Origin: Streptomyces antibioticus
GTDB taxonomy: Bacteria; Actinomycetota; Actinomycetes; Streptomycetales; Streptomycetaceae
Length of the DNA stretch: 64,000 bases
Direction of reading: 5' to 3'
Assembly: GCF_001514065.1 (NCBI RefSeq)
Contig: NZ_KQ948422.1
Coordinates: 1,054,001 to 1,118,000 of the forward strand
Positions within the stretch are counted from its first letter, which is position 1; each line of letters opens with the position of its first letter. The translations under genes and the position numbers were made by a program. Positions 1 to 64,000 of this stretch are shown in pieces. The notes beneath the pieces were generated by a model, which ran no database searches, was not told the DNA's origin, and worked only from the letters and a program-made list of their open reading frames with translations.

Positions 1-1
1 C

Positions 2-544
2 GTACGCATCACACCGACCGGCGAACGGATCACCCTGCACAACGCGACGACCGGACACCCTCAACGCACCATCGACCCGGGCACCACAGCCCCACTGACC
101 CTGGCGTTCAGCCCCGACGGACACACGCTGGCCACCGCCAGCACCGGCACTGGAACCGTCAGGACCTGGGACACCCGCACCGGACAACTCCAGGACACCT
201 TCCGTGTCAGTGCCGAGGTGTCCTCACTCGCCTTCAGCCCCGACGGACACACCCTGGCCACCGGCAGCCCACGCGGAATCCAGCTGTGGGACCTCACCAC
301 CCTCCAACCCCGCACCACGCTGCCCGCCCGCACGCCGACAGCCCTGGAATTCAGCCCCGACGGACGCACACTCGCCGTCGCCGACGGCAGCACGGCCGAG
401 CTGTGGAGCATCGACCTCCCCGACCCCGACCAGGCGATCCACACCATCTGCCAGGCCAGCACCGACCCCCTCACCCCACGCGAACGATCGGCATACCTGC
501 ACGACCGGTCCGCCGACACGGGCTGCCCCACCCCTGCGCCGTAG
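2..544 (+). CDS. WD40 repeat protein, C-terminal part (5' end outside window)
   Basis: The reading frame is open from the left edge to a TAG stop and shows 180 residues. It contains at least three beta-propeller blades, marked by repeats of the type FSPDGHTLATAS / FSPDGHTLATGS / FSPDGRTLAVAD, each followed by a W/L-x-x-D/E element (RTWDTRTG, IQLWDLTT, AELWSID). The tail after the last blade has two cysteines (TICQAS, DTGCPT). In actinomycetes such propellers are usually C-terminal halves of large multidomain proteins with N-terminal kinase, NB-ARC or protease-like parts; which one applies here cannot be seen. The role is probably protein-protein scaffolding. The family call is firm and the function is unknown. 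Confidence 0.85.
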   Translation, partial: VRITPTGERITLHNATTGHPQRTIDPGTTAPLTLAFSPDGHTLATASTGTGTVRTWDTRTGQLQDTFRVSAEVSSLAFSPDGHTLATGSPRGIQLWDLTTLQPRTTLPARTPTALEFSPDGRTLAVADGSTAELWSIDLPDPDQAIHTICQASTDPLTPRERSAYLHDRSADTGCPTPAP

Positions 545-612
545 CGCGGGATGGTTGACCGTCTGAGTTAACGCCGATAACTTAACGGTCTTCACTCAGA
601 TGGGAGCAGCCC

Positions 613-1017
613 GTGCCCACACTCGCAGCCGAAGACGTCTACGCCCTCGCGCCGTACGCCAAGACCCTCGGGGTCGTGTTCGAGGAGATGGCGCCAGGCG
701 GTGTTCGGGCCACGCTGGCGCACGATCATTCACTCTCCACCGTGGGCGGTGGCCTCCATGGCGGAGCGTTGATGGGGCTCGCCGATGTGAGCGCTGCCGT
801 GTGCGCCGCACTCAACGGTCCCGTCGGCGCCGCGCCGGCCACCGTGGAGTCGACCACGCACTTCCTTCGGCCGGCGCACACCGGCGTCGTCGCGACAGCT
901 CGTCCCCTGCGCGTGGGCCGCAACACCGTCATCGAGGTCGACGTGCACGACGCCGAAGGCGAACTGTGCGCCCGGGTGACCCAGGTGGTCACCGCCGTCA
1001 AACCGAAGACAGCCTGA
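613..1017 (+). CDS. PaaI-type hotdog thioesterase
   Basis: A 134-residue protein of the single-domain hotdog thioesterase family. The family signature is seen as GLHGGALMGLADVS (about residues 49-62), where the HGG turn and following helix carry the catalytic region of PaaI/YbgC-like enzymes that hydrolyse acyl-CoA thioesters. The later VESTTHFLRPAH strand is also typical. The start is GTG with a GGAG about eight bases upstream. It lies 28 bases before a TetR gene on the same strand, suggesting co-transcription. The substrate (phenylacetyl-CoA, short acyl-CoA or another) cannot be told from the sequence. Confidence 0.85.
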   Translation: MPTLAAEDVYALAPYAKTLGVVFEEMAPGGVRATLAHDHSLSTVGGGLHGGALMGLADVSAAVCAALNGPVGAAPATVESTTHFLRPAHTGVVATARPLRVGRNTVIEVDVHDAEGELCARVTQVVTAVKPKTA

Positions 1018-1045
1018 TGCCGCTCTCCCCCGAAGGCCTCTTCCC

Positions 1046-1690
1046 GTGACCGGCACCCGCGTTCGCGCCGCGAAGGGCCAAGGCGGCCTGCTCCGTGAGC
1101 AGTTGCTCGACATCGCGGGTCAACTCCTCGAAGACGGTGGCCCCGCGGCCCTGACGATCCGCGCGGTGGCGACGAGCGCGGGAGTCACCCCGCCGGCCGT
1201 CTATCTCCACTTCGCCTCGAAGAGGGAACTCGTCCACGCCACGTGCCTGCGGGTGTGGAGTTCGCTGTTCACCGAATTGGAGGCCGTGTCGCAGGGGGCC
1301 CAGGATCCGGTGACGGCCCTCTACGAAACCTGCGTCGCCTACATCGCATTCGGGCTTCGCCATCCCGCCCAGTACCGGCTCGTGATGGACGGCGAGGCAA
1401 CCGAGGCCAGTCGCCAGAACGAGGACGCGTGCTTCCGCTACTTCCGCGACAAGGTCGCCGCGTGCGCCGACGCCGGAGTACCGGTGGCGAGCACCACCGA
1501 GACCGCCAGACTGCTGTGTTCCGGCGTGCACGGCGCGGTCAGCCTCCTCATCCACCAGGAACGTGACGTCTGGCCGCCGGACACCGCGCGCTATGCCGCC
1601 AGGGCGGCGTCCGCAACCGTGCACGGCACGCTCCTCACCGCGTCGCACACCCTCCGCCCCTCGATGTCCACCGTGATAAGGCCGGCCTGA
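1046..1690 (+). CDS. TetR family transcriptional regulator (WHG-type C-terminal domain)
   Basis: A 214-residue one-component repressor. The N-terminal helix-turn-helix is at about residues 18-62: a first helix LLREQLLDIAGQLLEDGG, then LTIRAVATSAGVTPPAVYLHF followed by SKRELV. The C-terminal ligand-binding half (RHPAQYRLVMDG, HGAVSLLIHQ) resembles the WHG/TetR_C_33 domain group. The GTG start lies 28 bases after the thioesterase stop. It probably regulates itself and the thioesterase; no clear palindromic operator was recognised nearby. The inducer is unknown. Confidence 0.88.
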   Translation: MTGTRVRAAKGQGGLLREQLLDIAGQLLEDGGPAALTIRAVATSAGVTPPAVYLHFASKRELVHATCLRVWSSLFTELEAVSQGAQDPVTALYETCVAYIAFGLRHPAQYRLVMDGEATEASRQNEDACFRYFRDKVAACADAGVPVASTTETARLLCSGVHGAVSLLIHQERDVWPPDTARYAARAASATVHGTLLTASHTLRPSMSTVIRPA

Positions 1691-1734
1691 CCCATTGGGG
1701 TGCCTGACGCGCCGGTGTGGCAAGATCCGCTGGC

Positions 1735-3126
1735 ATGTCGTCTTTTCGTGCACGTGCGTGGTCAACAGCCCTTCGTCGTCTGCTCGTTGTCCCCGTCACC
1801 GTGCTGGTGGCGGCCGGCGCCACCGGTGCCGCACCGGCACCGGCACCGGCTGCCGAGGCCAACACCGCGACGCCCGACCGGCTTCGCTACGAAGTGTCTC
1901 TGCGCGGCGACGCCGACGGCTCCCACTGGGCGGGCCACCAGCGGGTGTCGTTCAGGAATGCCTCCGCCCGGCCCCTGCGTGAGGTGTACGTACGTCTGTG
2001 GGGCAACGGCGACGACAAGTGCGGCACGCCGGCCAAGCCGAGCCCGGTCAAGGTGTCCCACCTCCACGGTGGCACCGCAGGCCCCCTTAGCGTGCACTGC
2101 ACGGCGTTGCGCATCACCCTGCCCAAGCCCCTCGCGCACGGCGAGCGGACGGCGCTCTCCTTCGACGTGTCCATCACCGTGCCCCAGCGCAACGCCCGCT
2201 TCGGCCGCGAGGGCGCGTTCCGCTTCCTGGGCAACGCGCTGCCGGTGCTCGCCGTGCACGACGCGAAGGGATGGCACCTCGATCCCTACGTCTCGACCGG
2301 CGAGAGCTTCTACGCCCTCGCGAGCGACTTCCGTGTCCGGATCGACCACCCGTCGGCCCTCAAGATCCCGGCCACGGGCCGTACTTGGACCACCCATGGC
2401 GAGCCCGGACGCACGGTCACGCACAGCGTCGCGCGCCAGGTGCGGGACTTCGCATGGGCGGCGGGCCCGTTCCGTACGGCGACGGACACCTCGCCCGGTG
2501 GTGTGCGCGTGAAGTCGTACTGGGCACCGAACACACCTGCGGCCGGTGTGCGCCTCAATCGCAAGGACGGCGTGGCCGCAGTCGACCGGTTCGGCAGCGA
2601 GTTCGGCCACTATCCGTACGGCGAGATCGACTTCGTGATGACCAAGGACTTCGGCGGCGGCATGGAGTACCCCGGCCTGGTCATCCTCGGCACCACCGAG
2701 GAAGGCAGCGCCGTCGTCCACGAGGTGGCCCACCAGTGGTGGTACGGCATCGTCGGCAACGACGAGTACGGCGCACCCTGGCTGGACGAGAGCTTCGCCC
2801 AGTACGCCAACTACCGCTTCCTCGGCGTGGACACCCGCGACTGCTGGTCGGACGTCGGCTGGCCGAACGAGTCCAGCGCGCTCACCAACTCGATGGCGTA
2901 CTGGAGCACGCATCCAAACGAATACCACCTCATCTACACGGCCGGCCCCTGCGCCCTGGCCGACCTGGAGCGCACCATCGGAGCCGACCCGATGGCACGC
3001 CTCCTCAAGCGGTACGCCCACGACCACTGGTACGGCGTCTCCACCACCGCCGACTTCAAGAAGGCAGCGCAGTCCGTGACGGACAAGGACCTGACCGCCT
3101 TCTGGAGGAAGCACCGCATCCGGTGA
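1735..3126 (+). CDS. Secreted M1 family metallopeptidase (short form)
   Basis: A 463-residue zinc aminopeptidase-like protein. Starting at ATG 1735 gives an Arg-rich n-region, a hydrophobic core (LLVVPVTVLVAAGATGAA) and an APA-PAAEA cleavage region, a good secretion signal; an in-frame GTG 18 bases upstream is less likely. The gluzincin motif HEVAH begins at residue 329, with the distal zinc ligand Glu352 in DESFAQY at the right spacing (HExxH-x18-E). The exopeptidase loop reads GGGMEYPG instead of the usual GAMEN. It lacks the long C-terminal helical domain of PepN/ERAP-type enzymes. Expected role: extracytoplasmic peptide trimming. It is convergent with the next gene, with an 11-base gap. 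Confidence 0.88.
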   Translation: MSSFRARAWSTALRRLLVVPVTVLVAAGATGAAPAPAPAAEANTATPDRLRYEVSLRGDADGSHWAGHQRVSFRNASARPLREVYVRLWGNGDDKCGTPAKPSPVKVSHLHGGTAGPLSVHCTALRITLPKPLAHGERTALSFDVSITVPQRNARFGREGAFRFLGNALPVLAVHDAKGWHLDPYVSTGESFYALASDFRVRIDHPSALKIPATGRTWTTHGEPGRTVTHSVARQVRDFAWAAGPFRTATDTSPGGVRVKSYWAPNTPAAGVRLNRKDGVAAVDRFGSEFGHYPYGEIDFVMTKDFGGGMEYPGLVILGTTEEGSAVVHEVAHQWWYGIVGNDEYGAPWLDESFAQYANYRFLGVDTRDCWSDVGWPNESSALTNSMAYWSTHPNEYHLIYTAGPCALADLERTIGADPMARLLKRYAHDHWYGVSTTADFKKAAQSVTDKDLTAFWRKHRIR

Positions 3127-3137
3127 ATCGGACGGGC

Positions 3138-4253
3138 TCAGTGCAGGCCGAGGAGGGACTCGGCGGAGAACGGGCGTAGTTCGCCCTCGCGGCCGTCACG
3201 GATCTTGGCCACCCACTCCGGGTCCGAGAGCAGCAGCCGCCCGACGGCCGCGAGGTCGAACTCGTCGCGCTCCATGCACGCCACCAGGCGCTCCAGGGAA
3301 CCGTTCGCCGCGCCCCTGCCCTCGATGAGCGCGCTCAGGAACTCGCTGTCGTCGAGCCCGACCGAGCCGACGGCGACCGTCGGCAGACCGGTCAGCTTCT
3401 TCACCCAGCCCGCCAGCGAGAGGTCCGAGCCCGGGAACTCCGGCAGCCAGAAGCGCCTGGTCGAGCAGTCGATGACGTCGACGCCCGCCTCGATCAGCGG
3501 GCCGAGCATCAGTTCCAGTTCGTCGGGGGTGGCCGCCAGCCGGGCGCCGAAGTCGCCGACGGTCCACTGGGAGATCCGCAGGAACAGGGGGAAGTCGTAG
3601 CCGACCGCGGCCCGGCATGCCGCCACCAGCTCGGCCGGGAAGCGGGTGCGGCCGCCGAGGTCACCGCCGTATCCGTCGGTGCGCGTGTTGATCTCGGGGC
3701 GGAGGAACTGGTCGATCAAGTAGCCGTGTCCGCCGTGCAGTTCGAGACCGTCGAAGCCCAAGCGCCGTGCGTCCGCGGCGGCCTGGGCGAACGCGGCGAC
3801 CACCTCGGCGATGTCGGACTCGGAGAGCGTGCCGGGTCCGGCAGCGGGGACGTGCGGGTCGGGCACGTCGTCGCCCTTGCGTTCCAGGCCGGCGTGCCAC
3901 AACTGCGGGATGATCCGACCGCCTTCGGCGTGGACCGCTTCCACGACCCGGGACCAGCCCGCGAGGGCGTCCTCGCCGTGGAAGCGCGGCACGGTGGTGG
4001 TGGGGGCGGCCGCGGGGTGGCCGACGACCGTGCCCTCGGTGACGATGAGGCCGACGCCGCCCCGGGCCCGGCGCGCGTAGTACTCGGCGACCTCGGGGCC
4101 GGGAACGCCGTCGGGCGAGAAGTTCCGGGTCATCGGCGCCATGACGACACGGTTGGGCAGGCGCAGCCCGCCGACCGCGAAGGGGCGGAACAGCGGGGCC
4201 ACCGCGGGGACGGAGGCGGGCGTTCGAAGGGCGGAGGTGGTGGTACCGGGCAT
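3138..4253 (-). CDS. Old yellow enzyme-type NADH:flavin oxidoreductase
   Basis: A 371-residue FMN-dependent ene-reductase (alkene reductase) with a TIM-barrel fold. Family marks: LFRPFAVGGLRLPNRVVMAPMTRN at the N-terminus (FMN loop), the substrate-binding pair in LELHGGHGYLIDQFL, the NTRTDGYGG signature, and the phosphate-binding end VAVGSVGL. The ATG at 4253 has a GAGGGAG ribosome site; in-frame codons further upstream have no such site. It lies 111 bases downstream of the P-loop ATPase gene on the same strand, with a possible weak hairpin between. It reduces activated C=C bonds using NAD(P)H. In this setting it may tailor the product of the neighbouring synthase, which is inference. Confidence 0.88.
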   Translation of the reverse strand: MPGTTTSALRTPASVPAVAPLFRPFAVGGLRLPNRVVMAPMTRNFSPDGVPGPEVAEYYARRARGGVGLIVTEGTVVGHPAAAPTTTVPRFHGEDALAGWSRVVEAVHAEGGRIIPQLWHAGLERKGDDVPDPHVPAAGPGTLSESDIAEVVAAFAQAAADARRLGFDGLELHGGHGYLIDQFLRPEINTRTDGYGGDLGGRTRFPAELVAACRAAVGYDFPLFLRISQWTVGDFGARLAATPDELELMLGPLIEAGVDVIDCSTRRFWLPEFPGSDLSLAGWVKKLTGLPTVAVGSVGLDDSEFLSALIEGRGAANGSLERLVACMERDEFDLAAVGRLLLSDPEWVAKIRDGREGELRPFSAESLLGLH

Positions 4254-4313
4254 GAGGGCTCCCTCGGATGCGGAGGTCGGACGTGAAGGGCAGGCCGGGC
4301 GGGCCAGGGGGAA

Positions 4314-4330
4314 CTGCGCGTCGCGCGCAG
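4314..4330 (-). terminator. Short hairpin between ATPase and OYE genes
   Basis: A perfect 7-base inverted repeat, CTGCGCG-TCG-CGCGCAG, lies just after the ATPase stop on the minus strand, without a T-run. It could attenuate or end the upstream operon before the ene-reductase, but a stem this short may be chance in GC-rich DNA. Confidence 0.25.
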
Positions 4331-4364
4331 CGGGCACGGTGCCGGGCCGCTCCCCGGCGCGTTC

Positions 4365-5108
4365 TCACGCGGAGCGGCGCTCGGCGGCCTGCGCGGTGCG
4401 GCGGTAGGCGTCGGCGGTCTCCCGGCGGGCCAGTTCCACCGCGCGTTCCAGACTCGTTCGCGCGGGCAGGCCGAAGATGTCGACGATGGTGGCGAGGCGG
4501 TTCACGAGGGTGCCGCCGACGACGTGGTACGGAATGCGCAGCTCGTCGAGCGTGTCACGCAGCAGTTCGTCGGACATGCTGCGGAAGCGCTCGGAGACCG
4601 GTCGGTGCCCGTCGGCGACCAGGTCGAACTCCACCGGCAGATGGATGAAGACGTCGTAGGCCCGGCGCGCGTGGTCCTTCAGCACCGCGCCCAGGGCGTC
4701 GATCACCTCCTCGTAGAAGTCCGGCGCCGCTCCCCCGGTCTCGTAGCCGTCGGTGGGATGGATCCCGGCGCGGACGCGCACCTTGCCATACACCCACTCG
4801 TGCAGGGACGAGCCGTCGGAGACGAAGCCGGCGGGGAGGTGGGACTCGTGCACGGCCCGCTCGGTGAACCGGTGCACGCCCAGCTGGACCAGTTCGGCGG
4901 CCGTGCACTCCTCCAGGCGTTTGCCCGGCAGCACGTCGGCCAGGATCTCGCGCATGGTCCGGGCGTGGGTGCGCGGTACTCCCGTGAGGTGGGCGAGGGC
5001 GATGGTCGTCGTGGTCTTGCCCGTGCTGTACGTACCGGAGATGGCCAGGCGCCGCATGGACGTACGGTTGTGCTCCGCGCGCGCGGGCGCGGGTCCGGTG
5101 CTCGTCAT
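4365..5108 (-). CDS. AAA/P-loop ATPase or nucleoside-type kinase
   Basis: A 247-residue P-loop NTPase. Walker A is GTYSTGKT (residues 25-32) directly after a short beta strand (RLAISG), as in the AAA_28/NadR-kinase-like group. Further on are a TMREIL segment, an FVSDGSSLHEWVYG segment that resembles a kinase lid/acceptor region, and a DVFIHLPVEFDLVADGHRP strand. The ATG overlaps the stop of the AvrD-family gene (ATGA), so the two are translationally coupled. Such proteins often phosphorylate small molecules or are annotated only as ATP-binding proteins. A role as kinase of the AvrD product or its precursor is an attractive guess from context only. Confidence 0.7.
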   Translation of the reverse strand: MTSTGPAPARAEHNRTSMRRLAISGTYSTGKTTTTIALAHLTGVPRTHARTMREILADVLPGKRLEECTAAELVQLGVHRFTERAVHESHLPAGFVSDGSSLHEWVYGKVRVRAGIHPTDGYETGGAAPDFYEEVIDALGAVLKDHARRAYDVFIHLPVEFDLVADGHRPVSERFRSMSDELLRDTLDELRIPYHVVGGTLVNRLATIVDIFGLPARTSLERAVELARRETADAYRRTAQAAERRSA

Positions 5109-6136
5109 CGTCGTCCTCGGTCGGGTAGTCGGTGTGCCACGGAGAACCCTCCGGTGATGCCGTGGAAGGCGTAGCCGAGTTCGCAGACCCGCCAGGTGTC
5201 GTCGGCGATGATCAGCAGGCGGGAGTCCTCGATGCGCGCGTGCACGGGGAAGGCGTGATCCAGTGCCCGCAGTGGCATACGGGTGGACAGCGCTGCCTTG
5301 CGCAGCCAGAGGGTGTCGCTGTCACCGCGGTCGATGCCGTCGAGTTCGTACAGCAGGACCTGGGCGAGCTGGCCCGTCACCGTGATGGCGTCGATCATGG
5401 ACGCGCTGGGCAGGTAGGCGGACTCCAGTCCGGTGGGCCGGATCCGGCTCTCGCCGGGCGCGGGTGTGATGCGGACGGTGGCGTCCACGCGTCCCGCGTC
5501 CCGGTCGACGGTCAGGTCGGTGACCCGCTGGTCGCGGTGGCGGAAGAGGTCGGCGAAGTACCGCCGGCACGGCTCGCCGAGGGCGTCCTCGGCGCTCGGG
5601 TGACGGGCTTCGGCGCGGTCGGTCCGGTAACCGCCCGCCACTTCGTGCTGGACCTCGCACCGGACCTCCATCGAGCCGATCCGGACGTCCAGGCAGGAGA
5701 CCAGCAGGCCGTCGGCGACGCTCTCCGACTCGGCGGGGCGGAAGACGCCGTGCACGGGGATGTCGGCGAGGTCCTCCTGTGGATGGACGCCGGCCCGCAG
5801 GCTGACCTCGCGCAGCCACATGCGGGAGCGGGCACCGGCGTCGAGACCGTAGGCGTGGCCGAGCAGGATCTCGGCGAGCTGCGCGCCCAGGGCCAGGCTG
5901 TCGATGCTGCTGAGGTGCGGGAGGAGCTCGCCGGTGCCCTTCGCGGACCAGTGGGCGGGGTACGTCACGGACGCGTGGGCGGTCGCCTCGGTGGCGTCGG
6001 GCCGGCGGGAGACCCGGATGGTCTCCAGCCGGTGCCGCACTCGACGGAAGCCGGTACCGAAGTAGCGGTGCTCGCCGGGCCCGAGATAGTCGTCGATGGC
6101 GGCGACCATCAGCCGGGCCCCGGCCGGGCCGGTCAC
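5105..6136 (-). CDS. AvrD family protein (double-hotdog, syringolide-synthesis type)
   Basis: A 343-residue protein whose N-terminus (IDDYLGPGEHRYFGTGFRR) and overall length match the AvrD family. Its founder, Pseudomonas syringae AvrD, directs production of syringolides, acyl C-glycoside elicitors formed from a beta-ketoacyl chain and a pentulose. The sequence is internally duplicated: SIDSLALGAQLAEILL...MWLREVSL in the first half and SMIDAITVTGQLAQVLL...LWLRKAALS in the second, consistent with two hotdog units as in AfsA-like enzymes. Both ends overlap neighbours by four bases (ATGA), so it sits in a coupled operon. It likely condenses an acyl thioester with a polyol or similar acceptor (inference). 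Family recognition is from memory of the motif. Confidence 0.75.
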   Translation of the reverse strand: MTGPAGARLMVAAIDDYLGPGEHRYFGTGFRRVRHRLETIRVSRRPDATEATAHASVTYPAHWSAKGTGELLPHLSSIDSLALGAQLAEILLGHAYGLDAGARSRMWLREVSLRAGVHPQEDLADIPVHGVFRPAESESVADGLLVSCLDVRIGSMEVRCEVQHEVAGGYRTDRAEARHPSAEDALGEPCRRYFADLFRHRDQRVTDLTVDRDAGRVDATVRITPAPGESRIRPTGLESAYLPSASMIDAITVTGQLAQVLLYELDGIDRGDSDTLWLRKAALSTRMPLRALDHAFPVHARIEDSRLLIIADDTWRVCELGYAFHGITGGFSVAHRLPDRGRR

Positions 6137-6324
6137 GGGCGCCTCGCGGGCACGGCACGGGCGGGTGGGCGGTTCGCCCAGGGGGCGGCCATCAGCCAGT
6201 GGAACATCTCGTGCGAGGAGAGCAGGAGGGCCGCGGGCGGGAGCAGGGCTGTCGTGCGATCGGCGTCCGAGGGCGGGGGCGGCGGGATGGAGAACCGGGT
6301 GCGGTGTGGGGCGGCGGCGTGCAT
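6133..6324 (-). CDS. Small orphan protein, 63 residues
   Basis: A short gene not recognised as any family. It is supported by an AGGAG ribosome site seven bases before its ATG and by a stop overlapping the AvrD-gene start (ATGA). The protein has a proline run (IPPPPPSD), a hydrophobic stretch (TTALLPPAALLLSS) and then HEMFHWLMAAPW, with an Arg/Pro-rich tail. It lies 31 bases after the acyl-CoA dehydrogenase gene, in the same operon. It could be a small membrane-associated or partner protein, or simply a translational-coupling leader for avrD. Function unknown. Confidence 0.6.
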   Translation of the reverse strand: MHAAAPHRTRFSIPPPPPSDADRTTALLPPAALLLSSHEMFHWLMAAPWANRPPARAVPARRP

Positions 6325-6355
6325 CACGAGCTCCTGTCGGGTCCGCGGGCGGGGG

Positions 6356-8083
6356 TCACAGGCCGAGCAGGGCGTCGAGGTGCCGGTCCCGGGAGAGGAC
6401 CGCGCGGGCGATGCCGGCGTGGTCCGGTCGGTCCGGGGCGTCCAGCTGTGCCCACAGGTCGCGCAGCCGGAACCGGGCGGCCGTGCAGTGGACGTCGGTG
6501 AGCCGCTGGTGGCCGTCCTGTTCGGCCGTGGCGAGGGCGGCCGTGGTGCCCAGCAGTTCGCGGGCGATGCGGCCGAGCAGCAGCAACGGGTACTGCTGGG
6601 AAGCGCGTTGCCGTTCCTTCGCCGCGCGGGTGCGGATGTCATGGCAGGCGGCGGCGAAGCGGGCCAAGTCCTCGTGCAGGTCGTGCAGGTGACGGGCGTT
6701 GCGCGGGAAGAAGTTCTCGATGGCCGGCAGCACGCCCGGCACGGCACCGTCGCGGAAGCCGCCGGCCGGCTCGGTGTCCGCGAGATGTGTGAGGAGGGCC
6801 TGGGCCGCCTGGACGTCGACCAGGTCGTCCACGCCGCCGGCGGTGCGCAGCATCCTGATGTCCCGGTAGGCCCGCTCCAGCGGCACGGGCGGTGCCCCGC
6901 GCCGGCGTTTGGAACGGTCGGTCTCCAGCCCTTCGCCGCCCAGCAGCGAGACCGTACGGTCCACGACCCTGGTGGCCGCCTCGGTGCAGAAGTTGCGGGC
7001 GAGCATGCGCTCGAACCAGCGGTCGCCGGGGGCCGGGGCGCCGAGGCTCCAGCGCACCACGGCGTCCATGGCGCGTACGTCCGCCGCGTTGGCGGCGAGG
7101 GTGCGCTGGATGAGGTCGTACTCCCCCAGGCCCATGCCGTCGACGCGTCGGCGCGCGGTGAACTCCCTCGACCAGCGAAGGCAGTTGCGGGCGAGGGCGA
7201 GTACGGGGGCCGCCTGGATGAGCAGCCGCGCGGTCAGGAAGGCCGAGGTCCGTTCCGGGGTGCGGCGGGGGTCGCCCTGGGCGACCGTGACCACATGGTC
7301 CCTGGGGACCGTCACCCCGTTCAGCCGCAGCCAGCCGTTGGGCAGGCCCCTTACGCCCAGGTACTCCAGGCCGGCCCGGACCTCGAAGCCGGGAGTGCGG
7401 GTGTCCACGACGGCGAGGCCGACGCGAGGGCCGTCCTCGTCGCGGACGGTCACGGTGACGCCCAGGAGGTCGGCGACGGGTCCGTTGCTGATGAACAGCT
7501 TGTCGCCGGTGAGGACGTACGCCGAGCCGTCGGCGGTGGGAACGGCGGTCGTCCGCGGCGACTGGTTGGCCTGTCCGGCGGGTTCGGCGTCGGCGAAGCC
7601 GGAGATCATGCCCTCGCGGCTGCGGCGCCGGATCAGATCGCGCAGTGAGCCGTGCGGCAGTGTCGGCAGCAGTGAGGTGGCGACGCCGATGCCGTTGTGG
7701 ACGGCGAGCATGAAGCCGATCGCCACGGAGCGGGAGGCGACCGCCTCCACGGTCCGGAACAGTGCGTACGGCGTCAGCCCGAGCCCGCCGAGGTCCTCGC
7801 CCGTCGCGAGCCGGAAGGCGCCGAGGTCGCGCAGCCGAGCGATCACGAACGGCGGGATCTCTCCCTCCCGGTCGATGGCGTCGGGGTCGACCTCGGTGTC
7901 GAGGAAGGCCAGGAGCCGCGCCACCTCGGGCGGCTGTTCGACGCTCCCGGGCACGGACGGGTCGCGCCAGGCGTCCCAGGACGGGTCACCGCCGGTGAGG
8001 GCGGTCAGGAAGGTCGCCGCGGGCTGCGCAGTGGGCGCTGCGGGCTGCGTCGTGGGGCGCTGTGCGAAGAGCTGGACGGTCAT
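6356..8083 (-). CDS. Acyl-CoA dehydrogenase family flavoprotein
   Basis: A 575-residue protein of the acyl-CoA dehydrogenase superfamily, longer than the usual ~380 because of an extra C-terminal helical region (as in ACAD9/VLCAD-like forms). Visible marks: LRDLGAFRLATGEDLGGLGL and a helical N-domain, the mid-domain flavin region ALTGDK-like YVLTGDKLFISNGPVADLL, and the C-domain TRVVDRTVSLLGGEGLETD. It would oxidise an acyl thioester (CoA or carrier bound) to an enoyl form using FAD. Its stop is 31 bases before the small gene, and it begins one base after the Gfo/Idh/MocA stop, so it belongs to one operon. In this context it may desaturate the product chain. Confidence 0.85.
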   Translation of the reverse strand: MTVQLFAQRPTTQPAAPTAQPAATFLTALTGGDPSWDAWRDPSVPGSVEQPPEVARLLAFLDTEVDPDAIDREGEIPPFVIARLRDLGAFRLATGEDLGGLGLTPYALFRTVEAVASRSVAIGFMLAVHNGIGVATSLLPTLPHGSLRDLIRRRSREGMISGFADAEPAGQANQSPRTTAVPTADGSAYVLTGDKLFISNGPVADLLGVTVTVRDEDGPRVGLAVVDTRTPGFEVRAGLEYLGVRGLPNGWLRLNGVTVPRDHVVTVAQGDPRRTPERTSAFLTARLLIQAAPVLALARNCLRWSREFTARRRVDGMGLGEYDLIQRTLAANAADVRAMDAVVRWSLGAPAPGDRWFERMLARNFCTEAATRVVDRTVSLLGGEGLETDRSKRRRGAPPVPLERAYRDIRMLRTAGGVDDLVDVQAAQALLTHLADTEPAGGFRDGAVPGVLPAIENFFPRNARHLHDLHEDLARFAAACHDIRTRAAKERQRASQQYPLLLLGRIARELLGTTAALATAEQDGHQRLTDVHCTAARFRLRDLWAQLDAPDRPDHAGIARAVLSRDRHLDALLGL

Positions 8084-8084
8084 C

Positions 8085-9206
8085 TCATACCTCCCGGACC
8101 TGGCTCGCCGCGGCCTGGTCGGCGGAGCGGACGGTGTCGAGGAGCCGGTGCAGTCTCAGGCCGGTCTCGAAGTCGGGCACGGTGTGCGAGCCGCTGCGGA
8201 TGTCGTGGGCCAGCGCGGTGTAGAGCTCCGCCACGTTGCGCACGGCGGTGTCAGGCACGTCCACGGCGGTCCGGCAGTCCGGCGGCACCGCCACCTCCTG
8301 GCGGCCGTCGGTGGCGGCGCTCTTGTCCTCGTACAGGCGGATGTCGCTGATCTGGATGCCGTGTCCCGCGGCGGGCCCTTCGGAGACGAGGGTGAGGGTG
8401 CCGCGGGTGCCGGAGAACTCCAGGCGGGTGCGGGCGTGTCCGGCCTTGCCGTCGTGGACGTGCACCGACACGGGGACGCCGGTGACCAGGAACCCGCCGA
8501 TGACGATGTGGTCGGCGCTGGTGACGCCGACGCTCTCCGCGGTGTCGGACACGGTCAGCCGGGGCTGCTGGACGGAGAGGGACGCCGAGAGCCTGGCGAC
8601 GGGTCCGCACAGGAACTCCAGCAGGTCCAGGGTGTGCCCGCCGGCGACCTCCAGTGTTCCGGCGCCGTTGCGCTGGTCGAGGGTGTAGATGGCGTCGGAG
8701 GTGACGGTGCCGCCGGCTCCCTTGGCGCGGGTGGCGAGGACGTTGACCGCGGTGACCCGGCCGATGGCGCCGGAGGTGAGCAGCCGGCGGGCGTGGCGGG
8801 CGGCGGGCGCGTGCCGTGCCTGGAGGCCGACGGCGGCGTGGACGCCTGCCTGCCGGGCGGCCTCGGCCAGCACCTCGGCCTCCTTGGTGGTGCGGGCGAG
8901 CGGCCATTCGCAGTAGACGTGCTTGCCGGCCTCCAGGGCGGGCAGCACCAGGTCGGCGTGGTCCGGGGTCTTCACCGCGACGACCACCAGGTCCACCTCG
9001 GGGTGGCCGCTGAGCCGGGCCGGGTCGGTGAACGCGTGGGCGGCTCCGTAGTGTTCGGCGGCGCGGCGGGCGCTGCCGGCGCGTGTCGTGGCGACCGCCG
9101 TCAGCTCGTACTCCGGCAGGGCCGCGAGGGAGGGCAGGTGGGCCGTCCTGGCCCAGCCCCGTTCGGTACCGGCGCCGATGACACCTACACGAATCGGTTC
9201 GGTCAT
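8085..9206 (-). CDS. Gfo/Idh/MocA family NAD(P)-dependent oxidoreductase
   Basis: A 373-residue dehydrogenase with an N-terminal Rossmann fold (RVGVIGAGTERGWARTAHLPSL), the dinucleotide-binding acidic-to-basic loop region TTRAGS, and the family motif EAGKHVYCEWPLA, in which the usual EKP/EWP element appears as EWP. The C-terminal alpha/beta domain contains VAGGHTLDLLEFL with the likely catalytic His. The ATG has GAGGAAG four bases before it. This is the first gene after the hairpin that follows the large synthase. These enzymes reduce or oxidise ketones on sugars, inositols or imines; here it could act on the amino-ketone or on a sugar-like partner (inference). Confidence 0.88.
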   Translation of the reverse strand: MTEPIRVGVIGAGTERGWARTAHLPSLAALPEYELTAVATTRAGSARRAAEHYGAAHAFTDPARLSGHPEVDLVVVAVKTPDHADLVLPALEAGKHVYCEWPLARTTKEAEVLAEAARQAGVHAAVGLQARHAPAARHARRLLTSGAIGRVTAVNVLATRAKGAGGTVTSDAIYTLDQRNGAGTLEVAGGHTLDLLEFLCGPVARLSASLSVQQPRLTVSDTAESVGVTSADHIVIGGFLVTGVPVSVHVHDGKAGHARTRLEFSGTRGTLTLVSEGPAAGHGIQISDIRLYEDKSAATDGRQEVAVPPDCRTAVDVPDTAVRNVAELYTALAHDIRSGSHTVPDFETGLRLHRLLDTVRSADQAAASQVREV

Positions 9207-9248
9207 GGTTCTTCCTCGTCTGGGGAGGGACGGGGGCGAGTGCGGGAC

Positions 9249-9299
9249 GCACCGGGGCGGAGCCGTCGGCGGGGGAACCTGCCGGTTCCGCCCCGGTGC
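9249..9299 (-). terminator. Strong hairpin after the PKS-AOS gene
   Basis: Perfect 13-base arms (GCACCGGGGCGGA at 9249-9261 and its complement at 9287-9299) enclose a 25-base loop in the 107-base gap between the synthase stop and the Gfo/Idh/MocA start. There is no T-run, as is common for actinomycete terminators. It may terminate or process the transcript and set different levels for synthase and tailoring genes. Confidence 0.6.
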
Positions 9300-9313
9300 C
9301 GTGCGGGGAGGCG

Positions 9314-12300
9314 TCAGGAGGACAGCGCGGCCAGTTCCTCGCCGAGGATGCGCACCGCGGTGGTGATCTGCTCCTCGGTGTGCTCGGAGGTGATGAAGAA
9401 CCGCAGCCGGGCGAGGCGTTCCTCCACCGCCGGGTGCAGGATCGGGTTGGCGCTGACACCGCGGGCGTAGAGGCGGTCGGCCAGGAGGAGGGCCTTCGCG
9501 GAGTCGCCGGTGATCGCGGGCACGACCGGGGTGCCCTCGCTGGTGCCCACGTCGACGCCGGCCTCGGCCGCGAGCCGCAGGAACAGGGCCGCGTTGTCGT
9601 GCAGCCGGGTGACCCGCTCGGGCTCCTCGCGGATCAGCCGGAGGGCGGTGAGAGCGGCCGCTGCGGACGCCGGCGGCAGGCCCGCGCTGAACACGAAGCC
9701 CGGCAGGGTGTACCGGAAGTGCTCGATGAGCTCGTGCCGTCCGGCGACGTAACCTCCGCAGCTGGCGAGCGACTTGGACAGGGTGCCCATCCACACGTCC
9801 ACGTCGTCGGGGTTGACGCCGGAGAACTGGGCCATGCCGCCGCCGGTCTTGCCCATGACGCCGATGCTGTGGGCCTCGTCCACCATGAGCAGGGCGTCGT
9901 GGCGCTGCTTGACGGCGATGAGCGCGGGCAGGTCGGCGGTGTCGCCGTCCATGCTGTACACGCCCTCCACCACGATCAGCACCCTGCGGTAGCCGTCGCG
10001 CACATGGCTGAGGATGCGGTCGAGGGCCACCAGGTCGTTGTGCGGGAAGGGCTGGCGGGCGGCGCCGGACTGACGGCAGCCCTGGATGATGCTGTCGTGC
10101 GCCAGGGCGTCGTGCAGGATCAGGTCCTCGGGGCCCATCAGGTGCCCGATGACGGTGACGTTGGTGGCGTGCCCGCTGACCAGGCTCACGGCGTCCTGGG
10201 CGCCGACGAGTTCGGCGAGTCCGCGGTCGAGTTCCACGTGCAGCGGACGGTTGCCGGACAGGATGCGGGCGGCGGACACCGAGGAGCCGTAGCGCTCGAC
10301 GGCCTCCTGGACGGCCGTGGCGACCGCCGGGTGGCCGGACAGGCCGAGGTAGTTGTAGCTGGAGAAGGAGATCAGCTCGCGGTCGGCCACCCGCGTGGTG
10401 TCGCGGATGGTGCCCTCGTGCGGCAGGAAGTACGGGTTGACGACGCCGGAGGACTCGATGCTCCGCTTGCGCTCCAGGGAGGCGAGGACCTCGGGGAACA
10501 CCCGGACGTCGGCGGCCGCGCCGCGGTCCTGCCCACCGCGGGGCTGCTGGACGGGTGCCGGGGCGGCGAGCGCCGGCACCGGTTCCGCGACCGGCGGCGG
10601 GGCGGCGGTGGGAGGCGTCGCCGCCGTCGCACCGAGGCGGTCCCCGAGGGTGGCGACCAGGTCGCCGATCGTGGCGATCTCCATCATCTCGGCGGCCTTC
10701 ACCTGAAGCTGCGGCCACCTGCCGCGCAGCCGGGTGGCCAGCTCGGCCAGCATGATCGAGTCGAATCCGAGGTCGGTGGCGAAGGCGTGCTCGGGCCGCA
10801 GGAAGTCCTCGGGGTAGGCACTGACCCGGGATATCCCGGTGTACACGGCCGCCCGCACCTCGTCGGTCGCGACCTGGGCCGGTGCTGCGGCCGGTGCGAG
10901 GGAGGGGGCCTCGGCCACGTGTCCGGCACGGGCGGCTTCGGGCAGCTGCTCCTGCACCGGGGCCTGGACCGGGGCGATGATCGTGGGGACGGCTGTGGAC
11001 GGCAGTGTCCTGCCTGCCGGGTCGAAGGACTGCAGCAGGGACACCTGGGCGTGCAGGAACTCGATGAGACCGCTCATCCTCGGCTCTCCGATCGGGGTGG
11101 TGGCGAGGGGGGAGGGAATGACTGTGCGCAGGCTCGGCTCGGGGGTGCGGGCGACAAACGGGGCGGGTGCGGCCGGGGTGGCGATCACCGTGCGGGGCTG
11201 GGGGCGGCCGGTGCCGGTACGGACGGTGTACACGTCCGTCCGCAGCGGCGACGGCGGCAGGGACAGCAACCGTCCCGTGTCGGCGGGGAACAGCACGGCG
11301 GGGTCCAGCGGGACCCCGGCCACCGCGAGCCGGCCGAGCGCGGTGAGGAAGGCGCGGCCGTCGTCGGACCGGTTCGTCGTCAGGGCCACGAGTTGCAGGT
11401 CCGCTCCCGCGGCGCTGCGCCGGGCCATGCGCAGGAGGGTGTCGCCGCCGTAGATCTGCACGAGGAAGCGGGCGCCCGTCGCGGCGACGGACCGGACCGC
11501 GTCGGTGAACCGTACGGGGGCGGTGTTGTGACGGGCCCACAGGTCCTTGATGTCCTGGGTTTCCCGGCATTCCCGACCGCTGACGCCGGAGATGAAGGTG
11601 CAGGCGGGCTCGGTCAGCGGCAGGCCCGCGATCGTCTCCGCCATCACCTCGTCGGCGGCGGCGACCAGGGGTGAGTGGAAAGCGTGCGACACCCGCAGCA
11701 GGACGGCGGCGACGCCCTGCTCGGCGCAGTGGGCGCGCAGCGCCTCCACGTTCTCGAGGCCGCCGCTGAAGACGAGTTGGCCCTCGTGGTTGTAGCAGGC
11801 GGGCCAGACTCCCTCGACGGCCAGGGCGAGGCGCTCGGCCTCGGCGGCGGGGGCCTGTACGGCGAGCATGGCGCCGGTGCCGGACGGTACGGCGGCGGCC
11901 AGTGCCGCACCCCTGCGCGTCATGAACCTGACAGCATCGGGTGCGGTGAACGCCCCGGCCGCGACCGCGGCGGGGAACTCGCCGACGCTGTGGCCGACCG
12001 CGACATCGGGCCGGATGCCGCAGGCGGCGAGCAGTTCGACGGTGGTGGCACCCGTGATGCCCAGGCCCGGCTGGCACATGTCGGTCACCATCAGGGCGGC
12101 CTGCGCGTCGCTGTCGTCGGCGTCGTGCGCCTCCCACAGCAGTCCGGGCAGCGCGGTGGGAACCGTCTCGGACTCCTCGGCGGTCAGGGCGCCCAGTTCG
12201 GCCGCGCGGTGGGCGGCCGAGGGGAACCGCCGGACCAGGTCCGCCAGCATGCCGGGCCGCTGCGAGCCCTGTCCCGGGAAGGCGAAGGCGATCCGGCGCT

Positions 12301-13993
12301 CGTCCGCCGGCAACGGCTTCGCCGCCGCGTGGATGCCGGGGGCCAGTTCCCCGACGGCGCCGTCCGCCAGTCGCTGCGCGGCGAGTCGGAGCCGGTCGAG
12401 GAGTTCCTCGCGGCTCGCGGCGACGAACGCGAGGCGAGCGGTGAGCAGTTCGCGCCGTGCCAGGGTGTGGGCCACCTCGGTGGGCGTGGCGTCCGGGTCC
12501 GCGGCGACCGAGGCGCGGATGTCCTCCGCGTGCCGGGCGAGGTCCGCCACCGACCCGGCGGACAGCAGGAACAGCCAGGGCTCGTCGGGGAGTTGGCCGT
12601 CGTCCGGGTCCGGCTCGATGGCCGGAGCGCCTTCCAGGACCGCGTGCACATTGGTGCCGCCGAAGCCGAAGGAGCTGACGCCCGCCCGGCGCACGCCCTC
12701 GTGCGGCCACTGCTGCGCGGCAGTGGCCACCCGCAGGCCCGTGGTCTCCAGGTCGAGGGCACTGTTGACCTGCATCTCCGCGGGCTGCGGCGGTACGACA
12801 CCGTGGTGCACGGCGAGCGCGGCCTTCACCAGCCCTGCCGCGCCGGCCGCGGACAGCGTGTGCCCGATCAGCGCCTTGGAGGAGGAGACGTAGCACGGCT
12901 GGGTCGAGCCGGACTCGGCGCGCAGCAGCCCGATGGCCTCGACCTCGGTCCGGTCGCCGACCGGCGTGCCCGTGCCGTGCGCCTCCAGCAGGTCGATCTG
13001 CCCGGGGTCCGTGCCGGCGTCGCGATAGGCGGCGCGCAGCGCGGCGAGCTGGCCCTGCGCCTGCGGTGTCATCGGGCCGCCGCCCCGGCCGTCGTTGGCG
13101 GAGCCGACCCCGGTGACGACGGCGTAGATGCGGTCCCCGGCGGCGACGGCGTCCTCCACCGGGCGCAGCACCAGCAGGGCGCCCCCTTCACCGAGCACGA
13201 AGCCGTCGGCGCGCTCGTCGAACGGCCGGCACACCCCGTGCCGGGACAGCGCGCCGGACCGGGCGAAGCCGACCAGGGGCGTCGGCGTGAGGCCGATGTA
13301 CACGCCTCCCACGAGAGCGATGGAACAGGCACCCGTGCGCAGGCTGCGCACCGCCGCGTCCAGGGCCACGAGCGCCGAGGAACAGGCCGCGTCCAGCGAG
13401 ATGGCGGGACCGCCGAGGTCGAGGACCTCGCTGACGGTGCAGGGGACCATGTTCGCCAGAGCCCCGGGAATGGTGAAGGAGTTCATCGGCATCAGCGAGG
13501 AATCGGTCGCCTCGTGCAGCCGGTCCAGCAGCTCCGGGTCGCTCTGCCCGTCGTGGAAGGAGCCGTCCGCCAGCAGGTTCGCGGTGATGCGGGAGACGCT
13601 GATGTCCCGGTGGTCGAGCGAGGTCACCCCGGCGAAGACGCCCGTGCGGGACCGGTCGAAGCCGGTGCGTTCCCAGCCGGCGTCCTGGAGCGCCTCGCGC
13701 GCCAGGTCCACGAACAGCTTGGCCTGCGGGTCCATCGTGCGGGCCCGGCGGGGCGGGATGCCGTAGTGGGCGGGGGCGAACCGGTCGACCTCGGGCAGGA
13801 ACGCGACCTGGTCGGTGTAGACGCCGTGCGGCTCCCTGAAATCTCCCGGCCGGTGGTAGGCGGAGTGATCCCAGCGACTCGCGGGGACCGCCGAGAACTG
13901 CGTCTCGGCATTTACCAGCATTCTCCAGAACTCGCCGATATCGGCGGCCCCGGGAAATCGGCACGACATGCCGACGATAGCCATATCAGCCAC
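9314..13993 (-). CDS. Hybrid polyketide synthase: KS-AT-ACP-alpha-oxoamine synthase
   Basis: A 1559-residue megasynthase. The ketosynthase has Cys204 (LDAACSSAL), His339 (EAHGTGT) and His378 (GHTLSAAG). The acyltransferase starts near FAFPGQGSQRPG, has Ser669 (GHSVGEF) and a HAFH motif typical of malonyl specificity. The ACP has Ser1079 (LGFDSI). The C-terminal ~390 residues are a PLP alpha-oxoamine synthase (AONS/KBL/serine palmitoyltransferase fold), with SYNYLGLSGHP, VDEAHSIGVMG and the Schiff-base Lys1407 in TLSKSLASCGGY. There is no reductase or thioesterase. By analogy with RedL of prodiginine biosynthesis, it should add one malonyl unit and release the chain by decarboxylative condensation with an amino acid, giving an amino ketone. 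The start is GTG 13993, with GAGG upstream. Confidence 0.93.
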   Translation of the reverse strand: MADMAIVGMSCRFPGAADIGEFWRMLVNAETQFSAVPASRWDHSAYHRPGDFREPHGVYTDQVAFLPEVDRFAPAHYGIPPRRARTMDPQAKLFVDLAREALQDAGWERTGFDRSRTGVFAGVTSLDHRDISVSRITANLLADGSFHDGQSDPELLDRLHEATDSSLMPMNSFTIPGALANMVPCTVSEVLDLGGPAISLDAACSSALVALDAAVRSLRTGACSIALVGGVYIGLTPTPLVGFARSGALSRHGVCRPFDERADGFVLGEGGALLVLRPVEDAVAAGDRIYAVVTGVGSANDGRGGGPMTPQAQGQLAALRAAYRDAGTDPGQIDLLEAHGTGTPVGDRTEVEAIGLLRAESGSTQPCYVSSSKALIGHTLSAAGAAGLVKAALAVHHGVVPPQPAEMQVNSALDLETTGLRVATAAQQWPHEGVRRAGVSSFGFGGTNVHAVLEGAPAIEPDPDDGQLPDEPWLFLLSAGSVADLARHAEDIRASVAADPDATPTEVAHTLARRELLTARLAFVAASREELLDRLRLAAQRLADGAVGELAPGIHAAAKPLPADERRIAFAFPGQGSQRPGMLADLVRRFPSAAHRAAELGALTAEESETVPTALPGLLWEAHDADDSDAQAALMVTDMCQPGLGITGATTVELLAACGIRPDVAVGHSVGEFPAAVAAGAFTAPDAVRFMTRRGAALAAAVPSGTGAMLAVQAPAAEAERLALAVEGVWPACYNHEGQLVFSGGLENVEALRAHCAEQGVAAVLLRVSHAFHSPLVAAADEVMAETIAGLPLTEPACTFISGVSGRECRETQDIKDLWARHNTAPVRFTDAVRSVAATGARFLVQIYGGDTLLRMARRSAAGADLQLVALTTNRSDDGRAFLTALGRLAVAGVPLDPAVLFPADTGRLLSLPPSPLRTDVYTVRTGTGRPQPRTVIATPAAPAPFVARTPEPSLRTVIPSPLATTPIGEPRMSGLIEFLHAQVSLLQSFDPAGRTLPSTAVPTIIAPVQAPVQEQLPEAARAGHVAEAPSLAPAAAPAQVATDEVRAAVYTGISRVSAYPEDFLRPEHAFATDLGFDSIMLAELATRLRGRWPQLQVKAAEMMEIATIGDLVATLGDRLGATAATPPTAAPPPVAEPVPALAAPAPVQQPRGGQDRGAAADVRVFPEVLASLERKRSIESSGVVNPYFLPHEGTIRDTTRVADRELISFSSYNYLGLSGHPAVATAVQEAVERYGSSVSAARILSGNRPLHVELDRGLAELVGAQDAVSLVSGHATNVTVIGHLMGPEDLILHDALAHDSIIQGCRQSGAARQPFPHNDLVALDRILSHVRDGYRRVLIVVEGVYSMDGDTADLPALIAVKQRHDALLMVDEAHSIGVMGKTGGGMAQFSGVNPDDVDVWMGTLSKSLASCGGYVAGRHELIEHFRYTLPGFVFSAGLPPASAAAALTALRLIREEPERVTRLHDNAALFLRLAAEAGVDVGTSEGTPVVPAITGDSAKALLLADRLYARGVSANPILHPAVEERLARLRFFITSEHTEEQITTAVRILGEELAALSS

Positions 13994-14329
13994 GAACGCT
14001 ACCTCGATCCGACCTCGATTGCGAAAATGGCTCGACGTCAGAAGAAGAAGGCGGCGGTAAAAGTAGATGGGCCCGCCACTGACGTCGACAACGGAGAGCT
14101 TGGCGGCGACTGCGGAGCGTACGCAAGCGCTCTTCTCAACCAGTGGAAGAAAACCTGTGAGCAGCCCGTGAACGGAATGAACAAAACTCGAGAAGCCGTT
14201 TGACCTGACGTTTTCCGGTGGATGAGAAAGCGGCCCCGAAACCATGAACAGAAGGCGAAATTCGCCTCTCTTCATGCCGCCGCCCGGTCCCCTCGCGCGT
14301 CCTCGCGGGGGAACCGGGCGGATTCTGCG
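13994..14329. promoter_or_regulatory. Promoter region upstream of the PKS-AOS gene
   Basis: These 336 bases separate the synthase start from the TetR stop and are clearly less GC rich than their surroundings, as expected for a promoter and leader. They contain a perfect short palindrome (AGGCGAA-A-TTCGCCT, 14253-14267) that could be an operator. The terminator of the TetR gene is listed separately. A 58-codon frame at 14027-14203 (plus strand) has no ribosome site and is not called as a gene. Confidence 0.45.
14281..14320 (-). terminator. Hairpin after the TetR gene
   Basis: Nearly perfect long inverted repeat CGCCCGGTCCCCTCGCG / CGCGGGGGAACCGGGCG lying 9 bases past the TetR stop on the minus strand, with one small asymmetry. 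It should end the regulator transcript before the synthase promoter. Confidence 0.6.
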
Positions 14330-15055
14330 TCAGGCCTGTGCGCCGGCCCCGGCGGGACGCAGGCCCACCTGCTGGGCGAGCGCGACGACCGCCTTGCCGA
14401 AGAGGGCGTCGCGGTCATCGATGACACGGTTGAACTGCCCGAAGACCTCGAAGCTGATCAGTCCGAAGAGCTGCGCCCAGGCGGCGGCCAGGCGGGGCGC
14501 GACCCGTCCCGGCAGGGTGCGGTCCGGCTGGTCCAGCAGTTGACGGATGTCCTCGGCGACGACCGAGTCGCAGTCCGCCGCCGGGAGGTCCGGCTCGGCG
14601 AGGACGCCGGCGTCGTGGGCGGCCTCCGCCACCGCGAGCAGGACCAGCGCGACCCGGGAGGCCGGGCCCACGGTGTCCTGCGGTGCGGCATAGCCGGGCA
14701 CGGGTGAACCGTAGATCAGCGCGTATTCGTGGGGATGCTCGAGCGCCCAGGCGCGCACGGCGCGGCAGACGTCGGCCCAGGCCCGCAGCGGGTCGGTGGC
14801 GCCCGCGGCGGCGCGGGCGCTCTCGGCGGCCTGCCCGATGGCGTCGTAGGCATCGACGATGAGGGCCGTCAGCAGATCGTCCCGGCTGGGGAAGTAGCGG
14901 TAGAGGGCCGATGAGACCATGCCCAGCTCACGGGCGACCGCGCGCAGCGAGAGCCGCGCCGCGCCCTCGGCGGCGAGCTGTCTGCGGGCCTCGCCCTTGA
15001 TGGCGGCCGCCACCTCGGCGCGGACCCTCTCCTTGGCTCCTTGGATGACATCCAT
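14330..15055 (-). CDS. TetR family regulator, divergent from MMPL exporter
   Basis: A 241-residue repressor. The helix-turn-helix (about residues 25-60) reads LSLRAVARELGMVSSALYRYFPSRDDLL. The C-terminal part (HEYALIYGSPVPGY, AWAQLFGLISFEVFGQF) belongs to the TetR_C_13/WHG-like domain group found in Streptomyces regulators beside exporters. The ATG at 15055 is preferred over in-frame codons further upstream because those would fall in the operator array. It is divergent from the MMPL gene, and the gap contains several copies of AGAGCA-G-TGCTCT, so it very likely represses the exporter and itself, responding to the exported compound or an intermediate. Confidence 0.9.
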   Translation of the reverse strand: MDVIQGAKERVRAEVAAAIKGEARRQLAAEGAARLSLRAVARELGMVSSALYRYFPSRDDLLTALIVDAYDAIGQAAESARAAAGATDPLRAWADVCRAVRAWALEHPHEYALIYGSPVPGYAAPQDTVGPASRVALVLLAVAEAAHDAGVLAEPDLPAADCDSVVAEDIRQLLDQPDRTLPGRVAPRLAAAWAQLFGLISFEVFGQFNRVIDDRDALFGKAVVALAQQVGLRPAGAGAQA

Positions 15056-15075
15056 GACGACAGTGTGCCACCTGC

Positions 15076-15197
15076 GAGAGCACTGCCCAAGCATCGGAGC
15101 AGTGCTCTCTCAATGAGAGCAGTGCTCTTGCACTGAAGCGGTGCTCGCTGTAAAACTACCCTCGACAAAGAGCAGTGCTCTCTGACCAGAGCACTTG
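15076..15197. promoter_or_regulatory. Iterated TetR operator array
   Basis: Two perfect 13-base palindromes AGAGCA-G-TGCTCT occur at 15116-15128 and 15169-15181. A third at about 15096-15109 (GGAGCAGTGCTCTC) has one outer mismatch. Degenerate or half copies lie at 15076-15088 (GAGAGCACTGCCC), 15135-15147 (GAAGCGGTGCTCG) and 15188-15197 (AGAGCACTTG). All sit between the divergent TetR and MMPL genes, so they are the obvious binding sites of that TetR protein. The spacing of about 20 bases between some copies suggests cooperative binding of several dimers. Confidence 0.8.
15128..15156 (+). promoter_or_regulatory. Candidate promoter of the MMPL-nitroreductase operon
   Basis: TTGCAC (15128-15133) and TAAAAC (15151-15156) are separated by 17 bases, close to a vegetative sigma-70-type (HrdB) promoter. 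One operator copy ends on the -35 box and another (15169-15181) covers the predicted start site, which fits repression by steric block. The rest of the leader to 15374 is about 200 bases long, with no other signal recognised. Confidence 0.5.
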
Positions 15198-15374
15198 TCA
15201 CGCCAGTGTTTTCCCAGGTCAGTGGCGAGTCGAACGCAATCCGTCCGCAGATCCGCGGCAGTCGCTCCCCCGTCCCACTGCTCCGCCCCGCACCACCGCT
15301 CTCCCCGATCCCCCCATCCAGCCCCGGCCGCACGCTGGCAGGCCCGCGGGCACAGCTGAAGAAAGGACCTCAGC

Positions 15375-17636
15375 GTGATGGCCACTTCGGTGCCGTCCGG
15401 GAGCGACCGAAAGAAACGTCGCGGCCCCTGGTTCACCCTTCTTGCCGGACTCCTCCTCCTACTGGTCGCCGGCGCCGCGAGCTCCGGGGTGCTGGACCGT
15501 CTCAAGTCGGGCGGCTTCGACGACCCCGGCTCCGACTCCGTGGCCGCCGCCGAGGCGCTGGAACGCTCGTTCCCCGACAGCCAGCCCAACCTCGTCATCC
15601 TGGTCAAGGACCCCAAGGGCGGGCCCGGCGGCGCCGCGGCCCGCGCCGAGGCCGAGACCATCGGCAAAACGGTCTCCGGCACCGCCGGCACCCGGGTCGT
15701 CGCCTCCTACTTCGACAGCGGCGACAAGAGCCTGCGCTCCGGTGACGCGGCCCTGATCCTCGTCCGGGTCGACGGCGACGAGAACGAGAGCATGCGCACC
15801 GCCGACACGCTGCACGAGAAGCTGTCGGACCCGGACGGTGCCGTCTCGGTCTCCTTCGGCGGCATCACCGCCATCAACAACGACATGAACAAGCAGGTCG
15901 AGAAGGACATCGTCGCCGCGGAGAGCATCGCGATCCCGATCACCCTGCTGCTGCTCGTGATCGTCTTCCGCGGTCTGATCGCCGCTCTGCTGCCGATGCT
16001 CCTGGCCGTGCTCACCATCGTCGGAGCGCTCGCGGCCGTCAACGTCGCCGCGCAGGTCACCGACGTCTCGGTGTTCGCCGTCAATCTGATCACAGCGCTG
16101 GGACTGGGTCTCTCCGTCGACTACAGCCTGCTGATCGTCACGCGCTACCGGGAGGAACGCGAGGCCGGCCGCGACAACGCCACCGCCCTGCGCATCACCC
16201 GCGCGACCGCCGGCCGCACGGTGGCCGTCAGTGGCGCCGTGGTCGGTGCCGCCCTCGCCACGCTCCTCGTCTTCGACCAGTACTTCCTGCGCTCCTTCGC
16301 GCTGGCGGGCATCGCCGTGGTGCTGTGGGCCGTCCTCGGATCGCTGTACCTGCTGCCCGCGTCCCTGGTCCTGCTCGGCGACCGGATCGACGCCCTCGGC
16401 CGCCGCCGGCGCACGCGGCGCGCCCCGGCCGCCGACACCTTCTGGGGGCGGATGGCCGGCCTCGCCTTCCGCCGCCCCGCCCTGCTCGCCACCCCCGTGA
16501 TCGCTCTGCTGCTGCTCATGGCGGTGCCCTTCGCCGACGCCCAGTTCGGCGTACCGGACGAGCGGGTGCTGCCCAAGGCCACCGAGAGCCGCATGGTCAC
16601 GGAGGCCGTGCGCGACGACTTCGGCGTCGGCGACGACCGCGCGCTGAACGTGGTCTCCGAGGACTGGAAGGGAACCGACGCCGATCTCGCGCGCTACTCC
16701 ACGGACCTGTCCGAAACCGCCGGGGTCACCCGCGTCGTCAGCGCCGCCGGGGTCTTCCGCGACGGCTCGCGGCTGAGCCCGCTCGACCCGCGCACGGCCG
16801 CTTCCTTCCGGGACGGTGACGCGGTCCGCCTCCAGGTGCAGACGGACGTGGTGCCGTACTCCGAGCAGGGCGGTGACCTGGCCCGCGCCGTCCGAGCGGT
16901 CGATCCGCCCGGCGGCGGGAAGGTCCTGGTCGGCGGTCAGGCGGCCCAGCTGGTCGACATCACCCACTCCATCGCCGGCAAGCTGCCCCTGGCCATGGCC
17001 CTGATCAGCATCCTCAGCCTGCTGTTCCTGTTCCTGCTGACGGGCAGTGTGCTGATGCCCGTGAAGGCGCTGCTGTTCAACGGCCTGAGCCTCGTCGGCA
17101 TCCTCGGCGTCGCGGTCTGGGTCTTCGTCGACGGCCACCTCTCCGGCCTGCTCGGCTTCACCCCGTCGCCGCTCGCCGTGTCGATGCCGGTCCTGGTGTT
17201 CTGCATCGCCTTCGGCCTGTCCATGGACTACGAGGTCTTCCTCGTCGCCCGCATCAAGGAACGCTACGACCGCACCGGCCGGCTGGAGGACTCCGTACGG
17301 GAGGGCCTCGGCGCCAGCGGCCCCGTCATCACGGCCGCCGCCGCCATCCTCGCGGTGTCCTTCTTCGCCATGCTCACCTCGGGCGTCTCCCTGATCAAGA
17401 TGTACGGCATGGCCACCGGCCTCGCCATCGTGCTGGACGCGGTCTTGGTGCGCGGGGTGCTGGTGCCGGCCTTCATGCGGGCCGTCGGCCCCTACAACTG
17501 GTGGGCCCCGGCCCCCCTCAAGGCGTTCCACCGCCGGTTCGGCATCAAGGAGTCCGCCGAGGTCGAGCCCGCCCCGGCAGCGACCCCGCACCTCACTTCC
17601 GCCACCGAGCCCCAGACGACGGGATCACGGCCGTGA
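15375..17636 (+). CDS. MMPL family RND transporter
   Basis: A 753-residue membrane transporter with the duplicated RND-type layout: an N-terminal helix (WFTLLAGLLLLLVAGAASS), an extracytoplasmic domain, a bundle of about five helices (from IPITLLLLVIVFRGLIAALLP), then a repeat of the same after residue ~370. The MMPL signature GLGLSVDYSLLIVTRYREE and its second-half counterpart FGLSMDYEVFLVARIKE carry the Asp-Tyr pair used in proton coupling. Either GTG 15375 or the next codon, ATG 15378, can be the start; AAAGGA is placed for both. Its stop overlaps the next gene by GTGA. Likely role: export of the compound made by the cluster, or of a lipid. Confidence 0.92.
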   Translation: MMATSVPSGSDRKKRRGPWFTLLAGLLLLLVAGAASSGVLDRLKSGGFDDPGSDSVAAAEALERSFPDSQPNLVILVKDPKGGPGGAAARAEAETIGKTVSGTAGTRVVASYFDSGDKSLRSGDAALILVRVDGDENESMRTADTLHEKLSDPDGAVSVSFGGITAINNDMNKQVEKDIVAAESIAIPITLLLLVIVFRGLIAALLPMLLAVLTIVGALAAVNVAAQVTDVSVFAVNLITALGLGLSVDYSLLIVTRYREEREAGRDNATALRITRATAGRTVAVSGAVVGAALATLLVFDQYFLRSFALAGIAVVLWAVLGSLYLLPASLVLLGDRIDALGRRRRTRRAPAADTFWGRMAGLAFRRPALLATPVIALLLLMAVPFADAQFGVPDERVLPKATESRMVTEAVRDDFGVGDDRALNVVSEDWKGTDADLARYSTDLSETAGVTRVVSAAGVFRDGSRLSPLDPRTAASFRDGDAVRLQVQTDVVPYSEQGGDLARAVRAVDPPGGGKVLVGGQAAQLVDITHSIAGKLPLAMALISILSLLFLFLLTGSVLMPVKALLFNGLSLVGILGVAVWVFVDGHLSGLLGFTPSPLAVSMPVLVFCIAFGLSMDYEVFLVARIKERYDRTGRLEDSVREGLGASGPVITAAAAILAVSFFAMLTSGVSLIKMYGMATGLAIVLDAVLVRGVLVPAFMRAVGPYNWWAPAPLKAFHRRFGIKESAEVEPAPAATPHLTSATEPQTTGSRP

Positions 17637-18655
17637 CCGAGACCGACAGCACCCCCACCTACCCCCTCGACCGCCTGCGCAGGGTCGCCGACCTGGCGGC
17701 CCGGGCGGCCAACGCCCACAACACCCAGCCCTGGGACCTGCGTTACCGCGCCGACCATGTCGAGCTGGGCTGGCGCGCGGAGTACGCGCTGGGCCCCAGC
17801 GACCCCTCGCACCGCGACCTCAGGCTGTCGCTGGGCACCTACCTGGAGACCCTGCTGATCTGCGCCGCCGAGGCCGGGATGGCGCTGCGCTTCGAGCCCG
17901 ACTACGACGCCGGCGCCGCCCGCGTGGGGCGGATCGTGCCCGGCGAGTGGCTCGAGCCGAGCACCCGGTCGGCGGCCGACGTCGAGGCCCGCCGTGTGTG
18001 GCGGGGCGCCTGGACCTCGCAGCAGGTGCCGCGGGCGGTGGTCGAGCGCTGCCTCAAGACCGCCGAGGAGGCCGGATTCCGGGTGGCCGTGGTCCCCACG
18101 GACGCCGCCCGGCCGCTCCTGATCCGCGCCTACCACTGGTTCTTCGGCCACGCCGGGATCGCCCGGGAGCTGCTGGCCTGGGCCAGGCTCTCCCCCCGCC
18201 ACCCCGACTACCGGCAAGACGGCCTCAACGACGTGATGCTGGTCCTCAACAAGGCCGAGGCCGCCGCCATGCGGACGTTCTTCGCCCCCGCGGTGTACCG
18301 GGCGCTGCGGCCGCTGGGGCTGGTCCGGCTGCTGACCACCCTGTCCTCCAGCGCGACCAGCGGCGACGGCATCGTCATGGTCGTCCTCGGCCGGGGCGAC
18401 GATCCGGCCGGCGAGGTCGAGGCCGGGCGGCTGGTGACCCGGCTGTGGCTGGACCTGTTCCGGGACGGGATCTACGTCCATCCGCAGAGCCACGTCATCG
18501 ACTGCCCCGACACCGTCGGCGAACTGGGCCGGCTGTGCGGGGCTCAGGGCGGCGAGCGGCCCCTGGTCTTCTTCCGGGTCGGCTATCCCACCGTCGATCC
18601 CGCGGCACGGCCCCGCCACCCGCGTCGCGGACAGACGGCGGCAACGGCCTCCTGA
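17633..18655 (+). CDS. Nitroreductase-like (Acg family) FMN oxidoreductase
   Basis: A 340-residue protein with two nitroreductase-like halves. The N-terminal motif ARAANAHNTQPWDLRY is the FMN-phosphate contact typical of the family, and the C-terminal region has TLSSSATSGDGIVMVVLG and a late HPQSHVID segment. The length and the NTQPW motif resemble the actinobacterial Acg/Rv2032-type proteins, some of which hold FMN without clear catalytic activity. GTG 17633 overlaps the MMPL stop (GTGA), so the two are coupled. It may oxidise or reduce the cluster product, or detoxify it. Confidence 0.8.
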   Translation: MTETDSTPTYPLDRLRRVADLAARAANAHNTQPWDLRYRADHVELGWRAEYALGPSDPSHRDLRLSLGTYLETLLICAAEAGMALRFEPDYDAGAARVGRIVPGEWLEPSTRSAADVEARRVWRGAWTSQQVPRAVVERCLKTAEEAGFRVAVVPTDAARPLLIRAYHWFFGHAGIARELLAWARLSPRHPDYRQDGLNDVMLVLNKAEAAAMRTFFAPAVYRALRPLGLVRLLTTLSSSATSGDGIVMVVLGRGDDPAGEVEAGRLVTRLWLDLFRDGIYVHPQSHVIDCPDTVGELGRLCGAQGGERPLVFFRVGYPTVDPAARPRHPRRGQTAATAS

Positions 18656-18669
18656 ATTCCTTCCCTCCC

Positions 18670-18725
18670 GAATTCCCTCCGGTCGCCCGGGCCGGCCAGG
18701 CACCGGGCGACCGGAAGGGGAATTC
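18670..18725 (+). terminator. Long hairpin with GAATTC ends after the nitroreductase gene
   Basis: Inner arms CCGGTCGCCCGG (18679-18690) and CCGGGCGACCGG (18703-18714) pair perfectly. The flanks GAATTCCC (18670) and GGGGAATTC (to 18725) extend the stem. It lies just past the stop of the MMPL-nitroreductase operon and should act as its terminator. The GAATTC flanks may have a second, regulatory role (see findings). Confidence 0.65.
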
Positions 18726-18863
18726 CCGTTGAATTCCCGTCGACACACCGATCAGTGAATGCGACAGCAGAGAAACCCGAAGGAGATCCCCGCCCGCAGC
18801 ACCGCATCCCATCGCGAACGCCAACCGCCGTTTCGCGCAGAACGAGAAAGGGGATCACGTCGA

Positions 18864-19706
18864 ATGTCCTCCCCCCACGCCCCGCCGGACCGCTCCGTCG
18901 TCGAACGCACCCTGGGTGTCCTGGGCGCCTTCGACGCCACCCATGTGAGCCTGACCGTCAGCCAGATCAGCAGCCGGTCGAAAATACCCGTGGCCACGAC
19001 CTACCGCATTGTCTCGAAACTCGTCTCCTGGGGAGCCCTGGAACGCGCGGAGGACAACAAGTACACGATCGGCCTTCGCCTGTGGGAGGTCTCCCAGCTC
19101 GCTCCCCGGCGTGCCGACCTCCGCGCGGCGGCCGTCCCCGCCATGTTCGACCTGCGCTCCACCACCCGCCGCGCCGTCCTGCTCTCCACCCGGGACGGCA
19201 TCGAGGGAGTCTGCCTGGAGAGCGTCTCCGGCAGCGCCCGGCCCCTGCACCGCTCGTGGTCCCGCGGGCACCGCTTCCCCCTGCACGCCACGGCTTGCGG
19301 CCGGGTCCTCCTCGCCGCTGCCGGCAGCACCGTCCAGGACGAGCTCTACGGCGGCGAGCTGCGGCCGTACACGAAGCGCACCGTCCACACCCCCGCCGCC
19401 CTGCGCGACCTCGTCGCCCACACCCGGCGCCAGGGATACGCCGTCACCGACGGCGAGTTGCTGGACGGCGTGGTGGAGATCGCCGCGCCGATCCACGGCG
19501 GCGACGGAGCCGTCCTGGGCGCCATCGGTCTGATCACCGTGGGCACGGCGTCCACCGCTGTCCCGGACGCCGTCGGCCATCTGCTGGCGGCCGCCCGGCG
19601 GGTCTCCCGGTCCCTCGCCGACGCCCCCGCACCCGGTGGCAACGCGGTGCCGTCCCCCCGCACGGCCCGGTCCCGCATGCACCGGCCCCAGGGCGCCTGC
19701 GCCTAG
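18864..19706 (+). CDS. IclR family transcriptional regulator
   Basis: A 280-residue regulator. The N-terminal winged helix-turn-helix (about residues 8-70) has VVERTLGVLGAFD, then SLTVSQISSRSKIPVATTYRIVSKLVSWGALER. The effector domain includes PLHATACGRVLLAA and GLITVGTA. ATG 18864 follows AAAGGGG with about 10 bases spacing; an upstream in-frame ATG would add an Arg-rich extension lacking homology. Its DNA-binding part is clearly paralogous to the IclR gene at 22604. It lies directly upstream of the ACP and ketosynthase genes on the same strand and probably controls them. Confidence 0.9.
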   Translation: MSSPHAPPDRSVVERTLGVLGAFDATHVSLTVSQISSRSKIPVATTYRIVSKLVSWGALERAEDNKYTIGLRLWEVSQLAPRRADLRAAAVPAMFDLRSTTRRAVLLSTRDGIEGVCLESVSGSARPLHRSWSRGHRFPLHATACGRVLLAAAGSTVQDELYGGELRPYTKRTVHTPAALRDLVAHTRRQGYAVTDGELLDGVVEIAAPIHGGDGAVLGAIGLITVGTASTAVPDAVGHLLAAARRVSRSLADAPAPGGNAVPSPRTARSRMHRPQGACA

Positions 19707-19825
19707 CACCCGGCGGCCGGACTCCCGCCAAGCCGGCCGCCGTTCGTCCCACCCGTCCCCGTCCCCACTCTCCCCCGACACCGGCTTGCCGACGGCAACG
19801 CCGTCCCGCTCACAAGGAGACGCAC

Positions 19826-20071
19826 ATGAACGCCGTACAGGAAGACATCCGCAGCGGTCTGGCCGACATCGTCAACGAGATCGCCGGGGTGCCGCACGAG
19901 GATGTGCTCCCCCACAAGACCTTCGCCGACGATCTCGACGTCGACTCCCTGTCGATGGTCGAGGTCGTGGTCGCGGCGGAGGAGCGGTTCGGGGTGACCA
20001 TCCCGGACGAGGCGGCCGGCCGTATGAAGACCGTGAGCGACGCCATCGACTACATCCTCGCCCAGCACTGA
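19826..20071 (+). CDS. Acyl carrier protein
   Basis: An 81-residue discrete ACP. The phosphopantetheine site is Ser41 in DDLDVDSLSMVEVVVA, followed by the helix AEERFGVTIPDEAA, a sequence close to fatty-acid type AcpP rather than type II polyketide ACPs. AAGGAGA lies five bases before the ATG. It is followed 19 bases later by a FabF-type ketosynthase, copying the acpP-fabF order of the primary fatty acid operon but without fabD and fabH here. This suggests a duplicated pair dedicated to a secondary product, perhaps supplying the acyl chain for the PKS-AOS enzyme (inference). Confidence 0.93.
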   Translation: MNAVQEDIRSGLADIVNEIAGVPHEDVLPHKTFADDLDVDSLSMVEVVVAAEERFGVTIPDEAAGRMKTVSDAIDYILAQH

Positions 20072-20090
20072 CGACTTGGGAGTCATCCTC

Positions 20091-21353
20091 ATGCAACCGA
20101 TTGATCGCAAGGTGGTCGTGACCGGCGTCGGAGCGACCACACCGCTGGGCGGTGACAGCACCACCACCTGGCAGGGGCTCATGGCGGGCCGCTCCGCCGT
20201 ACGGCTGCTGACACACGACTGGGCCGCCGACACCCCGGTGAAGATAGGCGCCCAGATCGCGGTGGAACCCGCCGACTGCCTGTCCAGGACCGAGGCCCGC
20301 AAGCTGGACCGCTCCGCCCAGTTCGCGCTGATCGCGGCGCGCGAGGCGTGGGCCGACGCGGGCTTCACCGCACCGGCGGGTGAGGACACCTCCGTCAACC
20401 CCGACCGGCTCGGTGTGGTCGTCGCCTCCGCCATCGGCGGTGTGACCTCACTGCTCCAGCAGTACGACATCCTCCGGGACCAGGGCGTCCGCAAGGTGTC
20501 TCCCCACACCATCCCGATGATGCTGCCCAACACGCAGGGCGCCAACGTCGGACTGGCCCTCAACGCCCGGGCCGGGGTGCACTCGCCCGTCAGCGCGTGC
20601 GCCTCGGGCGCCGAGTCGGTCGGATACGCCATCGACATGATCCGCACCGGCCGGGCCGACATCGTCGTGGCCGGTGGCACGGAGGCGGCGATCCACCCGC
20701 TGAACATGGCCGGCTTCGGCAACATGATGGCCATGTCCAAGCGCAACGACGATCCGGCCGCCGCCTCCCGGCCGTACGACTCGGCCCGCGACGGCTTCGT
20801 CATCGGCGAGGGCGCCGGTGTGGTCGTGCTGGAGTCGGCGGAGCATGCCCGGCGGCGCGGCGCCCGCGTCTACGCCGAGGCCGTCGGCCAGGGGCTCTCC
20901 TCCGACAGCCACCACATCACCCAGCCGGAACCGACGGGCCGCGGCATCGCCGCCGCGCTCACCGCGCTGCTGGACTCAAGTGACCTCACAGCGGCCGAGG
21001 TCGTGCACGTCAACGCGCACGCGACATCGACGCCGCGGGGCGATGTGGCCGAGGTGAAGGCCCTGCGCAAGGTCCTCGGCGACGCCATGGACCACGTGGC
21101 GGTGTCGGCCACGAAGTCCATGACCGGGCATCTCCTCGGCGGCGCCGGCGGGGTGGAGACCGTGGCGACGGTCCTGGCCCTGCATCACCGGCTCGCCCCG
21201 CCGACCATCAACCTCGACGACCTCGACCCGGAGGTCGAGGCCGACATCGTGCGCGGCGTACCACGGGCGCTGCCCGACGGGCCGATCGCCGCCGTCAACA
21301 ATTCGTTCGGCTTCGGTGGTCACAACGTGGTGCTCGCCTTCCGCACGGTGTGA
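20091..21353 (+). CDS. FabF-type 3-oxoacyl-ACP synthase II
   Basis: A 420-residue condensing enzyme with the Cys170 (VSACASGAES), His310 (NAHATSTPRGD) and His347 (KSMTGHLLGGAGG) triad. The sequence is very like the primary FabF of streptomycetes, with a conserved C-terminus NNSFGFGGHNVVLAF. GGGAG precedes ATG 20091; an upstream TTG is less likely. It probably elongates ACP-bound chains with malonyl-ACP. Because a housekeeping acpP-fabF pair normally lies in a fabD-fabH-acpP-fabF operon, this copy is best explained as an accessory paralogue. Confidence 0.93.
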   Translation: MQPIDRKVVVTGVGATTPLGGDSTTTWQGLMAGRSAVRLLTHDWAADTPVKIGAQIAVEPADCLSRTEARKLDRSAQFALIAAREAWADAGFTAPAGEDTSVNPDRLGVVVASAIGGVTSLLQQYDILRDQGVRKVSPHTIPMMLPNTQGANVGLALNARAGVHSPVSACASGAESVGYAIDMIRTGRADIVVAGGTEAAIHPLNMAGFGNMMAMSKRNDDPAAASRPYDSARDGFVIGEGAGVVVLESAEHARRRGARVYAEAVGQGLSSDSHHITQPEPTGRGIAAALTALLDSSDLTAAEVVHVNAHATSTPRGDVAEVKALRKVLGDAMDHVAVSATKSMTGHLLGGAGGVETVATVLALHHRLAPPTINLDDLDPEVEADIVRGVPRALPDGPIAAVNNSFGFGGHNVVLAFRTV

Positions 21354-21366
21354 TCCGCGGAAGCCG

Positions 21367-21387
21367 CCCGACCGGTCTGCGGTCGGG
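21367..21387 (+). terminator. Hairpin after the ketosynthase gene
   Basis: A perfect 8-base stem CCCGACCG-gtctg-CGGTCGGG lies 14 bases past the ketosynthase stop, in the 123-base gap between it and the convergent AraC gene. It is likely the terminator of the ACP-ketosynthase operon. Confidence 0.5.
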
Positions 21388-21476
21388 AGTGGCCGCCCGA
21401 CGCGCGCGAACGCCAGTGTCCCCAGAAGACAGGACCTAGATCAACCACCCTTCCGGAGAGTGGAAAGCATCGGAAT

Positions 21477-22466
21477 TCACGGGCGGCTCGACTCCGCCGC
21501 GAATTGAATACCGGTCACTGCACAACTCGTCGGTAACAACTCCCCAGGGCCATCGGTGATGTTTGCCGGTGGCCCCACGAGCGTGCCGCTGCTCCGCCGA
21601 AAAGCCCCCGGCGTCATTTTCACCCGGCGTATGAAGAACTTGGTGAAGTTCGTAACCTCGGTGAACCCCAGCTGACGGGCCACGGCACCGATGGGCAGAT
21701 CCGTGTGCGTCAGCAGGCGACGCGCTTCCAGCGCCACCCGGGCATCGATGACGTTCTTGGTGGAGGCGCCGGCGACGGCATGGCACGCACGGGACAGGGC
21801 GCGGGTCGTGCAATTCAGCGCGGCGGCGTAGTCCTCCACCTGGCGGGTGGTGCGGTAGGAGCCCTCCAGTTCCTCCCGGAACCGCACGAACAGCTCTGCC
21901 CAGGTGTTGTCGCGGGCCGGCACGAGCGGGGTTCCGTCCTCATGGGTCGACCGGCATATCTGATAGACGTTCAGCAGGAAGACCGCCAGCAGGTGTTTGA
22001 GGACGTCCTCGCCCAACGCCCGTTCGGGCCGCTGGAATTCCTCCTGCATGAGGGACAGGATCCTTCCGAGCTCGGCCTGTTCGGGCTCGCCCAGCCGCCA
22101 GTGCGAGGGCCGCAGCACATCGTCGAGCATCCCCAGGCGCGCAGTCATGCGCGGCGGAAACGCCTCGGTGAACATGATGAGATCGCCCGCCAGATCATGC
22201 GGAATGGCCTGGACCACCTGGTTCGGACGGATCCACAGCAGGCTTCCGGGACGGCACTCGAAGCGCGTGGAGTCCAGCGAGAAAGTACCGGTCCCCTGGG
22301 CGACCAGCAGGAGCTGATGGAATTCCAACCGGTGCGGGGAGGCGAGGAACTCCCGGGGGACCCACCTCAGCAGTTCCTGGAAAGAGGTCACCGCGATACC
22401 GGATCCCGGTCGGCATACCGGCGAGTAGGGAACAACAGGGATCGGCAAGGAGTCGAAATCGACCAT
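21477..22466 (-). CDS. AraC family transcriptional regulator with a TTA codon
   Basis: A 329-residue activator-type regulator. The N-terminal half is cupin-like (HRLEFHQLLLVAQGTGTFSLD, then RPGSLLWIRPNQVVQAIP). The C-terminal ~100 residues carry the double helix-turn-helix, with RQVEDYAAALNCTTRALSRACH and LPIGAVARQLGFTEVTNFTKFFIRR, the latter close to the AraC signature. ATG 22466 is chosen because GGAAG precedes it; an in-frame ATG at 22514 is possible. Codon 311 (21534-21536) is TTA, rare in streptomycetes and read by the bldA tRNA. It is divergent from the IclR gene at 22604. Confidence 0.88.
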   Translation of the reverse strand: MVDFDSLPIPVVPYSPVCRPGSGIAVTSFQELLRWVPREFLASPHRLEFHQLLLVAQGTGTFSLDSTRFECRPGSLLWIRPNQVVQAIPHDLAGDLIMFTEAFPPRMTARLGMLDDVLRPSHWRLGEPEQAELGRILSLMQEEFQRPERALGEDVLKHLLAVFLLNVYQICRSTHEDGTPLVPARDNTWAELFVRFREELEGSYRTTRQVEDYAAALNCTTRALSRACHAVAGASTKNVIDARVALEARRLLTHTDLPIGAVARQLGFTEVTNFTKFFIRRVKMTPGAFRRSSGTLVGPPANITDGPGELLPTSCAVTGIQFAAESSRP

Positions 22467-22603
22467 AGGACTTCCGGAATCAACCTTTCTCGCATCTCTT
22501 GAAGGTTTAATCATAGGGGTGGCCGCCCGTCGCCAGATCCCATCTGGCGTTCGCATGAGTCGAGTTCACTCGCCTTGTGCGCACACGAAAGGAACAAGAC
22601 GGG

Positions 22604-23371
22604 ATGACCATGCCTCATTCCGGCACGCCGGAGCGCTCGGTCGTGGACCGCGCCCTGAGCGTTCTCGGAGCGTTCGACCGGCAGAACCGCACTCTGACGC
22701 TGAGTGACCTCAGTCGGCGGTCGGGCCTCCCCCTCGCCACGGCACACCGCATAGTGAACAAGCTGCACAGCTGGGGAGCGCTGGAAAGGAACGCGGACGG
22801 CAGCTACAGCATCGGCTTAAGACTCTGGGAGACGGGAACGCTGGCGCCCCGCTGCTCACCCCTCGCCGAGGCGGCGCAGCCGTACCTGATGGAACTGCAC
22901 AACCGCACCTCGGCCGGGGCGTTCATCGTGATCCGCGACCGCGTCGAAGGCGTCTGCCTCTCGTTCGTGGTCAACGGGAGCGACTCCCTGATGAGTTGGA
23001 TCGAGTCCGGGGACCGCATGCCCCTGCACGCCTGCGCCTCCGGACTGATACTGCTCGCCCATGCCGAGGAATCCGTGCAGAACGAGGTCTGCGCCGGGCC
23101 GCTGCGCGCGTACACCTCGGCGACCCCGAGCCAGGGCGCCGCGCTGCGGCAGACCCTCGCCAAGGTCAGACGCGAGGGCTACGCGGTCAGCCAGCGCACG
23201 CTGCAACCGGACGTCAGCAGCCTCGCGTTCCCCGTGCGTTCCGCCGACGGGGCCGTGGTGGCAGCGGTGGCCGTCGTGGCCCCGGCGGCCACGTTCCACC
23301 TGGCGAAGCTGCTCCCCCCGGTGTCCGCCACGGCCGACGCCGTGACCCAGCACCTCCGCTCCTCCGGGTGA
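22604..23371 (+). CDS. IclR family transcriptional regulator with a TTA codon
   Basis: A 255-residue regulator with the winged helix-turn-helix ERSVVDRALSVLGAFD, then LTLSDLSRRSGLPLATAHRIVNKLHSWGALER. The effector domain has PLHACASGLILLAHA. It is clearly paralogous to the IclR protein encoded at 18864. Codon 72 (22817-22819) is TTA in SIGLRLWE, so synthesis probably depends on the bldA tRNA. ATG 22604 is the likely start, with GGA about 11 bases upstream; a second ATG follows at 22610. The divergent AraC partner suggests a shared promoter region and cross-regulation. Confidence 0.9.
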   Translation: MTMPHSGTPERSVVDRALSVLGAFDRQNRTLTLSDLSRRSGLPLATAHRIVNKLHSWGALERNADGSYSIGLRLWETGTLAPRCSPLAEAAQPYLMELHNRTSAGAFIVIRDRVEGVCLSFVVNGSDSLMSWIESGDRMPLHACASGLILLAHAEESVQNEVCAGPLRAYTSATPSQGAALRQTLAKVRREGYAVSQRTLQPDVSSLAFPVRSADGAVVAAVAVVAPAATFHLAKLLPPVSATADAVTQHLRSSG

Positions 23372-23407
23372 CGGAGCGGGCACCAGCCGCGAATCCCTTC
23401 TGCCCGG

Positions 23408-23723
23408 TCAGAGCCCGGCGGACATCGGACTCGGTGACACGTGTTTCCTCGGTGCGCGGGCCAGGTGCACGAACGCCGGTGGCAGGCTGGGCCACACCAC
23501 CGCGAAGGTGGTGAACCGCCCGCTCGGCGCGAGCGCCGCGGCGACGGCGTCCAGCGTCCGGTTCCGGTCCGCCGTCGGCATCACCGTCGACGGCAGCCCG
23601 GACACCACCGCGTCCACCGGCCCGCCCGCGATGTCCGCCGGCCCGGCCGCCGCACCGTGCACCACGGTGAGCCGTTTGCCGTCGCGGGTGGCCGGTACGC
23701 GCCCTGCTCCCGGGGACGTCTCG
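23408..23723 (-). pseudogene. Remnant of a class I SAM methyltransferase
   Basis: Immediately downstream of the PucR gene, in another frame of the minus strand, an open stretch without a proper start reads RDGKRLTVVHGAAAGP, DAVVSGLPSTVMPTADRN and DAVAAALAPSGRFTTFAV. This matches the middle and C-terminal part of small methyltransferases of the phospholipid N-methyltransferase type (VVSSLPL...LAPGGRF pattern). The SAM-binding N-terminus (GxGxG) is missing. I read it as the end of a truncated gene. Family assignment is by motif memory only. Confidence 0.45.
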
Positions 23724-24863
23724 TCAGCCGGCCCGAAGACCGACCGCCAGCGTCAGTTCAAGGACCCGCTGGGGCGAGGCGAGATCCGGAAACAGTTCCC
23801 GCAGCTGGGACATGCGGTAGCGGACGGTCTGGGGGTGGACGAACAGCTCCGCCGCGACCTCCTCGCGCCTGCCCTGGTGCAGCAGCCACGCGCGCAGTGT
23901 CTCCTCCAGCCGCCGTGCGGTCGCGACGGGCAGGGTCCGCAAGGGTGCGAGGGCGCGGGCGCGCAGGTCCGCGAAGGCGTCCGCGTCGGCGCTCAGTACC
24001 AACTCGGGCAGGTGGTCCTCGGTGTCGTGGATGTCGGAGGAGAGGGAGCGCGCGCGGGCGGCTCGGGCGTACGAGGCCGACGCGCGGGTCCATGGCCGGG
24101 CCGGGCCGACCACGGCGGCCCGGTCGGTCAGCTGCCGCAGGAGATGTGACCGGTCGGCATCGGGGACGAGCAGCACACCGGTGGCGTCCGGCAGATCGTC
24201 CAGGACGAGGGTGCTCGGGTCGAGCGTGCGATGGGCGGGCCGGGCCTGGGGGGCGGGCAGCAGGACCGCGGTCAGGGACAGGGGCGGCTGCCACCCGGCC
24301 CGCTGCGCGGAGGCCAGCAGCACGTCCGGGCTCGCGCCGGCCAGGAGGTCGCGGGCCAACTGCTCCAGATGGCGTTCGTGAGCCCGCCCCCGGGCGGCCA
24401 GCTCGTCGGCGTGGCCCGCGGCGCTCGCGGCGGAGAGCTCGTCGATGTAGGCGAAGGTCAGCTCGGCGAACTTGGCGACCTCGGCAGCGGGCAGACCCGC
24501 GGGCACGGCACCCGCCGCCAGGCCACGCCAGGCCACCCGGGCGCCGACGCGATAGGCGCTGAGCAGGGCGTCCATGGAACGGCCGTCGCGCACCTCGCCC
24601 CGGCCCAGCTCGTAGGCCGCGTCACTGGCGTCCCCACTGGTGGCGTTCCCGCTCGCGAGATCCAGGTAGTGCCCCAGGGCGGTGCGGACGGCGCGGCGGA
24701 TGGTGGCACCCATGTGGCCCGACAGGGCGTTGGTGTACGGAGGAACCTCGTCGATGATCGCCTGAACGACCTCGTCGGCCGTGGTCTTCAGCGCGGCCCG
24801 AAGAGCGGTGACCGTCGTCTCATCCAGAGCCAGCTCGCTGGCCCGCTGGACTGCATGACTCAT
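23724..24863 (-). CDS. PucR family transcriptional regulator
   Basis: A 379-residue regulator. The N-terminal part is the RsbT co-antagonist-like/RsbRD-type helical domain common in actinomycete PucR proteins (AAYELGRGEVRDGRSMDALLSAYRVGARVAWR). The middle is a GGDEF-like linker region. The C-terminal helix-turn-helix reads EVAAELFVHPQTVRYRMSQLRELF. ATG 24863 is preferred over an in-frame start nine codons upstream. It is divergent from the reductase-desaturase operon with an 87-base gap, so it most likely controls that operon, as in other streptomycetes where a PucR gene borders a desaturase. Confidence 0.87.
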   Translation of the reverse strand: MSHAVQRASELALDETTVTALRAALKTTADEVVQAIIDEVPPYTNALSGHMGATIRRAVRTALGHYLDLASGNATSGDASDAAYELGRGEVRDGRSMDALLSAYRVGARVAWRGLAAGAVPAGLPAAEVAKFAELTFAYIDELSAASAAGHADELAARGRAHERHLEQLARDLLAGASPDVLLASAQRAGWQPPLSLTAVLLPAPQARPAHRTLDPSTLVLDDLPDATGVLLVPDADRSHLLRQLTDRAAVVGPARPWTRASASYARAARARSLSSDIHDTEDHLPELVLSADADAFADLRARALAPLRTLPVATARRLEETLRAWLLHQGRREEVAAELFVHPQTVRYRMSQLRELFPDLASPQRVLELTLAVGLRAG

Positions 24864-24950
24864 GTTTTTATTCCCTACGAACAATCCCAACCACCAAATT
24901 CACGTCCTACGGTCAGGACTTTACGCCTGGAGACGCAGCAAGCTGGAGTC

Positions 24951-26006
24951 ATGACGAGTACAGCCCTGCGCAGCAGGGCGTGGAAACTGCTGGAAATGGT
25001 CACGACGCCACTGCTGCCGTCGGACTACCTCGACCTGGTCAGTCCGCTGCGCGCGGGCGCCGACCTGCGAGGGCGCATCGAAGCCGTGCACCCGGAGACG
25101 GGTGACGCCGCGACCATCGTGATCAGGCCGGGGCGCGGCTGGCGCGGCCACACGGCCGGTCAGTACGTGCGGATCGGGGTCGACGTCGACGGAGTCCGCC
25201 TGTGGCGTGCCTACTCCCTCACCTCCCCCACCAACCGCCCCGACGGCCGCGTCACGATCACCGTGAAGGCGATCCCGGACGGCAAGGTCAGCAACCACCT
25301 GGTCCGCAGAGCGAAACCGGGCACGCTGATCCAGCTCGACCAGGCGACCGGTGACTTCGTGCTGCCGCGGGCCAAGCCCGCCAAGGTGCTCTACCTGACG
25401 GCCGGCAGCGGCATCACGCCGGTGATGGGCATGCTGCGCAACACCGAGTTCGACGACGCCGTCATGATCCACTCCGCACCGCAGCCGCAGGACGTGATCT
25501 TCCGCGGCGAACTGCACGACCTGGTCGCGGCCGAGAAGCTGCGCCTCACCGAGGTGCACACCGACACCCACGGCATGCTCGACATCGCCCGTCTCGACGA
25601 ACTCGTGCCCGACTGGACCGAGCGCGAGACCTGGGCCTGCGGGCCCGCGGGCCTGCTCGACGCCGCCGAGAAGCACTGGGCCGAGCACGGCGTCCCCGAG
25701 CGCCTGCACACCGAGCGCTTCCGCCCCAGCATCGTCGCCGCCGGCGACGGCGGCGAGGTCACGTTCAGCACCACCGGCAAGACCGTCGACGCGGACGGCA
25801 GCACGCCGCTGCTGGACGTCGGCGAGGAGGCCGGTGTGCTCATGCCCTCCGGGTGCCGCATGGGCATCTGCTTCGGCTGCGTCACCCCGCTCAAGGCGGG
25901 CGCCGTCCGCGACCTGCGCACCGGCGAGATCACCGAGGCCGAGCCGGGCGTCCTCATCCAGACCTGTGTGTCCGCCGCCGCGGGCCCCTGCGACATCGAA
26001 CGGTAG
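24951..26006 (+). CDS. Ferredoxin reductase / electron-transfer partner of desaturase
   Basis: A 351-residue iron-sulfur flavoprotein. It has an FAD-binding barrel (WRAYSLTSPTN), an NAD(P)H domain (VLYLTAGSGITPVMGMLRN and WACGPAGLLDAAEKHW), and a C-terminal plant-type [2Fe-2S] domain with Cys302, Cys307, Cys310 (PSGCRMGICFGC) and Cys339. The order matches mycobacterial Rv3230c, the NADPH oxidoreductase that powers the DesA3 stearoyl-CoA desaturase. It is followed by a desaturase seven bases later. A GTCCT/AGGAC inverted repeat just upstream (about 24904-24919) may be a PucR operator. Confidence 0.92.
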   Translation: MTSTALRSRAWKLLEMVTTPLLPSDYLDLVSPLRAGADLRGRIEAVHPETGDAATIVIRPGRGWRGHTAGQYVRIGVDVDGVRLWRAYSLTSPTNRPDGRVTITVKAIPDGKVSNHLVRRAKPGTLIQLDQATGDFVLPRAKPAKVLYLTAGSGITPVMGMLRNTEFDDAVMIHSAPQPQDVIFRGELHDLVAAEKLRLTEVHTDTHGMLDIARLDELVPDWTERETWACGPAGLLDAAEKHWAEHGVPERLHTERFRPSIVAAGDGGEVTFSTTGKTVDADGSTPLLDVGEEAGVLMPSGCRMGICFGCVTPLKAGAVRDLRTGEITEAEPGVLIQTCVSAAAGPCDIER

Positions 26007-26013
26007 GAGCACT

Positions 26014-27138
26014 TTGACCGCCATCGACCCCACCGCCCATCTGACCGCGGAGCAGATCGAGGAGCTCGGCCGCGAGCTGGACGCGATCCGCGACGAGGTG
26101 ATCGCCAGCCGCGGGGAGAAGGACGCCGCCTACATCCGCAAGGTCATCGGTGCACAGCGCAAGCTGGAGCTGGCCAGCCGGGCCGTCCTGCTGTTCTCGC
26201 TCTTCCCGCCCGCGTGGGTGATCGGCACCGCCGGTCTGTCCGTGGCGAAGATCATGGACAACATGGAGATCGGCCACAACATCCTGCACGGCCAGTGGGA
26301 CTGGATGCGCGACCCGAAGATCCACTCCACCACCTGGGAGTGGGACCACGTCTCCCCGGCCGACCAGTGGAAGCACTCCCACAACGAGCTGCACCACACG
26401 TACACCAACGTGATCGGCAAGGACAACGACCTCGGCTACGGCATCATGCGCGTCGACGAGGACCAGAAGTGGCACCCCTTCCACCTCGGCCAGCCGCTGT
26501 GGAACTTCATCAACGCCTGCTTCTTCGAGTACGGCATCGCCGCGTACGACCTGGAGCTCGGCAAGAACCTGCACAAGCGCCGCCGCAACAACCCGGAGTT
26601 CCGCGCGCGGGCCAAGGCCGTGGGCCGCAAGATCCGCAAGCAGGTGCTCAAGGACTACGTGGTCCACCCGCTGCTGTCGGGCCCGTCGTTCCTCCCCACG
26701 CTCGCCGCCACGTTCACCGCGAACCTGGTCCGCAACATCTGGTCCCACTCGGTGATCATGTGCGGGCACTTCCCCGAGGGCGTACAGGTCTTCGAGCGCC
26801 GGTCGATCAAGGGCGAGACGCGCGGCCAGTGGTACCTGCGCCAGATGATGGGCTCGGCGAACATCAGCGGCAGCAAGGCCATGCACTTCATGACCGGCAA
26901 CCTCTCGCACCAGATCGAGCACCACCTGTTCCCGGACCTGCCGAGCAACCGGTACGCCGAGGTCGCGGTGAAGGTCCGCGCGCTGTTCGAGAAGTACGAG
27001 CTGGAGTACGTCACCGGCCCGCTGCCCAAGCAGGTGTTCTCCGCCTGGCGCAAGGTCGTCCGCCTCTCCCTGCCGAACAAGAAGCCCAAGGCCCCGGTCA
27101 TCGTGCCGGAACGCGAGAAGGAACTCGTCGCGGCCTGA
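26014..27138 (+). CDS. Membrane fatty acid (acyl-CoA) desaturase, DesA3-like
   Basis: A 374-residue di-iron desaturase. All three histidine boxes are present: H88NILH92, H123NELHH128 and H299QIEHH304LFP. Hydrophobic segments (LLFSLFPPAWVIGTAGL and others) anchor it in the membrane. The TTG start at 26014 is supported by AGGAG four bases upstream and by lying seven bases after the reductase stop. It introduces a double bond into long-chain acyl-CoA, with electrons from the preceding reductase. It is convergent with the next gene, with only six bases between the stops. Confidence 0.92.
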   Translation: MTAIDPTAHLTAEQIEELGRELDAIRDEVIASRGEKDAAYIRKVIGAQRKLELASRAVLLFSLFPPAWVIGTAGLSVAKIMDNMEIGHNILHGQWDWMRDPKIHSTTWEWDHVSPADQWKHSHNELHHTYTNVIGKDNDLGYGIMRVDEDQKWHPFHLGQPLWNFINACFFEYGIAAYDLELGKNLHKRRRNNPEFRARAKAVGRKIRKQVLKDYVVHPLLSGPSFLPTLAATFTANLVRNIWSHSVIMCGHFPEGVQVFERRSIKGETRGQWYLRQMMGSANISGSKAMHFMTGNLSHQIEHHLFPDLPSNRYAEVAVKVRALFEKYELEYVTGPLPKQVFSAWRKVVRLSLPNKKPKAPVIVPEREKELVAA

Positions 27139-27144
27139 CCGGCC

Positions 27145-28017
27145 TCACGTCAGCAGAGAAGCAAGCTTGCTCCAGGCCTCCCGCGGGAGGGACTTCCGGC
27201 CTGGCCGGCTGTCCTCCACGATCTGGAGGGCCACATGATCCGCGCCCGCGGCGAGGTACTCGTCGATACGGGCGCGGATCCGCGTTTCATCACCCCAGGC
27301 GTAGACCGCGTCGACGAGCCGGTCGCTGCCCCCGTTCGCCAGGTCGTCCTCCGTGAAGCCGTTGCGCAGGAGGTTGTTGGTGTAGTTGGGCAGGGTCAGA
27401 TAGAGGGCGAGGTAGTCGCGGGCCGCGGCGCGGGCTCGGGCCTGGTCGGACTCCAGGACCACCTTCAACTCCGGTGCCAGCAGCGGGGCTTCGCCCAGCC
27501 GCTCACGGGACGCGGCCGTGTGGTCGGCGGTGACCAGGTACGGGACGGAGCCGGCGGCGCGGTCGCGGGCGAGGTCGATCGTCTTCGGGCCGAGGGCCGC
27601 GAGGAGCCGGCGGTCGGCGGGCTGGCCCGCCTCGTCCAGGGCGTCCAGGTAGGACACCAAGGCCGAGTAGGGGCGCCGGTACTGCTCCGCGAACCTGGCG
27701 TGGCTGACGCCGAGGCCCAGGACGAAGCGGCCCGGGTGGGCGGAGTCCAGAGCGGCGAAGCTCGCGGCGGAGGCGGCGGGCTCGTGCTCCCAGATGCTCT
27801 GGATGCTGGTGCCGACCACGATCCGGGAAGACGCCTCGATCAGCGGGGCGGCGTCACGGGCGGAGCTGCTGCCGCCGAGCCAGAGCGCGCCGTAGCCCAG
27901 CTCTTCCAACTCCACAGCCGCCTCTGCCAGTTCAGCGTTGCGGGACGGATCCGAGTAGCGCAGGCCGCTGCTCCAGATGCCGTATCGTCCGACGGTTTCC
28001 TTCAGGCTGTCGGTCAT
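27145..28017 (-). CDS. LLM class F420-dependent oxidoreductase
   Basis: A 290-residue luciferase-like monooxygenase-fold protein. Marks: ELGYGALWLGGS in the first strand-helix unit, IVVGTSIQSIWEHEPA, and GRFVLGLGVSHA, which are typical of the F420-binding TIGR03620/MSMEG_4141-like subgroup. It is expected to use coenzyme F420 (or FMN) to reduce or oxidise a small molecule; the substrate is unknown. AAAGG precedes the ATG. It lies 100 bases downstream of a nitroreductase gene on the same strand, perhaps as an operon. Confidence 0.87.
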   Translation of the reverse strand: MTDSLKETVGRYGIWSSGLRYSDPSRNAELAEAAVELEELGYGALWLGGSSSARDAAPLIEASSRIVVGTSIQSIWEHEPAASAASFAALDSAHPGRFVLGLGVSHARFAEQYRRPYSALVSYLDALDEAGQPADRRLLAALGPKTIDLARDRAAGSVPYLVTADHTAASRERLGEAPLLAPELKVVLESDQARARAAARDYLALYLTLPNYTNNLLRNGFTEDDLANGGSDRLVDAVYAWGDETRIRARIDEYLAAGADHVALQIVEDSRPGRKSLPREAWSKLASLLT

Positions 28018-28117
28018 GAGCGGCCTTTCCCTCCGGTAGGTGCGCGCTACGGCCGTACACCGACGACAACCGGAGGGTGCCGCCGGATCTTCCCGCCTGT
28101 GTGGCTGCCTGCCCTTT

Positions 28118-28762
28118 TCACCAGGTGTCCCAGTGGAGCACCTCCTCCCTCGGGATGCGACGGGCCGGGCGGAAGTCGGTGCCGAGGGTGAACGCCACCG
28201 GGATGAACGCCGCCTGCATGACGTCGTCGTAAGGAATGCCGAGGACACGGGCCGACTCCTTCTCGTGGACGAGGTTGCCGGTGGTCCAGCAACTGCCGAG
28301 ACCGCGGGCACGGGCCGCGAGCATGAAGCTCCACACCGCCGGGAGGATGGAGCCCCAGGTCCCGGCCTGCCTCAGGACGGACGCGTTGTCGGTACGGCCC
28401 TCGACACAGGGCACGACGATCGCCGGGACCTCGTGGATGTGCTGGTAGAGATGTGCGGCGCCGGAGTGGACCCGCTCCATGCGCGCCACGTCGGCTCGGC
28501 GCACGTCCCGTTCGGGGACGGGGTCGGAGACGCCCGGCGTGCGCACACCGTCCCGCCACACCTCGGCCAGCGCGGCCCGCCGCTCCGGGTCGGTCACGAT
28601 CACGAAGTGCCAGCGCTGACGATTGCGGCCGGTCGGGGCCTGCACCGCCAAGTCCACGCACTCCTCGAGCAGTTGGCGCGGCACGGGCCGGGTGAGGTCG
28701 AGGCGGTGCCGGACCGCCCGGGTGGTGGAGAGGAGTTCGTCGGAAGAGAGGTCGACCGTCAT
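28118..28762 (-). CDS. Nitroreductase family protein
   Basis: A 214-residue FMN-dependent oxidoreductase. TTRAVRHRLDLTRPVP is the usual R-x-x-R-x-F/L start, APTGRNRQRWHFVIV is the FMN-binding motif, and LGSCWTTGNLVHEKE is the conserved C-terminal flavin contact. GAAGG lies seven bases before the ATG. It is divergent from an IclR gene 52 bases away, which probably regulates it together with the F420-type oxidoreductase downstream. Confidence 0.88.
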   Translation of the reverse strand: MTVDLSSDELLSTTRAVRHRLDLTRPVPRQLLEECVDLAVQAPTGRNRQRWHFVIVTDPERRAALAEVWRDGVRTPGVSDPVPERDVRRADVARMERVHSGAAHLYQHIHEVPAIVVPCVEGRTDNASVLRQAGTWGSILPAVWSFMLAARARGLGSCWTTGNLVHEKESARVLGIPYDDVMQAAFIPVAFTLGTDFRPARRIPREEVLHWDTW

Positions 28763-28814
28763 GTGTTGACCTTCGCGGGTGCGCGCGGCGGCGACAACGC
28801 CGGACTTTCACTGA

Positions 28815-29525
28815 ATGAAACCGAAGGAAAACGCGGGGTGCGAAGTGGCCGAGAGCGTTGCCGGGCGGGTCTTCTCGGTGCTGGACGCGTTCGTGGGGGC
28901 GCCGGACACCCTGCGTCTGACGGAGATCGCCCGCCGGACCGGGCTACCGGTGCCGACGACACTGCGGATGGTGCGAGAGCTGGTCGCGTGGGGCGGGCTG
29001 GAGCGGGCGGCCGACGGCTCCTACCGCCTGGGCACCCGGATCCGCGCCATCGGCGCCGCGGCCCCCTGTCCGCGCGGCCTGCTCGACCTCTCGCTCCCCG
29101 CCCTGCGCACGCTCACCTCCCGCACCGGCGGCCACGCGGACATCGCCGTCCCCTCCGACGGCACGGCCCTGTGCCTGGTCAGCGGCAACCGCCTGCCCCT
29201 GCACGCCACAGCGGCCGGCAAAATCCTCCTCGCCCACGGCCACGGCCCGCTGACAGCCCTACAGCGCCACACTCGTCACACAGTGACCACCCCGGGCACC
29301 CTCGCCTCCCAACTGAGCCGCATCAGAGAGACCGGCCTGGCCACGGCCCACGAAGAGTACGCACTGGGCGAACTCTCCTTCGCCGCACCGGTGTTGCGAA
29401 GCGACCTGGCCGTGGCGGCGGTCTTCGTCACCCTGCCCACCAGTGCCCCGCACACCCGCGTCGACAGCGCTCTCCGCGAGGCGGCACGCACCATCGGCCG
29501 AGGACTCGACGCCGCGACGCGATGA
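28815..29525 (+). CDS. IclR family transcriptional regulator
   Basis: A 236-residue regulator, the third IclR protein in about 11 kb but more distant from the other two. The winged helix-turn-helix is VAGRVFSVLDAFV, then LRLTEIARRTGLPVPTTLRMVRELVAWGGLER; the effector domain has RLPLHATAAGKILLAHG. No good ribosome site precedes ATG 28815; an internal GTG at 28845 is an alternative start that still keeps the DNA-binding domain. Divergent from the nitroreductase gene. Confidence 0.85.
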   Translation: MKPKENAGCEVAESVAGRVFSVLDAFVGAPDTLRLTEIARRTGLPVPTTLRMVRELVAWGGLERAADGSYRLGTRIRAIGAAAPCPRGLLDLSLPALRTLTSRTGGHADIAVPSDGTALCLVSGNRLPLHATAAGKILLAHGHGPLTALQRHTRHTVTTPGTLASQLSRIRETGLATAHEEYALGELSFAAPVLRSDLAVAAVFVTLPTSAPHTRVDSALREAARTIGRGLDAATR

Positions 29526-29559
29526 CCGCACGGACCGCTCCCTGGCGGTTGAGCGGTGG

Positions 29560-30084
29560 TCAGCCCTGGTGGGACCGGAGCCACAGGTCGAGGGCAACGA
29601 AGTCGTGATCCGTGAGGCCGGAGCGCGGATCGACATGGTGCAGGAGCACTGGTCCCGGGTGGTGGGCTGCGATCCAGGCCCGGTCCCGGTCGGTCATCTC
29701 GTCGTCGATCCAGACGAAGGCGCGGCCGGCGGCCCAGTCCAGAAGCGAGCGGGTCTTCCAGTGCAGTCCGTCCCTCGGGCGGTCGTCGGTGATGTCGGGC
29801 CAGTTCACGACGGGCAGACTCAGCAGGCCGAGCCACGGGGCGATGCAGTCGTTCGCGTCGTCCATCCAGGTCGTCGCCCACACCAGCTCGCAGGGAAGGG
29901 CCCGCAGCCGGGGCCCGTACTCAGGGTTGATCCTGGCGATGAGCGGGTGGGCTTCCACCTCAGAGGGTGCGCGGCCGCTGCCGTAGCTCGGGTAGCCGTC
30001 GGGGCGTTCTTCGCGCGTCGCACCGAAGGGAATGAGAGGACCGTCAACATCGAGGAAGAGCAGGGGCAGTGGGGAGCCGATCAT
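29560..30084 (-). CDS. HAD domain hydrolase-like protein
   Basis: A 174-residue protein starting with PLPLLFLDVDGPLIPFG, the DxD motif I of haloacid-dehalogenase-fold phosphatases. A later VWIDDEMTDRDRAWI fits the acidic motif IV, and WATTWMDDAN fits motif II. It belongs to a group often annotated as HAD domain in RNA-repair-like or hypothetical streptomycete proteins. ATG 30084 begins right before the first strand; longer upstream starts add an unstructured extension. Substrate unknown. Convergent with the IclR gene and divergent from the phosphotransferase gene. Confidence 0.75.
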   Translation of the reverse strand: MIGSPLPLLFLDVDGPLIPFGATREERPDGYPSYGSGRAPSEVEAHPLIARINPEYGPRLRALPCELVWATTWMDDANDCIAPWLGLLSLPVVNWPDITDDRPRDGLHWKTRSLLDWAAGRAFVWIDDEMTDRDRAWIAAHHPGPVLLHHVDPRSGLTDHDFVALDLWLRSHQG

Positions 30085-30136
30085 GATGGCACCGTAGCGG
30101 TCGTCAGGTGTTCGACGAGTTGGAGGCGTGATCAGC

Positions 30137-30937
30137 ATGACCGCAGAGGGTGAAGTCCTGGTCGGTGGCATGGTGAACGTGGGTGCGGTCGTCCGTCACG
30201 GTGGCCTGGTGGAACGCCCGGCGCCGCCCACCGCGCGCGCCCTCCACGCCCACCTCCTCGCGCTCGAAGAGCAGGGGTTCGACGCGGCTCCCAGGCCGAT
30301 CCGTCGCACTGCCGACGGCCGCGAGCAGCTGACCTTCATCCCCGGCGACGTCCCTCTCCCGCCGTTTCCGCACTGGGCGATGACCGCGACCGCGTTGAGA
30401 TCGGTGGGCAGCCTGCTGCGGCGTCTGCACGACGCGAGCGCGGCCGTCGCGGTGGACGTGTCCGCCGAGTGGCCGCGGTCGCTGGCCGATCCGGAGGGAG
30501 GGACGATGCTGTGCCACAACGACATGTGCCCGGAGAACGTCGTCTTCCGCGACGGCCGGGCCACCGCCCTGATCGATTTCGACCTGGCGGCCCCCGGCCG
30601 ACCCGTGTGGGACGTTGCCATGACCGCCCGCTACTGGGTTCCGATGCTCGATCCCACATCCGCGGCCGGGTTCTATCCGGCGGGGCTGGATGCCGCGGCA
30701 CGGCTGCGCGTCCTCGCCGACGGCTACCGTCTCTCCCCGCAGGAGCGCGCTGAACTCCCCGGCGTCATCGAACAGGCCACCGCGTCCTGCCGGGCCTTCG
30801 TCGCCGACCGCGTGGCCGACGGTGACCCCGGCTACGTCCGGGCGCTGTCCGAGCGTGGTGGCTGGCGGCGTTGGGACCGCATCCAGGAGTGGCTGGTGGC
30901 TCAACGCGAGGGGTTCACGGCTGCCCTGTTGAAGTGA
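30137..30937 (+). CDS. Aminoglycoside phosphotransferase (APH) family protein
   Basis: A 266-residue kinase-fold protein. The catalytic loop is LCHNDMCPENVVF (the HxD...N motif), followed by ALIDFDLAAPGRPVWD, the metal-binding DFD segment and the usual PxWD that follows. The N-lobe is short. GGAGG lies 10 bases before ATG 30137; GTG 30128 would be too close to it. Members phosphorylate aminoglycosides, choline, homoserine or similar small molecules; nothing points to a specific substrate here. Confidence 0.85.
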   Translation: MTAEGEVLVGGMVNVGAVVRHGGLVERPAPPTARALHAHLLALEEQGFDAAPRPIRRTADGREQLTFIPGDVPLPPFPHWAMTATALRSVGSLLRRLHDASAAVAVDVSAEWPRSLADPEGGTMLCHNDMCPENVVFRDGRATALIDFDLAAPGRPVWDVAMTARYWVPMLDPTSAAGFYPAGLDAAARLRVLADGYRLSPQERAELPGVIEQATASCRAFVADRVADGDPGYVRALSERGGWRRWDRIQEWLVAQREGFTAALLK

Positions 30938-31011
30938 CGGGCTCGGTAGGGGGAGCACGCGGGGACACCGGGTTCGTTGCGAGCGTCCGCCAGTCATGCT
31001 TGGCTCGCCCG

Positions 31012-31680
31012 ATGAACTTTCTGTTGACGGCGAGCGGCCTGACCAACGACACGCTGCGGGATGCGCTGCGGGACATGCTGGGCAAGCCGTTCGGATCGGC
31101 GAACGTCGTGTACATCCCCTCCGCATCGCTCGCCGAGCCGGGCGACCACAGCTGGTTCGTCGCGGACATGAACCGGCTGCACGGCCTGGGCTGGCGGGAG
31201 TTCGACGTCCTGGAACTCAACGGCCTGCCCCAGCAGATGGTGCTCGACCGGCTGCTCAACGCCGACGTCGTCTACGCCAGCGGCGGCAACCACTACCACC
31301 TCGCGCGCAGCATCACCGGCAACGGCCTGGCCGAGGGCTTCCTCAAGGCGCTGGAGAGCCGGGTCTACGTGGGATTCAGCGCCGGATCAATGATCTTCAG
31401 CCGTCATCTCACCGGCCACTCCGCCGACGTCATCGGGGACACCGCGGACCTCCACGCCCTCGCCGCGACGACCGTGGAGCCGCCGTTCGGGCTCTTCGAC
31501 TGGTATCTCAAGCCTCACCTGTACTCACCGGACTTCCCCGAGCGGGACGACGCCTGGGCCGACCGCATCGCCGCACTCGCCGACTTCCCGATCTACTTCA
31601 TCGACGACGCCACGGCCGTGCGCATCAGGGACGGCAAGCTGGACGTCATTTCTGAAGGCCGGTGGCGGTTCCACCCCTGA
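31012..31680 (+). CDS. Peptidase S51 (peptidase E-like) family protein
   Basis: A 222-residue protein of the S51 serine peptidase family (alpha-aspartyl dipeptidase/cyanophycinase relatives). The nucleophile elbow is GFSAGSMIF with Ser123, and YASGGNHYHLARSI is the conserved GGN segment before it. A strong ribosome site is not visible before ATG 31012. It would hydrolyse Asp-X dipeptides or act as a related amidase. No operon partner is obvious. Confidence 0.85.
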   Translation: MNFLLTASGLTNDTLRDALRDMLGKPFGSANVVYIPSASLAEPGDHSWFVADMNRLHGLGWREFDVLELNGLPQQMVLDRLLNADVVYASGGNHYHLARSITGNGLAEGFLKALESRVYVGFSAGSMIFSRHLTGHSADVIGDTADLHALAATTVEPPFGLFDWYLKPHLYSPDFPERDDAWADRIAALADFPIYFIDDATAVRIRDGKLDVISEGRWRFHP

Positions 31681-31725
31681 CAGCCGCCGGACGGGGCAGT
31701 GGGACCACACCATCAGGAGGAACCC

Positions 31726-32145
31726 GTGTCATACGCGCCACCCCTCACTCCCGAGGAGAAACTCGCCGACGCGAAGCAGCAGTTGAGCCTCCCTCGTATC
31801 GTCGTGATCTGCGGCTCCACCCGCTTCATGACCGAGATGGCCGAGGCCGATCTGCGCGAGACCAAAGCCGGAAAGATCGTCGTCAAGCCGGGTTGTGACC
31901 TGAAGTCGCCGCACGAACTCTGGTCCGATCCTGCCGAGGCCGAGGCCCTGAAGGTTCGACTCGACGATCTGCACCGGGCGAAGATACGGCTCGCTGACGA
32001 GGTGCTCGTGGTCGGCGACTACATCGGAGACAGCACCCGAGCCGAAATCGCCTACGCCCGGTCGCTGGGCAAGCCCGTGCGGTTCACACACCCCGAAGTC
32101 GACCCGAATCCGCAGTGCTCCCAGAGGGTTCCGGGGCGCCGGTGA
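31726..32145 (+). CDS. Small nucleoside 2-deoxyribosyltransferase-like protein
   Basis: A 139-residue protein with GTG start and AGGAGG five bases upstream. The start of the fold, IVVICGSTRFMTEMAE, and DEVLVVGDYIGDSTRAEIAYARSLGKPVRF match the DUF4406/nucleoside 2-deoxyribosyltransferase-like Rossmann group, where the G-S-T/S loop and the acidic residue before A-x-x-x-A contact the nucleotide. The biological role is unclear; such proteins also occur on phages. Confidence 0.6.
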   Translation: MSYAPPLTPEEKLADAKQQLSLPRIVVICGSTRFMTEMAEADLRETKAGKIVVKPGCDLKSPHELWSDPAEAEALKVRLDDLHRAKIRLADEVLVVGDYIGDSTRAEIAYARSLGKPVRFTHPEVDPNPQCSQRVPGRR

Positions 32146-32663
32146 CGCCGGCGGCGCACCGGATGTGACGGTGTGTCACCTCACCGGCCAGGGCCCGGAG
32201 AGCACCGCTCCACGCTCGCCGCGCCGCCACGAGACGGTCACCGCACTCGCCCGCACCAGGCCGCATCTGCCGGCCGTCGCCTGGTGTGACGGCCGGGTAC
32301 GGACGTACGACGTGCCACCGCCCGCCCCGGCGAGGCGGGCCCAGGTGACAGCCGACGCCGGCGACGGGTCAGAGGTGGGCTGACAAGAAGGCCCGGATCA
32401 GGGGCACGGTCTCGTCGAGTGCGCTCTCGAGGAGGAAGTGACCGCCGTCGAGAAGGCGGATCTCGGCGGCCGGCAGGTCCAGGTTGCTTGCTGCGTGGAT
32501 CGCGTCTGCTCACGGCAAACGTAGCCAGATGCTTACACACGGCCGTCGATTCCGGAGATTTCTGCGCATGTCCGACGGGCGGGCCGACCGTCGCGACCGT
32601 CTCCGTCGTTCCGGCCCCGCATCGTGGACGCTCCCGGCATCGTGGAGGCTCCCGGCAGACGAC
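32146..32663. other. Gene-poor stretch with a hydrolase remnant and a small tandem repeat
   Basis: About 520 bases without an intact gene. It contains the alpha/beta-hydrolase remnant listed separately and a two-copy tandem repeat of an 18-base unit (GCATCGTGGACGCTCCCG at 32619-32636, one mismatch in the copy at 32637-32654). Other frames look like chance open frames of GC-rich DNA. Confidence 0.6.
32369..32513 (-). pseudogene. C-terminal remnant of an alpha/beta hydrolase
   Basis: On the minus strand an open stretch of about 47 codons ends in a proper TGA and reads LDLPAAEIRLLDGGHFLLES, then ALDETVPLIRAFLSAHL. The GGHFLLES element is the catalytic-histidine region that ends many alpha/beta hydrolases (epoxide hydrolase or dehalogenase type). 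An in-frame stop lies just upstream and no start or nucleophile elbow is present, so this is a decayed or truncated gene end. Confidence 0.6.
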
Positions 32664-33545
32664 CTAGCGCAGCAGCAGGTCGATCACCCCGGTCAGGTCC
32701 TCCTCTCCGCTGCCTTCGGCGAGGCGGCGGCGCATCAACTCGAAGTAGGGGGTGAGCAGTTCAGGGCTGACGCCCTGCTGCTCGGCGGTGCTCAGGAAGG
32801 TCGGCGTGCCGGCCACCTGCATGGCCAGGTTGGACACGACGCCCTTGGTGTAGTCGCCGCTACGCAACCGGTCGGCGGTCTGATGGACCGCCGGGGCCAT
32901 GGCGACCAGCCAGTCGGCGAGCAGGGGTGCGAGCGAGGCGGGGTCGATGTCCTCCTTGCGGATCAGCGCGAAGGCGTGCGCGGCCCCGGCGAACATCCCG
33001 TACATCGCGCTGAGCAGTGCCACGTCGTGCAGGGCGGCGAAGCCTGCGTCCTGGCCGACGTAGGTGGTACCGGCCGGGACGCCCAAAGTCTGCTGGTGGC
33101 GGTTGAACACCTCCCGCGAACCGCTGTAGAAGACATAGCCGCCGGCTTCCGGGACGCCGATCATCGGGGGGACTGCCATGATTCCGCCGTCCAGGTAGCG
33201 GGCGCCGTGTGCGTGGGACCACTCGGCGCGGGCGCGGGCCTGGGCGGGAGTGCTGGTCGTCAGGTTGACCAGGTCCCTGCCGGTCAGGTCGATGCCGGTC
33301 AGCGCCTCACCGACCGAGTCGTCGTCCAGCAGGCACACGATGACGAGGGGGTTCGCCGCGACCGCCTCAGCCGCACTGGCTGCGACCTTCGCGCCCTCGG
33401 CGGCGAGCAGCGCGGCGCGGGCCGGGGTGCGGTTCCAGACGGTGAGCGGGTGGCCGGCGGCCAGCCATGTGCGAGCGAGGGCGGTGCCCATCGCGCCGAG
33501 GCCCAGCAGGGTGACGGGGGTCTTCTCCACGGTGTTCTGCGTCAT
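32664..33545 (-). CDS. NAD(P)-dependent oxidoreductase, imine reductase-like
   Basis: A 293-residue beta-hydroxyacid dehydrogenase superfamily protein. The Rossmann motif is TLLGLGAMGTALA, followed by VWNRTPARA, where the Arg suggests NADPH preference. LTTSTPAQARARAEWSHAHGARYLDGGIMAVP is the substrate region; the VPPMIG segment and the helical C-domain resemble imine reductases/reductive aminases of Streptomyces rather than classic 3-hydroxyisobutyrate dehydrogenase. Divergent from an HxlR regulator 96 bases away, which probably controls it. Confidence 0.83.
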   Translation of the reverse strand: MTQNTVEKTPVTLLGLGAMGTALARTWLAAGHPLTVWNRTPARAALLAAEGAKVAASAAEAVAANPLVIVCLLDDDSVGEALTGIDLTGRDLVNLTTSTPAQARARAEWSHAHGARYLDGGIMAVPPMIGVPEAGGYVFYSGSREVFNRHQQTLGVPAGTTYVGQDAGFAALHDVALLSAMYGMFAGAAHAFALIRKEDIDPASLAPLLADWLVAMAPAVHQTADRLRSGDYTKGVVSNLAMQVAGTPTFLSTAEQQGVSPELLTPYFELMRRRLAEGSGEEDLTGVIDLLLR

Positions 33546-33641
33546 GCGGATTAGGCTGGTCGCAGGCCCGGGGGTGATCAAGTACGTACTTCGCAGTGGG
33601 TGGTTACCGCGGGGTGAGTGAGCAGCTCAGAAGGGTGGGGC

Positions 33642-33989
33642 ATGACGACGCTGAACCGGCCGGGCGCACCGCAGGGGCACGTCTGCGGGATCGACACCGC
33701 GATGGAAGTGATCGGCGGCAAGTGGAAGGTTCTGATCCTCTGGGCGCTCCACGAGCACCCCTGCCGCCGCTTCGGCGAACTGCGCCGGCTGATCCCCGGG
33801 ATCACCGAGAAGGTGCTGGCTTCCCACCTGCGCGAGATGGAGGCGGACGGTGTCGTACGCCGCGTCGCCTACGACGAGGTGCCGCCGCGGGTGGAGTACT
33901 CGCTGACCGAGGAGGGCACCCGCCTCAACGACGCGCTCCAGCCGCTGGCCGCATGGGGACGTGAGCGGTCGACCGCCGGTGGGGAATGA
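33642..33989 (+). CDS. HxlR family transcriptional regulator
   Basis: A 115-residue winged-helix regulator. CGIDTAMEVIGGKWKVLILWAL is the family signature with the redox- or ligand-exposed N-terminal Cys, followed by RFGELRRLIPGITEKVLASHLREMEADGVVRR and the wing YSLTEEG. AAGGG precedes ATG 33642. It is followed 27 bases later by a luciferase-like gene, and divergent from the imine-reductase-like gene; such regulators commonly control adjacent oxidoreductases. Confidence 0.9.
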   Translation: MTTLNRPGAPQGHVCGIDTAMEVIGGKWKVLILWALHEHPCRRFGELRRLIPGITEKVLASHLREMEADGVVRRVAYDEVPPRVEYSLTEEGTRLNDALQPLAAWGRERSTAGGE

Positions 33990-34016
33990 ACGCCGACCTT
34001 GATTGTTGAAAGCGGT

Positions 34017-35039
34017 ATGAAAAAGATCGGGTTCCTGTCCTTCGGACACTGGACACCATCGCCGCACTCCCAGACGCGCACCGCCTCCGACGCCCTGCTC
34101 CAGGCGATCGACCTCGCGGTGGCCGCGGAGGAGCTGGGCGCCGACGGCGCGTACTTCCGTGTCCATCACTTCGCGCGGCAGTACGCCTCGCCGTTCCCGC
34201 TGCTGGCCGCCATCGGCGCGCGTACCAGCAGCATCGAGATCGGCACCGGCGTGATCGACATGCGCTACGAGAACCCGCTGTACATGGCCGAGGACGCGGG
34301 CGCCGCCGACCTGATCTCCGGTGGCCGGCTCCAGCTCGGCATCAGCCGGGGATCCCCGGAGCAGGTGATCGACGGCTGGCGGCACTTCGGGCATGTACCG
34401 TCCGAGGGGGCCACCGACGCCGACATGGCACGTGCTCACACCGAGCGGCTCCTCGACGTGCTGAAGGGCGAGGGGTTCGCGGAGCCCGACCCCAATCCGA
34501 TGTTCTCCAACCCGCCGGGGCTGCTGCGCATCGAACCGCACTCCGAAGGCCTCCGGGACCGGATCTGGTGGGGGTCCGGCTCGAACGCCACCGCGGCATG
34601 GGCGGCCGGCCTCGGGATGAACCTGCAGAGCTCGACCCTCAAGTACGACGAGAGCGGCGAACCGCTGCACGTCCAGCAGCGCAAGCAGATCGAGATCTAC
34701 CGCGAGGCCTGGCGGGAAGCGGGGCACACCCGCGAGCCGCGGGTGTCGGTCAGCCGCAGCATCTTCGCGCTGGTCGACGACCGCGACCGCGCCTACTTCG
34801 GCCGTGAGGGCAACTCCAAGGACCAGATCGGCTACCTCGACGCCGACACCCGCGCGATCTTCGGCCGTTCCTACGCCGCCGAACCCGACGTACTGGTCAA
34901 GCAGCTCGCCCAGGACGAAGCGGTCGCCGCCGCCGACACGCTGCTCCTCACCGTGCCGAACCAGCTCGGGGTGGCGTACAACGCCCATGTGATCGAGAGC
35001 ATCCTGACGCACGTCGCTCCGGCACTGGGCTGGCGCTGA
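34017..35039 (+). CDS. LLM class flavin-dependent oxidoreductase
   Basis: A 340-residue luciferase-like monooxygenase. IGFLSFGHWTP at the start, ELGADGAYFRVHHFARQYASPFPLL, SIEIGTGVIDMRYENPLYMAEDAG and GRLQLGISRGSPEQ are the family marks of the bacterial luciferase-type group. It probably oxidises a small molecule with FMNH2 or F420. It lies 27 bases downstream of the HxlR gene and may be regulated by it together with the divergent reductase. Confidence 0.9.
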   Translation: MKKIGFLSFGHWTPSPHSQTRTASDALLQAIDLAVAAEELGADGAYFRVHHFARQYASPFPLLAAIGARTSSIEIGTGVIDMRYENPLYMAEDAGAADLISGGRLQLGISRGSPEQVIDGWRHFGHVPSEGATDADMARAHTERLLDVLKGEGFAEPDPNPMFSNPPGLLRIEPHSEGLRDRIWWGSGSNATAAWAAGLGMNLQSSTLKYDESGEPLHVQQRKQIEIYREAWREAGHTREPRVSVSRSIFALVDDRDRAYFGREGNSKDQIGYLDADTRAIFGRSYAAEPDVLVKQLAQDEAVAAADTLLLTVPNQLGVAYNAHVIESILTHVAPALGWR

Positions 35040-35047
35040 CCCACCCT

Positions 35048-35073
35048 GCGGCCCCTGCGCTCGCAGGGGCCGC
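35048..35073. terminator. Bidirectional hairpin between convergent genes
   Basis: A perfect 11-base stem GCGGCCCCTGC-gctc-GCAGGGGCCGC sits between the stop of the luciferase-like gene and the stop of the DUF4246 gene on the other strand, so it can end both transcripts. Confidence 0.75.
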
Positions 35074-35082
35074 TCGGGGGGT

Positions 35083-36654
35083 TCAGTGCTCGCAGAGCGA
35101 GAACTCCCGTTCGTACAGCTGCTCGTTGTGCTCGTCGACGAAGAACTTCCGTTCCTGCATGAGCTGGTCGCGGTACTCCTTGGCCTGCTCCAGCGTCATG
35201 GTCGAGGAGTCGGACCAGGGTTGCTGCGGGGGCACATCGGAGGTCGAGACGATCTTTTGCGACGGGTCCACCAGGAAGAACGCGAGGATCTTGCGATGTC
35301 CGGGGCGGGTCGGGTCCGCGAGACGGAAGGAACCGACCCGGTGCTGAAGAACGTTCGGAAAGGCCAGGCAACGCCCCGCCGGCGTCGACGCCGAGCCCAG
35401 TAGCTGGTTCAGGGCGTCCTCGTCCTCCAGGCCGTAGACCTCACGCAGACCGTTGTCGTCGTTCTGTTCGTAGTCGGGGTCGTCGAGTGCCGCCCGGAAG
35501 CTCAGCCGGCTGTCGGTGATGTTCTCGCTGTCCCAGTAGTAGATGCCGGTCGAGACGATCCGCTCGTTCAGCATCCCCTCGACATGCCAGGAGCCACCGG
35601 GGTACTCGGGCCGGTCGGGGGTGAGGTGAATGGCGGCGACCTTGACGATGACCTGGAGGGAGCGGCCGCGCAGGTCGATGCGGTCCGCCGGGTCGGGTAT
35701 CCGGGGCGGGGTGAAGGCGGGGGCGTCCGGGACGACCGGACGGCGGTTCTCCCACCAGGCGTCATGGGCTTCCGCCCAGGCGTTGCGGGCTTCGTTGTAC
35801 GCCACGTCGTCACTGTAGGAGGACCTGTTCGGGTACTCCGGTTCCGAGTCGTACCACCCGTACGGATCGGCCTCGATCCGCGGCGGTCGCGGATGGCGCA
35901 GGTCGGTCAGGACGTTCTCCCAGAGCGGGCGGAAGCGAGCGAACAAGTCCGATAGCACGGCGAGCAGTTCGCGATGCGTCTCGGGGTGGACGTTGTTGAC
36001 GTACGACCGGAAGGCGACGGCGCCGTCCTCGCTGACGTCCGCGTCCGTCGGCAGCCACTGGAACTTCTCGGAGAACTCGTACTTCGAGTAGCGGTCCGTC
36101 GGGTTGCTCCAAGCCCGTTCGGGCTCGCCGCTCACGCCTCTCACCAGGCAGAACAGTGAAGGGTGGACCAGATCCAGGACAAGGCCGTCGGATCCGGGAT
36201 GCCAGTCCCGCTCGGCCTCGGGGACCTCTTCCAGGGCCCGCACCGCCTCGCGCAGCCGCGCTCCGAGCTCGTCGTCGACGAGGGTGTCCGACTGCCACAC
36301 TCCGTCCACGGCGGACACCTCGATGCCGGTGCGCGCGTCGCGCAGCGCGGCGTAGTGCCGCAGTTCGGCCAGCACGTAGGCGACCTGTGCTTCGGTGAGG
36401 CCCTGGGCGATCGCTTCCCGCGTCCACCTGGCGACGATGTCGGCGTCGTTCATCTTGTCGAACCACCGCTGCTTCGCCCGGATCTGTGCACTGCACTCCA
36501 TCATCTGGAGCTCCCGCAGTGTCCGGGGGGTCGCGAACCCTGTGGAACGGGAGGCTTGGAAGGGCAGCGGAAAAGCGGACAGCTCAGTCAACTCTCTGAA
36601 TCTTCCCGGTAGGTGAGTGGTGCCCGGAACGATACGGGAGGGGACTGACACCAC
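35083..36654 (-). CDS. DUF4246 family protein, possible 2OG-Fe(II) oxygenase fold
   Basis: A 523-residue protein of a family best known from fungi. The conserved N-terminal part has LRELQMMECSAQIRAKQRWF and IVARWTREA; the C-terminal part has GSWHVEGMLNERIVSTGIYY, LAFPNVLQHRVGSF and GHRKILAFFLVDP. His357-x-Glu359, His438 and Arg454 are arranged like the iron and 2-oxoglutarate ligands of a cupin-fold dioxygenase; this reading is mine. GTG 36654 is the most upstream start, but no clear ribosome site was found, so the start is uncertain. Function unknown. Confidence 0.75.
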   Translation of the reverse strand: MVSVPSRIVPGTTHLPGRFRELTELSAFPLPFQASRSTGFATPRTLRELQMMECSAQIRAKQRWFDKMNDADIVARWTREAIAQGLTEAQVAYVLAELRHYAALRDARTGIEVSAVDGVWQSDTLVDDELGARLREAVRALEEVPEAERDWHPGSDGLVLDLVHPSLFCLVRGVSGEPERAWSNPTDRYSKYEFSEKFQWLPTDADVSEDGAVAFRSYVNNVHPETHRELLAVLSDLFARFRPLWENVLTDLRHPRPPRIEADPYGWYDSEPEYPNRSSYSDDVAYNEARNAWAEAHDAWWENRRPVVPDAPAFTPPRIPDPADRIDLRGRSLQVIVKVAAIHLTPDRPEYPGGSWHVEGMLNERIVSTGIYYWDSENITDSRLSFRAALDDPDYEQNDDNGLREVYGLEDEDALNQLLGSASTPAGRCLAFPNVLQHRVGSFRLADPTRPGHRKILAFFLVDPSQKIVSTSDVPPQQPWSDSSTMTLEQAKEYRDQLMQERKFFVDEHNEQLYEREFSLCEH

Positions 36655-36757
36655 TGGCTGCGTACAGCCGGGTGACAGACAGGCATGTGATCGTGCTTTG
36701 CGGACAGGTGAACCGGGTTACCCGGAAACAGTCGGCAGGTGAGAAGCGATCTCGTTC

Positions 36758-37948
36758 ATGGCCAGTACACCGGACTCGACCGCCGTGGCAGCAACCGAGA
36801 GAACCACGGCGGTCACGGGCCCAAGACGCACGGCCCCGGCGGCACCAGGTGCACGCCGGGGGTTCCCTTCCGCGACCCTGCACAGCGGCCGGGTCGACGC
36901 GCTGGACGGCCTGCGCACCCTCGCGGTCGCCCTGGTCCTCGTCTACCACGTCGACCGCACGCTGGTCCCGGGCGGTTCGATCGCCGTCGACGTCTTCTTC
37001 ACCCTCAGCGGCTTCGTCATCACCCGCCAGCTGCTCGCCGAGTACTCCCGCACCGGCACCCTCGCCCTGCTCCCCTTCTACCGGCGCCGCTGGCTGCGCC
37101 TGGTCCCGGCCCTGCTGGCGGTCTGCGCGGTCTGCCTGGTGCTGGCGACGACGACCTCGCTGTGGAGCTTCGACGGCTCCTGGCCGGCGGTGGGCCTCGC
37201 GGCGACCTTCCTCACGAACGTCTTCAGGGCCGCGGCCCCGGAGTCGTACCTGGGCGGCCCGCTCGCCCACACCTGGTCGCTGGGCGTGGAGGAGCAGTTC
37301 TATCTGCTGTGGCCGCTCCTGCTGCTGGGCCTGCTGCGCCGCCTGCGGCCGCGCACGGTCCTGCTGTGCACCGCCGCCCTGTGCGTGCTGCCCTTCCTGT
37401 GGCGCTGCGTCCTGTGGCATCCGGACGCCGTCCACCGCATCTACAACGGCACCGACACCCGTGCCGACGAACTGCTGGCCGGAGCCCTGGTCGCCGTGGT
37501 CCTGGCCCGGTTGCGCCAGGACGACCCGCGACTGGGCCTGCTGCGGGTCTGGGCCGGGCGGCTCGCTCTCCCGGCCCTCGCCCTGCTCGCGCTGGTGGCC
37601 TGGAAGGTGCCGGTGACCGGGAACGTCGGCGTCTGGACCGCCGTTTGGTACACGGGCGGGATCCTCGCCGTGGCCGCGCTGTCCGCCACCCTGGTCGCGG
37701 GCCTTGAACTGCGGCCCGACGGCTTGCTGTCCCGTCTGCTGGGGCTGGCACCGCTCGCCTGGACCGGCCGGAACCTCAGTTACGGCATCTATCTGTGGCA
37801 CTACCCCGTCGTGCGGCTGCTGGCCTCCCTCGACGTCGAGGTCGGCCTGCTGACGGGCACGGTGGTGCTGACCGTGGCGATGGCCCTGCTGTCGTACTAC
37901 CTCGTCGAGCGCCCCTTCCTGCGCCGCGCGCGGCGGCACCGGACCTGA
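36758..37948 (+). CDS. Membrane acyltransferase (acyltransferase 3, OafA-like)
   Basis: A 396-residue integral membrane protein with about ten hydrophobic helices. The family signature starts with RVDALDGLRTLAVALVLVYHV, where the His is essential in the family, then DVFFTLSGFVITRQLL, FYRRRWLRLVPALL, and HTWSLGVEEQFYLLWP. It ends in SYYLVERPFLRR, also typical. These enzymes move acetyl or other acyl groups onto extracytoplasmic sugars, peptidoglycan or natural products. The acceptor is unknown. Confidence 0.92.
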   Translation: MASTPDSTAVAATERTTAVTGPRRTAPAAPGARRGFPSATLHSGRVDALDGLRTLAVALVLVYHVDRTLVPGGSIAVDVFFTLSGFVITRQLLAEYSRTGTLALLPFYRRRWLRLVPALLAVCAVCLVLATTTSLWSFDGSWPAVGLAATFLTNVFRAAAPESYLGGPLAHTWSLGVEEQFYLLWPLLLLGLLRRLRPRTVLLCTAALCVLPFLWRCVLWHPDAVHRIYNGTDTRADELLAGALVAVVLARLRQDDPRLGLLRVWAGRLALPALALLALVAWKVPVTGNVGVWTAVWYTGGILAVAALSATLVAGLELRPDGLLSRLLGLAPLAWTGRNLSYGIYLWHYPVVRLLASLDVEVGLLTGTVVLTVAMALLSYYLVERPFLRRARRHRT

Positions 37949-38055
37949 CCGTAGGGGGGACTTCGCGCATACGGTGGCTGGGCCAAGTGCCTTGTCTCTA
38001 GGATGGATTGCCTCACGCACCGGTCGACTCGGTGCGGTACGTGACGGGGGAGACG

Positions 38056-38874
38056 ATGGAGTCCGGGAAGCGGTTGTCCACCAAGATCGACGCCACGGTT
38101 CCGACGGCCGCGCGCATGTACGACCACTATCTGGGCGGCAAGGACAACTACGCGGTCGACCGTGCCGCCTGCGAGGAACTGGACAAGGTGGTGCCCAGCA
38201 CCCGGGCGCTGGCGCTGAACAACCGGAGTTTCCTCCAGCGGGTGGTGGGGACGCTCGCGCAGGAGCACGGCATCCGGCAGTTCCTGGACCACGGGTCCGG
38301 TCTGCCCACGCAGAACAACGTGCACCAGGTGGCGCAGCGCATCGACCCGACCTCGCGCGTGGTGTACGTGGACAACGATCCGATGGTCCTGGTGCACGGC
38401 CGCGCCCTGCTGGACCAGAACGACCGCACGGCCGTGATCCAGGCCGACCTGCGCGACACCGACGTGATCTTCTCCCACCCCGACACCCAGCGGCTCATCG
38501 ACTTCTCGCAGCCGGTGGGGGTGCTGTTCAACTCGGTGTTCCACTGCATCCCGGACAGCGACACGGACGGTCCCCTCGCCGTGGTGAAGCGGGTGACCGA
38601 GCAGCTCGCGCCCGGCAGTTGCCTGGTGATGTGCCAACTCGTCAGTGACGACCCGAAGGTGCGGGACTTCGTCACCGACTTCATGGACAAGGCCACGCAA
38701 GGGCATTGGGGCCGGGTGCGTGAGGAGAAGGACGTGGCGCAGTGGTTCGAGGGACTGGAGATCCTCGAACCGGGCCTGGTGGAGGTGTCCACCTGGCGGC
38801 CCGACAGCGAAGTGGCGCCGCGTCAACTCACCCAGGAGTGGATCGAGTTCGGCGGAGCCAGCCGCATCCGGTGA
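38056..38874 (+). CDS. SAM-dependent methyltransferase (DUF574 type)
   Basis: A 272-residue actinomycete-specific methyltransferase family protein. PTAARMYDHYLGGKDNYAVDR is the family hallmark, followed by IRQFLDHGSGLPTQNNVHQVAQ (the SAM-binding loop), VVYVDNDPMVLVHG (acidic residue for ribose) and GVLFNSVFHCIPD. GGGGGAGACG gives a strong ribosome site for ATG 38056. The family is very common in Streptomyces, often near XRE/DUF397 loci as here, but targets are not known. Confidence 0.9.
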   Translation: MESGKRLSTKIDATVPTAARMYDHYLGGKDNYAVDRAACEELDKVVPSTRALALNNRSFLQRVVGTLAQEHGIRQFLDHGSGLPTQNNVHQVAQRIDPTSRVVYVDNDPMVLVHGRALLDQNDRTAVIQADLRDTDVIFSHPDTQRLIDFSQPVGVLFNSVFHCIPDSDTDGPLAVVKRVTEQLAPGSCLVMCQLVSDDPKVRDFVTDFMDKATQGHWGRVREEKDVAQWFEGLEILEPGLVEVSTWRPDSEVAPRQLTQEWIEFGGASRIR

Positions 38875-38889
38875 CGGGACGGCGCCGGC

Positions 38890-39810
38890 TCAGCCGCCCC
38901 CGTACCGCTGCTTGACGGTGTCGCGCAGCAGGCTGAGGGACTCGCGGGGGCTGAGCGCGTCGTCGGCCAGTTGGTCCAGCGCCACGCGGTACTGCTCGGT
39001 CTCGTCGCGGTCCTCCAGGAACGTGGCGCTCCTCATGTGCTCCAGGTAGACGATGTCGGGGAGATCGAGACCGCCGAAGCGCAGGTAGGTGACCGGGATG
39101 GCCGGTGCGGAGGCGTTGGTCACGTCCAGGGGGACGACCTGGATGACGACGTGCGACTGCTCGGCCATCGTGACGAGATGTTCCAGCTGTTCGCGCATGA
39201 TGTCGCGGCTGCCCATGACCCGCAGCAGCACCGACTCGTCGACGACCGCCCACAACTGCGGGGCGTCCGGCCGCCCGAGCAGCTCCGCGCGCTTCGTGCG
39301 CAGCTCGACCCGGCGGTTCACCTCGCGGTCCGGGGCCGAGGGCAGGCCGCGCTGCACGACAGCGCGGGTGTAGGCGGGCGTCTGGAGCAGTCCTGGGACG
39401 TACTGGATCTCGAACGTACGGATGGAATCGGCCGCTTCCTGCAATCCGACGAGCCGGTCGAACCACTCCGGCATCAGCCGCTTGTCGAAGCGCTGCCACC
39501 ATCCGGGCTCACCGGCTCGCCGCAGCAGTTGCAGCAGGACGGACGCCTCGTACTCGTCCGTCTTGTACAGGTCCAGCAGCGCGCGGACGTCGGCCTCCGT
39601 GGGCGGTCGGCGGCCCTTGCCCGCCTCGATGCGGGACAGCTTCGCCGGGCTGAACCCGACGGCCCGGGCCGCCTGTTCCTGCGCCATGCCCGCGTCTTCG
39701 CGCAGGCCCGCCAGCTGCACGCCGACCAGCATCTTCAGCAGGGTCGGTGCGGGCTGGGTGCGATGCAGGTACGGCTCGAGCCGGGAGACGCGCGGTGTTT
39801 CCGAGGGCAT
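38890..39810 (-). CDS. XRE family regulator with DUF5753 (WhiJ-like)
   Basis: A 306-residue protein. The N-terminal helix-turn-helix is QLAGLREDAGMAQEQAARAVGFSPAKLSRIEAGK; the rest is the DUF5753 domain (WFDRLVGLQEAADSIRTFEIQYVPGLLQTPAYTRAV, YLEHMRSATFLED). Such genes form streptomycete WhiJ/AbaA-type loci with a DUF397 protein and an ATPase, linked to control of development and antibiotic production. GGGGAG precedes ATG 39810. It is 105 bases downstream of the DUF397 gene, convergent with the methyltransferase. Confidence 0.92.
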   Translation of the reverse strand: MPSETPRVSRLEPYLHRTQPAPTLLKMLVGVQLAGLREDAGMAQEQAARAVGFSPAKLSRIEAGKGRRPPTEADVRALLDLYKTDEYEASVLLQLLRRAGEPGWWQRFDKRLMPEWFDRLVGLQEAADSIRTFEIQYVPGLLQTPAYTRAVVQRGLPSAPDREVNRRVELRTKRAELLGRPDAPQLWAVVDESVLLRVMGSRDIMREQLEHLVTMAEQSHVVIQVVPLDVTNASAPAIPVTYLRFGGLDLPDIVYLEHMRSATFLEDRDETEQYRVALDQLADDALSPRESLSLLRDTVKQRYGGG

Positions 39811-39915
39811 CCTGACTCCCCGTGGGCGGAGGGCAACAGCCCGCATTATCGCACCGGTTGGGCCCTGTGTGCATGTTCCGGTCCCGAGCCCGGTGCGGGC
39901 CGCGCCGATCGCTGT

Positions 39916-40146
39916 TCACACCAGGTCGTCGAACTCGCCGTCCTTCACACCGGCCAGGAAGGCCGCGACCTCGGCGGACGTGTACACCAGCGCGGGACCG
40001 TGCGGATCCCGGGAGTTGCGGATCGCCACGCCTCCCTCGGCCAGCGGCGCCACCTCGACGCAGTTGCCCTCGGCGTTGCTGTGCCGGCTCTTGGTCCAGC
40101 GGACGCCCAGTGAACTCGCCTGCACCCCATTCGGAACTGACGGCAC
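39916..40146 (-). CDS. DUF397 protein
   Basis: A 76-residue protein with the DUF397 core RWTKSRHSNAEGNCVEVAPL, AIRNSRDPHGPALVYT and AEVAAFLAGVKDGEFD. GTG 40146 has GGAGG five bases upstream and gives the usual family length; a longer frame begins at 40206. These small proteins pair with WhiJ-like XRE regulators and are thought to act as partner or antagonist. Divergent from the ATPase gene at 40297. Confidence 0.9.
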   Translation of the reverse strand: MPSVPNGVQASSLGVRWTKSRHSNAEGNCVEVAPLAEGGVAIRNSRDPHGPALVYTSAEVAAFLAGVKDGEFDDLV

Positions 40147-40296
40147 AGCTGCCTCCTTGCGCACGATTGGCTCGATCCGCACACGCAATTTCTCGTGAAA
40201 TTGCACGGACTGGCTTTCGGGGTGGATAATAACCCCGTCGCCAACACCCGTACTGGCGCCTGGTCCTGACGCCCTGACGCCACCTCAGGAGATGCC

Positions 40297-40800
40297 GTGT
40301 CGCAGCCCGCGCGCCCAGCACTCTGGTCTGGCCCGATCGAGGCCCCGGCGCACCAGGCCGTGCCTCCCTCTCCCGCCTTGCGCGCCACGCGCCGCACCGC
40401 CACCCTGCGCCTGCCCGGCAGCAACGAGGGATGCGCACTGGCCCGCGAGTTCACCGATCGCGTCCTGGGCGAATGGGAGTTGGGCGAGTGCCGGGACGAC
40501 GCGTTGACCGTCGTCTCCGAACTCGCCGCCAACGCAGTGCTGCACGGCCGTAAGAGCGACACGCCTGACGACGCCACCTGCGACGTATGGCTTAGGCTCA
40601 CGCGTCGCGCGGCTCACCTGGTGTGCGCCGTGACCGACCAGGGCGACGGACTTCCGCGTGCGGGGCACGCACCGGACGCGTTCAGCGAACACGGCCGCGG
40701 CCTGTTGATCGTTGAGGCGCTGTCCCAGCACTGGGGCTGGACTCGCCACACCCCGTCCCGCAAGACCGTCTGGGCCATGCTGGCCACAGGGGGCGCCTGA
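40297..40800 (+). CDS. ATP-binding anti-sigma-type regulator (HATPase_c_2)
   Basis: A 167-residue GHKL ATPase of the RsbW/SpoIIAB-like group. The N-box is DDALTVVSELAANAVLHG, the G1 box is AVTDQGDGLP, and HGRGLLIVEALSQHWG is the G2 region. AGGAG lies five bases before GTG 40297. Together with the DUF397 and XRE genes it forms a typical WhiJ/AbaA-like set. It may bind a sigma or anti-anti-sigma factor encoded elsewhere. The next gene follows after one base. Confidence 0.9.
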   Translation: MSQPARPALWSGPIEAPAHQAVPPSPALRATRRTATLRLPGSNEGCALAREFTDRVLGEWELGECRDDALTVVSELAANAVLHGRKSDTPDDATCDVWLRLTRRAAHLVCAVTDQGDGLPRAGHAPDAFSEHGRGLLIVEALSQHWGWTRHTPSRKTVWAMLATGGA

Positions 40801-40801
40801 C

Positions 40802-41326
40802 ATGTCACCGCTCACCGAGCACGCGGGCGGTGCGGAAGCCGTGCGGTTCCCCCAACAGGCCACCACACTCCGCGACGTCGGTCTCGTGCCCTGGGGCGAC
40901 ATCGAGGACTCGACGGGGTCCGCCGCCGCGATCCCCTATCTCCTCGCCGCCATCGCCTCGGGCGACGAAGCCGCCGCGCAGGACGCACTGGACCGACTGC
41001 GGCACCGCATCTGCCGACTGGGCTTCGTCGTCGGACAGGCCACGCCGGTCACGGTCCCGTTCCTGTGGGACCTGGTACGGCGCCCACAGACGACATGCCG
41101 CGCTCAGATCCTGCGCCTGCTGCGGAACATCGCCGACGCCCGGCAATGGGAGACCACGGCCGCCGCCTATCCGAAGCTCCGCCGCCACGGACACCACGTC
41201 GAGTGGGAGTCGGCCGCCCGCCGTGCCGTGCGCGGCGGGCGCGGCGCCATCCCGGGCCTCCTGGCCGAGCGGGACCTCGAACTCGTGGACGCGACCAAGG
41301 CACTGGCCTCCACGCTGGCCGGCTGA
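40802..41326 (+). CDS. Hypothetical helical-repeat protein
   Basis: A 174-residue protein not matched to a named family. The sequence is mostly helical: AAAIPYLLAAIASGDEAAAQDALDRLRHRI, TVPFLWDLVRRPQTTCRAQILRLLRNIA and ATKALASTLAG, compatible with HEAT-like repeats. ATG 40802 lies directly after the ATPase stop, so the two are probably co-transcribed. Function unknown. Confidence 0.7.
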   Translation: MSPLTEHAGGAEAVRFPQQATTLRDVGLVPWGDIEDSTGSAAAIPYLLAAIASGDEAAAQDALDRLRHRICRLGFVVGQATPVTVPFLWDLVRRPQTTCRAQILRLLRNIADARQWETTAAAYPKLRRHGHHVEWESAARRAVRGGRGAIPGLLAERDLELVDATKALASTLAG

Positions 41327-41498
41327 AGTCCAGGGCGGCTCAGGCGATACGGAGGCCGCCCAATGTCGAGAACACCGCGCCCGCTCCGTCCCCCGGGGGG
41401 GAGACGACAACAATCCCGGAGGACAGTCATGCGAGCGAACGAGAGGGGCAGGCGCGCGCACCGCGTCCGCCCGCCCCTGCCTCCTTCCCTGCGGTGGG

Positions 41499-42797
41499 TC
41501 AGGCCGCGGCAGGCCGGAGTTGAGGAACCGGGGCGGTCAGACGCCCGGTGCGGTGCAGTCCGTAGAGGGCGGCCGCGCAGGCGAGGCCCAGCGCCGTCAG
41601 CGCGATCCACGGCAGCGCGGGCATGCCCGCCTCGCGGGCGGCGTCGAGCGCGGCGCCGGTGAGCAGGTTGCCCAGGGTGATGCCGATGCCGCAGATCGTG
41701 TTGTACAGGCCGTAGTGCGTGGCCACCAGGCGGTCACCGGACAGCCGGACGATGGTGTCCATCTCGAAGGGGTACGCGATCATCGTGCCGACGGCCAGGA
41801 GCAATGCGGTGAGGGTCGGCGGGAGGGCTGCCAGCAGCCACAGTCCGACGCCGGACGTCGGCACGGGAACGGCGGTGGCCACCAGCAGCGGTACGAACGC
41901 GACGCCCATCACGGCCAGCCCTCGGGTGAGGGCCTGCCCCGGTTGGTACCGGGCCTTGCACCAGGCGGTCACCCGTGTCTGCCCGAGGATCGTGCCGAGC
42001 CCGGAGACCGCGAAGAGCAGCGCCACCGCCGCCGTACCGAACTCCCCGTCCCCACCGAGTCGGCGTACCTCCAGCGGCAGCGCGAGATAGACCTGGAAGG
42101 ACAGCACGTAGGAGCCGATCATGGCGCCCGAGAAGAGCAGGAACCGCCGGTTGGCCAGGATGCCGCGCCACTGCGTCAGCACACCGTCGCCGCTCTCGCT
42201 CCGCCCGCCTGCGGTGTCCCCGGCGCGGCGGGCGGGCAGCGCGCGGAGCTGTACGACGCTCAGCAGTGCGAAGATCCCGGCGGCGACCAGGCAGGTGACA
42301 CGGAAGTCCACTCCGGTCAGGACCATCCCGGCCAGCGGGCCCAACAGGATTCCGGCCTGGTAGAAGACGTTGAACAGGGCGAACGCCTCGACCCTGCGCT
42401 CCCCCGCGTCGGCGGCCAGGTACGCCCGGACCGCCGGGTTGAACAGCGCCCCGGCGAGCCCGGTGGCCGCGGAGGCGGCGATCAGCGCGCCCAGGGAGTC
42501 GACCAGGCCGAGCATCGCGAAGCCGACGGTGCGCAGCACACAGCCGGCCACGATCAGCGGCTTGTACCCGAGGCGGTCCGCGAGGGTGCCGCCGACGAGG
42601 AACATGCCCTGCTGGCTGAAGTTGCGCACGCCCAGCACGAGTCCGACGACCCAGCCGGCCAGGCCGAGGGTGCCGGACAGGTGGGCGGCGAGATAGGGCA
42701 TCAGCATGTAGAAGCCGAGGTTGATGGTGAACTGATTGACCATCAGCAGCTGGACACTGCGTTCGTAGGTGCGGACCTGTGCGAGGGTGCCCTTCAC
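41499..42797 (-). CDS. MFS transporter (DHA1-like exporter)
   Basis: A 432-residue transporter with 12 predicted hydrophobic helices. The motif A-like loop [14 protein letters not shown] lies between helices 2 and 3, and [19 protein letters not shown] is a motif C-like segment typical of antiporters. GTG 42797 overlaps the stop of the upstream cysteine-synthase-like gene (GTGA) and has GGAGGAG upstream, so the pair is translationally coupled. It likely exports the product of that enzyme or a derived compound. Confidence 0.9.
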
Positions 42798-43900
42798 CGC
42801 TTCTCCTCCTGCGCCTGATCGCCCGCGTCCGCCGTGAGCGGGTCGGCCACGGTGGTGCAGCGGGTCCAGCGGGTGACCTCCTTCTCGTCCGCGCGGCCGA
42901 TCACCTCGGGTTCGGGCGCGGGCGGGGCGTCGAGCAGACCGTGGGCCGCGCAGTAGTCGTCGTCGAACACCGTGCCGAGGTAGCGCTGCGGTCCGTCGGG
43001 GAAGATCGCCGCGATCCGGGTCTGCGCGGGCAGGGTGCGGGCCAGCCATCCGGCGACCAGGGCGACCGCCCCCACGCTCCACCCGCCGGTCGCGTAGTGC
43101 GAGGTGGCCAGTTGACGGCAGGTCCACACCGCCTCGGCCGGTGCCACCCAGTGGACCTCGCTGAAGGCGTCGTAGGCGACGTTGCGGGGGTAGATGCTCG
43201 AACCCAGGCCTCGCATCAGCCGCGGCCTGGCGGGCTGTCCGAAGATCGTAGAACCGATGGTGTCGACCCCGACCACCGTCACCTCGGGGTAGAGCTGCTT
43301 CAGCACGCGGGAGACCCCGGCGGAGTGTCCGCCGGTGCCCACGCTGCACACCAGGACGTCGACGTGGCCGAGTTCGGCGGCCAGTTCCAGGGCGAGCGGG
43401 GTGTAGGCGCTGGTGTTGTCGGGGTTGTTGTACTGGTCCGGGCACCACGAGCCGGGGTGCCGGTCCAGCAGGGACCGGACCCGCTCGCGGCGGGCCTCCT
43501 GCCAGCCGCCGGTGGGGTGCGGTTCCGCGACCACGTTGACCTCGGCGCCGTACGCCGTCAGCAGCCGGGTCATGGACAGCTCCAGACCGGGGTCGGTGAC
43601 CAGGGTGACCGGGTGGCCGTGGACCAGGCCGGCCAGGGCGAGGCCCAGGCCGAGGGTGCCGCTGGTGGACTCGATGATCCGGGCGCCGGGCCGCAACTCG
43701 CCGCGGGCACGGGCCCGTTCGACCATGTGCAGACCCGGCCGGTCCTTGATACCGCCGGGGTTGAAGCCCTCCAGCTTGGCCCAGAAGCCGCGGTCCGCGG
43801 GGGTCAGCGGCTCGGACACCCGCAGCAGGGGTGTGTCGCCCACGAGCGCCGACAGGGCGGACCGGGCGGGCGTGACGGTGGTGTGCGTCTGTGACTGCAT
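42794..43900 (-). CDS. PLP-dependent cysteine synthase family protein
   Basis: A 368-residue fold-type II PLP enzyme. The Schiff-base Lys52 is in [14 protein letters not shown], the phosphate and substrate loop is [15 protein letters not shown], and the PLP-phosphate loop is [16 protein letters not shown]. Family members include O-acetylserine sulfhydrylase, cystathionine beta-synthase and SbnA, which makes a diaminopropionate precursor for siderophores. The extra C-terminal ~50 residues and coupling to an MFS exporter suggest a specialised, not housekeeping, role. Substrate is unresolved. Confidence 0.85.
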
Positions 43901-44038
43901 CTCGTTCGCTCTCGCTCGATGAATACGCGTGCGTGCTCATCTCGCGCCGCGGGCCGGACGGCGGACGGGTGACCCGTCTGTGCGTGCGAAGCCGCGGCGC
44001 GGCAGCCGACATGGAACGGTCGGCTGCGGACGGGAGGT

Positions 44039-44458
44039 CTAGATGCGCCACCGCGAGGTGCGAGCGAGCGCGGTCCTGCCGGTATGTCTTCCGTGGCGGC
44101 GGTACGGCGTCCGGCCCACGACCGGCCCCGTGTGGGCCACGGATACGCTGACGAGTACGGCGGTCCCCACCGCGGCGGGTGCTTGCTGTGCCGCTTGAGC
44201 CGTCGCCAGGACGGCCGCGTCCAGGGCGCATTCCTCGTCGCCATGGTGCCGATGAGGCCCGTGGGGCACGGCGCCGCCCGCCACCGACGCCGGGTACGAC
44301 GTGACGGTGACGCCGGCGGCCGACCGCTCCTCTCCGCCGGACACGCCGTGGACGAGGGCGCACAGGCCGATCACCGCCAGCAGCGCGGTACGCAACAGGA
44401 CGAGGAGAGGGGTCGCGGCCCGCAGGGCAGGCGTGGGCGTACGGAAAGGTGACGGCAC
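44039..44458 (-). CDS. Small exported or membrane His/Cys-containing protein (DUF6153-like)
   Basis: A 139-residue protein with GTG start and GGAGG upstream. A single hydrophobic N-terminal segment (LLVLLRTALLAVIGLCALVHG) suggests a signal or anchor. It is followed by PHGPHRHHGDEECALDA, a His cluster ending in a Cys. This layout resembles DUF6153 proteins of streptomycetes. It is upstream of the cysteine-synthase-like gene on the same strand (138-base gap) and paralogous in layout to the next gene. It could bind a metal; this is inference. Confidence 0.55.
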   Translation of the reverse strand: MPSPFRTPTPALRAATPLLVLLRTALLAVIGLCALVHGVSGGEERSAAGVTVTSYPASVAGGAVPHGPHRHHGDEECALDAAVLATAQAAQQAPAAVGTAVLVSVSVAHTGPVVGRTPYRRHGRHTGRTALARTSRWRI

Positions 44459-44569
44459 AGATCCTCCATGCGCACGCCGCCTCTTCGGTCACGGCTGACG
44501 CAGCCGGCGTGCGTGATGGTGAGGGTGGGACGAAGTCAACAGCGGTGAAGCCGCTCGAAACCCGGGCCT

Positions 44570-45022
44570 CTAGACCTGTTGCACGGCGGAGGACCCCCGA
44601 GCGGCAGACGGCACAGCGGCGAGCAACGACCCGCCGGAGGCCCGCTGCGCCAAGTGCGTCCCGGAAACGGTGGATTCGCCAACCGACACTGCAAACGACG
44701 GGGGCGTCAGTACCGGTCCTTGCTGCGGCTGGCCGGATACGCAGTGCTCGTTCGGATGCGAGAAGCCGTGGCCCTCACGCGGCTCACCTATCGCGGCGAA
44801 CCGGGACACCGCCCGCTCGGCGGCCACGCCGACATCCACGGCGACCGACACGGCCGCGGGCCCTGTCACACCGGTGACCAGGTGTCCTTCGGCGCTCTCG
44901 GCATGGAGGCCATGGGTGAACACGATGCCGAACAGCAGCACGGCCAGGGCCGACACCCGCAGCAGCGGGCCCGCAGCGACGCGGACACGCGGCACACACA
45001 GGAGTGACCGGACCGTGATCAT
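44570..45022 (-). CDS. Small exported or membrane His/Cys-containing protein (DUF6153-like)
   Basis: A 150-residue protein of the same plan as its downstream neighbour: a hydrophobic N-terminal segment (LLRVSALAVLLFGIVFTHGLH), then a spacer, then GHGFSHPNEHCVSGQPQQGP with His residues around a Cys, and a Ser/Ala-rich tail. ATG 45022 is the start. It lies 111 bases upstream of the paralogue. The role is not known; the pair may handle a metal or act in the envelope. Confidence 0.55.
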   Translation of the reverse strand: MITVRSLLCVPRVRVAAGPLLRVSALAVLLFGIVFTHGLHAESAEGHLVTGVTGPAAVSVAVDVGVAAERAVSRFAAIGEPREGHGFSHPNEHCVSGQPQQGPVLTPPSFAVSVGESTVSGTHLAQRASGGSLLAAVPSAARGSSAVQQV

Positions 45023-45193
45023 GCCGTGATACTAGCGGCTCATGAGCCCGGGACCGCCAACTCCCGCACCAGAGCGCGGCAACGCGCCACGACATGACCG
45101 GTTTGCATCGGCGAGCCCCCTACGGGCGCGGCGAGCACCGTCGTGCCAGGATGCCAGGACCGACCCCCTCCCCTCGACGGGCAGGAGCAAGCC

Positions 45194-45544
45194 ATGATCA
45201 ACGGTGCACATGTCATCGTCTACAGCCAGGACGCAGAGAACGACCGCGCCTTCATCCGTGACGTCCTCGGTTTCCCCGGCGTCGACGCGGGCGGCGGGTG
45301 GCTCGTCTTCAAGCTGCCCCCGGCCGAAGTCGCCGTACACCCGACCGACGGCCCGCCCCAGCACGAGTTCTACCTGATGTGCGACGACCTCGACTCTCAA
45401 CTCGACGAGTTCCGCGCCCAGGGCGTCGAGGTCACCCGGCCGGTCAGCGAACAGCGTTGGGGCAGACTGACGGCGGTCCGACTGCCGAGCGGCGCCGAAC
45501 TCCCGCTGTACCAACCGCTGCACCCGGTCGCCCACAGCTTGTGA
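45194..45544 (+). CDS. Glyoxalase/VOC family protein
   Basis: A 116-residue single-domain vicinal oxygen chelate protein: HVIVYSQDAENDRAFIRDVLGFP opens the first beta-alpha-beta-beta-beta unit, and HEFYLMCDDLDSQLDEFRAQGVEV the second; GRLTAVRLPSGAELPLYQP is the usual end. AGGAG lies six bases before ATG 45194. It may be a lyase, dioxygenase or a drug-binding resistance protein; metal ligands are not obvious. Confidence 0.85.
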   Translation: MINGAHVIVYSQDAENDRAFIRDVLGFPGVDAGGGWLVFKLPPAEVAVHPTDGPPQHEFYLMCDDLDSQLDEFRAQGVEVTRPVSEQRWGRLTAVRLPSGAELPLYQPLHPVAHSL

Positions 45545-45589
45545 CCCCATCGCACCACCGGCCTCCCGCCCGACGCTAGGGTCGCGGGC

Positions 45590-46675
45590 ATGACGCATGA
45601 ACAGGGGCATGAGTCTGGCTGGAGCCATCCCGTGCCCGAGGGTGTGCTCTCCGGCCCAGAGGAAGCGGTGCTCCGGGCCGCCGCCGAGCGTGGTGACATG
45701 TTCGCGAGCTGGCGGCTCGGCAGGGCACTTCTGGCGGTCGACGACCGGGCGCAGGAGGCGCGGCGCCTGCTCACGGCGGCGGCCGGCGCCGGGCATCGTG
45801 AGGCCCGTATCCGTCTGGCCTGGCTGGAGGCGGGCCGGAGGCTGTACGACGCCGACAACCGGCCCGAGGTCGACCGGTGGTTTCGGCGCACTGCCGCCTC
45901 CGGAGGCCACCTGGCCAACATGGCCGCCTACCGCGACCGCCACCAAGAGGCGTTGCTGCGTGACCTCGCCGCAGCCGGAGACGCCTACTCCGCCGCCTAT
46001 CTGGCCATCGCGGCCGGGCATCGAGGGGACACGGACGCACAGATCCAGTGGTACGCCCGGGCCGCCGAACTCGGGCATCACACCTCGGCGCTTCTTCAGG
46101 GAGGCGCACTGGAGGGACAGGGCAGGCTGCAAGAGGCGGAGGACGTGTACCGGCGCGCCGCCGCCTACGCGGACACCTCGACCTGGGATGCGACCGCTGC
46201 CAGGTACCGGTTGCTCGAACTACTGCGCCGCCAGGGCAAACCCGTCCCCGTCGATCTCCAGCACACCGAGCCGCTCCCACCCCAGGTTCGTGGCGAGGCC
46301 ACCCACACGATCGTGGCGACCGCCGTCGTCACCACGGCCCTCGTCCCCTTCGTCCAGACGCTCGCCGCCAAGGCGGCCGAGCAGGCCTACGGTGCGGCCC
46401 GCAGCCTCGTCAGCCGGCTGCTCCACGGCGACCGGCCGCCCACGACCACTCCCCCGCCCGGCCCGGCTTTCCATGTCCTGCACGATCCCCGGTCGGGCAC
46501 GCGCCTCGAACTGCACTCCGAACGGCTCGACGACGAAGCGCTCAACGCGCTCACCCTGACCGACCTGGAAGCACTCGCCGCCCCGGATCCCGCGGGAGGA
46601 ACCGTCACGATCCGCTGGGACGGCACGGTGGGGCTGTGGCGGCGCCACGTCGACGAGACCGGGGAAGGGTCGTGA
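45590..46675 (+). CDS. Sel1/TPR-like repeat protein with hydrophobic segment
   Basis: A 361-residue protein. The first ~200 residues consist of helical repeats of Sel1-like type (AAERGDMFASWRLGRALLA, AAAGAGHREARIRLAWLEAG, AAELGHHTSALLQGGALEGQG). A moderately hydrophobic region (HTIVATAVVTTALVPFVQTLAAKAAEQ) follows and may insert in a membrane. The C-terminal ~90 residues form a small domain (FHVLHDPRSGTRLELHSERL, TVTIRWDGTVGLWRR) like effector-associated domains of streptomycete conflict systems. Function unknown. Confidence 0.65.
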   Translation: MTHEQGHESGWSHPVPEGVLSGPEEAVLRAAAERGDMFASWRLGRALLAVDDRAQEARRLLTAAAGAGHREARIRLAWLEAGRRLYDADNRPEVDRWFRRTAASGGHLANMAAYRDRHQEALLRDLAAAGDAYSAAYLAIAAGHRGDTDAQIQWYARAAELGHHTSALLQGGALEGQGRLQEAEDVYRRAAAYADTSTWDATAARYRLLELLRRQGKPVPVDLQHTEPLPPQVRGEATHTIVATAVVTTALVPFVQTLAAKAAEQAYGAARSLVSRLLHGDRPPTTTPPPGPAFHVLHDPRSGTRLELHSERLDDEALNALTLTDLEALAAPDPAGGTVTIRWDGTVGLWRRHVDETGEGS

Positions 46676-46803
46676 GATGACGCAGCCGGCGCGGGTGCGC
46701 AACCAAGGACGACCCGTCCCTCATCCCGACCGCGGCCGAGGAGTTCCTGCGCTCTGTCTGGCGTGCGGGTCCGCGCCGACGACCCGTCGCGCTCCGGACG
46801 CGG

Positions 46804-48234
46804 TCACGCGTCGACCGCCTCGCGTCGGCCGGCCGGCTGGGTCGACGCGGCGACGCGGGCCGCGCGGTCCGGCATGGTGAAGGCGAAGAGCGCGGCGACC
46901 GCGGAGACGGCCGCGAGCACCAGGTAGGCGTGCTGGAACGCGGGGACCGGCGGGTGGGCGTCGGCGCCCGTGCCGACCACGGTGGCCGAGGCCAGCACGA
47001 CGGTCACCACGGCGGGTGCGGCGGCGTTGGCGGCCTGCCGTACGACGGTGTTGAGGGTCGAGGCGTGCGAGACGTCGGCCTTTGCTATGGCGGTGAACGA
47101 GGCGACGGTGGTCGGCATGAACACCCCGCCCATGGCCGCGCCGAGCAGGAACATCAACCCCCGGAACGCCCACAGCGAGGACTCCGCGTCCAGCCGGGAG
47201 AAGGCGACCAGCACCAACGCCACCCCCAGCAGTCCGCAGCCCGCGATACGGCGCGGACCGACCCGCGCGTAGAGCGGGCCGACGAGCTGGACGGTGAGCA
47301 GCACGCCGAGGGCCTCGGCAAAGGTGGCGGAGCCGGACTCCCAGGCGCTCAGCCCCAGGCCCTCCTGGAGGAAGAGCGGGCCGAGGAACATCGCCCCCAT
47401 GAAGCCGATGAAGCCGAGGAACGCGGTGATGTTGGTGTCACGGAAGAGCCGGTCGGCGAAGAGGCGGACCCGCAGGGCCGGTTCGGGCACCCGCAGCTCG
47501 ACCACCACGGCCACCGCCAACAGGGCCACGCCACCGATCAGCCCGGCCAGCACCAGCGGGCTCCCCCAGCCCATCTCGGCACCCTCGCTCACCCCGAACA
47601 TCAGCCCCGCGGTGCCGAACGCGGTGAGCACCAGGCCCGGCAGGTCGAGGCGGCCGGGGACGTGGTCCCGGTGCCGGTCCAGGAAGAGCAGTCCGAAGAC
47701 CAGGACCGCGACGCCGATCGGGAGGTTGGCGTAGAACACCCAGCGCCACGACAGGTGGTCGACGAGCCAGCCCGCCCCCATCGGAGCCAGGGCGGGCGCC
47801 ACCTGTTGCGGGATGATCATGTAGCGGGAGACCTTGACCTGCTCGGACAGGCTGAAGGTGCGGTAGAGCAACGCGGCGGTGACCGGCAGCAGAATGCCCG
47901 CCGCCAGGCCCTGGAGGGCACGCCAGAAGACGAGTTCGCCGAGCGACCCGGCCGCGCCGCAGAGTCCCGAGGCGAGGGTGAAGACGGCGAACGACACGAG
48001 CACCGTGCTCCGGCCGCCGAAGCGGTCCCCGAGCCAGGCCGAGACGGGGACGGCCAGGCCGACACAGACGGGGTAGACCACGACGACGGCATCGAGGCCC
48101 GCGGTGGCGAGCCCGAAGTCCCGTCCGATGGAGGGCAGGGCGACAGTCGTCCCGGCTCCGTCCACGATGGACATGAACGCGGTGACGACACAGACGACGG
48201 GGACGACGATGCGTTGGTTGAGGCGTACGGACAC
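46804..48234 (-). CDS. MFS transporter, DHA2 (EmrB/QacA) family
   Basis: A 476-residue drug-efflux-type transporter with about 14 hydrophobic helices. Marks: AFMSIVDGAGTTVALPSIGRDF (motif D1-like start), WLGDRFGGRSTVL (motif A), and PMGAGWLVDHLSWRWVFYANLPIGV (motif C and the WRWxFxxNxPxG signature). The GTG start at 48234 lies inside a palindromic region and has TATGCT six bases upstream, so translation may be leaderless. It is divergent from a MarR regulator, which probably represses it. Confidence 0.9.
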   Translation of the reverse strand: MSVRLNQRIVVPVVCVVTAFMSIVDGAGTTVALPSIGRDFGLATAGLDAVVVVYPVCVGLAVPVSAWLGDRFGGRSTVLVSFAVFTLASGLCGAAGSLGELVFWRALQGLAAGILLPVTAALLYRTFSLSEQVKVSRYMIIPQQVAPALAPMGAGWLVDHLSWRWVFYANLPIGVAVLVFGLLFLDRHRDHVPGRLDLPGLVLTAFGTAGLMFGVSEGAEMGWGSPLVLAGLIGGVALLAVAVVVELRVPEPALRVRLFADRLFRDTNITAFLGFIGFMGAMFLGPLFLQEGLGLSAWESGSATFAEALGVLLTVQLVGPLYARVGPRRIAGCGLLGVALVLVAFSRLDAESSLWAFRGLMFLLGAAMGGVFMPTTVASFTAIAKADVSHASTLNTVVRQAANAAAPAVVTVVLASATVVGTGADAHPPVPAFQHAYLVLAAVSAVAALFAFTMPDRAARVAASTQPAGRREAVDA

Positions 48235-48236
48235 AT

Positions 48237-48258
48237 ACTGAGCATACTCAGTTTGAGT
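48237..48258. promoter_or_regulatory. Palindromic operator between MFS and MarR genes
   Basis: ACTGAG-CATA-CTCAGT (48237-48252) is a perfect palindrome, overlapped by ACTCA-GTT-TGAGT (48246-48258). It lies at the promoter and start of the MFS gene, facing the divergent MarR gene, and is the most likely MarR-type binding site. The TATGCT box of the MFS gene falls inside it, which would give direct repression. Confidence 0.6.
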
Positions 48259-48403
48259 AACCTCAGTGTTTCTTGGAGTCCTTCCGCTGCACCCGGACGG
48301 CCGGTCGCCCGACGGCCCGCCGTCCGCATGCGGTAGGAACGGACACGCGGCGCACAGGAGTTGTGGCCCGTGAAGACAAGCCGACGACGACGGGAGCGCC
48401 ACG

Positions 48404-48895
48404 GTGAGGGACGTACCGGGCAGCAGCGATCCATTGATCGACGAGATGTTCGCCACCACCCACCGGCTGCGGACCTACGTCGACGGACGGCTGGCCGAGA
48501 AGGGCACCTCCGTGGCACGGCTGCGCGCCCTGCGCTTCCTCGCCCACACCGCCGAGCCGATGCGGATGCGCGACCTCAGCGACATGCTCGGCATCGCCGC
48601 CCGCACCGCGACCAGCCTGGTGGACGCCCTGGAACGGGACGGACTCGTGGCACGGCTGCCCCACCCCACCGACCGCCGCGCCCATCTGCTCGCCCTCACC
48701 GACGCGGGCCGCTCCCGCCACCAGGAGGCGGAAGACCTGGACCGAGAGGCCCTGAGCACGGCCACCGGCGCCCTCACCGCCGAGGACCGCGCCACCCTCC
48801 GCACGCTCCTCGGCCGCATCCGCGACACGGTCGACGCCGCCCCGAGACACCCCCAGCCCGCCGGTACGACACCCGGCGGACGGCAGTCGGAGTAG
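48404..48895 (+). CDS. MarR family transcriptional regulator
   Basis: A 163-residue winged-helix regulator: VARLRALRFLAHTAEPMRMRDLSDMLGIAARTATSLVDALERDGLVARLPHPTDRRAHLLALT shows the helix-turn-helix and the DRR wing. GGAG lies about seven bases before GTG 48404. It is divergent from an efflux MFS gene across a palindromic site, the classical arrangement for a MarR repressor that is released by the pump substrate. Confidence 0.9.
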   Translation: MRDVPGSSDPLIDEMFATTHRLRTYVDGRLAEKGTSVARLRALRFLAHTAEPMRMRDLSDMLGIAARTATSLVDALERDGLVARLPHPTDRRAHLLALTDAGRSRHQEAEDLDREALSTATGALTAEDRATLRTLLGRIRDTVDAAPRHPQPAGTTPGGRQSE

Positions 48896-48911
48896 GTCGG
48901 CACAGGTCGGT

Positions 48912-49745
48912 TCAGGAGCGTACGTCGACGAAGTCGCCGGCTGCCTTGGCGGGCCCCGTGGTGGTCGAGCCGAGGAAGTTCCAGCGCCAGTAGCCGTCCT
49001 CGACCGCCTTGACGGTGGTGCGCAGGGTGCCCGTGCTGCTGGTGGCCACCGTGGCCACCGTGGTGTACGTGCTGCTGCCCTTGGGGCGGAACTGCAGTTT
49101 CACCGCCCGGCCCGCGTACCCCGCATACCGATAGGTGTCCCAGTTGGCCCGCACCAGTTTGCCGGTGACGGTGATCCGCGCGCCCTTCGCCACCGGTTCC
49201 GGGGCGGCGTTGACGGTGAGCCGCGCGGCGCGCTTGAGAGCGAACGACCCCGCGCCGGGGGCGAAGACGGAGCCGCCGTCGACCGCGTCGACCAAGGCGT
49301 CCACCGACCAGGTGCCCGCGTTGGCGTTGGCCAGGTCCACCGGGTCGTCGCTGCCGGGGGCCTGGTGGGCGTTGACCGTGAACGTCGTCGTGCACGCCGT
49401 GGCGGTCTCGCAGTACGCGTCGGTGGTGTAGAAGCCTCCGTGCGGTCCCTTCAGGTCCACGTCGGCGAAGGACAGCCCGGAGTCGTCCGACCCGGTGACC
49501 GTGACCGGGAACGCCACGTCGCGGGTGATCCCCACGATGACGTCATGCCCGGAGTTGACCACCGCGCCGCTGACCACGGGTGCGGTGACCGGGGTGCCGG
49601 GCACGGCGTCAGCCGAGGCGCCCGCCCCCACCAGCACGACGGCGACGGCACCCACCACGGCACCGCGCCTCGCCGTACGGGCCGGTGCGGGTACCGCACG
49701 CCGGTCGGTCTGTCTGTGGCCCGTCAACGCGACGTATCGGCTCAT
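48912..49745 (-). CDS. Secreted protein with Ig-like domains
   Basis: A 277-residue protein. ATG 49745 has GGAGG four bases upstream. The N-terminus has several Arg residues, then GAVVGAVAVVLVGAGASADAVPG, a Sec/Tat-type signal. The rest is beta-rich: VSGAVVNSGHDVIVGITRDVAFPVTVTGSDDSG, a CETATACTTTF disulfide-like pair, and a C-terminal domain RLTVNAAPEPVAKGARITVTGKLVRA...GRAVKLQFRPKGSSTY that matches streptomycete Ig-like/calcium-dependent repeat modules found in extracellular proteins. No catalytic motif is visible. Confidence 0.75.
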   Translation of the reverse strand: MSRYVALTGHRQTDRRAVPAPARTARRGAVVGAVAVVLVGAGASADAVPGTPVTAPVVSGAVVNSGHDVIVGITRDVAFPVTVTGSDDSGLSFADVDLKGPHGGFYTTDAYCETATACTTTFTVNAHQAPGSDDPVDLANANAGTWSVDALVDAVDGGSVFAPGAGSFALKRAARLTVNAAPEPVAKGARITVTGKLVRANWDTYRYAGYAGRAVKLQFRPKGSSTYTTVATVATSSTGTLRTTVKAVEDGYWRWNFLGSTTTGPAKAAGDFVDVRS

Positions 49746-49885
49746 CGATCCTCCAACGGAAGGCAGGGCTGCATCGCCTCGTACGACCACCGAACCGGCC
49801 CGATCGTTGCCCTCGGCGCCCCTCTGCGCGGCCAAGCGCGTTGCAGGAGGCATCATTTGTCGTACCGGACAGCAGGAGGAGCAGA

Positions 49886-51091
49886 GTGACCGACACCAGC
49901 GACACCCGACCCGCAGACGGTGCGGCACCCGAGGCCCGGCCGAGCCCCGTGCTCCGTCTGGTGCGCTACCTCCCCCTGATCGCCCCCGTCCTGCTGTGGG
50001 CCGCGCCCTGCGGAGTGCTGCTGTACTCCGGCCAGCACTGGCCGCTGCCCGTCACGCTGGTCGGCACCCTCCTGTTCGCCCTCGGGCTGATCGGTATGCC
50101 CGTCGCGATGCTGCGCGGCCACGGACGGCGCCAGCAGGACCGGGCCGCGATCATCGGTGACAGTCTCCTGGGCAGCAGCTGGGTCCTGTTCACCTGGTCC
50201 GTGCTGCTCGGCGTGCTGCTGCGGGCGGCCCTGGCCGTGGCCGGTGTCGGGGACGGTCAGGACCGGGCCCGTATCGTCACCTGGGCGGTCCTCGGGGTGG
50301 CCGCCGCACTGCTCGCCTGGGGGTACTACGAGGCCCGACGCGTCCCCCGCGTACGCGAACTCGACGTTCCGCTCCCGCGCCTGGGGGCCGGGCTCGACGG
50401 CACCCGTGTCGCCCTCATCACCGACACCCACTACGGCCCCCTCGACCGCGCCCGCTGGTCGGCGCGGGTCTGTGAGGTGGTGAACACCCTGGAGGCCGAC
50501 CTGGTCTGCCACACCGGCGACATCGCGGACGGCACGGCCGAACGCCGCCGCGCCCAGGCCGCCCCGCTCGGCACCGTGAAGGCCACCCGGGCCCGGGTGT
50601 ACGTCACCGGCAACCACGAGTACTACAGCGAGGCCCAGGGCTGGGTCGACCTGATGGACGAGCTGGGCTGGGAACCGCTGCGCAACCGCCATCTGCTCCT
50701 CGAACGCGGCGGCGACACCCTCGTGGTCGCCGGCGTGGACGACGTCACCGCCGAATCCTCCGGTCTGGCCGGGCACCGCGCCCATCTCGCGGGGGCCCTG
50801 GACGGCGCCGACCCCGACCTTCCCGTGCTGCTCCTGGCTCACCAGCCCAAGTTCATCGACCGGGCCGCCGCCGCGGGCGTCGACCTCCAGCTCTCCGGGC
50901 ACACCCACGGCGGTCAGATCTGGCCCTTCCACCACCTGGTCCGCCTCGACCAGCCCGCCCTCGCCGGGCTCACCCGGCACGGCGCCCGCACCCTCCTTTA
51001 CACCAGCCGCGGCACCGGCTTCTGGGGCCCGCCCTTCCGCGTCTTCGCCCCCAGTGAGATCACGCTGCTCGTGCTCCGCTCCACCCCGTAG
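49886..51091 (+). CDS. Membrane-anchored metallophosphoesterase
   Basis: A 401-residue protein. Four hydrophobic segments occupy residues ~25-145 (LPLIAPVLLWAAPCGVLLYSG, LVGTLLFALGLIGMPVAML and others). The calcineurin-like catalytic domain follows with VALITDTHYG (DxH), LVCHTGDIADG (GDxxD), VTGNHEYY (GNHE), LLLAHQP and LSGHTHGGQ (GHTHGGQ), so all metal ligands are present. AGGAGGA precedes GTG 49886. It resembles YkuE/YaeI-like proteins that act on phospholipid or sugar-lipid phosphates at the membrane. Confidence 0.92.
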   Translation: MTDTSDTRPADGAAPEARPSPVLRLVRYLPLIAPVLLWAAPCGVLLYSGQHWPLPVTLVGTLLFALGLIGMPVAMLRGHGRRQQDRAAIIGDSLLGSSWVLFTWSVLLGVLLRAALAVAGVGDGQDRARIVTWAVLGVAAALLAWGYYEARRVPRVRELDVPLPRLGAGLDGTRVALITDTHYGPLDRARWSARVCEVVNTLEADLVCHTGDIADGTAERRRAQAAPLGTVKATRARVYVTGNHEYYSEAQGWVDLMDELGWEPLRNRHLLLERGGDTLVVAGVDDVTAESSGLAGHRAHLAGALDGADPDLPVLLLAHQPKFIDRAAAAGVDLQLSGHTHGGQIWPFHHLVRLDQPALAGLTRHGARTLLYTSRGTGFWGPPFRVFAPSEITLLVLRSTP

Positions 51092-51105
51092 GACGTCGTC
51101 GACTC

Positions 51106-51639
51106 GTGAACCCTGACCTTCCCGCCTTCCGCTGTCACCCCGATCCGATCGCCACCGGGTCCCTACGCGAGAGCGCCGAGACCTGTGTGTGCTGCCGCCG
51201 CGCCACGGGGTGGATCTACACCGCGACCTTCTACACCGCCCAGGAGGTCAGCGGGAGCTTCTGCCCGTGGTGCATCGCGGACGGCAGCGCGGCCGAGCGG
51301 TTCGAAGGCGAATTCATGGACTCCTACGGACTCGCCGGCGTCAGCGAGGAGGTTCTGCACGAGGTCACGCGCCGTACCCCCGGCTTCCACGCCTGGCAGG
51401 ATCCGCACTGGCTCACCCACTGCGACGACGCGGCCGCCTTCCTCGGCGAGGTCGGCTACCGCGAACTGGCAGCCCACCCCGAAGCCCTCGACCAACTGAG
51501 GCAGGAGCTGCGCCTCGGCGGCCGGCTCGACGAGGCGCAACTCGAACAATTCCTCACCCACCTCGGCGAGGACGCCACCGCGATGCTCTTCCGCTGCACC
51601 GTCTGCGGCACCCACCTCGCCTACACCGACGCCTCGTAA
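51106..51639 (+). CDS. CbrC family protein (UPF0167)
   Basis: A 177-residue protein with the CbrC layout: FRCHPDPIATGSL, then ETCVCCRRATGWIYTATFYT and FCPWCIADGSAAERF, where the paired CxxC sets probably bind zinc, then FHAWQDPHWLTHCDDAAAFLGEVG and a final FRCTVCGTHLAYTD. E. coli CbrC is linked to tolerance of colicin E2, but the biochemical role is unknown. It follows the phosphoesterase gene by 14 bases and is likely co-transcribed. Confidence 0.88.
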   Translation: MNPDLPAFRCHPDPIATGSLRESAETCVCCRRATGWIYTATFYTAQEVSGSFCPWCIADGSAAERFEGEFMDSYGLAGVSEEVLHEVTRRTPGFHAWQDPHWLTHCDDAAAFLGEVGYRELAAHPEALDQLRQELRLGGRLDEAQLEQFLTHLGEDATAMLFRCTVCGTHLAYTDAS

Positions 51640-51692
51640 CCGGACCGCGCCGGCGGCGGCCGGTCGTGCCAAGTCCGGTAAGTCCACCGGCG

Positions 51693-53609
51693 TCAGGCTT
51701 CGGGAAGCGCCCCTGCTTCGCTGAGCAGCTGACGCAGCGCCGCCGTCCCCCGCGGGTCGGGCAGCGTGGGATCCAGCGCTTCCAGGGCGCGACGGGCCCG
51801 CCGGGCAGCGCGTCGGGGGCGGCCGTCGTGCTGGTCGAGGAGGGCCTGGGCATGGCGGGCGAGCAGGGTGGCCCAGGCGTCGGTGCGCACGCTCGGGTGG
51901 GTCAGGGCGCGGCGCGCGCTGTGCCGGGCGTCGTCCGGTGCGCTGTCCAGCTGCGCCACGGCGAGGGCGGCGAGGCTGACGGCGGGTGAGGGGCCGCCCG
52001 GAGCCAGGGCCGGGATGGTGTCGGCGGCCTGCCGGAAGTACGCGGCGGCCGAGTGGACGTCCTGGTCGTGGCACGCCAGCACCCCGTGGACGTAGGCCAC
52101 GCGCCCGACGGTGGCGTCGTCGCCGGCCAGCACGGCTGCCCGCCAGGCACGCGCGAGCAGCTCGCCGGCGCGCCGCGGATCACGGTCCGCGCACATCCAC
52201 GCCGCGAGCCACCACCCTTCGCGGCGCACGGGGCTGTCGGCGCGGGCAGGCAGGGACAACAGGCGCAGCAACGCCTGGCGGCCCTCCTCGACATGGCCGT
52301 AGACCATCCACCAGAACCAGAGGCCGACCATCGTCTCCACGGCCCACTCCCCATGCTCCTGCCGGGCGACCGCGTGGCTGATCGCCGCCTGGATGTCGGC
52401 ATGCCGTTCGCGTACGAGTTCGACGGCCTGGCGCTGACAGCCCGTGCTCCAGAGGTTCTCGGCCACGGCGGCGGTGCGGCGGCAGTGGAGCATGCGGCGT
52501 TCCGCAGCGACCCGGAACTCCTTTGTCCCGGTGAGCTGTTCGCAGCCGAAGTCGCGGGCCGCCCGCCGCATCCGGTAGCGCGGCATGCTCACGCCGCCGG
52601 GACCGTCCAGGCGCTCCAGAATCCCGGAGGACAGCAGCCGGGCCACACAGAAGGGCACCTGCTCCGCCGTCACGCCGCCGCCCGCGGACACGAAGACGGC
52701 CGTCTCCTCGGTGAACGGGCCCTGGAGGACGCCGACGCGTCGCCATACGGCGCGTTCGTCCTCCTCGCACAGCAGGTACTCGGCCGCCATCGCCTCCCGC
52801 AGCGAGCGGTGGCGCGACTCACTGTGACCGTTCGCGCTCAGCCGGCACTGGTTGTGCGTGACCAGGCCGGGGAGATCGGCCGGCGCGTGGGCACCGAGTT
52901 GCTGTGCGGCCAGTTCGATGGCGAGCGGAACTCCCTCCAGCACCGAGCACACCTCCTCGATGGCCCGCAGGTCCGACTCCGTCGGCCGGAAGTCCGCGAC
53001 CGCCAGCCGCGCGCGGTCCAGGAACAGCTCCACCGCGGCGGACGGACGGCCCGCGTCCTGCGGTGAGCGGCAGTCAAGGGGCGCCAGGCGGAAGACCCGT
53101 TCCTCCCCCACGCCCAGCGCGCGGCGGCACGTGACCAGAACGCGCAGCGTCGGCAGGGCCATCAGCAGCCGCTGCACCAGCCCCGCGCACTCCCAGCGCA
53201 CCAGGTCCACATCGTCCAGGACCAGCAGCGTCGGCGGCACGGGCAGGTCCGCGAGCGCCGCGAAGAGGTCCGTCCGTGACGCCGCCGACCTGCCCGTGAG
53301 TTCCTCGACGACGCGCCGCCCCAGGCCTCCGGGCACGGCGGGCCCGCGTCCGGTCCAGCGCACACGGACCACCCGTCGCCAGGGGCCGGCGCCCATGACC
53401 GCCCCGCACAACCGGCTCTTTCCCACACCGGCCAGGCCGGTCACGCTGACCAGCCGGTGCTCCGCCATGGCCGCCCGCAGCGCGGCGAGGTCCTTGTCGC
53501 GACCGACCAAGGTGCCGCTCCCGGGCTCGCCGGGCGTGCTGAGCCCGCCCGGGCCATCGACAGATGCCCACACTTTCGAAGAACCGTCACTGCACCACGC
53601 CACGGCCAC
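51693..53609 (-). CDS. STAND/NB-ARC-type ATPase with TPR-like tail, no DNA-binding domain
   Basis: A 638-residue signal-transduction ATPase. Walker A is VTGLAGVGKSRL, Walker B is TLLVLDDVDLV, the sensor Arg region is VLVTCRR, and EGVPLAIELAAQQLG is the GxP motif. The C-terminal half is a helical repeat region (ARRDAG-like ARAWRAAVLAGDDATVGRVAYVHG; TDAWATLLARHAQALLDQHDG). It resembles the ATPase core of AfsR/SARP or LuxR-LAL regulators, but neither an N-terminal SARP domain nor a C-terminal LuxR domain is visible. GTG 53609 may not be the true start. It may sense a ligand and act through a partner. Confidence 0.83.
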   Translation of the reverse strand: MAVAWCSDGSSKVWASVDGPGGLSTPGEPGSGTLVGRDKDLAALRAAMAEHRLVSVTGLAGVGKSRLCGAVMGAGPWRRVVRVRWTGRGPAVPGGLGRRVVEELTGRSAASRTDLFAALADLPVPPTLLVLDDVDLVRWECAGLVQRLLMALPTLRVLVTCRRALGVGEERVFRLAPLDCRSPQDAGRPSAAVELFLDRARLAVADFRPTESDLRAIEEVCSVLEGVPLAIELAAQQLGAHAPADLPGLVTHNQCRLSANGHSESRHRSLREAMAAEYLLCEEDERAVWRRVGVLQGPFTEETAVFVSAGGGVTAEQVPFCVARLLSSGILERLDGPGGVSMPRYRMRRAARDFGCEQLTGTKEFRVAAERRMLHCRRTAAVAENLWSTGCQRQAVELVRERHADIQAAISHAVARQEHGEWAVETMVGLWFWWMVYGHVEEGRQALLRLLSLPARADSPVRREGWWLAAWMCADRDPRRAGELLARAWRAAVLAGDDATVGRVAYVHGVLACHDQDVHSAAAYFRQAADTIPALAPGGPSPAVSLAALAVAQLDSAPDDARHSARRALTHPSVRTDAWATLLARHAQALLDQHDGRPRRAARRARRALEALDPTLPDPRGTAALRQLLSEAGALPEA

Positions 53610-53840
53610 TCCAACGCGCCTTTGATGCGCCGGGTAGCGCGGAGAAACACCGATTCACACCCCCCGACGAACGATCGAACACCTCTTCTTTCCCTCCCTC
53701 TTCAGGCGCGCATTCGGTCCTTTCACTTGAACGAGTGAGGGAGTTGGACGCCGGAGAGGTCGAAAGGCAGCATGGCCGCCGTCGGCCGCCCGGTCGTCAG
53801 GTCCTCGGTGCCTCGTCGCACCTCATATCGGGAGTATTCA

Positions 53841-54287
53841 GTGCTCAAGGGTTTCCGTTCGTTCCTGCTGCGCGGCAACGTCGTCGATCTGGCGGTCGGC
53901 ATCGTCATCGGTGCCGCGTTCACCGCTGTCGTCACCGGATTCGTCACCGCGTTCCTCACGCCGCTGATCGGTGTGGCGACCGGCGCGGTAGGTGATTTCA
54001 GCAAGCAGGAATTCACCGTCGCCGGGACCGCATTTCCTTACGGAGCCTTTCTGAACGCCCTGATCAGTTTCCTGCTGGTCGCCGCCGTGATCTATTTCGC
54101 GGTCGTGCTCCCCGTGGGCCGGCTCCAGGAGCGCTTCAACCCGGTCAAGGACCAGCCGGTCGCCAAGGTCGACTGCCCGGACTGCCTGAGCACGGTGCCC
54201 GCGGCGGCGGTCCGCTGCGCCTTCTGCACCGCCGAACTCGCCGGCCGCCCCGGGTTCCCGGCGCAGGCGACCGCGTCCGTCGGCTGA
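53841..54287 (+). CDS. mscL: Large-conductance mechanosensitive channel MscL
   Basis: A 148-residue channel. LKGFRSFLLRGNVVDLAVGIVIGAAFTAVV is the N-terminal amphipathic helix and first membrane helix; FLNALISFLLVAAVIYFAVVLPV is the second. The C-terminal end adds a zinc-ribbon-like CPDCLSTVPAAAVRCAFC, typical of actinomycete MscL. GTG 53841 with GGGAG upstream is chosen because it gives the usual MscL N-terminus; ATG 53772 would add 23 residues. It releases solutes on hypo-osmotic shock. Confidence 0.95.
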   Translation: MLKGFRSFLLRGNVVDLAVGIVIGAAFTAVVTGFVTAFLTPLIGVATGAVGDFSKQEFTVAGTAFPYGAFLNALISFLLVAAVIYFAVVLPVGRLQERFNPVKDQPVAKVDCPDCLSTVPAAAVRCAFCTAELAGRPGFPAQATASVG

Positions 54288-54311
54288 CCGGCATCCGCTG
54301 ACCTGCTCCAG

Positions 54312-54335
54312 CGTCTCCTCCTTGAGGAGGAGACG
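54312..54335. terminator. Hairpin downstream of mscL
   Basis: Perfect inverted repeat CGTCTCCTCC-TTGA-GGAGGAGACG, 25 bases past the mscL stop. It probably ends the mscL transcript before the MMPL gene; an operator role is possible. Confidence 0.55.
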
Positions 54336-54455
54336 AGCGAGCCGCGTTGGTGCCCTCGTACCAAGCACAAGTGCGGACAGCCGCACGATGCCCGGGCACC
54401 CCCGGTCCGGCCAGGCTGGTGACACATCCCGAACCAGACCTGGAGACCCGTTTCC

Positions 54456-56666
54456 GTGGCTACCTTGCTCTACCGGCTGGGCCGAACCGCCTTCCGGCGT
54501 CGCTGGCTCGTGACCCTGTTGTGGGCGCTGATCCTCGGCGCCGTCGGCCTCGGTGCCGCCAAGGCCCCGGCCGCCTCCGACAGCGGCACGTCCTTCATGC
54601 CCGGCATCGAGGCGCAGAAGGCCTTCGATCTGATCGGCGAGCGCTTTCCGGGCTCGTCCGCGAACGGGGCCAACGCGCGGATCGTGTTCGTCGCCCCCGC
54701 CGGTGAGAAGGTGACGGCCGCCGACAACCGGGCCGCCATCGACGCCTTCGTCAAGGAGGCCGCGGCCGCACCGGAGGTCTCGGGCGCCGTCGACCCGTTC
54801 GCCGCGCAGGCGGTGAGCAAGGACGGCACCACCGCGTACGCGACCGTCACCTACAAGGTCAAGGCCGACGATCTCACCGACGCCGACAAGGCGGTGCTGG
54901 AGAAGGCCGTCGACGAGGCGCGCGACTCCGGGCTCACGGTCGAGGTCGGCGGCACCGCGCTCGCCGAGCAGCCGGCGGCCGGCGGCTCCTCCGAGGCGAT
55001 CGGCATCGTCCTGGCCGCGGTCGTCCTGCTGATCACCTTCGGCTCCCTGGCAGCGGCCGGGCTCCCGCTGCTGACCGCCGTCATCGGCGTGGGGATCAGC
55101 ATGGCGGGCATCCTGGCGTTGGGCAGCGTCTTCGGGCTGTCCATGACCACGGGCACCCTCGCCTCGATGCTCGGACTCGCGGTCGGCATCGACTACGCCC
55201 TGTTCGTGGTCTCGCGGTACCGGGAGGAGCGCGCGAACGGACACGACCCGCGTGAGGCGGCCGGTCTGGCCGTCGGCACGGCCGGCTCCGCCGTCGTCTT
55301 CGCCGGACTCACCGTGGTCATCGCACTCGCGGGCCTGTCCGTGGTCGGCGTGCCGATGCTGACGAAGATGGGCCTGTGCGCGGCGGCCGCGGTGATCGTC
55401 GCCGTACTGATCGCCCTCACCCTGGTCCCGGCCCTGCTCGGCATGTGGCCCCAGGCCGTGCTCGCCCGCGTCACCCGCAAGCGCGGCCGTGCCACCACCG
55501 CAGCGGCGGAGAACGGCGGTACGCGCTGGGCCCGCTTCGTGCTGCGCCGCCCGGTCGCCGTACTGGTGACGTCCGTCGTGGGCCTCGGCGCCCTGGCCCT
55601 GCCCGTCACCCAGCTGGACATGGGGATGCCGGGCGCCGAGTCCAAGCCGGTCTCCTCGACCGAGCGGCGTGCCTACGACGCGCTCGCGCACGGCTTCGGC
55701 CCGGGCTTCAACGGCCCCCTGACGATCGTGGTCGACGCGCAGGGTGCGGACGACCCCAAGGCGGCCGCGGCCGCGATCGCCGAGGAGATCGGTGCCACGC
55801 ACGAGGTGGTGTCCGTCTCGCCCGCACGGTTCAACCCGGCCGGCGACACGGCCCTGTTCTCCGCCGTACCGGCCACCGGACCGAACGACGAGAAGACCCA
55901 GGACCTCGTCCACGCCATCCGCGCGGAACGCGCCGCCCTGGAGCGGGAGACGGGCGCGTCGTTCAAGGTCACCGGCAGCACCGCGATGGACATCGACGTC
56001 GCCCAGGCCCTCCAGGACGCCCTCGTGCCCTACCTGGCCGTCATCATCGGCCTGGCCCTGGTGCTGCTGCTCGTCGTCTTCCGTTCCGTGCTCGTCCCCG
56101 TCAAGGCCGCCTTCGGGTTCCTGCTGAGCGTGCTGGCCGCCCTCGGCTCGGTGGTCGCCGTCTTCCAGTGGGGCTGGGGCGCGGGGCTGCTCGGCGTGGA
56201 GCAGCCGGGCCCGATCATGAGCCTGATGCCGATCTTCCTGGTGGGCATCGTCTTCGGCCTCGCCATGGACTACGAGGTCTTCCTCGTCGCCCGGATGCGG
56301 GAGGCCTACGTCCACGGCGACCGGGCGCCCCAGGCGGTCGTCACCGGCTTCCGGCACAGCGCGCGGGTCGTCAGCGCCGCGGCCGTCATCATGATCGCGG
56401 TCTTCTCCGGGTTCGTCGGCGCCGCCGAGTCGATGATCAAGACGATCGGTTTCGGACTCGCCGTCGCGGTGCTGTTCGACGCGTTCGTCGTCCGCATGGC
56501 GCTCGTGCCCGCGGTGCTGGCCCTGCTGGGCGACAAGGCGTGGTGGCTGCCCAAGTGGCTCGACCGGCTGCTGCCGCGCGTCGACGTCGAGGGCAGCGGC
56601 CTGGCCGGAACGCGCCCCGAGGTCGCCGCCGATCAGCCCGTGGCGCCCGATCCGGTCCGCGTCTGA
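54456..56666 (+). CDS. MMPL family RND transporter
   Basis: A 736-residue transporter with the duplicated RND design. The first half starts with RWLVTLLWALILGAVGLGAAKAPA and an extracytoplasmic domain; GLAVGIDYALFVVSRYREE and FGLAMDYEVFLVARMREA are the MMPL Asp-Tyr proton-path motifs of each half. GTG 54456 is the start. It is 89 bases upstream of a histidine kinase-response regulator pair on the same strand, a common association in Streptomyces where the two-component system may control the pump. Substrate (lipid or drug) unknown. Confidence 0.92.
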   Translation: MATLLYRLGRTAFRRRWLVTLLWALILGAVGLGAAKAPAASDSGTSFMPGIEAQKAFDLIGERFPGSSANGANARIVFVAPAGEKVTAADNRAAIDAFVKEAAAAPEVSGAVDPFAAQAVSKDGTTAYATVTYKVKADDLTDADKAVLEKAVDEARDSGLTVEVGGTALAEQPAAGGSSEAIGIVLAAVVLLITFGSLAAAGLPLLTAVIGVGISMAGILALGSVFGLSMTTGTLASMLGLAVGIDYALFVVSRYREERANGHDPREAAGLAVGTAGSAVVFAGLTVVIALAGLSVVGVPMLTKMGLCAAAAVIVAVLIALTLVPALLGMWPQAVLARVTRKRGRATTAAAENGGTRWARFVLRRPVAVLVTSVVGLGALALPVTQLDMGMPGAESKPVSSTERRAYDALAHGFGPGFNGPLTIVVDAQGADDPKAAAAAIAEEIGATHEVVSVSPARFNPAGDTALFSAVPATGPNDEKTQDLVHAIRAERAALERETGASFKVTGSTAMDIDVAQALQDALVPYLAVIIGLALVLLLVVFRSVLVPVKAAFGFLLSVLAALGSVVAVFQWGWGAGLLGVEQPGPIMSLMPIFLVGIVFGLAMDYEVFLVARMREAYVHGDRAPQAVVTGFRHSARVVSAAAVIMIAVFSGFVGAAESMIKTIGFGLAVAVLFDAFVVRMALVPAVLALLGDKAWWLPKWLDRLLPRVDVEGSGLAGTRPEVAADQPVAPDPVRV

Positions 56667-56755
56667 GCGGTACGACCGAGGCCGCGGCGCCCACCCCCGG
56701 GGCGTCGCGGCCCGCCGTATGTGAGCATGACCTTCTCCCCCGTCCTCGGAGTGCG

Positions 56756-57958
56756 ATGAACACAAGCTGGCAGCGCTGGGCAGCCGCTCGCCCCCGAGCC
56801 GCCGAGGCGGGAGCGCTGGCGCTGGTGGCCGTGGCCACGATCAGCGGTGTCCTGGTCACCCGCGGGATCATGGCCACTCCGCCCCTGTGGCCGGCCCTCG
56901 CGCTGGCCGTCGTCGGCTGTGCCGCCCTGCACTGGCGACGCGCCCGGCCGCTGCCGGTGCTGACCGTCACCCTGGTGTGCACCATGGGCATCGGCGCGCT
57001 CGGCTATCTGCTGACGCCGCTGCTGATGGGACCGCTGCTGGCCGCGCAGTACTCCCTGAGCGTGCACTCGCCACGCCGTACCACCTGGAACAGCGCCGTG
57101 GCCGCCGCCCTCGGCATGGTGGCCACCGGGCTGTTCTTCCCGCCGTTCCACAACTCGCCCGTCCTGTCCATCGTCAACCCGACGGCCTGGGTGCTGCTGG
57201 CCGCGGCCTTCGGCAGCTACGTCCGGGTACGCCGCGAGTACACCGCCGCCCGCGCCGAACACGCCGCCCGGGAGCGGGAGGAGGAGGCCAGGCACCGGGT
57301 GTTCCAGGAACGGATGCGCATCGCCCGGGAGTTGCACGACGTGGTCGCCCACCATCTGACCCTCGCCGACGCCCAGGCCTCGACCGCCGCCCATCTCGCG
57401 GCGACCCACCCCGAGCAGGCGCTGGACATCATCGGCAAGCTGCCCCAGACCACCTCCGCCGCCCTGCACGAGCTCAAGGCCACGGTCGGGCTGCTGCGCC
57501 AGGACACCGATCACGGTGACGACCTCACCCCGGCGCCCGGACTGCGCGACCTGCCCGAGCTCGTCGACGCGTGTGCGGCGGCGGGCCTGACGGTTACCGT
57601 CAGCGTCGAGGGAGCAGTGCGCCGGCTCACCCCGGTGCTCGACCTGACGGCGTACCGGATCGTCCAGGAGGCCCTCACCAACGTCAGCAAGCACGCCGCC
57701 ACCCCGGCCGCGCGCGTCCGCCTCGCCTATGCCCCGCACCGGCTGACCCTGAGCGTCACCAACGACGCGGCCCCCGGCGGCCCGCCGGACATCGAAGGAG
57801 GGTTCGGCCTGGTCACGATGCGCGAGCGGGCCACCGCCGCGGGCGGCACCTTCCACGCGGGCCGTCGCCCGCAGGGCGGCTTCGAGGTCGCCTGCACCCT
57901 CCCGCTCGACGACCGCGCAGACGATCAGGAACACGACCCCGAAGGCCTCGCCCCATGA
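56756..57958 (+). CDS. Sensor histidine kinase (NarL/DesK-like)
   Basis: A 400-residue kinase. Several hydrophobic segments fill residues ~20-160 (the membrane sensor). The HisKA_3 dimerization motif is RIARELHDVVAHHLTLADAQA with phospho-acceptor His194, and the HATPase domain has YRIVQEALTNVSKHA (N box), GGFGLVTMRERATAAGG (G box). It overlaps the response-regulator gene by ATGA, so the two are coupled. The stimulus is unknown; cell-envelope stress is usual for this class. Confidence 0.92.
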   Translation: MNTSWQRWAAARPRAAEAGALALVAVATISGVLVTRGIMATPPLWPALALAVVGCAALHWRRARPLPVLTVTLVCTMGIGALGYLLTPLLMGPLLAAQYSLSVHSPRRTTWNSAVAAALGMVATGLFFPPFHNSPVLSIVNPTAWVLLAAAFGSYVRVRREYTAARAEHAAREREEEARHRVFQERMRIARELHDVVAHHLTLADAQASTAAHLAATHPEQALDIIGKLPQTTSAALHELKATVGLLRQDTDHGDDLTPAPGLRDLPELVDACAAAGLTVTVSVEGAVRRLTPVLDLTAYRIVQEALTNVSKHAATPAARVRLAYAPHRLTLSVTNDAAPGGPPDIEGGFGLVTMRERATAAGGTFHAGRRPQGGFEVACTLPLDDRADDQEHDPEGLAP

Positions 57959-58632
57959 CCATCCGAGTCCTGCTCGCCGACGACCAGGCGCTCCTGCGCG
58001 CCACCTTCCGCATCCTCATCGACTCCGTCGAGGACCTGACCGTGGTCGCCGAGGCCGCCGACGGCCAGGAGGCCGTCGACCTGGTGGCCGAGCACCGCCC
58101 CGACGTGGTGCTCATGGACATCCGGATGCCGAACCTCGACGGAGTGGCCGCCACCGCCGCCATCTGCGCCCGGCCGGAACTGTCGGGGACCCACATCCTC
58201 GTCCTCACCACCTTCGAGAACGACGAGAACGTCGCCAAGGCCCTGCGGGCCGGAGCGAGCGGCTTCCTCGGCAAGGGCGTCAGCCCCGACGTCCTGCTGG
58301 CCGGCATCCGCACGGTCGCGGCCGGCGAGGCCCTCCTGTCGCCCACCGCCACCCAGGCCCTGATCGCCCGCTTTCTGGCCACGCCCGAAACCGACGGCTT
58401 CCTCACCCTGCCCGATGCCGTCCAGGCCCTGACCGACCGCGAACGCGAGGTCGTGGCCCTGGCCGCCCTCGGTCAGTCCAACGCCGAGATCGCCGACCGG
58501 CTGGTGGTGAGCCCGCTGACCGTACGCAGCCATATCCATCGGGCCATGACCAAGCTGGACGCGCGCGATCGCGCCCAACTGGTCGTCATCGCCTACCAGA
58601 GCGGCCTGGTCAAGCCACACCCGCGCACCTGA
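57955..58632 (+). CDS. LuxR/NarL family response regulator
   Basis: A 225-residue response regulator. The receiver has Asp9-Asp10 (LLADDQ), the phosphorylated Asp55 (VVLMDIRMPNLDG), Thr in LVLTTFEND and Lys in GFLGKGVSP. The DNA-binding domain is LTDREREVVALAALGQSNAEIADRLVVSPLTVRSHIHRAMTKLDARDR. It is the cognate partner of the kinase just upstream. Likely targets include the MMPL gene before the pair. Confidence 0.94.
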   Translation: MTIRVLLADDQALLRATFRILIDSVEDLTVVAEAADGQEAVDLVAEHRPDVVLMDIRMPNLDGVAATAAICARPELSGTHILVLTTFENDENVAKALRAGASGFLGKGVSPDVLLAGIRTVAAGEALLSPTATQALIARFLATPETDGFLTLPDAVQALTDREREVVALAALGQSNAEIADRLVVSPLTVRSHIHRAMTKLDARDRAQLVVIAYQSGLVKPHPRT

Positions 58633-58640
58633 CACAGGAG

Positions 58641-59288
58641 TCAGGGCAGCTCGACGCCACACCGCTGCGCGAGTTCGTCGGCGCTGATGCCGTACGTCTC
58701 CCTGATGCGCACGCCGTCGGCGCCGACGTCGAAGACGCCGTGGTCGGTGTAGACGCGGCTGACGCAGCCGAGGCCGGTGAGCGGGTAGGTGCAGCGCGGT
58801 ACGAGCTTGGGCTCGCCGGTGCGGGTGAAGAGGGTCATCATCACGTAGACGTCCTTGGCGCCGATGGCGAGGTCCATGGCGCCGCCGACGGCGGGGATGT
58901 CATCGGGTTTGCCGGTGGTCCAGTTGGCCAGGTCGCCGTTGAAGGCGACCTGGTAGGCGCCGAGGACACAGACGTCGAGATGTCCGCCGCGCATCATGGC
59001 GAAGGAGTCGGCGTGGTGGAAGTAGGCCGCTCCCGGCAGTTCGGTCACCGGGACCTTGCCGGCGTTGGTGAGGTCGGGGTCGATCGCGTCGCCCTCGGCC
59101 TTGGGGCCCATGTTGAGCATGCCGTTCTCGGTGTGCAGCACCACCCCGGAGCCGGCCGGCAGATGGTCGGCGATCTTGGTGGGCTGTCCGATGCCGAGGT
59201 TGACGAAGGACCCGGCCGGGATGTCGCGGGCGATGACGGCGGCCAGCTCGTCCATCGAGAGCCGGTGGTCGGTGTACGCGGTGGTCAT
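58641..59288 (-). CDS. pcaJ: 3-oxoacid / 3-oxoadipate CoA-transferase, subunit B
   Basis: A 215-residue subunit with the family motifs FVNLGIGQPTKIADHLP and LHTENGMLNMGP, whose Glu is the catalytic residue that forms the glutamyl-CoA intermediate; GAMDLAIGAKDVYVMM follows. The ATG overlaps the subunit A stop (ATGA). With subunit A and a PcaF-like thiolase in one operon, the set looks like pcaIJF of the beta-ketoadipate pathway: it moves CoA from succinyl-CoA to 3-oxoadipate. Other 3-oxoacids (acetoacetate) remain possible, so the symbol is tentative. Confidence 0.82.
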   Translation of the reverse strand: MTTAYTDHRLSMDELAAVIARDIPAGSFVNLGIGQPTKIADHLPAGSGVVLHTENGMLNMGPKAEGDAIDPDLTNAGKVPVTELPGAAYFHHADSFAMMRGGHLDVCVLGAYQVAFNGDLANWTTGKPDDIPAVGGAMDLAIGAKDVYVMMTLFTRTGEPKLVPRCTYPLTGLGCVSRVYTDHGVFDVGADGVRIRETYGISADELAQRCGVELP

Positions 59289-59980
59289 CGTGCCCCCTGG
59301 ACGGTGTAGTGACGGGCCGTCACCTGGACGATCCGGTCGACGTAGATGGACGGGGTGACGACGGCCTCGGGGTCGAGCTCGCCGGCCTCGACGACCTGCT
59401 CGACCTGGACGACGGTCGTCGTCGCGGCGGTGGCCATGACCGGTCCGAAGTTGCGGGCGGTCTTGCGGTAGACAAGGTTGCCCAGCGTGTCCGCGACATG
59501 GGCGCCGATCAGCGCGTAGTCGCCCTTGATCGGGTACTCCAGCAGGTAGGTACGGCCGTCGATCTCGCGCACCTCCTTGCCCTCGGCCAGCGGGGTGCCC
59601 ACCGCGGTCGGGCAGTAGAACGCGCCGATCCCGGCCCCGGCCGCGCGCATCCGCTCGGCGAGGTTGCCCTGCGGCACCACCTCCAGCTCGATCTTCCCGG
59701 CGCGGTAGAGGTCGTCGAAGACCCAGGAGTCGGCCTGGCGCGGGAAGGAACACAGCACCTTGCGCACCCGGTCGGCGGCCAGCAGCGCGGCCAGTCCCAC
59801 ATCGCCGTTGCCGGCGTTGTTCGACACGATCGTGAGGTCCTTCGCGCCCTGCCGGATCAGCGCGTCGATCAGGTCGAACGGCATCCCGGCCAGGCCGAAT
59901 CCGCCGACGAGGACGGTGGAGCCGTCCTCGATCCCGGCGACCGCGGCGTCCGCGCTCTCGACGATCTCCGCCCGGCTCAT
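59285..59980 (-). CDS. pcaI: 3-oxoacid / 3-oxoadipate CoA-transferase, subunit A
   Basis: A 231-residue subunit. SAVAGIEDGSTVLVGGFGLAG-like start (DAAVAGIEDGSTVLVGGFGL), LTIVSNNAGNG and LVYRKTARNFGPVMATAA are the subunit A signatures. Both ends overlap neighbours by ATGA (thiolase upstream, subunit B downstream), so the three proteins are translationally coupled. Function as for subunit B; the symbol is tentative. Confidence 0.82.
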   Translation of the reverse strand: MSRAEIVESADAAVAGIEDGSTVLVGGFGLAGMPFDLIDALIRQGAKDLTIVSNNAGNGDVGLAALLAADRVRKVLCSFPRQADSWVFDDLYRAGKIELEVVPQGNLAERMRAAGAGIGAFYCPTAVGTPLAEGKEVREIDGRTYLLEYPIKGDYALIGAHVADTLGNLVYRKTARNFGPVMATAATTTVVQVEQVVEAGELDPEAVVTPSIYVDRIVQVTARHYTVQGAR

Positions 59981-61182
59981 CGGCCCTCCCCCGTGGCAGC
60001 GCAGTTCTCCAGGACGACGGCCAGGCCCTGGCCGACCCCGATGCAGATCGCGGCGACGCCGTAGCGCTGCCCCGTCTCGCGCAGCACCTTGGCCAGCGTG
60101 GCGAGGATGCGGCCGCCCGAGGCACCCAGCGGGTGGCCGATGGCGATGGCGCCGCCCTTCTGGTTGACGATCGCGGGGTCGATCTTCCAGGCATCGACGC
60201 AGGCGAGGGACTGCACGGCGAAGGCCTCGTTGAGCTCGACCGCGCCCACCTGGTCCCAGCCGATACCGGCCCGGGCCAGCGCACGGTTGACGGCCTCGAC
60301 CGGGGCATAGCCGAAGGCCTGCGGCTCCAGGGCCATCACGCCGCGGCCGGCGATACGGGCGACCGGGTCGGTCCCGATCCTGGCCGCCGCCTGCTCGCTG
60401 CCCAACAGCACTGCTGAGGCGCCGTCGTTGAGGGGGCTGGCGTTGCCCGCGGTGATGGTGCCGCCCTGCTCGGGGGTGCGGAAGACCGGCTTGAGCCCGG
60501 CCAGCTTCTCGGGCGTGGAGCCGGCGCGGATGCCCTCGTCACGGGTCAGGTCCACACCGTCGACCGGCGCGACCAGGTCGTCGTAGAAGCCGGACTCCCA
60601 GGCGGCGTGGGCGAGTTGGTGGGAGCGGGCGGCGAACTCGTCCTGCCGTTCGCGGGTGATGCCGAAGCGCTCCTGGAGCTGTTCGTTGGCCTCGCCGAGG
60701 CTGACCGTCCACTCCTTCGGCATGCGCGGGTTGACCAGCCGCCAGCCGAGGGTGGTGGAGACCGCGGTGACATCGCCGACCGGGAACGGCTTCGCCGACT
60801 TGGGCAGCACCCAGGGGGCCCGCGTCATCGATTCGACGCCGCCGGTCAGCACCACGTCCGCGTCGCCGGACTCGATCGTGCGGCTGGCCGTCATCGCCGC
60901 GTCGAGGCTGGAGCCACAGAGCCGGTTGACCGTGGTGCCGGGCACGCTGACCGGGAGCCCGGCGAGCAGCGCCGCCATGCGGCCGACGTTGCGGTTCTCC
61001 TCGCCGGCGCCGTTGGCGTTGCCCCAGACCACGTCGTCGATCGCGACGGGGTCGAGGTGCGGCACCTTGGCGAGCGTCGAGGTGATCGCGGCGGCGGCGA
61101 GGTCGTCGGGGCGGACGCCGGCCAGCGCGCCGTTGAAGCGGCCGAACGGCGTCCGGGTGGCGGCGTAGAGGAATGCGCTCAT
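59977..61182 (-). CDS. pcaF: Thiolase (3-oxoadipyl-CoA / acetyl-CoA acetyltransferase)
   Basis: A 401-residue thiolase. The nucleophile is Cys89 in TTVNRLCGSSLDAAM, and the C-terminal signatures NQKGGAIAIGHPLGASGGR (His) and AAICIGVGQG (second catalytic Cys) are intact. GAGEENRNVGRMAALLAGLP resembles PcaF-type 3-oxoadipyl-CoA thiolases, which cleave 3-oxoadipyl-CoA to succinyl-CoA and acetyl-CoA. It is the first gene of the operon, divergent from a LysR regulator with a 71-base gap. Confidence 0.85.
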   Translation of the reverse strand: MSAFLYAATRTPFGRFNGALAGVRPDDLAAAAITSTLAKVPHLDPVAIDDVVWGNANGAGEENRNVGRMAALLAGLPVSVPGTTVNRLCGSSLDAAMTASRTIESGDADVVLTGGVESMTRAPWVLPKSAKPFPVGDVTAVSTTLGWRLVNPRMPKEWTVSLGEANEQLQERFGITRERQDEFAARSHQLAHAAWESGFYDDLVAPVDGVDLTRDEGIRAGSTPEKLAGLKPVFRTPEQGGTITAGNASPLNDGASAVLLGSEQAAARIGTDPVARIAGRGVMALEPQAFGYAPVEAVNRALARAGIGWDQVGAVELNEAFAVQSLACVDAWKIDPAIVNQKGGAIAIGHPLGASGGRILATLAKVLRETGQRYGVAAICIGVGQGLAVVLENCAATGEGR

Positions 61183-61246
61183 GGATATGACGGTAGTCCG
61201 CGCGCTAGATATCCTGAAGTACGTATATCCGCGCCAATTGATATGG
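61183..61246. promoter_or_regulatory. LysR-type binding region between thiolase and LysR genes
   Basis: Four GATAT/ATATC half-sites are packed in the 71-base divergent gap: GGATAT (61183), AGATATCC (61207), TATATCC (61224) and GATATGG (61240). GATAT-N12-ATATC (61208-61229) is a dyad of the T-N11-A type bound by LysR regulators. The AT-rich half-sites stand out in this GC-rich sequence. Confidence 0.55.
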
Positions 61247-61253
61247 ACGACAT

Positions 61254-62135
61254 ATGGATCTGCGGCACCTCAGGTACTTCGTCGCGGTGGCCGAGGAGCG
61301 TCACTTCGGCCGGGCCGCCGAGCGGCTGCACATGGCCCAGCCGCCGCTCTCGCAGCAGATCCGTCAGCTGGAGGCGGAGCTGGGCGTCGAGCTGCTGCAC
61401 CGCACCACGCGCCGCGTCGACCTCACCGAGGCGGGCCGCGCCTACCTGGAGCGGGCGCGCGCGATCCTCGCCGAGGTCGACGAGGCCGCCCAGCACGCAC
61501 GCCGGGTCGCCGCCGGATCGGTCGGCCACCTCGCGATCGGGTGCGTGGGATCGGCGACGTACAGCCTGCTGCCCACGCTCTCCCGGCGGCTCACGGAGGA
61601 CCTCCCGGGCGTCGACTTCTCCTTCCGCGGCGAGATGCTCGCCCCCGACCAGGTCGAGGCGCTGCGCACGGGCGCGATCGACGTCGCGCTGCTGCGCCCG
61701 CCGGCCGCCGACCTGTCCCTCACGGTGCACACCCTGCGCCGGGACCGGCTCGTGGTCGCCGTGCCGGTCGGGCACCGGCTCGCCGGGCGCAAGCGGCTGC
61801 GCGTCGCAGACCTCGCCGGTGCCGACCTGATCGTGCACTCGGCCGACCGCCGGTCGGTGATGTACGACGTGGTGCTGGGCCTGCTGCGGGACGCCGGCGT
61901 CGAGCCGCACATCCGGCACGAGGTCGGCGAGACCTCGACACTCATCACCCTGGTGGCCGGCGGGCTCGGCGTCGCCGTCGTACCCGAGCCCGTGACCGCG
62001 CTGACTCTGGACGGCGTGGCCTATCTGCCGCTGGCCGGGGCGGGCGCCCGCGTGGAACTGGCCGTCGCCCACCGCGCCGACCGCGCCGAACCGCATCTGG
62101 CGCGGACGGTGGGCATCATCCGGGCGGCGTTCTGA
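61254..62135 (+). CDS. LysR family transcriptional regulator
   Basis: A 293-residue regulator. The N-terminal helix-turn-helix is DLRHLRYFVAVAEERHFGRAAERLHMAQPPLSQQIRQLE with the classical LysR follow-up LGVELLHRTTRRVDLTEAG. The effector domain has LAIGCVGSATYSLLP and GVAVVPEPV. ATG 61254 starts at the typical LysR N-terminus. Divergent from the thiolase/CoA-transferase operon, so it is the probable activator, responding to an aromatic-degradation intermediate (PcaQ/CatR-like role, inferred). Confidence 0.92.
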   Translation: MDLRHLRYFVAVAEERHFGRAAERLHMAQPPLSQQIRQLEAELGVELLHRTTRRVDLTEAGRAYLERARAILAEVDEAAQHARRVAAGSVGHLAIGCVGSATYSLLPTLSRRLTEDLPGVDFSFRGEMLAPDQVEALRTGAIDVALLRPPAADLSLTVHTLRRDRLVVAVPVGHRLAGRKRLRVADLAGADLIVHSADRRSVMYDVVLGLLRDAGVEPHIRHEVGETSTLITLVAGGLGVAVVPEPVTALTLDGVAYLPLAGAGARVELAVAHRADRAEPHLARTVGIIRAAF

Positions 62136-62148
62136 GGCGTCACCGGGG

Positions 62149-62664
62149 TCAGCAGTCGAACGCCGACCAGCAGATGTCGTTCCGCAACCGCTGGTCGTCG
62201 AGGACCAGTTCGCGGATCGCCTCCGGGAGCCGGTCACGCTGCCACTGGCACTCGCGTCGTCCGGCCGCCTCACTCTCGGCCTTCGGTACGGCGGCGCGAA
62301 CGGCCTTGATCGCGTAGGCGGCCGCGCCGAGTTCGTGCGCGGCGACGTGTGCGACGACCGCGGCCTGGCCGGCGGCGTAGGCGGCGTTCCGGGCCGCTCC
62401 CCGCAGGTCGCGAGCGGCACCCATCGCATGGCCGCCCGCCGCCCTGGCCTCCATCATCCTGACCTCGCCGCGTGTCCAGGCGCGGGCGTGCTCGATGGCC
62501 TGACGCGGACGCGGGTCCTCGGGCCGAGCCGTCTCGAAGAGGTGGAGGACGTGTTCCGCGCAGACCGCCGCCCAGAGGGCGAGGAGATGGTGGTCGGCGT
62601 CGGTGAGGGTGCCGCCGCGGCGGATGGTCACGAAGCGGGGGTCCCTGACCTTCGGGAGGATCAC
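62149..62664 (-). CDS. Putative Imm5-type immunity protein
   Basis: A 171-residue, almost wholly helical protein. HHLLALWAAVCAEHVLHLFE, PRPRQAIEHARAWTRGEV and AARNAAYAAGQAAVVAHVAAHELGAAAYAIKA match the pattern of Imm5-family proteins annotated as putative immunity proteins in actinomycetes. GTG 62664 with AGGAAGG seven bases upstream is preferred; an ATG 16 codons upstream is possible. No toxin gene is seen beside it. Convergent with the LysR gene. Confidence 0.65.
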   Translation of the reverse strand: MILPKVRDPRFVTIRRGGTLTDADHHLLALWAAVCAEHVLHLFETARPEDPRPRQAIEHARAWTRGEVRMMEARAAGGHAMGAARDLRGAARNAAYAAGQAAVVAHVAAHELGAAAYAIKAVRAAVPKAESEAAGRRECQWQRDRLPEAIRELVLDDQRLRNDICWSAFDC

Positions 62665-63011
62665 GGTGGGTCTTCCTTCCTGCCGGCTTTCGCCTCGGTG
62701 CGGCTTGATCATGTAGCACTCGATCGCTGCCGGACGTCGTTCGGCCTGGTGAGAGGCCTGTGGACGCTGCGGCGGCTCACGAAGAGTGGCGCAATGTCGC
62801 TCTTGGACCGATAAACCGTATTCGAATGATTGTCACCGCTTCGAAGGAAGCAGCTGGGTTCTCCGGGCGAGGCGGCTCAACCGGCCGTTACGGTCCTGCG
62901 AGTGGATGGATCACCGCCGCCGTCCCGTCCCGTTGCCGCATCCTCCCCCACTCCCGACCGGCGTACAGCTGTGCGCCGATCGCCCGGCCACGCAAGGAGC
63001 AGCCCACCCCG
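62665..63011. promoter_or_regulatory. Intergenic region with candidate encapsulin promoter
   Basis: These 347 bases separate the immunity-type gene from the encapsulin gene. TTGGAC (62803-62808) and AATGAT (62825-62830), 16 bases apart, form a possible promoter toward the encapsulin gene, followed by a leader of about 170 bases. No other structure was recognised. Confidence 0.35.
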
Positions 63012-64000
63012 ATGACCGTGGACAGCAGCCCGGAGACCGAGGCCGCACCAGCCGCGCCGCAGCAGTCCCTGAGCACCGCCGCCGCACGCAATCTCACCAC
63101 GACCACGAAGTCCGCTCCGCAGATGCAGGAGATCACCTCCCGCTGGCTGCTGCGGATGCTCCCCTGGGTCGAGACCAAGGGCGGCGCCTACCGGGTCAAC
63201 CGGCGGTTGCGTCATACCGTCGGCGACGGTCGCATCGAGTTCGTGCAGGAGGGGGCCACGGTCCGGGTGATCCCCCGTGAACTCGGCGAACTGGCCCTGC
63301 TGCGGGGCTTCGAGGACCTGGACGTCCTCACCGCGCTCGCCGACCGCTGCGCACAGCGCGACTTCGCCGCCGGCGAGGTCATCGCCTCGCGCGGCAGCCC
63401 GGCCGACCGCATCCATCTGATCGCCCACGGGCGGATCAGCCAGTCCGGTGAGGGCCAGTACGGCGGGGAGATCGCCATCGCGGTCCTCGCCGACGGCGCC
63501 CACTTCGGTGAGAACGCCCTCCTCGACGCGGACGCCCGGCACGACTGCACGGCCACCGCCGAGACCTCCGGCACCCTCCTGACCCTCTCCCGCGCCGACT
63601 TCGCCGCCGTACGGGACTCCGCTCCCGCTCTCCAGGCCCACCTCGCCGAGTTCGCCTCCAGCACACGGCGACCGCAGAACAAGCACGGTGAGGCCGCGAT
63701 CGCCCTGTCGGCCGGCCACGTCGGCGAGGTCGACGTACCGAACACCTTCGTGGACTACGAGTTGAAGCCCCGGGAGTACGAACTCTCGGTCGCGCAGACC
63801 GTCCTGAGGATCCACACCCGGGTGGCCGACCTCTACAACGGGCCGATGAACCAGACCGAGGAACAACTCCGGCTGACCATCGAGGCGTTGCGCGAGCGCC
63901 AGGAACACGAGCTCATCAACAACCGTGAGTTCGGGCTGCTCCACAACGTCGACTTCAAGCAGCGCATCCAGCCCCACTCCGGTCCGCCGACCCCGGACGA
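63012..64000 (+). CDS. Family 2B encapsulin shell protein with cyclic-nucleotide-binding domain (3' end outside window)
   Basis: The visible 329 residues match the family 2B encapsulin of streptomycetes (EshA/EshB relatives). The N-arm and HK97-fold start ([43 protein letters not shown]) is followed by an inserted cyclic-nucleotide-binding-like domain at about residues 105-205 ([34 protein letters not shown]). The shell fold resumes with [39 protein letters not shown] and [11 protein letters not shown]. Such shells package terpene cyclases, e.g. 2-methylisoborneol synthase, usually encoded next door; that gene would be to the right of this window. ATG 63012 is likely, with AAGGAG 12 bases upstream. 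Confidence 0.9.

Follow-up and report, generated by a model that had tools for sequence, protein, structure and literature searches.

Three kinds of enzyme that mostly occur in separate antibiotic-type pathways, namely an AvrD-family enzyme, an oxoamine synthase (AOS) fused to a polyketide synthase (PKS) and an EpxF-type acyl-CoA dehydrogenase (ACAD), appear from their sequences to be united in one rare Streptomyces gene set, and this union makes an exported small molecule of an undescribed kind probable. The genes lie in a 64,000-nucleotide stretch of DNA that we analyzed as a whole (the window). We tentatively read them as a single modular biosynthetic gene cluster, a reading to which we give slightly less than an even chance, and our best model of the product is an AvrD-derived butenolide or enone that would be joined to, or made alongside, an AOS-derived amino-ketone and exported by an MMPL protein.

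Organization and conservation of the gene block

Within positions 3138-21353, one strand (minus) carries genes for the PKS-AOS (9314..13993), a Gfo/Idh/MocA oxidoreductase (8085..9206), the ACAD (6356..8083), a small protein (6133..6324), AvrD (5105..6136), an AAA_28 P-loop protein (4365..5108; PF13521, 58 bits) and an OYE-family flavin oxidoreductase (3138..4337; PF00724, 197 bits). The sequence-only reading of this DNA had proposed a coupled operon of reductase, ACAD, small protein, AvrD and P-loop ATPase, and the spacing bears this out: 1 bp separates Gfo from the ACAD gene, 31 bp separate the latter from the small open reading frame (ORF), and the small ORF-AvrD and AvrD-AAA_28 gaps are both -4 bp. 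On either side of this run, the PKS-Gfo gap is 107 bp and the AAA_28-OYE gap 27 bp. A TetR (TetR_C_33) regulator (14330..15094, minus; Pfam) and a predicted MMPL exporter (15375..17636, plus; PF03176, 272 bits) form a divergent pair, and further along the same locus come a discrete acyl carrier protein (ACP) of 81 residues (about 19826..20071, plus; PF00550, with a DVDSLS site) and a FabF-type ketosynthase (20076..21353, plus; TIGR03150, 493 bits, slightly below the cut-off; SACAS, NAHATST and GHLLGGAGG sites). Pfam matches and the gene order in other genomes agree with the earlier placement of the OYE, TetR/MMPL and ACP-FabF genes close to the operon.

When loci were compared end to end, over 40-45 kb, the gene order from OYE to a second IclR regulator (IclR2; 22577..23371, plus) was identical in the window and in all three of the other genus genomes, which argues that the co-location exceeds chance and supports the earlier view of PKS-AOS and AvrD as one conserved cluster. 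The conserved block thus extends beyond the previous limit of 21353 to the end of IclR2, its last gene, at 23371. Inside it are also an Acg/Rv3131-like FMN oxidoreductase (17501..18655, plus; NF047509, 135 bits against a cut-off of 199, start codon uncertain), which is kept across loci, a first IclR regulator (18759..19706, plus; Pfam) and an AraC regulator (21477..22556, minus). Both AraC and TetR are present in the three other loci, and S. acidiscabies and S. niveiscabiei carry AraC at a different place. Identity to the window across the three genomes was 93-96% for AOS and 68-85% for AvrD, and the PKS-to-OYE order is also kept in S. acidiscabies, within a shorter stretch.

A sigma-70 promoter scan gave no match at the locus, and terminator-like sites occurred there at a chance-level frequency. 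The TetR-MMPL intergenic region (15095..15374) contains a perfect 22-bp inverted repeat at 15174-15195 and repeated AGTGCTCT/AGAGCACT half-sites, which are possible TetR operators. Exact half-sites were found in the window, G350, G097 and G222 (a single one in G222), the stretches from S. acidiscabies and G389 have none, and none lie upstream of the PKS.

We also asked whether the small ORF might encode a precursor peptide. Its 63-aa product has a proline-rich, variable N-terminal part followed by a [HY]EMFxxxMAAP core; the enclosing 204-aa ORF had no Pfam match, and there was no NCBIfam match. Five of the six AvrD-linked loci that cover the core keep it in frame, and in S. sp. GKU 895 the frame is lost after HEMF. 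Because of this frameshift and of the 68 nonsynonymous versus 24 synonymous pairwise codon differences among five sequences, we regard the constraint on the core as limited. The [HY]EMF motif also occurs directly after PKS-AOS in G389.

The PKS-AOS protein and the EpxF-type dehydrogenase

Read from a GTG start at 13993, the PKS comprises KS (12785-13984), AT (11312-12286), ACP (10646-10834) and AOS (9347-10378) domains, matched by the Pfam KS, AT, PP-binding and Aminotran_1_2 models. Its active sites are intact at exactly the positions claimed earlier, with Cys204 in DAACSS, Ser669 in GHSVGE, Ser1079 in GFDS and the PLP lysine Lys1407 in TLSKS, amid AOS-family sequence (rows L101, L106, L110 and L112 were left out of the PKS motif comparison). 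The AT has an HAFHS motif, which we take to be of the malonyl type, and by Pfam the protein starts at the KS, with neither a loading domain of its own nor an A-ACP. Serine palmitoyltransferases are the best solved-structure relatives of the AOS domain; its pocket motif is SAARILSG, compared with SASRLLSG and SATPLLFG in relatives, and no amino-acid substrate is assignable from the motif. An AOS likewise releases a PKS chain in the SgaAB sphingolipid system of Pseudomonas, although there, according to the available text, the AOS is a separate protein with serine palmitoyltransferase activity encoded in a two-gene cluster (PMC12134224).

The sequence-only reading had called the window protein RedL-like. 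Its KS-AT-ACP-AOS order is indeed that of RedL from prodiginine biosynthesis, and it matches the back half of a protein in L124 that we presume, from its domain order, to be RedL-like. However, the L124 protein has A and ACP domains in front that the window PKS lacks, the AOS of RedL-like proteins is 48-52% identical and has a different pocket motif, and 50 other PKS-AOS matches (58-64%) are closer to the window AOS than the RedL-like ones.

The ACAD matches the epoxyketone synthase EpxF (PDB 9gn5) at 358 bits over residues 53-560, including the C-terminal part; the next match scored 88 bits, and the RedW and PigA models 51 and 40 bits. We consequently think it very improbable that the locus encodes a prodigiosin/RedL-type alkylpyrrole pathway with AvrD and ACAD as tailoring enzymes, since the shared domain order is offset by the missing A-ACP, the distance of the AOS and these ACAD scores. 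The protein described earlier simply as an acyl-CoA dehydrogenase does belong to that family, but it is actually an EpxF-type beta-keto-acid enzyme, and this alters the predicted chemistry of the pathway. In the available text of PMC12624316, the R273A variant of EpxF shows no decarboxylation and S406A halts at the enone. The Arg273 equivalent is retained in five of five loci, and the Ser406 equivalent is Ala or Val in the same number (Ala415 in the window; A, A, V and A in the four orthologues). Given the retained arginine and the replaced epoxidation serine, we predict a beta-keto-acid decarboxylase-desaturase that lacks epoxidation; the Ser-to-Ala change is also frequent in distant ACAD homologues (7/8). 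Set beside MatG and the epoxyketone synthases EpxF, EpnF and TmcF, the window ACAD shows near full-length homology to EpxF and has the decarboxylation arginine, but it differs in the Ala/Val at the epoxidation serine and in a block without an NRPS. MatG has been assigned a vinyl ketone, trapped by nucleophiles, in the available text of PMC5719088.

AvrD, AAA_28 and methylenomycin kinship

The AvrD match covers positions 4-331 of the 331 in its profile (PF05655, 300 bits versus a cut-off of 25) and is the sole one in the 10.1-Mb genome. Residues W63, S64, K66, H74, D79, H164, Q256, R270, W277 and H335 are invariant across the 32 AvrD rows, of which the window is one. Its structure model resembles acyl-thioester hotdog enzymes and LnmK, suggesting a double hotdog fold; the absence of AfsA from the fold matches listed for the model weighs neither way. 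There was no PDB sequence relative of AvrD at E up to 5, and among the matches listed, AvrD and hotdog are joined only in PMC11195616, where the table, in the text available, lists a hotdog thioesterase as a separate protein. AAA_28, which is near AvrD in 23 of the 27 fetched AvrD stretches and is likewise the sole match in its own genome, is, by its family match, probably a small-molecule kinase. A PDB search up to E = 1 gave it no sequence relative, and its structure model (pLDDT 39.3, pTM 0.33) was discarded.

AvrD had been expected to link a beta-ketoacyl group to a polyol. Papers on methylenomycin MmyD and the sphydrofuran cluster back this logic as far as their available text goes, and there the MmyD pentulose reaction is a proposal, not a reconstitution. 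The sphydrofuran cluster of S. ambofaciens GI-9 resembles the window in having AvrD-dependent small metabolites, an ACP and ketosynthases, but its Table 2, in the text available, lists neither an AOS PKS nor an AAA ATPase (PMC11195616). Within the searchable literature, no described pathway contained both AvrD and AOS, in keeping with the earlier claim, and among the matches listed no known product of the named host organisms could be linked to the cluster.

Counterparts of AvrD, AAA_28 and Gfo, and with less certainty of OYE, are found in a methylenomycin-type cluster (L064), at identities of 38% for AvrD, 55% and 48% for AAA_28, 55% for Gfo and 57% over 373 aa for the OYE in the MmyE position. 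As own-genome controls, the best-scoring Gfo paralogue reached 32%, whereas one OYE paralogue at 58% is as close as the L064 OYE, so that the MmyE link of OYE is weak. The window therefore shares with the mmy pathway (MmyD/MmyE) these four families and an ACP, and it contains the companion set of AAA_28, Gfo and OYE, subject to the weak OYE control. The methylenomycin-type set of AvrD with KASIII (MmyC) and ACP (MmyA) was not found there; ACP-FabF takes its place. Unlike the window, L064 has a KASIII, a HAD phosphatase, an F420-type reductase, an LLM oxidoreductase, a thioesterase and mmf-like hormone genes, and mmy-type KASIII (in L049, L050, L054 and L119), HAD, F420-type reductase, LLM and thioesterase had no match in window-type loci. 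AOS had no match in L064, and the window AvrD falls in another clade, apart from the mmy-type AvrD.

Modularity and the proposed pathway

Co-occurrence of AvrD and PKS-AOS in many actinomycetes, named earlier as support, did not hold; the pair proved far rarer, being complete in 4 of the 392 genus genomes plus S. acidiscabies. AvrD itself occurs in 27 of the 392 and, in a phylum sample of 396 genomes, solely in the window's genome; isolated AvrD matches came from Nocardia, Arthrobacter, Glutamicibacter and Cellulomonas. By gene content, the cluster appears modular, as ACP-FabF-MMPL-AvrD-AAA_28 can occur with no AOS, and FabF-PKS-AOS with no AvrD. G271 has ACP-FabF-MMPL-AvrD-AAA_28-TetR, with KS and ACP sites intact and no AOS in its 20-kb stretch. 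In G389, FabF (75% identity) precedes PKS-AOS (85%), about 690 bp upstream; neither the AvrD nor the EpxF-type matches include this genome, and it also lacks AAA_28 and a close Gfo, which indicates that the AOS half does not depend on the AvrD half. The modularity, like the EpxF homology of the ACAD and the recurrence in a methylenomycin-type cluster, goes beyond the sequence-only reading.

The patterns in G271 and G389, together with an MMPL gene adjoining 7 of the 18 other PKS-AOS loci fetched, would fit two products of one regulon, an exported amino-ketone or pyrrolinone from the AOS and a separate, co-inherited butenolide-type antibiotic or hormone from AvrD. We consider this unlikely, though not strongly so, because in 4/4 end-to-end loci both halves share a single run on the same strand and flank Gfo and ACAD; in the window the gaps are -4 to 107 bp. 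The case that the sequence-only reading had named as refuting, unrelated operons elsewhere, is thus seen in part, with the halves apart in G271 and G389 but together in all four of these loci. It is also conceivable that AvrD draws its beta-ketoacyl group from the PKS, competing with or replacing the AOS, and that FabF-ACP supplies only the PKS starter, as the position of FabF directly before PKS-AOS in G389 and the PKS without its own loading domain might imply. This we find distinctly unlikely, since bypass is hardly to be expected of an AOS that is intact, fused to the PKS and more conserved than anything else in the block, and G271 couples ACP-FabF to AvrD.

In the single cluster that we favor, two systems, FabF plus the free ACP and the KS-AT-ACP of the PKS, would each yield a beta-ketoacyl thioester, unreduced because no KR-type family was found among the scanned proteins of the block. 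The AOS would condense the PKS chain with an amino acid in a PLP-dependent decarboxylative reaction, which would release it as a 1-amino-2,4-diketone or the corresponding cyclic pyrrolinone. AvrD, as a predicted double-hotdog acyl-ACP enzyme, would condense the other beta-ketoacyl group with a pentulose to a 2-acyl-butenolide, as proposed for MmyD, and the portion that comes from the sugar would be handled by AAA_28 (as kinase), Gfo and OYE in the manner of the methylenomycin pathway. The ACAD would convert a beta-keto acid to an enone by decarboxylation and desaturation, without an epoxide, as proposed for MatG, and the product would be exported by MMPL and sensed by TetR. Joining of the amine half to the butenolide/enone half is speculative. 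A scheme in which a pentulose-derived beta-keto lactone arises from AvrD, the ACAD with its Ser-to-Ala change turns the opened beta-keto acid into an electrophilic enone, and the PKS-AOS amine adds to this to form an N-containing methylenomycin-like scaffold seems to us a long shot. A single cluster is favored by the kept order, intact AvrD residues, mmy kinship, EpxF logic, ACP-FabF beside AvrD in G271 and MMPL beside PKS-AOS; the separate halves in G389, the AvrD clade, the missing mmy-type enzymes, the OYE paralogue and the Ser-to-Ala change in distant homologues speak against it.

AvrD, oxoamine-synthase and EpxF-type chemistry come together here in a cluster small enough to lend itself to testing, and the natural substitution at the EpxF Ser406 site provides a direct test of the choice between enone and epoxide in that family. 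For AvrD enzymes, our results suggest double hotdogs with AAA_28 as a usual partner and possible feeding by FabF-ACP instead of KASIII, a picture that bears on mid-pathway steps listed as open in the 2025 methylenomycin paper.

Layout and limits of the gene block

The gene calls, protein families and active sites proposed in the sequence-only reading were borne out by gene calling, family profiles and residue positions. The polyketide synthase that ends in an alpha-oxoamine synthase (PKS-AOS, 9314-13993, minus strand) has its GTG start at 13993, and this start and the block upstream of it are kept in three other genomes (G350, G222 and G097). Gaps along the run are 107 bp between PKS-AOS and the Gfo/Idh/MocA oxidoreductase (Gfo, 8085-9206, minus strand), 1 bp between Gfo and the acyl-CoA dehydrogenase-family protein (ACAD, 6356-8083, minus strand), 31 bp between ACAD and a small ORF (6133-6324), -4 bp both between small ORF and AvrD and between AvrD and AAA_28, and 27 bp between AAA_28 and OYE. 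An Acg/Rv3131-like FMN protein (17501-18655, plus strand) overlaps the 3' end of the MMPL gene and is present in all four loci.

The 63-aa small ORF is probably real, since [HY]EMF is aligned in 6/6 relatives and MAAP in 5/6. One of these relatives sits directly 3' of PKS-AOS in G389, and the GKU 895 reading frame breaks after HEMF; the motif was not seen within 500 bp past the AOS in 18 other PKS-AOS loci. With its [HY]EMFxxxMAAP core, this small protein is tied to this PKS-AOS clade and could be an adaptor or precursor peptide.

Product-controlled export would be plausible at most, because AGTGCTCT/AGAGCACT half-sites lie between TetR and MMPL in the window, G350, G222 and G097 and were not found in the S. 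acidiscabies or G389 stretches. No such half-site was found upstream of the PKS. The TetR-MMPL gap also holds a perfect 22-bp inverted repeat (15174-15195), intact in that form in the window only.

We found AOS at 93-100% identity in 4 of 392 genus genomes, the window's own and G350, G097 and G222; fetched flanks revealed the entire block in these three, OYE through the second IclR, in the same order. The M1 peptidase past OYE and the PucR gene past this IclR had no match in these loci, which suggests block limits at 3138 and 23371. In S. sp. GKU 895, a near relative, the M1 (91%) and TetR (94%) neighbours past OYE are retained. Named carriers are S. griseorubiginosus DSM 40469 and S. regalis NRRL 3151 (matching G222 and G097, respectively), S. 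acidiscabies NRRL B-16521, S. niveiscabiei NRRL B-24457 and GKU 895. The S. niveiscabiei and GKU 895 contigs stop just before AvrD, leaving the PKS region outside view; the PKS is present in all three loci that extend far enough. An EryCIII-like glycosyltransferase adjoins OYE in S. niveiscabiei (L120:2933-4207), suggesting a glycosylated variant product there.

AvrD was matched in 27/392 genus genomes (26 exceeding the family cut-off) and, among 396 phylum genomes, in the window's own only; plasmid records place it also in Pseudomonas, Nocardia, Arthrobacter and Glutamicibacter. Distant AvrD occurs in Cellulomonas citrea (38%) and an Actinomycetota MAG (34%), with no AOS match in their 6.8-kb and 13.3-kb stretches, respectively.

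Methylenomycin kinship and the EpxF-type dehydrogenase

A plasmid cluster of S. anthocyanicus matches the methylenomycin cluster in gene content; we assume its mmy gene names from gene order. Compared with it, the window shows 55% identity for Gfo, 55% and 48% for AAA_28, 57% for OYE and 38% for AvrD. Within the window's own genome, the best-scoring Gfo paralogue reaches 32% (one short piece, 39%), and an OYE paralogue (C8:137819-138931) is 58% identical to the cluster OYE; therefore, only Gfo and AAA_28 are informative for this kinship. That paralogue may mark another related cluster. PMC12593393 proposes that MmyD condenses a beta-keto-ACP with a pentulose and that MmyE acts in forming the exomethylene group, and it lists MmyG, K, Q, X and Y as mid-pathway steps still open. 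A second AvrD-dependent cluster is documented in PMC11195616, where a figure legend names sphydrofuran.

The top PDB match of ACAD was EpxF (9gn5; 358 bits, spanning residues 53-560 of 575; runner-up, 88 bits). Taking the paper's numbering as chain index minus 1, anchored on His183/Gly185, EpxF Arg273 faces ACAD Arg286 and Ser406 faces Ala415. PMC12624316 reports that R273A loses decarboxylation and that S406A gives enone only. The arginine is kept in all five loci (window, G350, G097, G222 and S. acidiscabies), and the serine site is Val in G222 and Ala in the other four. Eight more distant homologues carry Ala (7/8) or Ser (1/8) at this site, so the window cluster is not alone in this change; only 5/8 keep the arginine. 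At E up to 1e-70, 23/392 genus genomes have an EpxF-type ACAD.

Other PKS-AOS loci and the two halves apart

Another 50 genus matches, spread over 43 genomes, have AOS at 58-64% identity, and AvrD was found in none of 18 fetched neighbourhoods. In seven of these (L100-L106, KS-AT-AOS type) an MMPL gene adjoins the PKS, making a minimal uncharacterised PKS-AOS/export pair. Our Pfam scan of this group covered L101 and L112, with ACP unscored in both: L101 is KS-AT-AOS, and L112 (10094-17506) has a 1158-aa KS-AOS protein without AT, encoded beside an amidase and an epimerase-family protein. Short KS-AOS matches of this kind occur in L107, L109-L111 and L113-L116. RedL-like AOSs are more distant from the window's (17 matches at 48-52%), and one such locus, L124, reads by Pfam as A-ACP-KS-AT-AOS, the ACP ahead of the AOS being unscored.

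G389 carries PKS-AOS (AOS 85%) and FabF (75%) on a contig that stops about 0.5 kb past the AOS. It is absent from the 27 AvrD and 23 EpxF-type matches, lists that do not name every negative. Direct searches of G389 found no Gfo above 35% and no AAA_28, the latter with a query that recovered the window's copy; by eye, no ACP was seen beside FabF. G271 (L051:3608-11200) has a compact run of ACP, a FabF-type KS (its Cys and two His sites are present), MMPL, AvrD and AAA_28, followed by a TetR_C_33 regulator, with no match to AOS or KASIII in its 20-kb stretch.

Among the literature matches listed, no paper described a pathway that contains both AvrD and an AOS PKS. Because MIBiG and most subscription papers lay outside this search, the pairing is undescribed within the bounds of the literature searched. 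Since G389 and G271 each carry one half, two units appear to have been fused in the window cluster.
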